From: Xestospongia bergquistia
Taxonomy: Eukaryota > Porifera > Demospongiae > Haplosclerida > Petrosiidae
Direction of reading: 5' to 3'
Length of the DNA: 64,000 nucleotides
Assembly (NCBI GenBank): GCA_963965975.1
Contig: OZ014411.1
Location: forward strand, 25,964,249 to 26,028,248
A program made the position numbers and the translations under genes. Positions 1 through 64,000 of the stretch are shown one piece after another; position 1 is the stretch's first letter, and each line of letters starts with the position of its first letter. The notes under the pieces were generated by a model. It was given only the letters and a program-made list of their open reading frames with translations. It was not told where the DNA came from and ran no database searches.

Positions 1-76
1 TAATATAAATACAAAACTAATTAATTTGTCTTTTGAATTCATCAGTAGTAGTTTACTCAGCAACTTGAATTGCTTC

Positions 77-652
77 TTATTTCATAATAGAATCAGCTCT
101 CAGGCACTGAGCATAGACAGCTGGAGGTTGACTATAACCACTCTGAACAAGAAAGGTACCAGTAACACCTTCACTTATTGGTTGAATTGCCCATATTGAT
201 CCATCTTTAGCTGATCCAGAACCCCTGTCATTCCAAATCTCAGGTCCTATCTTGCCTTGCACAACGAGGTCAGCCTTAATGCAAGCATACATTTGTCTGA
301 GGCTTTCAGGAGCACTATATCCAATGTTTATAACATCTCCAACAGCAACATAACCTGGTGGAGGAATGACACGCCAAAAGGAAACATCTTGACGTCCCCC
401 ACTTTTCCTATCATTCCATACTTGTTGAAAATCAGCTGGTAGTTTAATTGCACCATCAACAAGAGGTTTGACAAGTGGAACTGTCCCTTTCATGAATGTA
501 CTATGGTCCTGTTGAGCAAAGTGTCCTACCATGTAATACCCAGTAGGAATAACTGGCAAGAAAACAGCAAGATCTTTAGCTGACCCTGTGCCACTGTCAG
601 TGTATATATTTCTACCTTCCCAAGTTGTGAGAATCTCCAATTGATCAGACAT
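77..652 (-). CDS. Vps62-like (DUF946-type) beta-repeat protein, 191 aa
   Basis: Single-exon ORF of 191 residues. It contains three copies of a module of about 50-60 residues with the pattern W/Y-x-D-x-G-(S/T)-G-S-x-(K/Q)-D followed by a P-x-G-Y stretch: IYTDSGTGSAKD near residue 17, VWNDRKSGGRQD near 79 and IWNDRGSGSAKD near 140. This spacing is typical of the Vps62/DUF946 family, a repeated beta-prism-like fold found in fungi, plants and some animals. The founding yeast protein is linked to vacuolar protein sorting, but the function of short animal versions is not established, so I give no function. There is no signal peptide or membrane segment. The start is the first ATG, and a polyadenylation-type AATAAG-like motif lies near the stop. 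A broken partial copy lies about 700 bases upstream. The family call is fairly firm; the role is unknown. Confidence 0.72.
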   Translation of the reverse strand: MSDQLEILTTWEGRNIYTDSGTGSAKDLAVFLPVIPTGYYMVGHFAQQDHSTFMKGTVPLVKPLVDGAIKLPADFQQVWNDRKSGGRQDVSFWRVIPPPGYVAVGDVINIGYSAPESLRQMYACIKADLVVQGKIGPEIWNDRGSGSAKDGSIWAIQPISEGVTGTFLVQSGYSQPPAVYAQCLRADSIMK

Positions 653-1190
653 GATCTTTTCTAAGGCAAAAGAGTTTTCTATTCTAAGGTTTAATTACAT
701 ATTACATATATAATTACATTCTATTGAATTTAAAGTTGTTATTGATTGCTAAACTAAAAGAGCTAGCTCGTTTATAGCCAGAACACCAAGCCATTTTAGA
801 AGATGATTTTGTATTTATAAATATAAATTTCAGTAATTAAAGTCATTTTCTTACCGTATAGAGGTATATGCCCTTCTTCCTCCTTAGTAAACAGTCACAT
901 GACTTCTTTCATATCAATGAGTAATTTCCAAATCAAATTAACTACTAGAAAAATTCCCATTAGAGGGATATACCACATCACATGATTAAAAGTGAATAAT
1001 ATTACATGTCATATAATATGATTGTCAGTGCAGGAGCGCATGAGCATCACGAAGCGACGAGAAGGAGTGTGCAACTCGCATATTCTTCAAAACACGGTCA
1101 GTGATTATTCCATATAAAGAAAATACATTTACATAACATAAGTACTGTTAAATAAATGGCAGAGCAATAAAATCAGCAAAGGCGAGTAAA
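653..1190. other. Intergenic, no gene seen
   Basis: AT-rich sequence upstream of the Vps62-like gene. It presumably holds that gene's promoter. I see no coding potential, RNA gene or convincing repeat. Confidence 0.5.
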
Positions 1191-1302
1191 ACTCTTCTAA
1201 TCATTCCATACTTGTTCAAAATCAGCTGGTGGTTTAATTGCACCGTCAACAAGAAGTGGAACTGTGCCTTTCATGAATGTACTATAGTCCCGTTGAGCAA
1301 AG
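1191..1302 (-). pseudogene. Broken fragment of the Vps62-like gene
   Basis: About 110 bases match the middle of the neighbouring Vps62-like gene (source about 402-522) at roughly 90 percent identity by eye, in the same orientation. Compared with the source, the fragment lacks 9 bases in the tract encoding the segment after GTVPL. It has no start codon and no flanking similarity on either side. It is a truncated duplicate and probably not functional. Confidence 0.75.
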
Positions 1303-2560
1303 TATTGTGATAATATCTTCTGTTGTATTCAAAAAACACATTCACAGTTTAATAGATTATTTTTAACACATTAATATTACATTGTGATTAAAAGGAAACC
1401 TCTTAAAATAGTTATCATACTAACACCTTACAATAATTAGATTTCTTTATAAAAATGAAGACATTACTACTTACTACTTATATTATAACGAGACATGTTG
1501 TCAATTACTTTATTTTGAATTGACTACATAGTTACCATTCTTCATGATTATCTCAATTGACAAAGAGTTCAATTACTATTATCATTACTTCAAAATAATT
1601 ACATTTCAATTGCTATCAAACACTGTGCTCTTACATATATTATTTGTTTGACATCTTGACATGTACATGTTCATATAGAACAAGAATGTAGTGTATACAA
1701 TATTATAAACCTTTTCTTTTATTTTTCCTTTTTTCAGGTGGTGAACAATTAACATGTTAATGTATATTATGCCAATGCATGTTAACATAGGTTGTGTAGG
1801 TGACTAAACAGCTGTTGATAGTTTTCTTTTAAAACTCCTCACCTCCATAGCCTCTTGATGTAGAGGGCTTCTGTTATAGAAGGAAACTATAGTATAGAAT
1901 GTACATGTACAATATTGTGTGACTGGTTACAGTAGCTTCTGTATTGTACCCTTTTCCTCCAAAGCATGAACCCATATATACTACAGTGATGGCTTTATTA
2001 ATGTAAGGATATTTCTATTTTAAAACATACATGTTGTATCAACTCCTGAGACTGCCCTGACAGAAGTTATGAGTAGTCTATTGGGAAAACTTCAAAAACT
2101 GGTCTACAAGCCTCATCTGTTTTTTTTTATATGACAATAAACTTCAGATGGCCTCCTGTTAAAACTGAAGACATTGACATTCTAAGAAACCTCATCCAAT
2201 TATCCTTATATCTCCAGGAGAAGCACTACACTAGGATAGTATAACAGGAACCTTATAAGAGTCATGGAAACTGTTAAAACAACTATTTAAATCATGTATA
2301 GAGGTGTTGACAATAAATTCCTATACAATAGTTTTATCACTTATTATAAATTCATTCCTCTTGATCAAAAGTGGATGAATATGAATATAACCAATTAGGT
2401 CACTCAATATAGGTATTTTCAGATGCATCTACAATATACACATACATTGAATATATCCATTGGGGGAATTCTATTATATTATTATTGTGGCTACATGTTT
2501 ACTACTAGTATATAGGTGTTGTCAGCCTGACAGTGACATAAACACTTGATTGCTTTAGTT
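1303..2560. other. Intergenic; conserved 5' flank shared by the ANK-Roc paralogues
   Basis: No convincing gene. From about 2040 onward the sequence resembles the flank upstream of gene C (about 54990 down to 54540, minus strand), including a stretch that in C reads KTEDIDILRK in one frame. Around 2380-2480 it also resembles the flank of gene B (about 21470-21560). This is paralogous promoter-side DNA, possibly with the remnant of an exon that I cannot identify. A weaker copy of the upstream module at 2561-2620 may lie near 1850-1900. Confidence 0.5.
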
Positions 2561-2620
2561 TAGAGGTTTCTGTATGTAGGAGGAAACCACTCTATATACT
2601 ACATAAGTATAATAATGGTA
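2561..2620 (+). promoter_or_regulatory. Conserved upstream module of gene A
   Basis: A block of about 60 bases containing GAGG-TTTCTGTATGTAGGAGG-type sequence, CACTCTA and AAGTATA. It recurs upstream of all three ANK-Roc-COR-death genes: here 194 bases before the ATG of A, twice in tandem before B, and once before C. The surrounding non-coding sequence is less conserved. A shared cis-regulatory or 5' leader element is the simplest reading, but its function is not shown by sequence. Confidence 0.4.
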
Positions 2621-2813
2621 TTCCACTTATTTGTTGTCACCAACAGTCCCTAAAAACACAATCAATGATCTTGAACTTGTAGTATTATCTAAGTACAGTT
2701 ATCGTGTGTGACATTCATACGTTTTCAATTAATACATTGTTCAGTTAATTAAGTTCAAAGTACACTCTACGAGGCTGTGGTTTCTGAAGCTACTTACTTC
2801 GCTATCATTGGTA

Positions 2814-5800
2814 ATGGGCACAACTAACTCTAAAGATAACTTGGTAAGTTGTAAATACTTTCTAGTGGGGAAAGTCCACATATTTGATGATGTTTGCTTG
2901 ACGCATGTAGATCTCAGTTGTCTCGACTTATAGCGATAAGTGTAGATATACAATATGCGATAATCCGTATACAATTTAGGCATTAGCACTGTATTGGCCT
3001 TTTGATAAATTTTGCCTGTGTTGTTTGCCTAAGCAAAGTGTTGATCATATTACTATAGCATCATAATAGATATAATTATAACAATTATTTTGTAATGTTG
3101 TATATAAGAACCAACATCAGCTCCGTGTTTTTAGAATATTCGTTATAACCATAGATAGTAGAGTATACTAGTCTACTCTACTATCTATGGTACAATTTTG
3201 ATGATTTTATGGATTTTATGAAATTATCCGGACTTTCATTTTAATGTAATAAGAAAATCTGTATATCTAATATTTCCCTAAAAAAGTGTGTATGGATGGA
3301 CATGTGCATAAAGGTGTAGGAACAATTTTGTCATTGGGGGGGGGCACATATGTAACATTTTAACATTGTTCAGTTTAACAATGAAGTATTTCAAAAACAA
3401 CCAAAATAAAACCTTCTGTCGTTTACACTGACGAAACTTTTTGCAATATCAGTAAGGTCCATAAGGCATTGATTCAGTGAAATCTCTGTGAACATACATC
3501 AGCATAAGTGCGTTTAACCGAGGCTGTGTCATCATAGATCTAAGAAAGGTTTAAGTTTTCAAAAGCTCTGTTTGTTTCCTAAACCTATTCTTTGGTTTTG
3601 CTTATGCTATATTTACTACTGTGAGAAGTGACATGTGCACATGCAATTTTGCACTATTCAGTGTGAATGGGTTATTGGAATTTTAATGTTTTACATCTAA
3701 AGGTGTAAATTGTATTTTGAGGCTAGGGATTGCTAATCTAAATCAGTTGATTTTGAAACCATCTCACAATATACCCAAAATATTGGGGGGGGGGGGGGGG
3801 GGGGGGCACGTGCCCCCTGTGCCCCTCTGTTCCTACACCTAAGATATGTATTAACCAAATTTACTATACTAGAATTACAAATTGCATACATTTCTTGTTA
3901 AGTTTCTGTAATAGATCTTACTGCCTCTTTCTCCCTGAGTTAATAAAGGCACACCATCTAGTCTTGAGCCAATTTTATATATGATATTGATATGTTACCG
4001 TAAGATTGTGTATATAGGGATTTTGCGAAATCTCTGAGACTTTCAGGGAGTTTGTGAAATCACTTTTTTACTTAGGGACTTCATAAAACCCTAAATCCTA
4101 AGCCCTAACCTGAAGTCCCTAAGTGAAAAAGTAAATGAAAAAGTGATTTCACAAACTTCCTGAAAGTTTCAGGGATTTCGTAAAATCCCTATATACACAA
4201 TCTTACTGTAACAGATATATAATCATATATTATTTGAATATATTTCAATAATAGATACTGAGATTGGTTAATGCTGCCACTGAAGGTAATGTTCAAGCAG
4301 TGAATGACTGTCTTCAACATTTACAAGGTCCTGACATTGATTGTACAGAACAGTATAATGTAAGTTTCTAAAATATTCAAATATAATAATCACGCTGCCT
4401 TTGAATAATTGAATTATCATTAATCTATTAATTTTTATCATGATTTTAGTTTGTTCTAACATCATGTTAACTTTATGATCTATCTTTATTTGTTACCACA
4501 GACTAAACGAACTCCATTACAATGTGCTGCTGCAAATGGTCATGTTGATGTATTGAAAATTCTCCTAGACTCAAATGCTAACAAAAATAAAAAGGACACT
4601 GTAAGATTTCTAATAATTACTATGACATTTATAATGCTATTAATTTGTATGGTTAAAATATGTCTACATTGTAACATCACTAGTTCTGTCATATTAGTTA
4701 ACATTGTATTTTTATATATTATAGAAAGGGAAGACAGCTATGCACATGGCTGCTGAAAATGGGCATTCTAAAGTAGTGTCTCTTCTTTTAGAATACAAAG
4801 CTTTAGTTAACTCCCGAGATAATGTAAGTTATGTAACTAGAATAATGTCTGCATTGAGAATAAAACAATACTTAATGTTATGTTATAATTATATAATAAA
4901 ACTTTATATAGGACCATTTAACAGCTCTTCAATATGCTTATTATGGAGGACATGAGGAAGTGATTCAAATATTACTCTCTGCAAATGCTACTCATTTTAG
5001 CGATACTGCTAAGGTTAGTCAACAAAAGATGCAATAATTCAACACAAGCTACACTATGAGAGTGTAAGAAACCCTAAAACAGTGTTTGTAGTGCTTAATT
5101 CAATTATATATACCTGTCCAACGTTATCTTCGCATGACATAGAGATAAGTGTCTAGATAATGCATGTTACTATAGCAGTTGTTTAAACTATTTATAATTA
5201 AACTTATTTAATGGCATTTACTTTGTTCTATTATAGAATTTTAAGTTGATTGGGTCAACTGAGAGAGGTGATCTTGATAAAGTCAAAGAATGTATTGACA
5301 ATGGGGCTGATGTCAACTACATACACAAAACAGTATGCATAATATAGATGTGTATATTATTTCTAATATGGATGCCTTCTACTTAGAAGCCATAAAATTA
5401 AATAGTAGGGCTTATATAATTATATTATAAGATTCATGAGTGTTATCTAATTCTATATACCTACTTAAATTATTATTCCACTTTCTTTTTTTCATTGCAT
5501 TAGTATAGTCTATTTCTTCCTTTATTAGATTAAACTGAGCTCCTTGCATCTTTCTGCTATAAAAGGACACAATGAAATAGCTAGGACTTTATTGCGTCAT
5601 GGTTCTGATATGAAAATTAAGGATGAAGTAAGATTAATATAATGTTGTCAGTTACTCATTCATTTTCAATGTAGGCTGAACGGACACCACTTCATTGGGC
5701 ATGTAATAAAGGAAATCATGATCTTGTTCAAATATTACTTGAACATATAAATGATTCAAATGATGTATGTTATTTACTTTTAAACAATAATAATAACATT

Positions 5801-8800
5801 TTGTGACCTCTTTGTTATCATTGTGTGAACTCAAACAATATCTTTCTTTAGGATGTCCTAGTTCTTCAGGATATATGGGGTGACTCTCCTCTTCATCTTG
5901 CTTGTCGTAATGGAAATGTTGCTATTGTCAAATCACTTCTTTCTACACTTTTTTATGTCAACTGTAATTTGACAAACATTGATGACAAAACACCTTCGGA
6001 TGTTATTAGTAGTGACATCTCAGATCAAGACAGACAGGAAATATTGTCACTTTTGAAAACTGTTAATCATACAGAAACTGATGAACTTAATACATCTATG
6101 GAAGAAGAAAGTGTTGATGCTGGTGTTGCTGTTACAAGTGCAATGGTATATTTAATTAGGTCTAATATTAGCAATATATGACATTGTTCTATAATAGGAT
6201 TCTGATCCTAGCCACGAAGGAGAAGTCCAAATGATAAAGAAATCTTTACGTAAAGACAGTAAAGTGGACATTTTCGACACCCCTGAGGTTAGTTTCTTGT
6301 CTTCAAACCATGTATATTAAATCATTCAAGATACTGAAGGTACCCCACTCTAGTAACATGTACAAGTATCCTTATAACATGCTCCTATTAACTAACCTTT
6401 TCATCAGTTTCCATATATTCAGTTAGTACTGGTGTAGATTAATATGCAATATAGCTTCATAAATTTGGAGTTTCTTCAAATAATTATTTTGATTTTATTT
6501 ATGATGAGGAAGTTATCATTTCCTCTTCAATGAAAATGATCCCATTGTTTGCATTGTAATTGACAATAGAAGAATGTAATGAGGAAGTTATTAATTTCTC
6601 TACAACGAAAAGTGTATCATTGCACATTATTATTTAGCCCCACCTTTATCTACAAACCAAGTTCTATTATATTATTCTCCTTTAGAATCTAGAGTTAGCT
6701 GGAGCTGCAAAACAAGGTGATCTTGAAAAAATTTCAGTGTGCATTGAAAAAGGAGCAAGTGTTAATCATATTGACAAGATGGTAATCAGATTGTAATTAA
6801 AAATTACTAATATTACCTAACATCATCTGTCTTTTAATATTATAATCTTTTGATTTCTTAGAAACAAACTCCTTTGCATCATGCTGCAATATATGGAAAT
6901 GCAAAAGTAGTAGCATTTTTGTTGGAGAGGAGGGCAGATCTAGTAATCAAGGATGTGGTCAGTAGTTACATATAAATTTATAATAATAATAATATACCAA
7001 TTGCATGTAACATTAGAATACTTTGTGGCTTAAAATATAACTAATCAGAGAAAGGACAGTTAGCATATGTATTTTTTCATAATACATTCTTCAGCTAATT
7101 AACTTATATGAAAAATATTTATTCATCAATTTTAAAAGTTACTATTTCTTCCTCATTTCAATTTGTAGCATGGGCAAACTGCTCTTCATTTGGCATGCAT
7201 TGAAGATAGGAAAGAAGTTATTAAAGTTATGTTGGAAATGAATGAGACTCAGTTTCATGTAAGTTTCAATTATTGTTAGTTGTATATTCTTGTATTAACT
7301 GCTGAACATATTATAGCTAATGTATAAGAATATTGTCCTGCAAGTTCTCTAAAACTTTGTAATGTAGATATTCAAAAAATGCTTCATAACATTGAATTGA
7401 AGACCCTTAAATTGGTTCTAATATCATAGTAAAGCTAAAAAAATTATTAAGTGCAAATATAAAATGAGTAAGGCAGGGGGTAGGAATGAAGTTTAAGTTG
7501 GGGGGGGGGGCTGACCTTAGCGTTATTTTATTAAACATCAAAAATGACCAAACAAATTAATTCATCTGTCGTTAAAAGAAACAAACTCTTTAGCTATTTC
7601 TAATAAGTTTATGTTATCAGTATGGTCCTTATGTGTATGTAACAGCATGACATGGTTTAGTCGTTCTTGGGTCATAGTACTTTGTAGGTCATTTTATAGT
7701 CAGGAGTAATATTGAAAAAGTGCATTCCATTCTATTAATACTTTTGTTATAGCAATTAATTTTACAGAAGGTAACATCACTACACAATAATGTGGTGATT
7801 GATTGTTAACACAATAACCACCTCAGTCAAGAGGTTATTATGTACATAGTCTTGATTGCAAGTCAGGTGGGCTTAGCCCTCCTGATTTGAAGTTGGGGGG
7901 GCTTCAGCCCCTCCTGCCCCCCTTTCCTACCCTTATGGAGTAAGGTATCTATGAAATAGGGTAGCAATTTTTTCATTTTATAGGAATGCCTCAAATATCA
8001 AAATAACTCAGGAAACATACCTTTGCATTGTGCATGCAAAGTTGGCAACATTGACATAATCCATTTACTACTGCTTCATCAAAGTGCTGACACAATTAAT
8101 GTCCAAAACAGATCTGGTCAAAGACCTATTGAAATGATTCCACATAATGTGCCTAACATCATAGATTTGCTTGAGCTTTTTAGACCTAGCTCACGAAAAG
8201 AATATTTTATTGTTCCTCAAACTCGGGTGTTCATGTGTGGAAATCCTGGAGCAGGGAAGAGCACACTTGCTGAATTAATATCACAATATGATCCCAATCA
8301 TCTTCCAACTAACATACTTCCTAAAGAGCAGACCCAAAGAGTGATAACTACCATTGATGAGAGTCAAAACATTATTCTCTATGACTTTGGGGGGCAACTC
8401 GACTACATGAGCTATGCTGCTGCTCTTGACAAGATTATAGTTGATTCTCCTTCAGTTTTTATTTTGGTTGTCAACTTAGCTGATAATCATGACAAAATTA
8501 AAACAGCCTTAAAAAATTGGCTCTCTTTTATTGACAATACAATTGCCAAAATATCTAAGCCATCTCAGCTTATTGTTGTTGGAAACCATAGAAACAATGT
8601 CCAAAATACAGATATTAAAAAACTGAGTAAGTATGTACATAAAACAATGGGATCAATCACCCATCTTAATTTGAAAGCAGTAACTCCTCTTGAATGTCAG
8701 AATCCTGAAATCAAGCAAGCTACCAAGCTTATGGAATATTTAAAAGAAAGTACCAAATTAATTGGGAGCATGTCTAAATCACATAGCGTTAGCTTCGATT

Positions 8801-10681
8801 GCTATTGTTTGTATGCTTCATTACAATCTAAATATAATGATATTCCAACTAACTTAGAGAAAGTCACTTCTGACTTTTCCAAAACTGCTGCTGAGTTGAC
8901 ACAATTGTTAGAAACACTAAGTGCTAAAGGATTGATTTTGTATTTGAAAGTGGAAAACACCTGTTGGATAATTGCCAATGAGTCTTGTTTTTGGAATGAA
9001 GTCACTAACAAGCTTTTTACATCAGCAAATACAGAGGATAGAGTTTTTAGTAATACTGGAGTAGTTGCACGTTCAGCTTTTGAAGAATTGTTTCCTAATT
9101 ACAATGGCATTGTAGATATTCTGAAAAGCCTACAAATTTGTGATACTATTGACTCAAATATAGTAACTAAAAAGACAAACATTCGCACAAAGACAAATGT
9201 TTCAGAACCATCCGAAGAGCTTCTCTACTTTCCATCCTTAGTTAGCACAGAGCCTCACTCTAAAGCTACAATCAAAAAAGGATATGGTTGGGGTCTCTTT
9301 TATAGCAATGATGAAAATGTCCTTCCTAATACTTTTCGTGACAAGCTGCTTTTGCAACTTGCATATAATGAATGTCTCACAGTGCGCGAAAAAATTGGGC
9401 GAATTGGTTCAGTGAGAAGGAAAGAAGGTGTTGTAGCTTTAAATCGAAGGTGTGAAGTGTGGACAAATGGTATCTACTGGAAAAGTGTAAAAAATGTTGA
9501 AGTTACTGTCCAAATTACAAACTACAATCGATTTGTGACTGTGGTAGTGTCCAAATGCGACCCAGTAGAAGTCAGTCAACTTCGTTGTTCAGTTATAAGA
9601 AAAATTCAAACCTTACTAAAAGAACTAAACCTTCCATTTGATAACATTTTTGAAGCTGTAATATATCCAAAGGATATTCCTAAAATTCGCACTGCTGATC
9701 CAAGAGACTTGACGCTTATTCCAATTGAAGAAGTTGCCTACCACATGTTGCAAAGAACTGAGGTTATTCCCATTGAAGATTGTGATGTCGATGACATTAA
9801 ATTAAAGAAACTTATCGGTAAAGCAGAGCCTTATTCCATTATATCTCCTTCTGTTATAAAAGAGCTTTTTAATGATGAAAAAGCTGATCAAAAGTTATCA
9901 GAGGAAAGCTTTAAACATATCCAGCATGCCTGCATTGAGCTAAAACTGACAGTATCTGTAACTCGCTGTCATACTTATTCTCAAGTTAGGGGATTCTTAA
10001 ATAGGTGGAGCTTGTTTTCTGGAAAAAATCCATTGGTAAGTAAAATCTTACTACAACCACTCATTCAGATAATATTATATAACGGATTTAAAATTTATAT
10101 AGAACATTGCTGACCCAGCTCTTTCAGATGAAGAAATTGAAAAATTGTCCTTATCAACAAAACAAGCAGCATTACTTGGTAAGCATAATAAATAAATATT
10201 TAACACATACTGAAAATGATATCACTTGATGCTTTAATTTGATTACAAAATATTACCAATTAAATGTGATTGATGAGGTTTAAACACACTAGTAAAAATT
10301 TCTATTAACTTTATGTTGTAATTATCACGTTTCTATTCTTTAATTTCATAAGATAAAACTCCAGATAAAAGAGATGTACTTGATTTACTTGCAACAGTTG
10401 CTGCTAGATGGAGGAATATTGGTGATGCCCTTGGAGTATCAAACGACAACCTAGACTCAATTGACAGTGATCGCTCAATCGATGATAAAGGTCGACTTTC
10501 CAAAGTTATACAAAAGTGGATAGAAGAAATGCCCTCTGATGTAACCTGGAGAACTATCATTGAAGCAGTACGTGGTAATATTGTACAAAATGAAAACAAA
10601 GCCAGAGAAATTGAAGAATTCTTAAAAACATACTATATACAACAAAAATACATTAATGCAAAAACATTTAGTAAAAAATGA
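2814..10681 (+). CDS. Gene A: ankyrin-Roc-COR-death domain protein, about 1280 aa
   Basis: Sixteen exons: 2814-2843, 4255-4359, 4502-4600, 4725-4823, 4912-5013, 5237-5332, 5529-5627, 5675-5764, 5852-6145, 6198-6287, 6686-6781, 6862-6957, 7169-7258, 7984-10035, 10103-10178, 10353-10681. All join in phase, giving 1280 codons plus TGA. Exon 1 encodes only MGTTNSKDNL, an MGxxxS N-myristoylation pattern. Exons 2-13 carry about 12 ankyrin repeats, mostly one per exon. Exon 14 begins with a further repeat, then a Roc GTPase (P-loop GNPGAGKS at residues 548-555, G3 DFGGQ at 596-600, atypical G4 NHRN at 663-666) and a COR-type region to about 1090. Exon 16 is a death domain (about 1180-1265; ARWRNIGDALGV). 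The order resembles DAPK1 without its kinase. A likely role is a membrane-attached GTPase scaffold in death-fold signalling; the role is inferred, the domains are clear. Confidence 0.88.
3149..3190. repeat. Perfect hairpin, 17-base arms, in intron 1 of A
   Basis: CCATAGATAGTAGAGTA and its exact reverse complement are separated by 8 bases. It lies in intron 1 of gene A and is not evident in intron 1 of B or C. It is probably the collapsed remnant of a small inverted-repeat transposon. Confidence 0.7.
3312..3840. mobile_element. Non-autonomous DNA element with G-rich ends, intron 1 of A
   Basis: The ends are an exact 13-base inverted repeat, AGGTGTAGGAACA at 3312-3324 and its complement at 3828-3840. 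Inside each end is a guanine tract: 9 G near 3336 and 22 G at 3785-3806. No coding capacity. Internal bits such as CTGTCGTT and ATCAGTA-GGTCC are shared with the element at 7469-7935, so they appear to belong to one family. Introns 1 of B (504 bases) and C (263 bases) lack it, which indicates insertion after the genes duplicated. Confidence 0.7.
3995..4211. mobile_element. Foldback MITE, about 217 bp, intron 1 of A
   Basis: The two halves are long imperfect inverted repeats. The left end begins TTACCGTAAGATTGTGTATA, and the right end carries its complement ending CAATCTTACTGTAA. The arms run about 90 bases around a short AAACCCTAAATCC-type centre. No coding capacity. It is absent from the same intron of B and C. 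Confidence 0.8.
7469..7935. mobile_element. Second G-rich-ended DNA element, intron 13 of A
   Basis: Imperfect terminal inverted repeats are built on TAAGG...GGTAGGAA at the left (7469-7486) and TTCCTACCCTTA at the right (7924-7935). A run of 10 G lies just inside the left end near 7501, and C-rich and G-rich tracts near the right. The interior resembles the 3312-3840 element. It accounts for the extra length of A intron 13 compared with B and C. No coding capacity. Confidence 0.6.
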
Positions 10682-12048
10682 AAGTTGTTATTGTGTTCTT
10701 TATACTTTTTTAATAATTCTATTAAAAATGTGTTAAAAGTTTTTTTAGAAAGTTTGTAGGTGGGCTCAATTTTAAAGAGAAATCAAGTGTATATATCCAT
10801 AACCTTACTTTTCCTTAATGGCATTATATACAAAGTAGACCACACTGTTAGTGTTGAGAAATTGGCAATGCAATAATGTATAACAATGTTGTAAAGTTTA
10901 TATCTATTCTTAGCTGGCCATAAAGACTTGATTCCTGTACATATAGCCACCCTTCTACACAAAAACGAGGCTAGCTTATTTGCAAGTCTGTGTAAAAATT
11001 ACCCAATTCTGAATAAACTCCAATACTGATTTCCTTGTTGTTAGTTATTAATTAGAAAATGTGTTATCAACACAGAAGCCATGCAGTAAGCTGTAGTAGA
11101 GTCATACCAAAGTAGTATGTTATAGTAATATGATATGAATATGCATATTATATGTTCATATTAAACTGTTTAGTGATAAAAGCTGAATTAGTAAAGTATT
11201 CTGTCTTATATACACATTGAAACATGTACATGTTTAAGTCATTGATTGTATAATCTATGGAGAACAAATAAAGTATGGAAATTAAAACACTTTCTAATAC
11301 TATCAGCATATATATTCTAGAATAATATATAATCATTTTTCAACAGACAAATAGAAAATATAATTAATTAATATTACAACTAAAATTATCAATCACATTT
11401 AATTGGTAAAATTTAAGATTTGCTAACGTATTGTTAGAAAAATCTATGGATGCATGCAAGTTAATAGTATATACAACATGAATGTATTCTACTCACTCTG
11501 AGAACCTCAAAATGAACAAAACTACATATATTGAGCATCCGACTGAACTATGATGATAACAGTTATGTCTAAAGCGTATATGTATATATAATTATTGTTT
11601 ATGCTAAAGATGACAGGGAAGATTATCGTAATATTGAGAAGTCATAGGAAAGCAGTGTGGGTAATCCCAGCATTCCAGGTTGTTACATGCATGTCTAGTT
11701 CAGAACAATACTCTGAACATATTGGTAAAATAATGGATTGTATTAGAATAAGCAATCATTGAAGATTTCCTAAAACTCAGTGAAGATTTTCTTATTATAT
11801 ATATTAGTATAATTGTAATATTATATAAACTTACAAGTCAAAATGAGATGGGATACATTTCAGCTTAATTTACCATCTTCTTTTTTAATTCTCCATTTAA
11901 AAGCTGATAAAATTAAAACTTTTGATTATCTAGTTGTTTAGTTTAAAGGAAATTTATGGTGTTCAGCAATGCGCATGCGTGTTAAGTGCGTAATATTATT
12001 GGCAGTGTTAATAATAGCGGACGTGTCGTTACGAACATACCAGGGAAA
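10682..12048. other. Intergenic between A and D; no gene seen
   Basis: 3' flank of gene A, AT-rich. From the stop codon to about 11693 it is nearly identical to the 3' flank of gene B (30242 to about 31257), differing only by scattered substitutions and short indels. After 11693 the two diverge abruptly. No coding potential recognised. The promoter of gene D presumably lies in the last few hundred bases. Confidence 0.6.
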
Positions 12049-15000
12049 ATGGCACAGAAGAGATTGGTAAGTTAACTATATACTACAAAAAAGGACACGT
12101 CTCTTTAGTTATTTTTACAACGAACAACAATAGCATCGTTTTTTTGATTTTTTTAGAATAAGCAAATGATTTCTGCTTTTGAGAGTGGTGATCTAGAAGC
12201 AGTAAAAGCTGCTATTGAAAAAGGAGCTGACATTAATGCTAAAGATGGCGTGAGTTAAGTGCAATCTATACAGATAGTATTCCTTAATGATTTAGAATAG
12301 GATGACTTTGCTGCATCATGCCACAAAAGAAGGTGAAACAGATCATATGAGGTGGCTACTCAAGAACAGAGCTTACCCTGATTGTACTGATGGAGTAAGT
12401 ACAAATTGAAACACCACATTATATCAGTCACATGCACAATAACTTACCACTACACTATAGAGTCCCATATCAATGACATTAACTTGTACACCAATGACTG
12501 AGACCTGTAGTACAATAAATTAAACTGAATGATAAAAATAGACTCATTTACACTGCAATGTCCTTTCAATATAATCTAAATTACCCTAGCTTTTACTATA
12601 TAATAAACAATGAAGATACAATGTACCACCTCATTTAATAAAGCTCACTATTAAGTTGTGCTGTATAATAACAGCTAATGTGTAAAAATTAATATTAATA
12701 TTTAACAATTAATTTGTAGTTTAAAAGTATGGATTACTATGAACATGTAACCTTACTCCAGAATGATCAGACATTTGAACCTCCTCTAAAATCTCTGACC
12801 ATGCAAGACATATACAAACAGTGTATAGATAATCTTAATGATAAAAAATAGACAAACAGCAACTTAATTTGCATATCCTCTTCAAATGACTCACATGATT
12901 GCTCTTTTCTGGATTCCATAGTAAAGAATACATGTACACTTATATAGTTAGCATTTTAATGAATGTTATGGAATTTAACTCATGCATGTTGATAACATTA
13001 TCAAGCATTTGTAATTATGTATGGTGTGATGTTAAAGCTAGATTTGGTATAAAATAACATATACACCATATAATATTATATACTTAAACTTCATTAAATG
13101 TGACCTGATTTGCAAAAAGGGACCACTTCTGTCACAACATTTGTGACCTGATTTGTGAAAAAAACACTGTTAAACATAACAATAAACAGTTTGCATACAT
13201 GTAGAATAGTTATGCATATGTATCAGCTGTATGTATACAAAACTGAGATGTTTGAGATGTTTTAACAGTAATTTGTTCAAACGTCAGGTCACAAATGCTT
13301 TGACAGAAGTGGTCCCTTTTTGCAAATCAGGTCACAATGATAGCACACTTGTCATAGTTTTAGTTTTCTTTTATCATAATTGCATTCATAGCCATGACAT
13401 CAATGTATAGGAGTAGCAGGGTTAAAACATTTTAATACTATACTACATGCCTTGTGCACATACATGTACTATATACTAACATTGAAAGGTAAACTTACTC
13501 ATCTAGTGGCTGAAAGAGACAAACAGCAACTTAATTTGTATATCCTTTCAAATGACACACATCATTAGTCTCTGGATTCCACAGTAATGTATCATTTAGC
13601 ATACATCTATATATACTATATAGCTAGTCTTCTTATGATTGTGATGGAATTTAGCTCATGTATTACAAAGTGGTATGACATACCTACTTATGGTGAGTGT
13701 AACAGTTAATACATGGTGTAGTAAGTGCCAACTCTATAAATAAAGAAAGAAAACTGGTAGGTGTATTCATGCACTCTCTCATCTAGATAAAGTAGGCATA
13801 GTGTTTGTAAACATAATAAAATGTATATAATAAACAATATTAAAGGATAGAACACCTGTTACAGTTTTAGTTTGCAAATTGCTTGTTACCATAGTTTTAT
13901 TTATAGCTATGAAAGGAAGATCTACAAATAGAGTAGCAAAGTTAAAAGTATTTAGTAATAAAAATATGTAGATGATACATTTGATTATCATGAATGTGCT
14001 CATAGTAAGTTAAAGTACATACTATGCATATTATGTTTTTAAAGTTTGTGTATAATATTGTATTTCAAAATTATATATAATATAGAATATGTGGACACCG
14101 TTGCATTATGCTGCTATGGATGGTGATATTGAATCAATGCAGGTGCTACTTGAGTTTGGAGCTAATCGCAAAGCTGGGGATGGGGTAAGTAACATGATCA
14201 TAATAATATGACAATAATTTTATTCAACGAGAGGCAAATATCTATAATAATAACAAAATAATGACATATTCTGAGTAACATATTTTGAGAGCTTTAAGTG
14301 AAGCTATGTGATTATATTTGAGATTTACTCTTTAGAACAATTTCACACCAATGTACTATGCTGAGAAAGAAGGCCATAAACAAGCTGTTCAACTACTGAA
14401 AGATGGTTCTATCACCTCAAAATTATATGTAAGTGTAATTATAAAATAGAAGAGATAGGATAAGCTAGTAAAACCAGTATGAAGCCACAAAATTCTTTAA
14501 ATACATACATATATCCTGCTTGCAAGTGAAGGGACTTCATAACTGTTTTAATTAAACATTTCATTTGCAGGAACCACCTCCTAAGCCACTAACAGCTCAA
14601 CAAGAAAAACGTACGTTATGTCAAATATATAAATGGCATTTGTACTTAATAATTTGTACAGTATAATAATGTAAAAGCATCATCATAAACACTTAACACA
14701 AATTTTGAGCAGTTATTAATATTCGTAAAAATTATGCTAAAGATCCACTTGAGCTCATGCCATATACATGTAAGAAATTATTGAGGTTTCAGTAAAGTTA
14801 CTTAACCCTCAGCTTTATTAAATAACATGAATTTGCCTATTTTTTGTTTGCACAGAGATAAATATACAGCGCATTCTGAAGAAAAGGCCAGAAAAAATTG
14901 ACTTGTTGAATCAGCTCGCTTCCATTAAAGCAAAATGGTCAGAACTTGGAGAAGGGTTATGTGTAGATGATGGAGATATCGAATCTATCATGCGGAGCAA

Positions 15001-15187
15001 CCTAAGGGATGAAGGTAAATTGTCAGCTGTTTTGCAGAAATGGATGGATACCATGAAATCTCCTGTTACATGGGAAAAGATTATAGAAGTTGTGCAAGGT
15101 CCACTTGTGAATAATACTGCCGTAGCTAATAAGATGAGATCTTTTTTGTCACAGGAAGACACTTTTGAAAAGTATCTTAACATTTAA
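12049..15187 (+). CDS. Gene D: ankyrin-death domain protein, about 257 aa
   Basis: Exons 12049-12066, 12157-12249, 12296-12394, 14086-14184, 14336-14428, 14571-14610 and 14856-15187 join in phase to 257 codons plus TAA. The first exon encodes only MAQKRL. Exons 2-5 are four ankyrin repeats, one per exon (for example NRMTLLHHA and NMWTPLHYA). A short linker exon (EPPPKPLTAQQEK) leads to a C-terminal death domain (about residues 160-245; KWSELGEGLCV, SPVTWEKIIEVV). The final exon is 332 bases, exactly the length of the death-domain exon of gene C, which it resembles more than those of A or B. There is no GTPase and no membrane segment. It is likely a soluble death-domain adaptor for the ANK-Roc proteins next door; partner choice is inference. 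An AATAAA motif lies at 15252-15257. An additional open exon at 12720-12851 could give a short isoform. Confidence 0.8.
12720..12851 (+). other. Possible alternative last exon of gene D
   Basis: Preceded by a good TTTGTAG acceptor and open in phase 0 for 43 codons to TAG, so it can follow exon 3 of gene D directly. It contains FEPPLKSLT, which resembles the EPPPKPLT linker of the longer form, and DYYEHVTLLQ, which resembles the end of an ankyrin repeat. Use of it would give a protein of about 113 aa without a death domain. It could equally be a decayed relic of a duplicated exon. Confidence 0.35.
12851..12925 (+). repeat. Direct repeat in intron 3 of D (copy 2 at 13518-13590)
   Basis: A segment starting GACAAACAGCAACTTAATTT recurs, slightly diverged, at 13518-13590 in the same orientation. 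The two copies flank the foldback element at 13099-13336. It is a local duplication and carries no gene. Confidence 0.6.
13099..13336. mobile_element. Foldback MITE, 238 bp, intron 3 of D
   Basis: The termini are exact 36-base inverted repeats (13099-13134 and 13301-13336), starting TGTGACCTGATTTGC. The next inner segments are again partly complementary. No ORF. It is a typical small non-autonomous DNA transposon. Confidence 0.85.
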
Positions 15188-15373
15188 ATTTTAAAAATGG
15201 ATATGCAGCCGACTTTCTTAGGGGCTATATAAAAACTTAAATAATAAGTGCAATAAACTTATAACTTTTTTGAAATAATTAAATTTTAAATAAAGATAAT
15301 TATTCCTCCTACAAGCTATTTGAGCATGCGTAAAATAGTTAGTTATTTTTGTGTGGCTTCATATTCGTACACT

Positions 15374-18300
15374 ATGACACAGAGACAACTAGTAAGTCTA
15401 CGAACTGTAGTAGCTTTTAACTTACGATTTAACTATAGGATAAAGATCTACTGGCTGCTTGTGAAGCAGGAGATGTACAAAAAGCGGAAGAGGTTATTCA
15501 AAAAGGTGCTAATTTAAGTGCTAAAGACTTGGTAAGTGTATAATGACATCCCATGGTTACGATAGTCTATTGTATAATTCCACAATAAAAGGTTATTTGT
15601 ACATCATAGTCTGTTTTGAGATGTAGTTAAGCCTAAAGCACATTTACCATCATTACTGGCATCTTGCATATCAATTCATAGCTGATCACTGGTATGACAA
15701 ACATTGTAACTGCACAGAAAATTTCATATGGAAATAACAGCATATAACTTTAATATTCTGTTTCTATAATTTTATGATATGTTGTTGTTATATACATTTT
15801 AACACATTCTATAGAATCGATGGACCCCATTGCATCATGCTTCACAAGAAAGTCATATTGATGTAATGAAACTTTTATTCCTGTATGGAGCTGACCCTAA
15901 TCCTAAAGATGGAGTAAGCTTAATTAATAACTTACACAGTATAAAATTTCATACTTAAACTTTTTTTTATCTTACAACATCTGAGAACTTTATTACTAAA
16001 TAGTAGTGTTTCTATTATTATATTCTATGACTTCATTGATGACAAAAGAACTTTATGCTTACAAGCCACACCTTGTTTTTACAGTGAAACTTATAACATC
16101 CCATCTCTGTGAAAATTAATATTGCAATAACGAGGGTAGCCTACAATGAATGTGCATCATATACTCAAGTGCTTAGGGTTTAAGAAGTTTAATGAAAGTC
16201 TGCTAATAGTATAAATGTATAGTATACCTGTAATGATACCATTCCTTGTTATATGATCACCAGAACATTTTGAGATAGAGAGCATGCCATAGAAATTTGT
16301 TAATATGGACAGAACTGTGCTTTATGATACTGTATATATAATACACACAGTCCATATTTTTAACCCTTGCTGCCTTTGTGTGGATGAGGGCTATAGTCTG
16401 ACTGTATGTTAATTAAGCAAAGTACTTTAAGTGACTACCACATGGAATGTGTACATCCTTAAAGAACAAAACTTTGTTGACAGAACTAACTATGTATTTA
16501 TCTGACTTGAAAGCTCTAGCTTTGTAAGTTTAGTTTTGGTATACTTACCTAGGCCTCTTAGCAAATGGATAACTTATTCTATTGTTATGTAATATAAGTC
16601 TTTTTTAATGTTTAGAATATATGGACACCATTACATCATGCTTGTCAAGAAGGTAATATTGATGTCATGACAGTTTTATTACAAAATGGTGCCAATCCAA
16701 ACTGCACTGATGGTGTAAGTCTCATTATCGTTAATCAAATATGTATTTAATACAAACATTATAATTGTTGGTATGTAAAAATGTTTTAAAAGCAATAAAG
16801 TACTATCAGTTGAGAGCAAGCTTTTCGTGATAACATTCCTCTGTGGTTCAAAACATAGAATGTGCTTGCAATCTGTTGCTAAGCTTTTTATGTGTCATTA
16901 GATGTCTTAGCACACAAGTAGCATACACCAACTTTTTGTTTGTCAACTTTAATCCTTACCTATTTAGCTCTCAGTTACTATCAATGCAACATTGATGATA
17001 TAATTGAAGATACCAAGTTTTAAGCTGTGTTGTTTAGAAGGTTTTGAATTGAGTATTTTTTCCTGTACAAATGCCAATATTTTTTTAGAAAAGTTTTATT
17101 AAAAGTATAATTGTTGTATTTCATATTATTTACATCATGTTCTCAGAATGTATGGACACCATTGCATCATGCTTCTAGAGCGGGTCAAATTGAAGTAATG
17201 CGTATACTTCTACAATTTAAGGCTAATCCTATGGCTCCTGATGGAGTAAGTAAATCTTTTATTAAATATATATTTATGTTATTAAATACTACAATATATT
17301 ATATAAATGGGATGTGTTGAATGGTGAGTGAATCTGATTATTTTGTTCATTTAGTTTCAAGAGATTATTTTTATGTCATATGCATGTTGTTTGTTTCACA
17401 AAAGCTTTATTGAGTTTCTATGAAAACCTTTTAAGGTCATTGTCAATAACTATTAATAATTTGTTAATCCATGTTTTAGCAAATCACCTTTCATCATTAA
17501 TTTTATACTTAATTTTTCATTATATAGAACAAATTCACACCATTACACTATGCAACAGAAGAAGGTCTTACAGAAGCTGTAAAACTATTAAAAGACTATA
17601 TAACTGAAGACCAAACCAGCAACTATGTAAGTTATATTTATATAAGGATTTACAATTTTACATTGATGCTTTCTGTTGTAAAACTTTAGTTAATGCATAT
17701 AGCAGTATTGTCCAATGTCTATCCTAACAGTTTTCTAATGTATTGTCCTGTAGCATAAAAAATAGTTTAAGTTTCCTTGTATGTGACAAGACTATATAAA
17801 GACATCATCTTATATATGATTGTTTTAAAGATGACATAAGTTTTGAGAAGCACCACCAATTCTATAGAAGGAACCAAAGCTTGCAAACTAGGCAAAAGAA
17901 AATTCAGTACTTTAAGTTGTTTCGTACAATGATCGAATAAAATAGACATACACAGATACATACATACAAAGTGTTTGAAAACAAGACTCCCTAGCACATG
18001 AAGTATACCAAACAATTGCAAAATTAGCAGAACAAGATTATAACTTTAAAAATCATCCTATCATTGTTTTAGAAGATACTAACTTTACAGTAAAATACTG
18101 ACTAGAGCTACAAAGATTAGATAATTTGCAACAGTGCCTTAGAATACTGGAAATATAGGTAGAGAAGCAAGCTAGTAAGAAGGTTCAATCATAATCAGTC
18201 ACACCATCATTAATACACTTGAGGTTAGCATTAATAAAATTCATTGGTTGCAATATGTGATAGAGTGATAGGTTGTAGCTAAAAGGTTATCAAAGAAACA

Positions 18301-21025
18301 CAAAGCTTGAAAAGTCTAAAGGTCTTTAAAAAAGGCACAAGCACAATGGTAAATTTGATTTCTACAATAAATGTGTTGTGTACAAAAGTACAATCATCTA
18401 TAAATATGATGTAGAAATTTTTATTAAGGTGTTTCTTTCAGACGTTATGATGATTTTTAGGTATCATCTTTTGCCAACAAAAAGTAGATACATGTGTTGA
18501 TAACTATTGCTATCATAAGACTATAATTGTTATCTCTAAGTCTAAATATGTAATCATCATAATTGTTTATGTAACACCTTCTACTTGTACTTATGAACTC
18601 AATTAACAGTTTGTTAGCAGTCTTCAGTGACCTCACACCATGACAAACAATAGAGAGTTTGTTCTTGATAGCATACACATACTATACTCTGTCCATGTTG
18701 AGAAAAGCCACCCAGACGTGTGAATAACTTTGCCATTTTACGTGCTATCCACATGGGACTTGCACCAATCGATTCAGCTTGCAAACGCGCATTTTATATA
18801 TAAAATTTGGCTCTCTAGCGCTACGAGAAAGTACCAAACTATAAAACTCCATACATTTTGAATGGCATACCTTTCGCATACTTTAAATTGCACACCTTCG
18901 AGCAAATAACAAAAATCAATTTTCACCTCGAAATATCAACCGACTATCACGTGGCAAGTCAAAATTACAATTCTAATTATATGAATAAATGCCTTTGTAT
19001 CAATTATTACTATTAAAATAATAACCAGGTATCGTCTTTTGCAATTTTGGGCAGCTATAAAGCCACCATGGTTTTGAAAAAACCTTTTGACCAAAAAGGA
19101 AAACTGAAAATATCTAAAATTATTCGTCATCAGAACTGTCAGATTGATCGGAATCATCGTGAAAGTCCTGTGGCATCACAGGTTCGTTTCAGAGATCCTT
19201 CAGTCCGTTTGCGCCTGCCAAGTTCCTCGAAATATTCATAGACATTCACGACAACCTCCTTTGTTTGTGATTGCAATCTTTTTCCACTTGGCATGTTTAC
19301 AAGCACGAGAAAAAACGTGGTGTGTTCGCATGACATCCACGTGAACAAATAATGAATACACTTAACACGTACTTCAGCGCTAACAGGCGAGGAAATACCT
19401 CACCTTACATTCCATGCATAAAACACCTTTTTTTTAATAAGGGGCTTTTCTCAACTCGGACAGAGTATAATCTCATTAAGTCTTCAGATGAAATAAATAG
19501 TTTATCTAAATAAGATAGAAATGGAAAATGAAAAACTGGCTTATAGTATACTGTGTGATATAGTCAGGATGATGAATACTTGTTCTAAGGATTGAGAAGA
19601 ATTTCAGTTTACTATTGTATTCAAAGTAATACCTAGTATTCATAAAACCAATGAAGCAGCATTATCCGATGCTACCATTTTTATCCTTTACATCATGTAC
19701 AATTCCTTTGATATGGATTTAATTTATCATTATTCAGATCATATTAATTATAGTAGGTTAAATATGTGATTTATTTTGGAAAGTATATACATATGTTGTG
19801 CTGAAAAATTTCAAATAAGCATTTGCATACATGCAATTCTACGTGGCCATTTTGTTAAGGACATTTACCAAATTAAATTTGGTATCTAAGTACTTTAAAA
19901 GGATTGGTCTTCCTGGATACCAAGTATGGTATATATCCTGTACAAAATGGCTTCATAGCAACCACATATTGCAACTGTTCATTTGAAAATGTTTAGCGTA
20001 ACATGTGTTTTTCCCAAATTAGGTCACATATATTATTATATTTATTTTAATGTTAATTCATAAATCATAATCAAACTTTTTGACATTTTGTAGGAGCATT
20101 CTCAAGTTAAGTCTGTTTCTAAGTCAGTATTATCCCAAACAGGTAATATACATTAACATAACTGTTCAGGCTGACTTTGACCTTTGACTCAATGTTATAT
20201 CTCTGGCTAGTAATATGCTAGAGAAAAAAGGAATGCACCATTGAATAGGCCTTAATATTCAAATGTTGTTACAATATTTTCACAGAAATGTTGTGTAACA
20301 GAAGTCATTACTAATGATTTGAAGTCATTACTAATTATTTGTAGTTGCTTGCCCTAATTTAGGGCAAGCAACTACAAATAATTTCAACATGACTTGACAT
20401 AGCTTCATTGTCATTATAATTATTTTAATTTCCACAAACCATTGGTCAAACTCAGCATGAACAATGAAATAATTATTTGGTCTATTTTAATATTACTGTG
20501 TTTACTGCATCTTGGTTAAATTTAAAAGCATGTTATTAATAGATTAATAGTCTTGAAATATATGCATAACTACCTTGCAGTCTTCTAGTAGAAAGTAGTG
20601 TCTAGCTGTGTACAGTGTTCCCAATATCACTACTTTAATAATAAAAAGTCTTTATATTTATAATTATCCTGTATTGTGTAAAGTTATCAAAGTAGGTGTA
20701 GCTTAACATATAAATAAAGAAACTCTATTATTATTTATAATTATAGTTGTTGTACTATTATTGTCTTAAGAAATCATGTTAATTATTAATGAATATCTAT
20801 TGTTTACTTTTAATACTCTATAGTTCACCTTGATTTACTATATAGTATAACATGTCACAATGATGTACCATGTATATGTATGATCTATATACATGTACTG
20901 TATTCTCAATTTTATTTTTTGTAGATGACAGCAAAGGTGGAATGATATCAAATAATACACTATTGCTTGTAACTGTTATTGTCGTCATAGCTGTTCTTGT
21001 GTATAGTTGGAATAAATCTAAGTAG
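15374..21025 (+). CDS. Gene E: tail-anchored ankyrin protein, about 218 aa
   Basis: Exons 15374-15391, 15439-15531, 15815-15913, 16616-16714, 17147-17245, 17528-17626, 20094-20142 and 20925-21025 join in phase to 218 codons plus TAG. The start MTQRQL matches the MAQKRL exon of gene D; an in-frame upstream ATG at 15326 is possible. Exons 2-6 are five ankyrin repeats, one per 93-99-base exon (NRWTPLHHA, NIWTPLHHA, NVWTPLHHA, NKFTPLHYA). Exon 8 ends in a hydrophobic helix of about 17 residues (198-212 and flanks; LLLVTVIVVIAVLV) followed by SWNKSK. That is a C-terminal tail anchor, so the ankyrin domain should face the cytosol on an internal membrane. There is no death domain. Intron 6 (2.5 kb) holds a DNA transposon. 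Two decayed copies of this tail lie at about 33.6-35.3 kb and 59.8-60.5 kb. Confidence 0.8.
18685..19467. mobile_element. TIR element, 783 bp, intron 6 of E
   Basis: Terminal inverted repeats of about 26 bases (TACTCTGTCC-TGTTGAGAAA type) at both ends, flanked by TA on each side (18683-18684 and 19468-19469). This suits a TA-target-duplicating (Tc1/mariner-like) non-autonomous element. Short ORFs inside show no recognisable domain. GC content is visibly higher than in the host intron. Confidence 0.75.
20333..20383. repeat. Perfect 24-base-arm hairpin, intron 7 of E
   Basis: AATTATTTGTAGTTGCTTGC with four more bases is followed, after a 3-base loop, by its exact reverse complement. Just before it, a 20-base unit containing GAAGTCATTACTAAT is repeated twice. 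It is probably a collapsed inverted-repeat transposon, and in RNA it would form a very stable stem. Confidence 0.75.
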
Positions 21026-21657
21026 GATTTTATGATAAAACGAAGACATTAATATATTATAATAAGACTTGTATGCAGTGCTTTTTATGATTTCAATATA
21101 AATAACATATTCTATATTAAATGTTGTGTTTTATTTACAGTATTATGATATACATGATTCAAAATGTGCTTATATACTCTGTATGTTATTTATTTGTCAA
21201 CTTTACATTTACATATTATTAATACAGGACAATTGATTGACATCTAAATTTCTAACTGCCCTATGCACTAGAGTTCATTGCAATAATATGTAGACCTTGT
21301 GATGTATGAAATCTCTGTGCAATATAAGAGAACACTTATCATACTGACACCATGCATACAACTGTGAATAGTTAGAATTCTTTATAAGAAGGAAACCAGA
21401 CGTCGACTACAATATACATATATTACTTGTATAATATATAATGGCACTATAAGTAAGGCAGTATGTGGATGGATATAAATGTGGACCAATTAGTTCACTC
21501 AATATAGGTAGTTTTCAGATACATCTACAATGCACATGTACATAGTATGTATCCACTGGAAGAATTCTATTGTATTATCATAAATGTATACTATAAATGA
21601 ATCTGATGTACCCAGTCTGCAACTCTACAAACACCAAATATGTTGATTACTCTAATT
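21026..21657. other. Intergenic between E and B
   Basis: 3' flank of E and 5' flank of B. The stretch near 21370-21480, including GGCACTATAAGTAA-GGCAG, recurs near 59480-59530 and 55300-55330 on the minus strand upstream of gene C, showing that the E-tail/ANK-Roc junction was duplicated as a unit. No gene seen. Confidence 0.55.
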
Positions 21658-21817
21658 CAGAGGCTCCTACATGTAGGAAGAAATCACTCTACATACTTTA
21701 CAAGTATAACTGTGGTATGCACCCTACAAAGATGAAATATGTTGATTACTTCAATTAAGAGGCTTCTGTGTGTAGGAAGAAATCACTCTACACACTATAT
21801 AAGTATACTGTGGTATT
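21658..21817 (+). promoter_or_regulatory. Conserved upstream module of gene B, tandemly doubled
   Basis: The module seen once before A and C occurs twice here (about 21658-21718 and 21757-21817). Each copy has AGGCT-CT, TGTAGGAAGAAATCACTCTA and AAGTATA. The second copy ends 115 bases before the ATG of B. The function is inferred only from conservation. Confidence 0.4.
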
Positions 21818-21931
21818 CTCCTTATACATTGTCATTCAAGATATAGTGGTATTATCTTAGCACAGTTATCGATAAATTCTATGTGATTATACACTACGAG
21901 GCTGAAGCTACTTACTTCGCTATCGTTGGTA

Positions 21932-24900
21932 ATGGGCACAGCTAACTCTAAAAATAACTTGGTAAGTTATTGGCTAATGTATGTAAAGTCCGTATATTTG
22001 ACGTTTATTTCACCACTGCAAATCTTAGTCTTCTCGACTTACAACGATAAGTGTAGATATACAATATACGGTAATCCATACACAATTTAGACAATAGCAT
22101 TGCTATTGGCCTTTTTTTCCTAGACAATGCAAATGCTAAATGTGGATCATAGACAATGCAAAATGTGGATCATATTAATATATAGCATTATTATGTTGCT
22201 GTATATAAGAACCAATATCAGCATAAAGATGTTGGTTATGACATGTACTGTACATCTAATGTCTACCTAAAAGGTGTGTATGGATGCACTTGTGTATTAA
22301 CCAAATTTACTAGAATTACAGATCGCGTACACTTCTTGTTAAACATGTAATGCATCATACTACCTTTTCTGCCTGTATTAATAAATTAAAGGCATATTGT
22401 CTAGTCTTGAAAAAACTTTTTTATATGAATAAATAATTTATTATTTGAACATATGTCAACAATAGAAACTGAGACTGATTAATGCCGCCACTGAAGGTAA
22501 TGTTCAAGCTGTGAGTGACTGTCTTCAACATTTACAAGGTCCTGACATTGATTGTACAGAACAGTATAATGTATAAGTTTCTAAAATGATAAATATAGTA
22601 ATTATCATTATGGAATACAAACTACGGCAAAAACAGGCGTCCAATTTGCAGTTATTGCATATTCAATTCACGATTATTCCATATTCAAAATTCAGGATTT
22701 TACTGGAAAATTGGTGATTGTCATCGAGAATTGCAAATTCACTATAAAATCGTGAATTCGCGAATTGCAATAATCGAGAATTTTTGGTAAAATGTAGTCT
22801 TGTCCCCAGACCTAGCAGTAACACGAGTAGTAAGGAATGTGGCACGGGTGTTGGTACCGTAAGGGTATAAATTTTCGTGGGGGATTTAATTTAGCTGTAT
22901 TCGTGGGTTGTTGTTTTATCACGAAATTTGACTTTTCCACCCACGCATAATCGGATTAATGTCGGTCACTTCTTTCTCTTTTACACCGTCTGAAGTACTT
23001 CTCCGTCAACTGCCTCCCAGATTTTCTTGTATATATGATACCCTCTCATCATGGATTTATAGAAATAGGTAGCCATATTTCGCGAAAATCACGCTTGTGA
23101 TCACAACACGTCCCTGATACCACACCCATTATTAATACTTCACACCCACTAAACACGAAAATTAATACCCATGAAATTTAAATAATAAAGCAAAATTTAA
23201 AAAACACGAAAATTTAAACCCTCGAAAATTTGTACCCTTACGGTATGCAATTAGTCTCGTCCCCAGACTACTCGCAAGCGAAAGTAGGTCTGGTCACACA
23301 TCCCCAGTAAGGAATGTGGCGCGGGTGTTGGTATGCAATTTGAGGTAGTGTGAAATTATGAATATCATTAAATTGAAGTGTGACGATATGTCTACTGCAA
23401 ATTGTCTTCAAAATCGATGAAGTTGCCAAAGAATTTGGATTTACTCTCAAAGATTAACAAAAAGAAGTAATTAATGCATTTGTCTCTGGGAATGATGTTT
23501 TTTGTTGTCTTCCAACGGGATGTGAGAAGTCACTATGCTATTACATTCTACCAAAGGTTTATGATCGTATTCGTAATTTTAAAAGATTATCAATTGTATC
23601 ACCATTAGTTACGTTAATGATGGATCAGAAAAAAAAATTATTGAGATTGGCATATCTGCTTTTGTTTTCATTAATTTTGTAAAATTGTTGAATGCTTGTT
23701 AGATGATAACATTTTCATCTCATTTTTTAATTCAATAACGACAAGACTAAAAATGTGTTCCTTTTGTGTGGGATATTGTCCATTACTGATCTAGTATTAG
23801 ATGGCTGTTTGCTCGATAGATACTTTTTCCAAGCCTTTTTAAGGAATTACTAAGCTCTGACACTTTTGGCTTACATTGATATCCAACTAAAACCTGTGAA
23901 ATAAGTACTCTTCAAGAAATCTGCTACTCCTGCTGCTTCGGTAATTCCAAAGATCGTGTTATTATTATAAGATAAGCAGATTTCTTAAAGAGTACCCATG
24001 CATACATTTTCACATCGACTTAAATTGCTAGTAGGTCTGGGGACGAAACTAGGTAAAATCGTAAATTGAGAAGTGGAACAATCGCGAATTCACATGCAGT
24101 AAAAACGTGAATTGTGAAATATGATAATCATGAATTTCCGGTCAAAATCGTGAATTGCAATATCGTGAATTGGACCCTATAACAATCTTGAATTGTTCGC
24201 CAATTTTTTCGTAGTTCGAATTCCATACTTTTACAGATTTAATTGTTATTAGGGTTTTAGTTAATTCCAATGTCTTGTTAACTTTATGATCTATTTTAAC
24301 ATGTTACCACAGACTAAACGAACTCCATTACAATGTTCTGCTGCAAATGGTCATGTTGATGTATTAAAACTTCTCCTAAATTCAAATGCTAACAAAAATA
24401 AAAAGGATACTGTAAGATTTTTTAAATTATTATGTCATTTATAATGCTATTAACTTGTATGCTTAAAACATGTGTACATTGTAACATCACTTGTTCTGTC
24501 ATATTTGTTACATTGTATGTTTATCTATTATAGAAAGGGAAGACAGCTATGCACATGGCAGCTGAAAATGGGCATTCTAAAGTAGTGTCTCTTCTTTTAG
24601 AATACAAAGCTTTAGTTAACTCCCGAGATAATGTAAGTTATGTAACTAATTATTAAAGTAGGATAATTATAATGTCTGGATTGTGAATGAAACAATACTG
24701 AATGTTATGCCAATTAAATAATAAATCTTTATATAGGACCATTTCACACCTCTTCAATATGCTTATTATGGAGGACATGAGGAAGTGATTCAAATATTAC
24801 TCTCTGCAAACGCTACCAATTTTAGTGAAACTGCTAAGGTTAGTCAACAAAAGATGCACACAAGCTACATTATGAGTGTGAAAAACCCTAAAACAATGTT

Positions 24901-27900
24901 TGTAGTGCTTAATTCAATTAGACACTTCATTAAATATATCAACATTGTGTCTGCATGTCTTAGTGATAAGTGTCTAGGTAATATATGTTCTAACAGTAGC
25001 AGTTTAAATTATTTATAATTAAATTTGTTTAATGGCATTTACTTCGTTCTATTATAGAATTTAAAGTTGATTGGGGCTGCTGAGAGAGGTGATCTTGATA
25101 AAGTCAAAAAGTGTATTGACAATGGGGCTGATGTCAACTACATATACAAAACAGTATGTATAATAAACATGTGTATACTATTTCTAATATGAATGCCTTC
25201 TAATTAGAAACCATAAAACTAGATAGTAGGGCATATATAATTACATTATAAGCTTCACAAGTCGAGCGTTATCTAATTATATTTACTTTGATTATTATTC
25301 CACTTCCTGTTTTCATTACACTAGTATAGTTCCTTGCATCTTTCCGCTATGAACCAGCATAAAGATGTAGCTAGAATTTTACTGCGTCATGGTGCTGACA
25401 TGAAAATTAAAGATAAAGTAAGAATAATAAAATGTAGTCAGTTACTTCCTCATTTTCATTTTGTAAATATAGAATGAAAGGACACCACTTCATTGGGCAT
25501 GTAATAAAGGAAATCAGGATCTTGTTCAAATATTACTTGAACATATAAATGATTCAAATGATGTAAGTTATTTACTTTTAAACAATAACAGTAACATTTG
25601 TGACCTCTTTGTTATCATTGTGTGAACTCAAATAACATCTTTTTTTTAGGACGTCCTAGTTCTTCAGGATATATGGGGTGACCCTCCTCTTCATCTTGCT
25701 TGTCGTAATGGCAATGTTGCTATTGTCAAATCACTTCTTTCTACACGTTTTTATGTCAACTGTAATTTGACAAACATTGATGACAAAACTCCTTCGGATG
25801 TTATTAGTAACGACATTTCATATCAAGACAGACAAGAAATACTGTCAAGTTTGAAAGCTTTTAATCATGCTGATGCATCTACAAATGCAATGGTATATTC
25901 AATTATATTTAGTATTAGAAATTCATGACATTGTCCTAATAGGATTTTGATCCTATTAGGACAATGCTAAATTTGGATATTTTGGATAGTCTCGAGGTCA
26001 ATTTATTTTTCATACATGTGGTTTTTCTTATAACATGACCTCATTAATAAACTTTTAAACCCTAACAGATGTTATATTTAAAATACAATCCTGTTATACA
26101 AATTAATGTACTATCTTTTGTTGGTTGTTATGCATTCAGTTAGTACTGACATAGATTAATATGTTATACATAACTGCATTGTAAATTTGGAGTTTCTTGA
26201 AATATTTATTTTGATTTTATCAATAAGATTAGGAAAATATTACTTATTCTTCAATAAAATGATCCCATTGTTTGCATTGTAATAACAATATAAGAATATT
26301 ATAAGATGTTACTAGTGTCTCTATAATGAAAAGTGTGGCACTGCACACAGTTTTTTAGCCCCACCTCCCACTACAACTATATAGGTTCAATTAATGCTTT
26401 TGACAATTTCACTCTTATATATAGTTTAGAGTTAGTTGTAGCTGCAGAGCAAGATGATCTTGAAAAAGTGTCAACATGCATTGAAAATAGAGCAAACGTT
26501 AACTATATAGACAAGATGGCAATTAGACTATAATTAAAAATTTTATGTAAATGTCTTCTTTTATTAAAAGCAAACTCCTTTGCATCATGCTGCAAGGTGT
26601 GGAGATACAAAAGTAGTAGCCCATTTGATGAAGAAAGAAGATCTAGCTATCATGGATATGGTAAGTAGCTTACAATGTGTAATTAGTAATTATAGAATTT
26701 TTATTAACTTTTATTTGTATGTCACATTGAACTAAAGCTTAAAATACCAATAATCAGAAAAATGTCATTAACATTTTCTTCAAGTATTCTTGAGCCAACT
26801 GTAGTAACTTCAATTAAGATTTTAAATTGTTATTCATTAGTATATTAGTATATTAGTATATTAGTATTAGACTTAGTTATTAATTTAATAAGTTACTGTT
26901 TCTTCCTCATTTTAATTTAAAGCATGGGCAAACTGCACTTCATTTGGCATGCATTGAAGATAGGAAAGAGGTTATTGAAGTTATGTTGGAAATGAATGAG
27001 ACTCAGTTTCGTGTAAGTTTTGGTTATTTTAGTTACATATTCTTATATTAACTGTTGATAGTCAATGTAAAATAACATTGTACTGTAAGTCCTCTAAATA
27101 TTGTAATGATAGATGTTCAAAAATGCTTCATTGGATTTCATTAAAGAGCCTTTCAATTAATATTTTGATTAATTATCTAAAGTTATGTTTCTTATCTGTT
27201 CCAAACTCTCCTCTATAACAATTTATTATATATACATGATAGTTATGTTATATGCTTCTGCCATAAATTAGAGCAGTATACATTTTATGGTTATTTTTCA
27301 GGCCAAAAAATTAATGCTAGATAAATTTTGACAGGATAATAGTTTTTTGAAAAGGAGCTAAAAATTTTTAGAGGAACTATAATAACATCCTGCTATATAC
27401 TATACTATTAAATTAGAAAAAAATGCCAATTTACTAGTTACTGTTATCTTTAATCTATATTAAAAACATTACAACAGTAATATTACTAGATAAAAGAGAT
27501 ACTGTTTTGAGATGCTTGAATATGATATTTTTTAATATTATAGGAATGCCTCAAATGTCAAAACAATTCAGGAAACACACCTTTGCATTGTGCGTGCAAA
27601 GTTGGCAACATTGACACAATTCGTTTATTACTGCTTCATCAAAGTGCTGACACAATTAATATCCAGAATAGTTCTGGTCAAAGAGCTATTGAAATGATTC
27701 CACATAATGTGCCTAACATCATAGATTTGCTTGAGCTTTTTAGACCTAGCTCACGAAAAGAATATTTTATTGTTCCTCAAACCCGGGTGTTCATGTGTGG
27801 AAATCCTGGATCAGGAAAGAGCACACTTGCTGAATTAATATCACAATATGATCCCAATCATCTTCCAACTAACATACTTCCTAAAGTGCAGACACAAAGA

Positions 27901-30241
27901 GTGATAACTACCATTGATGAGAGTCAAAACATTATTCTCTATGACTTTGGGGGGCAACTCGACTACATGAGCTATGCTGCTGCTCTTGACAAGATTGTAG
28001 TTGGTTCTCCTTCAGTTTTTATTTTAGTTGTCGACTTAGCTGATAATTATGACAAAATTAAAATAGACTTGAAAAATTGGCTCTCTTTTATTGACAATAC
28101 AATTGCCAAAATATCTAAACCATCTCAGCTTATTGTTGTTGGAAACCATAGAAACGGTGTCCAAGATACAGATATCAAAAAACTGAGTAAGTTTGTAGAT
28201 AAAACTATGGGATCAATCACTCATCTTAATTTAAAAGCAGTAATTTCTCTTGAATGTCAGTATCCTGAAATCAAGCAAGCTACCAAGCTTATGGAATATT
28301 TAAAAGAAAGCACCAAATTAATTGGGAGCATGTCTAAATCACATAGCGTTAGCTTTGATTGCTATTGTTTTTATGCTTCATTACAATCTAAATATAATGA
28401 TATTCCAACTAACTTAGAGAAAGTCACTTATGACTTTCCCAAAACTGCTGGTGAGTTAACACAATTATTAAAAACACTAAGTGCTAAAGGATTGATTTTG
28501 TATTTGAAAGTGGAAAACACCCATTGGATTATTGCAAATGAATCTAGTTTTTGGAATGAAGTCACTAATGAGCTTCTTACATCAATAAATGCAGAGGATA
28601 GCATTTTTAGTAATACTGGAGTAGTTACACATTCAGCTTTTGAAGAATTGTTTCCTAATTACAATGGCATCGTAGATATTTTGAAAAGCCTACAAATTTG
28701 TGGTACTGTTGACTCCAATATAGTAACAAAAAAGACAAACATTCGTGCAACGACAAAAAATCCTGAACCATCTGAAGAGCTTCTCTACTTTCCATCCTTA
28801 GTTAGCACAGAACCTCACTCTAAAGCTACAATCAAAAAAGGGTATGGTTGGGGTCTTTTTTATAGCAATGGTGAAAATGTCCTTCCTAATACTTTTCGTG
28901 ACAAGCTGCTTTTGCAACTTGCATATAATGAATGTCTCACACTGCGCGAAAAAATTGGGCGAATTGGTGCATTGAGAAGGGAGGAAGGTGTTGTAGCTTT
29001 AAATCGAAGGTGTGAAGTGTGGACAAATGGTATCTACTGGAAAAGTGCAAGTAATGTTGAAATTACTGTGCAAATTACAAACTACAATCGATTTGTGACT
29101 GTGGTAGTGTCCAAATGCGACCCAGTAGAAGTCAGTCAACTTCGTTGTTCAGTTATAAGAAAAATTCAAACCTTGCTAAAAGAACTAAACCTTCCATTTG
29201 ATAACATTTTTGAAGCTGTAATATATCCAAAGGATATTCCTAAAATTCGCACTGCTGATCCAAGAGACTTGACGCTTATTCCAATTGAAGAAGTTGCCTA
29301 CCACATGTTGCAAAGAACTGAGGTTATTCCCATTGAAGATTGTGATGTCAATGACATTAAATTAAAGAAACTTATCGGTAAAGCAGAGCCTTATTCCATT
29401 ATATCTCCTTCTGTTATAAAAGAGCTTTTTAATGATGAAAAAGCTGATCAAAAGTTATCAGAGGAAAGCTTTAAACATATCCAGCATGCCTGCATTGAGC
29501 TAAAACTGACAGTATCTGTAACTCGCTGTCATACTTATTCTCAAGTTAGGGGATTCTTAAATAGGTGGAGCTTGTTTTCTGGAAAAAATCCATTGGTAAG
29601 TAAAATCTTACTACAACCACTCATTCAGATAATATTATATAATGAAATTAAAATTTATATAGAACATTGCTGACCCAGCTCTTTCCGATGAAGAAATTGA
29701 AAAATTGTCCTTATCAACAAAACAAGCAGCATTACTTGGTAAGCATAATAAATAAATATTTAACACATACTGAAAATGATATCACTTGATGCTTTAATTT
29801 GATTACAAAATATTACCAATTAAATGTGATTGATGAGGTTTAAACACACTAGTAAAAATTTCTATTAACTTTATGTTGTAATTATCACGTTTCTATTCTT
29901 TAATTTCATAAGATAAAACTCCAGATAAAAGAGATGTACTTGAATTACTTGCAACAATTGCTGCTAGATGGAGGAATATTGGTGATGCCCTTGGAGTATC
30001 AAACGACAACCTAGACTCAATTGACAGTGATCGCTCAATCGATAATAAAGGTCGACTTTCCAAAGTTATACAAAAGTGGATAGAAGAAATGCCCTCTGAT
30101 GTAACCTGGAGAACTATTATTGAAGCAGTACGTGGTAATATTGTACAAAATGAAAACAAAGCCAGAGAAATTGAAGAATTCTTAAAAACATACTATATAC
30201 AACAAAAATACATTAATGCAAAAACATTTAGTAAAAAATGA
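21932..30241 (+). CDS. Gene B: ankyrin-Roc-COR-death domain protein, about 1247 aa
   Basis: Paralogue of A. Exons: 21932-21961, 22466-22570, 24313-24411, 24534-24632, 24737-24838, 25058-25153, 25325-25417, 25473-25562, 25650-25892, 25943-25996, 26423-26518 (doubtful), 26571-26660, 26923-27012, 27544-29595, 29663-29738, 29913-30241. They code for MGTANSKNNL (myristoylation pattern), ankyrin repeats, Roc (P-loop GNPGSGKS at about 515-522, DFGGQ, NHRN), COR and a death domain nearly identical to A's. Exon 9 is 51 bases shorter than in A and C, and exon 10 is a 54-base rearranged exon. Exon 11 has lost its normal acceptor and has a GC donor (GCAATT), so it may be skipped, which would keep frame. 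Exon 2's donor is GTATAA. The 3' quarter is almost identical to A. It is either a working gene in early decay or one with altered splicing. Confidence 0.78.
22857..23243. mobile_element. Nested MITE, 387 bp
   Basis: The ends are inverted repeats, CCGTAAGGGTATAAATTTTC at the left and its near complement ending GTACCCTTACGG at the right, flanked by TA at 22855-22856 and 23244-23245. The host words GGAATGTGGC-CGGGTGTTGGTA occur just before it and again near 23315-23335, so the surrounding element is itself partly duplicated. No ORF. Confidence 0.78.
23411..23628 (+). pseudogene. RecQ-like helicase fragment
   Basis: One frame reads through helicase motif I (LPTGCEKS, with E where the consensus LPTGxGKS has G) and on to VSPLVTLMMDQ, which matches the RecQ motif Ia/Ib region (VSPLxxLMxDQ). 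An in-frame TAA stands at 23456-23458, before the nucleotide-binding motif, where RecQ proteins usually have a residue just ahead of the Q-motif glutamine. Only about 70 residues remain. It lies inside the composite element, so it is probably cargo or a remnant of the transposon rather than a host repair gene. Confidence 0.65.
25929..25966. repeat. Perfect 16-base hairpin across the exon 10 acceptor of B
   Basis: CATTGTCCTAATAGGA, a 6-base loop, then TCCTATTAGGACAATG. The left arm covers the intron end and AG acceptor (25941-25942); the right arm is in exon 10. A and C lack the right arm and have unrelated, longer exon sequence there. Confidence 0.9.
26841..26869. repeat. Short tandem repeat (TATATTAG)n
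   Basis: About 3.6 copies of an 8-base unit in intron 12 of gene B. It looks like simple slippage sequence. Confidence 0.7.
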
Positions 30242-31257
30242 AAGTTGTTATTGTGTTCTTTATAATTTTTTAATAATTCTATTAAAAATAATGTGTTAAA
30301 AGTTTTTTTAGAAAGTTTGTAGGTGGGATCAATTTTAAAGAGAAATCAAGTGTATATATCCATAACCTTACTTTTCCTTAATGGCATTATATACAAAGTA
30401 GACCACACTGTTAGTGTTGAGACATTGGCAATGCAATAATGTATAACAATGTTGTAAAGTTTATATCTATTCTTAGCTGGCCATAAAGACTTGATTCTTG
30501 TACATATAGCCACCCTTCTACACAAAAACGAGGCTAGCTTATATGCAAGTCTGTGTAAAAATTACCCAATTCTGAATACACTGATTTCCTTGCTGTTAGT
30601 TATTAATTAGAAAATGTGTTATCAACACAGACGCCATGCAGTAAGCTGTTTCTTACTTAGTAGAGTCATACCAAAGTAGTATGTTATAGTAATATGATAT
30701 GAATATGCATATTATATGTTCATATTAAACTGTTTAGTGATAAAAGCTGAATTAGTAAAGTATTCTGTCTTATATACACATTGAAACATGTACATGTTTA
30801 AGTCATTGATTGTATAATCTATGGAGAACAAATAAAGTATGGAAATTAAAATACTTTCTAATACTATCAGCATATATATTCTAGAATAATATATAATCAT
30901 TTTTCAACAGACAAATAGAAAATATAATTAATTAATATTACAACTAAAATTATCAATCACATTTAATTGGTAAAATTTAAGATTTGCTAACGTATTGTTA
31001 GAAAAATCTATGGATGCATGCAAGTTAATAGTATATACAACATGAATGTATTCTACTCACTCTGAGAACCTCAAAATGAACAAAACTACATATATTGAGC
31101 ATCCGACTGAACTATGATGATAACAGTTATGTCTAAAGCGTATATGTATATATAATTATTGTTTATGTTAAAGATGACAGGGAAGATTATCGTAATATTG
31201 AGAAGTCATAGGAAAGCAGTGTGGGTAATCCCAGCATTCCAGGTTGTTACATGCATG
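30242..31257. other. Copied 3' flank of gene A
   Basis: Nearly base-for-base copy of 10682 to about 11693. It stops at ATGCATG, where the sequence switches within a few bases to a copy of exon 15 of the family. No gene of its own. Confidence 0.75.
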
Positions 31258-31842
31258 GTTGACCCAGCTCTTTCAGATGAAGAAATTGAAAAAATATCTT
31301 TATCAACAAAACAAGCAGCAAGAAGAATAAAATAATATTACAATACATTTAACACATACTGAACATGATGTCACTTGATGCTTCAAAGAATGTTACTTGA
31401 ATTATAAAATATTACCATTTAAATGTGATTGATGTGATTTAAACACACTAGCAAAATAATTCTACTAACTTCATGTTTTAATAATCACATTTCTATATTT
31501 TTAATTTCATAAGATAAAATTCCAGATAAAAGAGATGTACTTGATTTACTTGCAACAATTGCTGCTAGATGGAGGAATATTGGTGATGCCCTTGGAGTAT
31601 CCGATGACAATCTAGATTCAATTGACAATGATCGCTCAATCGATGATAAAAGTCGACTTTCCAAAGTTATACAAAAATGGAGAGAAGAAATGCCCTCCAA
31701 TGTAACTTGGAGAACTATCATTCAAGCAGTACGTGGTAATATTGTACAAAGAGAAGACAAAGCCAGAGAAATTGAAGACTTCTTGAGAAAATACTATATA
31801 CAACAAAAATACATTAAAGCAAAAACATTTAGTAAAAATTAA
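31258..31842 (+). pseudogene. Displaced exon 15 piece and intact spare death-domain exon of B
   Basis: 31258-31330 matches most of exon 15 (GACCCAGCTCTTTCAGATGA onward) but lacks its donor. 31514-31842 is a complete copy of exon 16: same length (329 bases), acceptor ATAAG, phase-1 start, no internal stop, TAA end. It encodes a death domain differing from the one at 29913-30241 in scattered residues (for example VSDDNLDSIDNDRS, KWREEMPSN). Exon 15 of B ends in phase 1 and could splice to either. It is probably B's original last exon, displaced when A's 3' end was copied in. Whether it is used is unknown. Confidence 0.65.
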
Positions 31843-32170
31843 AAGTTGTTACTTTATACTTTTTTATAATTCTATTAAAAATAATGTGTGTGAAACTAGA
31901 TAGTAGGTGGGCTCAATTTTAAAGAGAAATCAAGCATATATATCCATAACCCTCAATGGCATTATATACAAAGTAGACCAGCATTGAGACAGGCAATGCA
32001 ATAACATAAAACCATGTTATAATGTTTATATCTACTCTCAGTTGGCTATTAGAATTTGATTCCCGTAAATGTAAAAAACCAGGCTGGCTTGTTTTTAAAG
32101 TCTATATATGTACACAATAGCCAATTCTGAATATATATGTATATAACAAATCCAATACTAACTTCCTGAT

Positions 32171-33083
32171 TGATGACGAAATAGCTGACAGAAGAAAGCT
32201 TTGAAAATACCCAGCATGCCTGCATTGAGCTAAAACTGACAGTATACATCTGTAACTTTCTGCCATGCCTATTTTCTCATGGTAAGAATTCTTAAATAGT
32301 TGGGGCATGTTTTCTGGAGAGAATCAAGATCAAAAGTTATCAGAAGAAAGCTATGAAGATATGTAATATGTTTTGCTCAAAATATACTTGACCTTTTGCT
32401 CTTTACGACACCTATTCATATGCTAGAGGACCATTGAAAGATTGGATCATTTTTTTGTGGAGATAATCCATTGGTAAGTTGTTAAAAAGTGCTAAAAGCT
32501 TACTCTAGTAACTAAATTAAAATTTATATAGGATATGCTAATCAACTGCTTTCAGAAGATGAATTATAAATTGTCCTGAACATTAATACAAGCAGGTAAG
32601 CATAATATTATTTATGCTAGCAAATTAAAATTAATACAGATATATTATTTTTCTTGCCAATATTTTATAAATAAAGTTTCAAAAATGCAACTTATACTTA
32701 ATAGATTCCTGCTAAATTTATCTAGTAATTATAACATTTTCCTTCGTAAAGATAAAATATATGAGAAGTGGAATATAAGGGAATTATTTGCAACAATTGC
32801 TACTAGATGGAGGAACATTGGTGATGCACTTGGAGTATCAAATAATGACCTAGAGTCATTATAGACAGACATCACTCAATCAATAATAATGGTCGACTTT
32901 CAAAAGTTTCACAAAAAATTAATGGAGAAAAGAATGTCCTCCAATGTAATCTAGTGAAGTATCATTGAAGTAGTAGTAATATTGTACAAAATAAAAATAA
33001 AGCCAATGAAATTAAAAGACTTCATGAAGCAATGTTCCATACAACAAAAGTATGTTAAAGCATAAACATTTATTAGAAAGTAA
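32171..33083 (+). pseudogene. Decayed COR tail and death-domain copies
   Basis: 32171-32326 and 32327-32473 match the 3' end of exon 14 twice in tandem, the second with a surviving GTAAGT donor. An exon 15 remnant follows at about 32535-32594. 32758-33083 matches exon 16 with several stops and frameshifts (for example TAG within the segment after NNDLESL). The intron preceding the death-domain relic resembles intron 15 of gene C. It is an older dead member of the family. Confidence 0.7.
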
Positions 33084-33639
33084 AAGATTCTTTTTGTATT
33101 TTTTTAAGTAATATTAAAAGTTATGAATGAATTTTTTGAAACATAATTTGTTTTTAGGCTACAAAGAGATACTATTTTTTAGTGAAGCTGCCATTTTGCT
33201 TTTTGTTCTGAACCACTGTTTATTTATCTATACTCTTATTTGACATTACATGGTATGTAGACTGCTATTGGCATTGAGCTATTGTCAATAGTAAAGTATA
33301 AAATCCTAAAGCCCATTTCTACTCTTAGTTATGTGGATGTGATTTCCATATTTTTCACTTATAGTCTCACATATGCAGTAAAATAGGGGGAATTTTGCCA
33401 GCCTCTGTGTTGATAACGCATTTGTTAATTAATAAATAAAAATAAGGAAATTAGTCTGTTACATATCATATTGGGAATTGTTTAGTGTGTATATTAGCAT
33501 TCATAAATATTACCATGTCCCTAATCTGAACAAGCCACAGATTTGTTGGTAGTTAAGACTAGATACTGGTATTGAAAAAAGTGACTAAATAAAGAGAAGC
33601 AGAACGTATGCTGGCTTAAATGACAAGTGATTTTTTTTT

Positions 33640-35304
33640 CAATTACTACAATGCATATATGAATGGATATGCTAAATGACAAGTAATTAGATTTTTTCAT
33701 TTAGTTTTAAAAAAATACTTTTATGTCAAATGCATGTTGATTATTACACACAAGCTTTTACAGAGTTGATCATGAATAGAATAGAGTCCATATCACTAAC
33801 AAAATATGCATGTGTTCTTTCTGTGTCTATGATTAAAATATATATATTTTCTTTATAAAATTTCTGTGAAATCTTTTAAGACTGTTGTCACTCAATTATT
33901 TTGAATTTATGTTAACAAAAGCTGTACAATTATTAAAAGATTATATAACTGAAGACAAAACTAGCAACTATGTAAATAATATTTATATAAGGATTTGTGT
34001 CTTTTGTAAAATTGTAATAATTACTAACTCACTAAAGAGTGCATTAGTTGTTTAAAATTTGCCACAACTTTTATTTTAATGGTATTGCATATAACAGTAC
34101 TATTGACTACACTATGTATTTGTCTAATGTATGGTTCTATAGTAGCTTTCACAGTAATATTAACAAAATTCATTGTTCCATGTGTGGCAGTGATTAACGT
34201 TTGTGGTTTTATTTTATTTCATTCTCTTTTATTTGTTGGATACAATGATACATATCAAGTGTTTCTAAACAATATAAGACTCCCTAGGACATGAAAAATA
34301 TTGTACAATTAAAGTTTTGTGTCATAATATAGACAGATAAAGAATGAACGCAATGATTTGGCAAATATTATTAAAGGCTAGTTATTGTGTGTTCAGTAGT
34401 CTTAATATTATATTCTAAAATAAGGATATGTATAATAATTGTAATCATTGTTTTAGATTTGAATCTGCAAGTAAGTAGAATCTTGAAAAACTAAAATAAG
34501 TATATAGGAGTGATACTTCTCTAACTTAACTTTATTAATCATCATTATTGCTTACATAACACCTGTGACTTGTATTTTTTTAGTTACATTTTAGTTACAA
34601 TTATCACTATCCTAAGCATGACAAACCACATATTAATAATAGAAACTAAGGTGATATTGTATATAATAGCAAAAGGTTGAATATGAATTATAAAAAACTT
34701 CATTGTCATCATAATAATTCAACAAAGCACTAGTCAAACTCAACATAAACAGTGAAATAATTTTTGGCCTATCCTAACATTACTTTCTTTATTGCTTGAT
34801 AACTATTTTCTTATAAAATAATAATTGTTATTTTCTCGAGAGATTATGTGAAATGTTATTGAATGACTATATTGTCAATTTATGATAGATAATATAGGTG
34901 GTATACAATACATGTTAAGTGTGTGACAAATTCACTAATTCACCAAATAAATTGCCTAACTTAAACCAGTCAAATATAATGACATACATACTGTCATACA
35001 ATGTATACTTCAAAATTTTAACTTATCAAAAATGTTATAATTGTATTGCTAAATTTTAACTTGTTAGAAATAGTTAGGGTTCACCCTTGCTAATTGATTT
35101 GTTATATAGTATATAGTATCAATGGTATAGTATGTTATAATGATGCATTCATACTACATCATACAACAACATGTACTAAAGTATTGCACTCATTTATGTA
35201 AAGGCTCTACCAGTGGAATGATATCAAATAATTCACTAATGTTTGTAACTGTTATTATTGCTGTCACAGCTATTTTCGAGTACAGTTGGAATAAAACTAA
35301 GTAG
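33640..35304 (+). pseudogene. Decayed copy of the 3' half of gene E
   Basis: Similar to 17330-21025. The end of the last ankyrin exon is recognisable at about 33910-33972 (KLLKDYITED-like), and the tail-anchor exon at about 35203-35304. The helix there carries a Glu (VTAIFEYSWNKTK) in place of a hydrophobic residue. The first part of the ankyrin exon, its acceptor and the linker exon are not recognisable. It is 90 percent similar by eye to the minus-strand relic at 59.8-60.5 kb and less so to E. Not functional as it stands. Confidence 0.65.
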
Positions 35305-35693
35305 AATTTTATGATAAAACAATGATGTTAATAAGACTATTGTATGCAGTGCTTTTTATGACTTTGCTTGCATACACTTTTTAAAATTATATATAGCATT
35401 ACAAATTTAACAATTTACACGATTCATCTTGAGTGGTCTGTCCATTTGTGTTAGAGTTGTCTAATAATGGTATTAAGTACATAGAGATTCTATGGACTAT
35501 AACCACAATCAAGATAATTATATCATTACCTTTCTAATCCTTGAATATAATAACACGTGCATAATGTATATTACTAATTTTAATAGTGTTGTGGCTACTA
35601 TAATAGTATTCACTACGTTCACTTTGATCTGAGGACTTCACGTGATCAAACCTGTGATTCACTACTCTCACTGCTCCGCCCATTTGCTTAATC

Positions 35694-36224
35694 ATGGCTA
35701 CTCCATTATTAGAAGAGTTTTCTTTCTTTTCAGGCTGGATGCCACAAGCTGAATCTGACCAGTATATGAGTAGATGTTTGACAGATATCCCCTGGGCACC
35801 CAAAAAGTGGAACATAATCTACACTTTACCTCAGCTGGCCTATTATTATGACTGGAAGGCTCGACAGAAGAAGCCTATACCAGTATTAGAAGAGCTAATA
35901 GAGAAAATTGAGACTCAATATAAGACTACAGTGTCTGTAGTGTGGTGCAATTTATTTCATGATGGTAACCATTACATAGATTGGCATCAAGATCAATATG
36001 GCGAACATCTTTTTGTTCTCTCGTTTGGGGCTGCACGTCCGGTTCTTTTCCGACACAAAAAGACTAAGGAAGTAAAGGAGTATAATTGTTGTCATGGTGA
36101 TTTATATTATTTTGCACCCTCGTGGGACAAAGCCCATGAACACAGTATTCCAAAGGATGAAACAATTAAAGATCAACGACTTTCTTTTGCTATTTTCTGT
36201 CAACCACCATTCTCAAATAAATAA
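35694..36224 (+). CDS. AlkB-type Fe(II)/2-oxoglutarate dioxygenase, 176 aa
   Basis: Single-exon gene. The fold and motifs match the AlkB/2OG-FeII_Oxy_2 family, whose members remove alkyl groups from nucleic acids or proteins. Visible features are the NLFHDGNHYIDWHQD segment with metal ligands H98 and D100, SFGAARPVLFR (109-120) as the core strand, the distal ligand H150 in HEHSIPK, and R162 in QRLSFAIF for 2-oxoglutarate. Classical AlkB proteins have a second Arg six residues after the first; here that position is F168. Human ALKBH2/ALKBH3 are the closest general type, but I cannot choose between them. No transit peptide seen. AATAAA-type signals overlap the stop (AAATAAATAAAG). The gene starts 390 bases after the E-tail relic and is unrelated to it. 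Confidence 0.85.
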   Translation: MATPLLEEFSFFSGWMPQAESDQYMSRCLTDIPWAPKKWNIIYTLPQLAYYYDWKARQKKPIPVLEELIEKIETQYKTTVSVVWCNLFHDGNHYIDWHQDQYGEHLFVLSFGAARPVLFRHKKTKEVKEYNCCHGDLYYFAPSWDKAHEHSIPKDETIKDQRLSFAIFCQPPFSNK

Positions 36225-36814
36225 AGACAGTAATTTAACAAGGATTATTTTGATTTATTTTTTACCACTTTATAAAAATTTTATACAAGTTTCAACTTTT
36301 TATAATCCTTTTTAACTATTATGTTAGTCAATGTAATGAATTGTAATAAGATATATGTTAGTAGAAAGACCATAGATTTCCTTGTATTCACTATAATATT
36401 GAAATACAAAGATAATGTAAAATATTTATATATATATATAAGCGCTTTTCTGAGCGTTTATTTTTAAATACACTTAATTTGGATTTTTTTTCATTTAACA
36501 TTTAGAAAATGGATATTGGCTATATGGTATATAGTGAAAATTATTGCTTTAAAAGAGTCATTAGTCCATATACAACAAATAGAAGTGATGACGCTATTAA
36601 TGGTTACTCTAACATGCATAACGAGAAACAAGGTCATTAAGGTAAGCCTTAATCCGAAGATTTTTTACCACTACAGAGAGATTGCACACAAAATAAGTGT
36701 CTATTGCAGTGACTGGGTATTTGTTGCTGGGCAACCTGTATACTGTTATTGGAATGAATTATTTGCCTAGTATAATAATCATGTATAATATGTGGGCAAG
36801 GTTTCCTCCATAGA
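36225..36814. other. Intergenic, AlkB to ABCC
   Basis: Holds a short (TA)n run near 36425-36441 and one 43-codon ORF at 36509-36640 (MDIGYMVYSENY...) with a TTTAG acceptor-like sequence just before it and GTAAGC just after its stop. This could be an untranslated leader exon with an upstream ORF for the ABCC gene, but there is no homology to support it. Confidence 0.35.
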
Positions 36815-46017
<9,203 letters not shown>

Positions 46018-46462
46018 CTCAGGAACACTATTTAGTAATGAATTCCTTGTAACTATTTGAGCTTTTAATTTAAATTAATACACAATTTTACATGTATAAA
46101 TATTATTTATTGCATTGATTAATTGATATAATAGATATTACAATTTCCTTGTTATTGTTATTGATAAATAGCATTAATAAAAAGTGCTGTTTTGATAATT
46201 ATATGCAATAAACATTACATGCATGTTGATATATGCATGTATTGTATGCTAAAATTAATGATTGTACTAATTAATTATAAAAATGACATCAAACAATTAT
46301 ATTATCATAATTTCATCCATGAAAATAATTGATGCAACAATTGTCCAGTATGAGATCTGTGATAATTGTACCCTATGTATAGAGGTACAAGTATATACAA
46401 AAAAGAATACAGCAAACAAAATTTTTATTTCTAATAAATGTTTTTGCTTTCATGTACTTTTT
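46018..46462. other. 3' flanks of the ABCC gene and gene C
   Basis: Convergent intergenic DNA. AATAAA motifs for the ABCC transcript occur near 46174 and 46205. No gene seen. Confidence 0.5.
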
Positions 46463-46741
46463 TGATTGGAACGTTCTTTCAAGAACTCTTCAATTTCTTT
46501 GGCTTTGTCTTCTCTTTGTACAATGTTATTACATACTGCTTCAATGTTATTTCTCTAGGTTATATTAGAAAGCATTTGTTCTATCCACTTTTTTAAAACT
46601 TTGGAAAGTCAAACTTTATTATCTATTGAGTGATCACTATCCAATGACTTCAGATTGTCATCTGATACTCTAAGGGCTTCACCATTATTCCTCCATTCAG
46701 CAGCAATTGTGGCAAGTAAATCAAGTACATTGTACTTCTAA
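46463..46741 (-). pseudogene. Relic of an A-type death-domain exon, downstream of gene C
   Basis: The reverse strand from 46741 down matches exon 16 of A/B (GTACTTGATTTACTTGCCAC, then a degraded death domain). Stops interrupt it, for example TGA in the KV-LSKV region and TAG where A has TGG in VTWRT. It lies in the position gene C's own last exon should occupy, about 0.5 kb beyond the D-like death-domain exon now used. It appears to be the ancestral exon left to decay. Confidence 0.75.
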
Positions 46742-47225
46742 TCACAGTAATATAACATCAACTACTGGATTTTATATAGAGGAGTGACCTCCATATTTTC
46801 CTCATTTAATATACTATTATAACAATATGTTCTTTATTATTGTTTTTCTGTGATAATAAATGCAAGACATATAATATTATTACTTTACTAATCAAGCAAC
46901 ACGAAAGAGTTTTTTTCAGTCACTGTTATTGCTAGGTTCATCATAATTATAAACTAATCTGTCACATGACATTGTATGTATTTATACAATACAATATCCA
47001 TATACTACAATAAAGTGATATTTGATAGACAGCTGAGGGCCAGTGTAGTACAGCACAGATGTAGTCAGGTATATAATATGTTGTTAATTAGTGGTTATTT
47101 TTAAATGGTAAAAATAGTCAATTATACAAACATTAAACAATCAAATAAGTTTTCTAAAAATAGAAACATTTCAAATTAATAATAGGGTAATAAAACAGTC
47201 AACACACTGTCATATGGTAGTATAG

Positions 47226-50200
47226 TCAGTTCATATTATGTTGATATTTTGAGTACACCTCTGGTTTATTAAGGTATTCACGTATAGTTTCTGCAGTTGC
47301 GTGTTGTCCTACAATAGGTCCCTCCACTGATCTTATAATGTTCTCCCATGTTACAGGACTTGATGTAGTGTCCCTCCAACTAGTCAATACTTCAGTAAGT
47401 CTCACCATATTGGTTTTATTACTTTGAGATAGACCATTAAGAACACATGTTTGTACTCCTAGTGATGAACCAACTTCATTCCATTTGTGTTTAATACATG
47501 CTAGTAGATTGAGTAGATCAAGTTGTTCAGGAACTTTCTTTAACACTGCAGTAATATCTGTATAATATCAAGTCGTTAATAAACTAATAATAGGTATTTG
47601 ACCATATAAAGAAGTAATATATATATATATATATATAACAGAGTCTAGTATATAGTAACTGTTATAGTATTTATAAAGCAGTTATAGTAACCTTATATCA
47701 GTACTAAATAGTCTGAGGTCATATATATTCTTTATGAAAGAGAAATGTGATAATTACAAAATAAAGTTAACAGGACCCATTAAGTATAATTTGCATTTTT
47801 CAATTATATTTCTAAAAACACAGCAAAACTATATCTGTATTAATTTTATTTTGTTAGCATAAATAATATTATGACTCAAATTAAGACTCTCTAAATATCA
47901 AGTGATGTTATGTTCAGTATGTGTTAAATATATTGTAATATTGTTATGCTTACCAAGTAATACTTCTTGTTCTGTTGATAAGGACAATTTTTTAATTTCA
48001 TCATCTGAAAGAGGCGGGTCAGCAATATTCTATATAAATTTTGATTTAGTTATTTTAGTTACCTTTTAGTATTTTTAACTTACCAATGGATCTCTTCCAC
48101 AAAATATGCTGCAATCATTCAAGAGTCTTCTAACATGGGAATAGGTGTCAGAATGAGCTAAAGTAATGGTCAACTTTAGTTCAGAACAAACATATTGGAT
48201 ATGTTTAAAACTCTCTTCTGATAATGTTTCATCAGCTATTTCGTCATCAAAAAGCTCTTTTATGACAGAAGGAGATATAATTGAATAAGGCTCTGCTTTA
48301 CCGATAAGTTTCTTCAACTTAATGTCATCAACATTGTAATCTCTAAGGGGAATGACCTCAGTTCTTTTCAACATGTGGTAGGCAACATCTTCAATATAAA
48401 TAAGTGTTAGGTCATTTGGATCAGCAGTGCGAATTTTAGGAAGATCCTTTGGGTATATTACAGCTTCAAAAATGTTATCAAATGGAAGGTTTAGTTCATT
48501 TAGTAAAGTTTGAATTTTTTTTATAACTGAACAACGAAGTTGACTGACTTCTACTGGGTCGCATTTGGACACTACCACAGTCACAAATCGATTGTAGTTT
48601 GTAATTTGGACAGTAACTTCAACATTTTTTTCACTTTTCCAGTAGATACCGTTTGTCCACACTTCACAACTTCGGTTTAAACCTAGAACACCTTGTTTCT
48701 TTCTCAATAAACCAAGTCGCCCAATTTTTTCACGCAGTGTGTGACATTCACTATATGCAAGTTGCAAAAGGAGCTTGTCACGAAAAGTATTAGGAAGGAC
48801 ATTTTCATTATTGCTATAAAAGACACCCCAACCATACCCTTTTTCAATGGTAACATTAGAGCTGGGCTCAGTGCTAACTAAGGATGGAAAGTAGAGAAGC
48901 TCTTCTGATGGTTCTGGTTTTTTTTCTGTTGCACGAATGTTTGTCTCTTTAGTTACTATACTGGAGTCAAAAGTACAACAAATTTGTAGGCTTTTCAAAA
49001 TATTTACAATGCCGTCATAGTCAGGAAACAACTTTTCAAACGCTGAACGTAAAATTACTCCAGTATTACTGAAAACACTATTTTTTGCTTCTACTGACGT
49101 GAGAAGCTTGTTAGTGACTTCATTCCAAAAACGAGACTCATCGGCAATTATCCAATGGGTGTTTTCCACTTTCAAATACAAAATCAAACCTTTGCCACTT
49201 AGCGTTTCTAACAATTGTGTCAACTTAGCAGCACTTTTGGAAAAGTCAGAAGTAATTTTCTCTAAGTTAGTTGGAATATCCTTATATTTAGATTGTAGTG
49301 AAACATACACACTATAGCAATCGAAGCTAACAGTATGTGATTTAGACATGCTCCCAATTAATTTGGTGCTTTCTTTTAAATATTCCATAAGCTTGGTAGC
49401 TTCTTTGATTTCAGGATTCTGACATTCAAGAGGAATTACTGCTTTCAAATTAAGATGAGTGATTGATCCCATAGTTTTATATACATACTTACTCAGTTTT
49501 TTGATATCTGTATTTTGGACACTGTTTCTATGGTTTCCAACAACAATAAGCTGAGATGGCTTAGATATTTTGGCAATTGCATTGTCAATAAAAGAAAGCC
49601 AATTTTTTAAGGCTGTTTTAATTTTGTCATAATTATCAGCTAAATTGACAACCAAAATAAAAACTGAAGGAGAATCAACTATAATCTTTTCAAGAGCAGC
49701 AGAGTAGCTCATGTAGTCGAGTTGTCCAACAAAATCATAGAGAACAACATTTTGACCCTCATCAATTGTAGTTATCATTCTTTGTGTCTGCACTTTAGGA
49801 AGTATGTTAGTTGGAAGATCATTGGGATCATATTTTGATATTAATTCAGCAAGTGTGCTCTTCCCTGATCCAGGATTTCCACACATGAACACTCGAGTTT
49901 GAGGAACTATAAAATATTCTTTTCGAGAGCTAGGTCTGAAAAGCTCTAGTGAATCTATGATTTCAGACATACTATCTGGAATCATTTCAATTGGTCTTTG
50001 ACCAGATCTGTTTTGGACATTAATTGTGTCAGCACTTTGATGGAGCAGTAGTAAACGAATTGCGTCAATGTTGCCAACTTTGCATGCACAATGCAAAGGT
50101 GTGTTTCCTGAGTTATTTTGATATTTAAGGCATTCCTATAATATTAAAAAAATCATAATTGAGCATCTCAAAATAATAGCTCTTTTATGTATTAATATTA

Positions 50201-53200
50201 CTGTTGTAATGTTTTTAACATAGATTGAAGATAATACTAACTAGATAGTTGGCATTTTTTCTAATTTAATAGGACTGCTTATAGCAGGATGTTATTGTAG
50301 TTACTCTAAAAATTTGTAGCTCCTTTTCAAAAAAGCCTATTATCCTGTCAAAATTTACCTAGGATTAATTGTCTTGTCTGAAAAATAACCATAAAAGTAT
50401 ACTGCTCTAATTTATGGCAGATGCATATAACATAACTATTGTATATATATAAGTTGTTATAGAGGAGAGTTTGGGACAGATAAGAAAGATATCTTACCTT
50501 AGTTTACTTTAGATAATTAATCAAAAAAATCATTTGAAAGGCTCTTCAATGCAATCCAATGAAGCATTTTTGAACATCTACCATTACAATTTTTTGCAGG
50601 ACTACAGTATAATATTCTTATACATTAGCTATAATATGCTCAGCAGTTAATACAAGAATATACAACTAACAATAATTGAAACTTACACGAAACTGACTCT
50701 CATTCATTTCCAACATAACTTGAATAACTTCTTTCCTATCTTCAATGCATGCCAAATGAAGAGCAGTTTGCCCATGCTTCAGATTAAAATAAGGAGAAAC
50801 AGTAACTTATTAAAATTAGTAAATTAATCTTTTCTTAATAATATAAGCTAGTGTAGTGTTTACTGTTATACTTAAATTGTTTCCTTATAAGGTTTTCACA
50901 ACTGGTATAGCTACTTGTGTAAATCTCATGTAATAGTATTTAAATACTAATGAATAACAATTTAAAATCTTAATTGAAGTTACTACAGTTAGCTCAAGAA
51001 TGTTTCAAGAAAATGTTAATGCCATTTCTCTGGTTATTTGTATTTTAAGTTTTATTTCAAAGTCACATACAAATAAAAGTTATTAAAAATTTGATAATTA
51101 CTAATTACACATTGTAAGATACGTACCACATCCTTGATAGCTAGATCTGCCTTCTTTTCCATCAAAAGGGCTACTACTTTTGTATTTCCATACATTGCAG
51201 CATGATGCAAAGGAGTTTGTTTCTAATAAGAGAAGATATTAACACTACATATTTTAATTATAATCTAATTACCATCTTGTCTATATGGTTAACATTTGCT
51301 CCTTTTTCAATGCATTTTGACACTTTTTCAAGATCATCTTGCTCTGCAGCTACAACTAACTCCAAATTCTATATAAGAATAAAATTTTCAAAAGCAATCA
51401 TTGAACCTATATAGTTGTAGTGAGGGGTGGGGCTAAAAAATGTTGTGCAATGCCACACTTTTCATTATAGAGACACCAGTAAAATCTTATAATATTCTTC
51501 TATTGTTGTAACAATGCAAACAACGGGATCATTTTCATTGAAGAGGAAGTGATAACTTCCTCATCTTATCGATAAAATCAAAATAAATATTTCAAGAAAC
51601 TCCAAATTTACAAAGCAGCTATGTATACCACATTAATCTATGTCAATAGTACTAACTGAATGTATGGGAACCAACAAAAGATAGAACATTAATTTGTATA
51701 ACAAGATTATGTTTTAAATACAACATCATTAGTTAAGAGTTAATTAATGAGGTCATGTTATAAGAAAAACCACATGTACAATCATTAATGTGAAAAAGAA
51801 ACTGACCTCGGGGGGATCCAAAATATCCACATTTATCTCTTTACAACAAGATTTTACCATTTTGACTTCTTCCTCTTGGCTAGCATCAAAATCCTATTAG
51901 AACAATGTCATGCATTTCTAATACTAAATATAATTGAATTAACCATTGCATTTGTAACAGCAGCACTAGTATGAACATTTTCTTCTTCCACAGATGCATT
52001 TATTTCATCAGTTTCTGTATGATTAACAGTTTTCAAAAGTGACAGTATTTCCTGTCTGTCTTGATCTGAGATGTCACTGCTAATAACATCTGAAGGAGTT
52101 TTGTCATCAATGTTTGTCAAATTACAGTTGACATAAAAAAGTGTAGAAAGAAGTGATTTGACAATAGCAACATTTCCATTACTACAAGCAAGGTGAAGAG
52201 GAGAGTTACCCCATATATCCTGAAGAACTAGGACATCCTAAAGAAAGATATTATTTGAGTACACACAATGATAACAAAGAGGCATTAAAATGTTTTTGTT
52301 TGAGAGTAAATGACTTACATCATTTGAGTTATTTATATGTTCAAGCAATATTTGAACGAGATCATGATTTCCTTTATTACATGCCCAATGAAGTGGTGTC
52401 CGTTCACTCTAAATTCACAGGATGAAAATGAGCAAGTAACTGACTATATTTTATTACTCTTACTTTGTCTTTAATTTTCATGTCAGCACCATGACGCAGT
52501 AAAATCCTAGCTATTTCATTATGCTGGTTCATAATAGAATGATGCAAGGAGCTATACTAGTGTAATGAAAACAGGAAAGTGGAATAATAATCAAAGTAGA
52601 CAGAAGCAGATAACACTCATAAAGTTTATAATATAATTATATAAGCCTTACTATCTAGTTTTATGGTTTATAACTAGAAGGCATCCATATTAGAAATACT
52701 ATACACATGTTTATTATACATACTGTTTTGTGTATGTAGTTGATATCAGCCCCATTGTCAATACACTCTTTGACTTTATCAAGATCACCTCTCTCAGCAG
52801 CCCCAATCAACTTTAAATTCTACAATAGAACAAAGTAAATGCCATTAAACACATTTAATTATAAATAGTTTAAACAGCCGCTATAGTAACATATATTAAC
52901 TAGACCCTTATCACTATGACATGCAGACATAATGTCGAACGCCCACGGGTATATTTAATGAAGCATCTAATTGAACTAAGCACTACAAATATTGTTTTAG
53001 GATTTTTCATACTCTTATTATACATAATGTAGCTTGTGTTGAAGTACTACATCTTTTGTTGACTAACCTTAGCAGTTTCACTAAAACGAGTAGCATTTGC
53101 AGAGAGTAATATTTGAATCACTTCCTCGTGTCCTCCATAATAAGCATATTGAAGAGGAGTGAAATGGTCCTTTATAAAGATTTATTATATAATTATAACA

Positions 53201-54149
53201 TAACATTCAGTATTGTTTTATTCACAATGCAGACGTTATTCTACTTTAATTAGTTACATAACTTACAAAATCTCGGAAGTTAACTAAAGCTTTGTATTTT
53301 AAAAGAAGAGACACTACTTTAGAATGTCCATTTTCAGCAGCCATGTGCATAGCTGTCTTTCCTCTCTATAATATATAAAATACAATGTTAACTAATATGA
53401 CAGAACAAGTGATGTTACAATGTAGACATATTTTAAGCACACAAATTAATAGCATTATAAATGTCATAGTAATTATTAGAAATCTTACAGTGTCTTTTTT
53501 ATTTTTGTTAGCGTTTGAGTCTAGGAGAATTTTCAATACATCAACATGACCATTTGCAGCAGCACATTGTAATGGAGTTCGTTTAGTCTGTGGTAACATA
53601 TTTAGATAGATCATAAAGTTAACAAGACATTGGAATTAACTAAAATCGCAATAACAATTAATTTATTCAAGTCTACCAAAGTTTAATAACCATTCAACTA
53701 TTCATTTGCAAAGGCTGCGTCATTATTATATTTAATATTTTAGAAACTTACATTATACTGCTCTGTACAATCAATGTCAGCACCTTGTAAATGCTGAAGG
53801 CAGTCACTCACTGCTTGAACGTTACCTTCAGTAGCAGCATTAAGCAATCTCAGTTTCTATTGTTGAAATATATCATAACCAAGATTATAAAAACATGGCT
53901 AATGTTGGTTCTTATATACAACATAATATGTTGCTTAGGCAAACAGCACAGGCAAAATTTATTAAAACGCCAATAGCAGTGCTAATACCTAAAATGTCTT
54001 CGGATTATCGTATATTGTATATCTACACCGTACTTATCGCTATAAGTTATGCGTCTATCAAATGTCTCAAATGTACGGATTTTACATACGTTAGCCAGTA
54101 AAAAGTATTTACAACTTACCAAGTTATTTTTAGAGCTAGCTGTGCCCAT
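47226..54149 (-). CDS. Gene C: ankyrin-Roc-COR-death domain protein, about 1278 aa
   Basis: Minus-strand paralogue of A and B. Exons in transcript order: 54149-54120, 53856-53752, 53587-53489, 53365-53267, 53169-53068, 52819-52724, 52556-52464, 52408-52319, 52237-51944, 51893-51807, 51368-51273, 51222-51127, 50776-50687, 50135-48084, 48029-47954, 47557-47226. All have GT-AG borders and join in phase. Protein: MGTASSKNNL myristoylation-type start, about 12 ankyrin repeats, Roc (P-loop GNPGSGKS at about 545-552; G3 is DFVGQ at about 593-597 where A and B have DFGGQ; NHRN G4), COR to about 1085, and a C-terminal death domain that resembles gene D (KWNEVGSSLGV, SPVTWENIIRSVEGP) rather than A/B. 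The last exon is 332 bases, the same as D's. It is structurally the cleanest of the three paralogues. Role inferred as for A. Confidence 0.87.
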
Positions 54150-54360
54150 TACCAACGATAGCGAAGTAAATAGCTTCAGAAAAAAGTCTCCTTATAGTGT
54201 ACTTTGAACTTAATTAACTAACGATGATGTAATTGAAATATGCAAGAATGTCGAATAAATTACACGGAATTTGTCCGTAACTGTACTTGTATGCTCAAAT
54301 TCTTAAGCTTGAATAAATGTGGTTTACGGACTGTTGGTGACAACAAATAAGGGGAACACC

Positions 54361-54418
54361 ACAGTTATACTTGTGTAGTGTATAGAGTGGTTTCCTCCTA
54401 CATGCACAAGCCTCTGAA
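54361..54418 (-). promoter_or_regulatory. Conserved upstream module of gene C
   Basis: Reverse complement of the module found before A and B (AGGCTTG-GCATGTAGGAGG-type sequence, ACCACTCTATA, AAGTATA), about 212 bases upstream of the C start codon. Conserved in position and sequence among the three genes. Confidence 0.4.
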
Positions 54419-55660
54419 TTGAAGCAATCAACATATTTGATGTTTGTATGAGTACGAGTGTCAGGCTCCTATTTTCATATAGTGAACATGTAGCCACAAT
54501 GATAATATAAATAGAATTCTCCCAATGGATATATCATATATTCAATGTATGTGTACATTGTAGATGCATCTGAAAAATACATATATTGGGTGAACTAATT
54601 AATCTACATTCATATCTGTCATCAAAAGGAATGAACTTATAATAAGTGATGAGAGCATTGCATAGAAACCTTATTGTCAACACTTCTATACATGACTTAA
54701 TTAATTGCTTTAATGATTTCCATGACTCCTTTGATCATTATAAGGTTCCCGTTATAAGTGTAATCTTTCTCCTAGATATATAGGGATGACTGGATGAGAT
54801 TTTCTTAGAATGTCTATATCTTCAGTTTTAATAGGAAAGTAGCAGAAGTTTATCTTCATATAAAAAATGATTAAGCTCAATAAGGCTTGTATACCAGTCT
54901 TATTACTGTATAATGACATTAATTGGTTTGGCATTTTTAATTGATTTGTAGCAGCACAGCAGCTCCTACCGTACAAACTCAGTACCATTATGTTACTAAT
55001 TATTATTCATTATAATTGTTATTCATTGTTGGTTTTGTATCACATGATATTAGAGTTGTCAGTCTGTCAAGCAAGTGGTCAATTTGTATCTCTCCAGATT
55101 GTGTATTATAGTAGCATTAGTAGTTAGTCCCAATATTTACTTTACTAGCACAGAGCTAACTACAGATGGAATGACAGTAATGGATTTGAAAACATTATAC
55201 AGCTGTCTCTGAGGACTTTTCCCTCACAGTAGCTATGATAGCAAATCTGTTGACATATGATAATATAGAAGTGGTCACACAACCAATCAATAACACATAC
55301 ATACTACATACTGCCATTACTTATAGTGCTATTATACAAGTACTATGGTTCTTATAAACAGATGTTAGTAATTACTCACAGTTTTAATGTCAGCATGATA
55401 ACTATTCCAAGGAATTTCCTTTACATCATAATAACATTAAAATTATTAAATTATTCTACTAACAAAGAACACGTTTTATTGAATGAAACTCAAGACACTG
55501 TTACAATAATTACTAGGCTATTACCATAAAAGAAGGAAGTATAGTAAGTCACATTGTAATAACACTATATATTAAGGTCATCATCTGGATCACAATGGGT
55601 CCCTATACACCAGATTTTAAGCCATTCTACTATACAGCTAATTTACTGTTAATTAATATC
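54419..55660. other. 5' flank of gene C and retrotransposon edge
   Basis: 54540-54990 resembles the 5' flank of gene A (about 2040-2480), including a frame reading KTEDIDILRK on the minus strand that I cannot assign to a family. 55300-55330 repeats the GCACTATAAGTAA-GGCAG word also seen at 59490 and upstream of B. The rest shows nothing I can identify. A 3' LTR may lie here but I could not delimit it. Confidence 0.4.
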
Positions 55661-55679
55661 CTACATACCCTCCCTCTCT

Positions 55680-56916
55680 TCAAGAGCTTGTCTCGAGCGA
55701 CAATGTGACATATCTATCCGGAACTCTGCGTGTGCGGGTAGGTCGAGAAGTGGAAGGTTCTTCATTGTTAGATAATTCATCTTCAGACTCACAAACAGAA
55801 TGTTCAAAAGGAGGTGGCTGCCAATATGGTGTAAGTGTAGGAGAATGCTGTGGCATTCCTTTTGGAACTGGTCTAGCTAGAGTATGGAGCCGTAAATGAC
55901 TTATATGAACTGTCTTCTTTCGTCCATCCGAGTGTGCAATTATGACAGTCGGTTGACCTGAATTGTGTTCCAAAACAGTCCATCCACTCTCCCATCTTGA
56001 ACAGAGCTTTCCAGCTGTTGGATTGGATAACCAAACATGATTACCAGCTTGAAATGATGACCTAGTATGAGCCCGAGTGTCATATGCCTTCTTCTGAGTG
56101 GATGCTGCATCTATAAGGTGCAGTTCAACTAATTCATACATCTGACTTAACTGACGTTGGAGTTGTTTAGAATAAACATATGTGTCTGTGGCTAATCCAG
56201 GTAAATCAGATGGAAGTGTGGGTTTTCTACCAAACATTAAAAGCTATGGTGAGCATTTAGTAGATGTGTGTGTTGAGGATTGGTAGGCATACAGGAGAAG
56301 AGGCAGCCATTTCTCCCAATCACTGGATTTAACACAACATGTCCTTAACATCTGCAATAAGGAGCGATTGGTGCGTTCCACTAGACAATCACCTTGGGGA
56401 TGATAGGGCATGGTTCATGATTTATGTATTCCAAAAGCCCGGCACGCCTCTTTTAAAAGTGTTCTCTCAAAATTAGCTCCCTGGTCAGAATGAATATAAA
56501 TAGGTATGCCATAAATACTAAAGGTTTTAATGAGCGCTTTAACTGTACTTTCTGTTGTTTGATCCTTCAGAGGAATGGCCACAGGCCATTTAGTGAAGTA
56601 GTCTTGTATAACTAAGATATAAGAATTGCCCTAACACGACATAGGTACTTTTAGAATATCCACTCCTAACATCTCCCAGGGTTTACCCATAAGCATATTT
56701 ACCAACGGGACCAGCTGGGGTAGTGCTGCATGGCTTTGCTTGATTGCAAGCATCACAAGAGTTGCAGTAATTTTGAATATCTGTTGTCATTCCAAGCAAG
56801 TACATATTTTCTTGTAATCGCAGCAACATTTTCATATACCCTTGATGAGCACCTAAAGGAGCATCATGAAATTGTTGTAGGTAAGTCTCTTTGAGACTTA
56901 ATGGTGCTATCAGCAC
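55680..56916 (-). pseudogene. Integrase region
   Basis: 56916-56683 holds the N-terminal zinc-binding part (H...H then CNSCDAC). The catalytic core (about 56680-56240) is broken by stops. 56237-55680 encodes the C-terminal DNA-binding part (HVWLSNPTAGKL, ISHLRLHT). Typical Ty3/Gypsy layout, non-functional copy. Confidence 0.75.
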
Positions 56917-56940
56917 TAGGCGCTGCCTTTACTAACCGGT

Positions 56941-58400
56941 TTAATGATATGATAAAGAACACCATTCTATAACTTGAGTTGGGGCCATAGTTGAAGCCAC
57001 CTTCTGTATTGTGGGTGTTTCCATTCTGTACCTTGAGGTTTTTTTTTTGTTACTGTTTGTCTTGAGGTATGAAATAATTTTTGCTAGAATTGGATCATTG
57101 GCCTGTTCCTTAATCAGTTCACTTTCACTAGGTCCACAAATGATTTTTGTAACAGTTGTACATGATTGCCATGACAAAGCATCCGCATTGTGGGTACCTT
57201 TGTTATAAAGAATTTTAAATTGCAAAGCCCAATGGCTTAACTTTTCTTTCATCTTCTGTGCGGGCAACCACTGTAGTGGGTTGTGATCTGTATACACAGT
57301 GAAAAAATGCCCCAAGAGGTAGTGTTTAAAGTACTTAATAGCATAAACCAGAGCTAAACACTTTCTTGATGACACTGTAATTTTTTTCAGCTGGCTTCAG
57401 TGACTGACTAGCATAAGCAATAACATTAGGTCCTTGTTGTAATACAGCTCCCAACCCTGAGTCACTAGCATCGGTGTATAGGGTAAAGGGTAAGGAGAAG
57501 TCAGGACATTTTAAAATAGGTTGAGAAATTAAGCAGATTTTAAGTGTGGTGAAGGCTTCTTGACAAGGATTTGTCCATTGGAAGGTTACACCTTTATTAG
57601 TAAGATGATTGAGGGGAGAGGCAATGTTGGCAAAATTTTTTATATATCTTCGGTAATATGAAGCCAACCCCAAAAACCTCTGCACCTCTGTAGCTGTAGA
57701 GGGAGTTGGCCAATTCTGAATAGCTTTCACTTTATTGGGATCTGGTATCATACCATGTTTTGTAAAGGTGTGACCAAGGTAGGAAACTTCTTGCACCCCA
57801 ATAGCACATTTTTCTCCATGCAAGGTAAGACCATAATCAACTAATCTCTGAAAAACTTGTCTGAGGTGTTGTTTGTGGCTTCTTTCATCACTAGAATATA
57901 CCAAAATATCATCTACATAAACCATTGCAAAGGGTAACCCCTGAAGTACATGGTCCATTAACCGCTGAAATGTTCCAGGTGACCCTGTAAGCCCAAAAGG
58001 TAATCAAAGAAATTCAAATAATTCAATACCTGACCTGGTGAAAAGGCTGTTTTTGCTTGGTGTTTGGGTGTGATAGGGACCTGCCAAAACCCTTTCTGAC
58101 AGTCCAACTTAGTAAATACTTGTGCATTCCCAAAACAATCTTGTACTTCATCGGGTAAAGGTAAGGGATAGCTATTTTTTCAGTTCATTTGTTGAGTTCG
58201 CGATAGTCAATACAAATTCTTATTTCACCATTTCGCTTCGGCACAAATACACAGGGTGCCAGCCAAGGGCTACTACTTTCTTGTATAATGCGTTGTTGCG
58301 ACATTTCAGCAATATGTTGTTGAATCTCTTCCTTATAGTGCACTGGTATTCTTCTTGAAGGGACACGTATTAGTTTAGAGTTTCCCGTTGGAATATAATG
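56941..58400 (-). pseudogene. Reverse transcriptase-RNase H region
   Basis: The 57958-57335 frame has the RT active site YVDD followed by ILVYS, the thumb (FLGLASYYRRYI) and the RNase H start (LYTDASDSGLGAVLQQ). The next frame (57375-56941) continues RNase H (YTDHNPLQWLPAQK). A frameshift near 57340-57375 separates them. Upstream RT motifs (58400-57960) are recognisable in pieces, with stops. Confidence 0.8.
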
Positions 58401-58465
58401 ATCTATTGTCTAAGAAAATAGCACAGTGAATATCTCGTATTTTTCCTGATATTTTTGAGAGTCAT

Positions 58466-59360
58466 TTAATATTTACAGGCATATCCAATGTTGAGGCCAA
58501 GTGTATTACTTCCGGTCACCTCCCCTGGCCTGTAGAGATGACCGGGTGGTGTTTCCCCAGCACTGAGCATTTGTGTGGCCGTATTTGCCACAGTTAAAAA
58601 CATTGAAGGGTAGTACGGCAATTCTTTGCAATTGTACCCAAATGGTTGACACCTGTAGCATTGCTGGGAATGGATATTGGCTGCCTTTTTCGGTTTATTC
58701 TGATATCCGACTGCAGCAATACTAATGGCTCGGCTGTCACTTTCTAATGAATCAAGTCTGGCACCAATATCAAGTATCATCTCTTCTATTTTCCGTAAAC
58801 CAGGAGTACTGCCAGTAACTGACGAAGTGGTAAGATGTGCTGCTTCCTCAGGTAACTGTTCATTGTTCATCATGAGCAAGCGTGCTTTTGCTAAAGCATC
58901 TTTGGTAGTCGTGATATCAGCTGGCGAAGATCACATTAGTTTGGCAATTTTCGTTGGGAGACCATCGATGAAGTGGTGAAGTAACATTTGTTCCTTCGCC
59001 TCCCCAGTTAACTCTGGCATGGCTATTTCAAGTAGTCTCTTAAGGTTATACAAAAAACGTGGGATTCTCATGGCAAAAGCCTGCGGCGTTCGAACTCTCT
59101 AATTACCTGAAAACACATTTCTTTTGTTTGAAATTATGCCCTCAATGCTCTCACCAACGTAGAGTAATCTGTTTTATCTTCGTCTGCCATCTCCAGGTAG
59201 GAGGCTACCAGAACTTCGAGAAATGTCGTGATTTTACTTGCCTTTTTGTCATTATCCCATCCATTGGAATTAGCACATATATCAAACTTCACACTAACCA
59301 CTCCTCTAATTCATCGCTATCCTTAATAGTTTTAGGTAAGGCCACATGCCTATCTGCCAT
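58466..59360 (-). pseudogene. gag-like region of the retrotransposon
   Basis: Starts at an ATG (59358-59360) soon after the presumed primer binding site and is interrupted. The downstream part (58879-58466) is open for 137 codons and has a C-x2-C start of a zinc knuckle (CYRCQPFGYNC), but the remaining knuckle ligands are not in standard spacing. Capsid-nucleocapsid function is presumed from position only. Confidence 0.55.
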
Positions 59361-59785
59361 CTCAGACTCTGCTACCAGTAATATTCCTCAAAACAACAAT
59401 TCACAAAAACAACCAGTCCAAAACAACATGTGCTCTCGTTTGTTAGTTATTAATGTTAATTACTATCCTACACATACTGCCTTTACTTATAGTGCCGAGT
59501 AATATATGTACCTTCTTATAAAGAATTCTAATTATGTACATTTGTATGCTGTCATCATGATAAATTTTCTCTTGTGTTGTACAGAGGTTTCATATATCGC
59601 AAGGTCTATTATCAAATAAACAGATAATTTACTAAATATAACACAGTCATAATGTAATATGAATGATACAAATTGTAGTAAATATATTCAATGCATCATT
59701 TGTTATTTGTTATGCTAGTAAAGTCATAAAAAACACTCCATACAATAGTCTTATTATTAATAATGCCATTTTTTTGTCATGAAAT

Positions 59786-60480
59786 CTACTTAGATTATTC
59801 CAACAGTACACAAGAACAGGTGTGACATCAATAATAACAGTTACAAACAATAGTGTAATATTTGATATCATTCCACTGGTAAAACCTTTGCTGCCATTTA
59901 TATAAATGAGTGCAATACTTTAGTACATGTTGTTGTATTATGTAGTATGAATACATCATTATAACATACTATACAATTGATACTATATACTATATAACAA
60001 ATCAATTAGCAAGGGTGAACCCTAACTATTTCTAACAAATTAAATTTAGCATTACAATTATAACATATTTGATAAGTTAGAATTTTGAGATATATATACA
60101 TTGTATGACAGTATGTCATTATATTTGGCTGGTTTAAATTAGGCAATTTTATTTGGTGAAGTAGTGAATTTGTCCCACACTCAACATGCACTGTATATCA
60201 ATATTATCATAAATTAACAATATAATCATTCAGTAACATTTTATATAATCTCTCGAGAAAATAACAGTTATTTTTTTAAGAAAATAATTATCAAAATTCT
60301 AATAAGAAACAAGTTGAGATACATCATTTTATTATTTGAGTATCTCATAAAATAGGTTTAAAGTTATAGCAAAATTTATGCTATTCATGATCAATCAAGC
60401 TGAGTACAGTGTCATTTGAATTTTTGAAAAAGTACAAAGTACAAATCCATTAAGTTTTTGGTCTATGCAAAGTGGCAATG
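59786..60480 (-). pseudogene. Second decayed copy of the tail of gene E
   Basis: The reverse complement matches 34.8-35.3 kb at about 90 percent by eye and the last exon of E (20925-21025) more weakly. The tail-anchor helix is disrupted by Asp and Pro (VTVIIDVTPVLVY) and the end is frameshifted before the TAG. In its own orientation it precedes gene C just as E precedes gene B, so it marks a duplicated E-to-ANK-Roc unit. Confidence 0.65.
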
Positions 60481-60597
60481 CCAGACTATTTTCAGCTTCT
60501 TTTCATTTAGTCATTTGCTCTAGTATATATTTGTTTATTTGTTCTTCTCATATATATGTATGATAACTTAATTTATGTAAGGATTTCCATACTACCT

Positions 60598-60776
60598 ATA
60601 TACATATATGTATATAGATATATATATATGTATGTATATATACATACATACATACATACATATGTACATACGTACATACATACATACGTACATATATACG
60701 TACGTATGTACATACATATGTACATACATACATACATACATATGTACGTACGTACCTACATACATACATACATACA
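60598..60776. repeat. (TACA/TACG)n tetranucleotide microsatellite
   Basis: About 180 bases of TACA, TACG and TATA units. All frames are open simply because the repeat contains no stops, giving spurious tyrosine/histidine/valine ORFs on both strands. Confidence 0.95.
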
Positions 60777-61119
60777 CGCATTTTTTCACTTTCTCAACTG
60801 AAATCACATTTTATACAAGTAGTTTAATTAGGTCTTTTCACTTAATACATATACATCAGGCAATTGGTATGTATTGCTGCCTATATTTGTAAAATTGTTT
60901 TAAATGTCTGTGAAGATTGATGATCCCCTTCAAATAAATTTTAACATCTCTTTAACTTTTTTATTACTAAATTAAGGGCTAAGAATAAAGCAATTTTACC
61001 TTTTGTTAACATTGTTGAAAGAAATACAAGTAACATGTGCTATGTGATTTAGTGACAACATAGAATAATCAATGTGGTATACATTTTTAGGAAATAAACA
61101 AGTTAAATTTTATTGATGT

Positions 61120-63643
61120 TCAAGATGAGCATTGAAGAGCGGTCTTTAATCTTTTAGCAGCTGTAAGTACGAGATGATGGAGGTGTTCATCAGAACATTC
61201 AACTTGCTATTGAATAATAAAGAAATAAAGTTTGTTATTTTACTGAATTTTCAAACAATTAAGAAAGTTTCAATTGTACCAGGTAAAACAAACAAAACTT
61301 CAAAGAAATGTAAAGGTATTGCAAAAAAAGTACAAGTCTCAAACATCATTACAAGGTTTTCAGCCACATAAATATATATTAATACTACCATTGATATAGT
61401 ATATGTTAACATACCAGTGTACTGGGATCCACAGTAGCAACAGAAGTGTCAACTGATATCTCCAATTTATCCAAGTTAGTTGACCAATGGACATTCTGTG
61501 TACCGAACATGTCAGACATTAGCTTCATTAACCTATAGAATTCAGCAGTCATCACACACCCTGTATAGTTTACAATATATATACTTCTCTTGAAATGAAG
61601 TGTCCTTTCTTCTTTTAGACAATTCATGTTTTACTTGAACAGCCTCTGAAATGCAAACACAATAAAAGCTTGAACTCAAAGTGACTTTAAATGATGAATT
61701 AACATAATCAATAAATATTAACTTACAAATGACACTACAAGCTAAGATTATAACATTAATAGTTATGTAATTCAATGTTAGAGTTATAATAAAAGGTAAC
61801 TGAAGAGTTACAATTTTACTTGAAATCATAGCAGTTGAATATGTACTCAATTTATTGACTTTATTGAGATTAGTGTGCATTTACCAGTCTAAGGTGTACA
61901 ATGTTTTTTTCTTTTGTTCACTTTGCATTACTGAGTGGGTGGTCATAACATAGCTTTTTACCACTTGCTAATATAAGCGTCTGTGTATGTCAATTTCATA
62001 CCATTTTATTCCAATGTTGTTGAAGCCAAGAAATAAAATTAAACAACACATAATGATGTTTATGTCTAGGTTAAACATATACATCATAATAAGATTCATA
62101 GTCCATACATTTTAAATAGAAGGGTCAGTTTGATGTAATGCATGTACCTTCCATTTCAGTTGGTTGACTAGCCACTTGAGTAATAACAGCTATGACAGCA
62201 TCAGCATACATGTCATTGATACCATCAGCTACCCACTAAAAAAATAATAACAAAATAGTAAATGGTCTGCTACTATTATATGTATTATATTAACATTATA
62301 TAAGCACAATTAACAACTACACTTTATTGATATATGTACATGTATATGTATTATATTAACATTATATAAGCACAATTAACAACTACACTTTATTGATATA
62401 TGTACATGTATATGTATTATATTAACATTATATAAGCACAATTAGCAACTACGCTATATTGATATATGTACATGTATATGTATTTCAATTAGTATTTTAC
62501 TATTTAATGTAGCTATAATTATTCTAACTATCTTGCCTTTCCCACAATAAAAGGTGAAAATCAAACAAGCAAAAATATTGTTCTATTCCAACATATGTAT
62601 CTAAAGACAGCACTCTTTCTTTCAAGATAGTAGTCTATAATTATTTTTAAAAATAAATGTAATAGTTTTCTAAGTCTTAGAAAATGGCATAGGCAAGCAG
62701 GCCCAAACTTAGTACTTTTCATCATCTTTGCCACCATCTTGTTCTTTTTTGAACGTTTGGTTGTCCAATATGCATAAATTTTTAAAAAATGATTAATAAT
62801 ACACATCTAGGCTAGCACAAGGTTTTAATAATGGAAATAAACTGATGTAATACTATTAAATTATTTGTATATTATCTTTAGTTCCTGCTAGGCTATAGTA
62901 TCATTTACGAATTATAATAAAGTATATGTGTGTTAATACTACTATTATATATATTTATATTTACATGTTCAATGTCCAATTACCTCAATAGTAATGGCAT
63001 CACCAGTATGAGTAACAGTAACAAAATCATTAAACATCTATAATAAAAAAGATATTGAAATTAATAAACATGGTTAATACTAATGTATATACACAATGTA
63101 TATAAATGCCAAATTTTAAAACAGTGTTGCAAAATTGCTAATTGTTTTTGTTCTGTTCTTGTCTTGAATTTTAAGTGTGACAAATAAAATCAAAACATAA
63201 AAAGTAAGCAGTGACACAAACTGTAAACAAATGAATTTAATTACTATTTCTGCAAGCTCTTTAAATAGAATATTTGATAGTTCTTCCGTAACTGAAGAAA
63301 ACGCTTTGAATATTGATTCTATAAATTTCCCAGTTTAAATCTTACCAAAACTAAGACCAATCCTTTACAGTACAACATCGTTTCTGTACTGTTATAAACA
63401 CCTATGATATCTGCGTAATAATTTATAATTATTAGGCAAACTTACTTTAAGTGACTGATGTCCATGTAATAAAACAGGTGTAGTATCAGGTGATAATTGA
63501 GTGAGATAATGCAACAAGAGATGAGATGGTATGGAAGATTTTAACATCTGACGCTATAGAAAGAATATTAGTAATAATAACACATATTATAATGTGTACT
63601 AACTGTACCTGAGTTACTGAAGTAGTGGACAATTCAGTGTAAT
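61120..63643 (-). CDS. CPSF3: CPSF3 (CPSF73) C-terminal region, partial
   Basis: Seven terminal exons, transcript order: 63643-63609, 63553-63446, 63037-62984, 62235-62148, 61645-61635, 61588-61415, 61206-61120 (TGA). All join in phase to about 185 residues. Diagnostic words: YTELSTTSVTQ (cf. NYTDL...TVKQ), EWVADGINDMYADAVIAVI (cf. EW-ANPSNDMYADTVTTVI), LMKLMSDMFG, VDTSVATVDPSTLQVEC and a final AAKRLKTAL (cf. AAQRLYEAL). These match the C-terminal region of the pre-mRNA 3'-end cleavage endonuclease CPSF73, which binds the rest of the cleavage complex; the metallo-beta-lactamase catalytic part lies beyond the right edge. One exon is only 11 bases. A polyadenylation signal AATAAA lies 6-11 bases past the stop (61109-61114). 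Gene identity rests on remembered family sequence. Confidence 0.82.
62281..62478. repeat. Three tandem copies of a 66-bp unit in a CPSF3 intron
   Basis: Units at 62281-62346, 62347-62412 and 62413-62478, with only a few differences in the third. Each contains ATATGTACATGTATA and TATATAAGCACAATTA. A minisatellite in the intron between the 18-codon and 29-codon exons. Confidence 0.93.
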
Positions 63644-64000
63644 CTGTAATAGTGAACAAAAAGTATATACATAAATCAATTACAAAAAATTACATGTATA
63701 TATGTACAATGTAGATTTGATAATAATAAACAATTATTATTGCTGTTGATGATCAGTCATTTAGTGTTGTAGAAGATTTGAAGATTTGGCTTTCCATGTA
63801 CCTTCAATCAGGTACAAGCTTCCAAATCTGAAATACTTCTCTGAAACTTTGATCCCAGATTTTTACTATAAGGTTAGATGTGTAGTAGAATTACTACATT
63901 CTCAGTAGCGGGATCTGTTAATTCCCACAACTCAATACATGAAGTTGTAAAGCTAACTATGTTGCTGCTGGTATGTGAATCATTAAACTCCATAGCCTGT
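63644..64000. other. CPSF3 intron; nothing else identified
   Basis: Upstream intron of CPSF3 running to the window edge. No exon matching the expected upstream part of CPSF3 is visible. GC content is slightly higher in 63780-63980, which may be a repeat, but I cannot place it. Confidence 0.4.

Follow-up and report, generated by a model that had tools for sequence, protein, structure and literature searches.

Duplicated ankyrin-Roc-COR-death genes with altered GTP motifs and an apparent death-domain replacement in the sponge Xestospongia bergquistia

Five neighbouring genes built from ankyrin (ANK) repeats, Roc-COR domains, death domains (DDs) and a membrane tail raise the question of whether they form a dedicated signalling module or owe their proximity to duplication. 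The window, i.e., the whole stretch of 64,000 nucleotides that was analysed, corresponds to C1:25964249-26028248 of an assembly of 146 Mb in 21 contigs, and its GC content is 28-38% (4-kb steps). The five-gene anatomy (A-E) given by a preliminary description, which had been read from the raw sequence, was correct, and the five genes are confirmed: each was assembled from its individual exons, with splice sites and open frames present, by means of a home-made splice-aware finder combined with protein similarity to outside relatives, and the splice sites were then checked on the sequence. A gene-finder run without homology produced chimeric models, which were discarded, as were several low-scoring homology-aided models. 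The features of the locus are the following:

2814-10681, + strand: gene A, 16 exons, 1280 aa; MGTTNSK start, ANK mostly with one repeat per exon, Roc-COR, linker, DD
7984-10035, + strand: last ANK repeat, Roc and COR of A in a single 2052-base exon
10353-10681, + strand: terminal DD exon of A (Pfam Death 27.5 bits for the ORF)
12049-15187, + strand: gene D, 6 exons, 224 aa; ANK and DD, without Roc
14856-15187, + strand: DD exon of D
15374-21025, + strand: gene E, 8 exons, 218 aa; ANK and C-terminal membrane tail
20925-21025, + strand: tail-anchor exon of E
21932-30241, + strand: gene B, 14 exons, 1197 aa; order as in A, ANK part damaged
27544-29595, + strand: Roc-COR exon of B
29913-30241, + strand: DD exon 1 of B
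31514-31842, + strand: second intact A-type DD exon of B, entry phase as in exon 1; possible alternative last exon
32740-33110, + strand: third A-type DD copy, behind B, interrupted by stops; relic
33631-35301, + strand: relic of E behind B, last ANK piece and tail piece
47226-54149, - strand: gene C, 16 exons, 1278 aa; MGTASSK start, ANK, Roc-COR, linker, DD
48084-50135, - strand: Roc-COR exon of C
46728-47788, - strand: insert in C with the new DD exon, matching C12:5392075-5393131
47226-47557, - strand: DD exon of C in the gene model, 94% amino acid identity to the C12 DD
46396-46742, - strand: decayed A-type DD behind the insert in C, with in-frame stops
59794-59877, - strand: relic of the E tail upstream of C

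Genes A and C are both intact, with 16 exons each. Their ANK exons are mostly 87-105 bases long, in phase 0 and with about one repeat each (one measures 294 bases), and behind the 2052-base exon come a linker exon of 76 bases and the DD exon. The frame of B is open throughout; compared to A, one exon is missing, one ANK exon is without a donor and one donor bears a 2-base insertion, and since B is partly decayed not every copy need be functional. The statement that A, B, and C have one architecture holds for the ANK-Roc-COR-DD order, but the ANK part of B is damaged and the DD of C is not that of A. A start of the form MG-x-x-x-[STAGCN], the pattern of N-myristoylation, is present in A, B, and C and not in D and E, in agreement with the earlier view of the three Roco proteins as putative membrane-targeted scaffolds.

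When spliced A was scanned against Pfam with E values up to 0.001, the domains detected were ANK, Roc with 26.5 bits (cut-off 27) and Death with 22.7 bits (cut-off 22.6). The same scan detected no protein kinase domain, which bears out the likeness to a DAPK order without the kinase. ANK repeats precede Roc-COR also in human DAPK1. The available part of the literature on this protein (Roco group 3) places a kinase ahead of Roc-COR and, as in A, a C-terminal death domain behind it (PMC6337361). Besides the kinase that the scan of A did not detect, A, B, and C differ from DAPK1 in their myristoylation-type start, in being without the G4 Asp and the switch-I Thr, and in belonging to a set of about 200 loci.

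Taken as single exons, the Roc regions of A, B, and C scored 27.2, 27.0, and 24.4 bits, respectively (cut-off 27), and no match to Pfam COR was found in any of the three, so that the COR assignment was settled by fold instead. The predicted structure of the Roc-COR exon of A (mean pLDDT 83; below 50 near the switch regions, at 118-125 and 138-140, where the model is weak) matches LRRK1, LRRK2 and prokaryotic Roco proteins across Roc and COR; the LRRK2 match covers model residues 74-673, and the Roc part has a Ras-like fold. In contrast to these proteins, with which it has the Roc-COR fold in common, A carries ANK directly before Roc, a DD after COR and no detected kinase. COR-B was detected in 7/62 and COR-A in 1/62 aligned relatives (E 0.01), this alignment combining A with 61 of the 113 database matches to its Roc-COR exon.

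The same alignment revealed changes in two motifs of the GTP-binding site. The G4 position is Asp in 58 of the 62 rows and Asn in A, P0003, P0004, and P0005, where NHRN replaces SHxD; the switch-I position is Thr in 57 rows, Pro in the same four and Lys in P0029. P0003-P0005 are close database relatives of A, some of which may be C itself. All 20 outside paralogues examined in the genome have the G4 Asp as well as the switch-I Thr (18 as TAG[I/V] and 2 as TTGI), and neither residue is present in A, B, or C (0/3 by pattern); among the rows and loci checked, the loss of both is confined to these genes and their close kin. A 40-row tree supports the A/B/C clade at 100/100 and places it on a stem with 1.37 changes per column. 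The designation of A, B, and C as GTPases stands as far as the P-loop (GNPG[AS]GKS) and G3 D..G (DFGGQ/DFVGQ) are concerned, which are retained, but is weakened by the absence of the switch-I Thr and the G4 Asp. That they are GTPases is thus doubtful and, given that P-loop and DxxG are kept, their nucleotide binding may be altered rather than absent.

The Roc-COR exon of A, B, and C is under purifying selection (dN/dS 0.31-0.40: A-B 0.40, A-C 0.37, B-C about 0.32), and values of 0.28-0.35 were obtained for the ANK-Roc part; on account of these low ratios the protein looks constrained despite the loss of the motifs. Purifying selection on the Roc part and the retained P-loop and G3 are also what would be seen if this clade were still an active nucleotide switch with a changed specificity (e.g., not for guanine), and in Ras-like proteins a change of the G4 Asp to Asn alters the choice of base. 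Yet the clade has lost its switch-I Thr alongside the G4 Asp and sits on a long stem, and this possibility is considered rather unlikely. The selection values bear as well on the idea of neutral birth-and-death, according to which the locus would hold decaying duplicates that have no common pathway beyond the own work of each Roco gene. Such a history would account for the damage in B, the relics of DD exons and of E, and clusters being general in this genome, but the dN/dS of 0.31-0.40 together with the open frames of A and C argues for the use of at least these two genes, and neutral decay as a full account seems unlikely.

Concerning the origin of the cluster, A and B share 95.9% identity along an alignment of 3778 columns that takes in introns, and C can be aligned with the two in inverted order; judging from these alignments, A, B, and C are local duplicates and make up one cluster among many. 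A genome-wide search with the tail exon of E (E up to 10) gave three matches, all within the window, corresponding to E itself, the relic behind B and the relic upstream of C. Because the tail of E or its relic adjoins each Roco copy and was matched nowhere else in the genome, the Roco gene and E were probably duplicated together as a block. The relics of E and of the DD exons are features of the window that were missing from the preliminary description, and C is now separated from its relic of E by a gypsy-like element.

The exon of A compared with its own genome gave at least 63 matches scored of 280 candidates, 60 of them outside the window, with 32-37% identity over nearly the full length. 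Pfam COR-A was detected at a minimum of 146 loci at E 0.001 (150 scored of 171 candidates), 105 of the 146 being over the curated cut-off. The two sets are disjoint within 3 kb and add up to at least 209 Roc/COR loci on 14 contigs, a lower bound for matches of this kind, some of which contain stops and may be pseudogenes. This agrees with the proposed expansion of the family in this lineage. PF08477 was tried as a genome-wide Roc count and rejected, as the best 150 of 452 candidates were mostly short frames, probably from small Ras-like GTPases, and unusable as a count of Roco genes. Clusters of at least three loci (neighbours within 60 kb) comprise 102 of the 209 loci, whereas 200 random placements gave 4.0 on average and never more than 16; the co-location of Roco genes is therefore ordinary for this genome. 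Of the 60 paralogue loci outside the window, 20 were read; 18 of these have a DD no more than 1.9 kb downstream of the Roc exon, and three of the 18 have two DDs. Three features stand out as unusual: how large the Roco repertoire is, the disappearance of GTP motifs from an A/B/C clade that looks constrained, and the apparent replacement of a death domain.

The DD exons of A and B scored 27.5 and 26.5 bits with Pfam Death, over the cut-off of 22.6, and those of D and C, taken one by one, scored 21.3 and 14.5 bits, both under it. The DDs of C and D align with clear DDs in a 17-row alignment with 9 invariant columns, in which 14 rows match PF00531 (E 0.05). The profile of this alignment retrieved 15 sequences from the PDB (E 0.1; best E 0.0007), namely 10 of FADD, 3 of THOC1, itself a protein with a death domain, and 2 of LSD1. 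By homology, C and D appear to end in relatives of the death domain. The structure model of the DD of D was poor (pLDDT 60), retrieved no similar fold at E 0.001 and was left out of the assignment.

A-type DD exons occur in A, in B (two intact) and as a third copy with stops behind B. In C, the intron that precedes the DD and the A-type DD are still recognisable about 1 kb apart, the latter with in-frame stops, and the piece of about 1 kb that separates them contains an intact DD exon that has an acceptor and a stop codon of its own. This insert has its counterpart on contig C12, at the 3' end of a Roco locus: C12:5392075-5393131 matches bases 1-985 of the 986 of the query at 82% (joint block in C, 47788-46728), and the C12 piece showed no match to A 9501-11800. 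The DD of C12 is located about 0.8 kb downstream of a COR-A locus in an array of nine loci (C12:5.39-5.46 Mb). The DD of C differs from that of A and matches that of C12, with 103 of 109 residues identical (94%). After C12, the next best DD in the genome reaches 61% (contig C5) and the following at most 57%, many of them in Roco arrays of C11 and C12; the DD of A is absent from these matches (best 150 of 936 candidates).

Since the insert is absent from the copies in A and B, we infer that the second DD was gained by C. Alternatively, a second DD may have been lost from A and B, given that tandem DDs are found in 3/20 paralogous loci; the non-coding flanks common to C and C12 would then need another cause. 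The DD exons of C and C12 are 97.6% identical (dS 0.027) and the flank behind them 80-90% (40-base steps), which suggests a later conversion of this exon or an extra constraint on it, a point to be held lightly as two synonymous changes are few.

Genes D and E correspond to what had been described, i.e., ANK repeats with only a DD in D (three ANK exons; the DD assigned by homology, its Pfam score being under the cut-off) and ANK repeats with only a membrane tail in E (five ANK exons). The last exon of E ends in ..NNTLLLVTVIVVIAVLVYSWNKSK-stop, and the C-terminus has a mean hydropathy of 2.45 across 19 residues, stopping 7 residues from the end. The closest pairs among the window repeats compared are D3-E5 (58%) and D4-E6 (52%), and D and E are paralogues with a common ankyrin body that differ in their last exons (DD vs membrane tail). 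Database searches gave 109 matches for D, mainly ankyrin proteins, among which only P0114 and P0115 stand out (86-87% over 49% of D, its DD), and 1149 matches for E, dominated by ankyrin proteins among the 120 listed. In the fish protein Caiap, ankyrin repeats are joined to a CARD, a death-fold domain, and D likewise combines ANK with a death-fold domain. The match of D to Caiap of Gouania (P0128; 31% over 36% of D) was taken as ankyrin only; Caiap carries a CARD whereas D carries a DD, so that the likeness is at most one of working alike and not of membership.

These data bear on the proposal that A-E cooperate as a module in which the DD of D binds those of A and C, and E serves as a membrane partner or decoy. 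The five genes are tightly linked, they have a common style of ANK repeats, and E or relics of its tail adjoin all three Roco copies. Nevertheless, the linkage of A, B, and C follows from duplication, pairwise identities among the DDs of A, C, and D amount to only 31-42%, a mostly unresolved DD tree does not group the three together, and the closest DD to that of C is in C12. Moreover, the self-comparison of the window showed no copies of D in the other duplicated blocks, and the DD nearest to that of D is about 0.6 Mb away, at a locus with three DDs where no ANK match was found within the 9 kb read. At identities of 31-42%, the sequences by themselves give no reason to expect homotypic pairing among these three DDs, though it may still occur. 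As A, B, and C are duplicates and clustering is general in the genome, the cluster argues only weakly for a module; the reading of the co-location as a dedicated five-part module is not supported, and cooperation of A-E in this form is quite improbable.

With moderate confidence we favour instead a reading in which A, B, and C would be membrane-tethered scaffolds that have no ordinary GTP switch and whose output is rewired by exchange of the DD exon, D and E being small ANK paralogues. Roco proteins dimerise via Roc-COR. The predicted N-myristoylation would tether the A/B/C protein to the membrane, the ankyrin array may bind a ligand or partner as a sensor or docking part, and the Roc-COR core would keep the protein as a dimer or clamp, in this clade without the usual GTP-driven switching. 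Release or clustering of the C-terminal DD could then nucleate DD partners and so signal towards cell death or immunity. The terminal DD exon would be an interchangeable output part, such that its swap alters the output network and leaves the sensor in place; in C, a DD cassette of about 1 kb like that of the C12 Roco locus would have landed before the original DD exon, which then decayed. D may plausibly act as a competitor or adaptor, competing for DDs or bridging them, and E as a membrane anchor that holds ANK partners at the membrane. An immune or cell-death function of the cluster is proposed by analogy: according to the available part of one report, proteins with TRADD-N and death-type domains, often with ankyrin repeats, have undergone large expansions in marine animals, including sponges (PMC8195603), with which such a role would be compatible.

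On a broader scale, it can be tentatively suggested, as a possibility towards which we would not yet lean, that the Roco proteins of this sponge constitute a receptor-like repertoire of hundreds of members in which exchangeable terminal DD exons move or are converted across subfamilies and contigs, rewiring DD networks, with clades of the A/B/C type that have dispensed with the ordinary GTP switch. The available parts of the sources list four human Roco genes, including LRRK2 (Parkinson's disease) and DAPK1 (cancer) (PMC6337361, PMC11378527). In this context, the approximately 200 Roc/COR loci, with a DD behind 18 of the 20 sampled, offer a natural experiment on Roc-COR without a kinase and, in the A/B/C clade, perhaps without GTP. 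Gene C provides a tangible example of an apparent death-domain replacement and, since its old DD is still visible as a relic, the rewiring of death-domain networks becomes directly testable.

Among the systems known, no report of a Roco-death expansion in sponges was found in the literature searched, which is not proof of absence. A parallel is offered by the brown algae, where, in the available part of the source, the ROCO genes likewise form a large family with one repeat per exon, the shuffling of which was proposed to build immune repertoires; the 9-47 genes per species in four algae were given there as exceeding what had so far been reported for other organisms (2024; PMC11378527). The algal proteins differ in having LRR and not ANK, in their lower gene numbers and in that LRR-ROC-COR is the sole architecture mentioned in that part, and the exons exchanged are those of the repeats, vs the C-terminal DD here (PMC11378527). 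Within the sponges, a "Death domain-containing protein" of 985 aa from Amphimedon queenslandica (P0037, UniRef) has ANK, Roc-like and Death matches in one protein, its own Pfam Roc and Death scores being both under the cut-off. It is 25% identical to the exon of A over 83% and, unlike A, B, and C, keeps TAGI and SHVD.

Beyond the window, at 26.19-26.29 Mb of the same contig (C1) and about 163 kb away, four Roco loci were detected with a spacing of 30-32 kb, and the Roc exons of two of these (L030 and L033) are almost identical. The four loci are a young tandem array.

The roughly 1-kb insert of gene C that carries its death-domain (DD) exon, the DD cassette, produced 14 partial matches in the genome (68-95%) besides itself and the full copy on contig C12. 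These are spread over contigs C9, C4, C5, C12, C8 and C3, some covering the DD exon and others its flanks, and may represent further moves of the cassette. Death domains also occur elsewhere in runs: four matches at C8:6621565-6635397 show a constant spacing of 4552 bases and equal frame length, and the DD closest to that of gene D (ankyrin repeats, ANK, plus DD) is one of three DD exons in a run at L041 (C1:25340000-25349000). No ANK match was found beside these three exons in that interval, and the adjacent frames resemble START domains.

Several other pieces were recognized in the window:

80-694 (-): open frame matching Vps62 (PF06101; Pfam, 61 bits)
23458-23679 (+): DEAD helicase fragment (PF00270; Pfam, 29.5 bits)
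35658-36221 (+): one open frame, AlkB-like, matching 2OG-Fe(II) oxygenase (PF13532; Pfam)
about 36.8-45.9 kb (+): ABCC-type transporter-like frames, by resemblance (10-residue stretch within 42208-42486)
55.7-58.9 kb (-): fragments of a gypsy-like LTR element, one of which matches both reverse transcriptase and RNase H (Pfam)

The Vps62-matching frame adjoins gene A, and the AlkB-like frame lies between gene B and the frames that we take to resemble an ABCC-type transporter; a Pfam scan of two short frames of the latter region gave no match. Two stretches, at 13.1-13.4 kb and 18.7-19.4 kb, are common to loci L032, L033 and L040 and, as they match in several frames, are probably dispersed repeats. 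The DEAD helicase fragment is located within the second intron of gene B, in a stretch without counterpart in gene A, and the gypsy-like LTR element separates gene C from its E relic, a remnant of the tail of gene E (ANK plus membrane tail).
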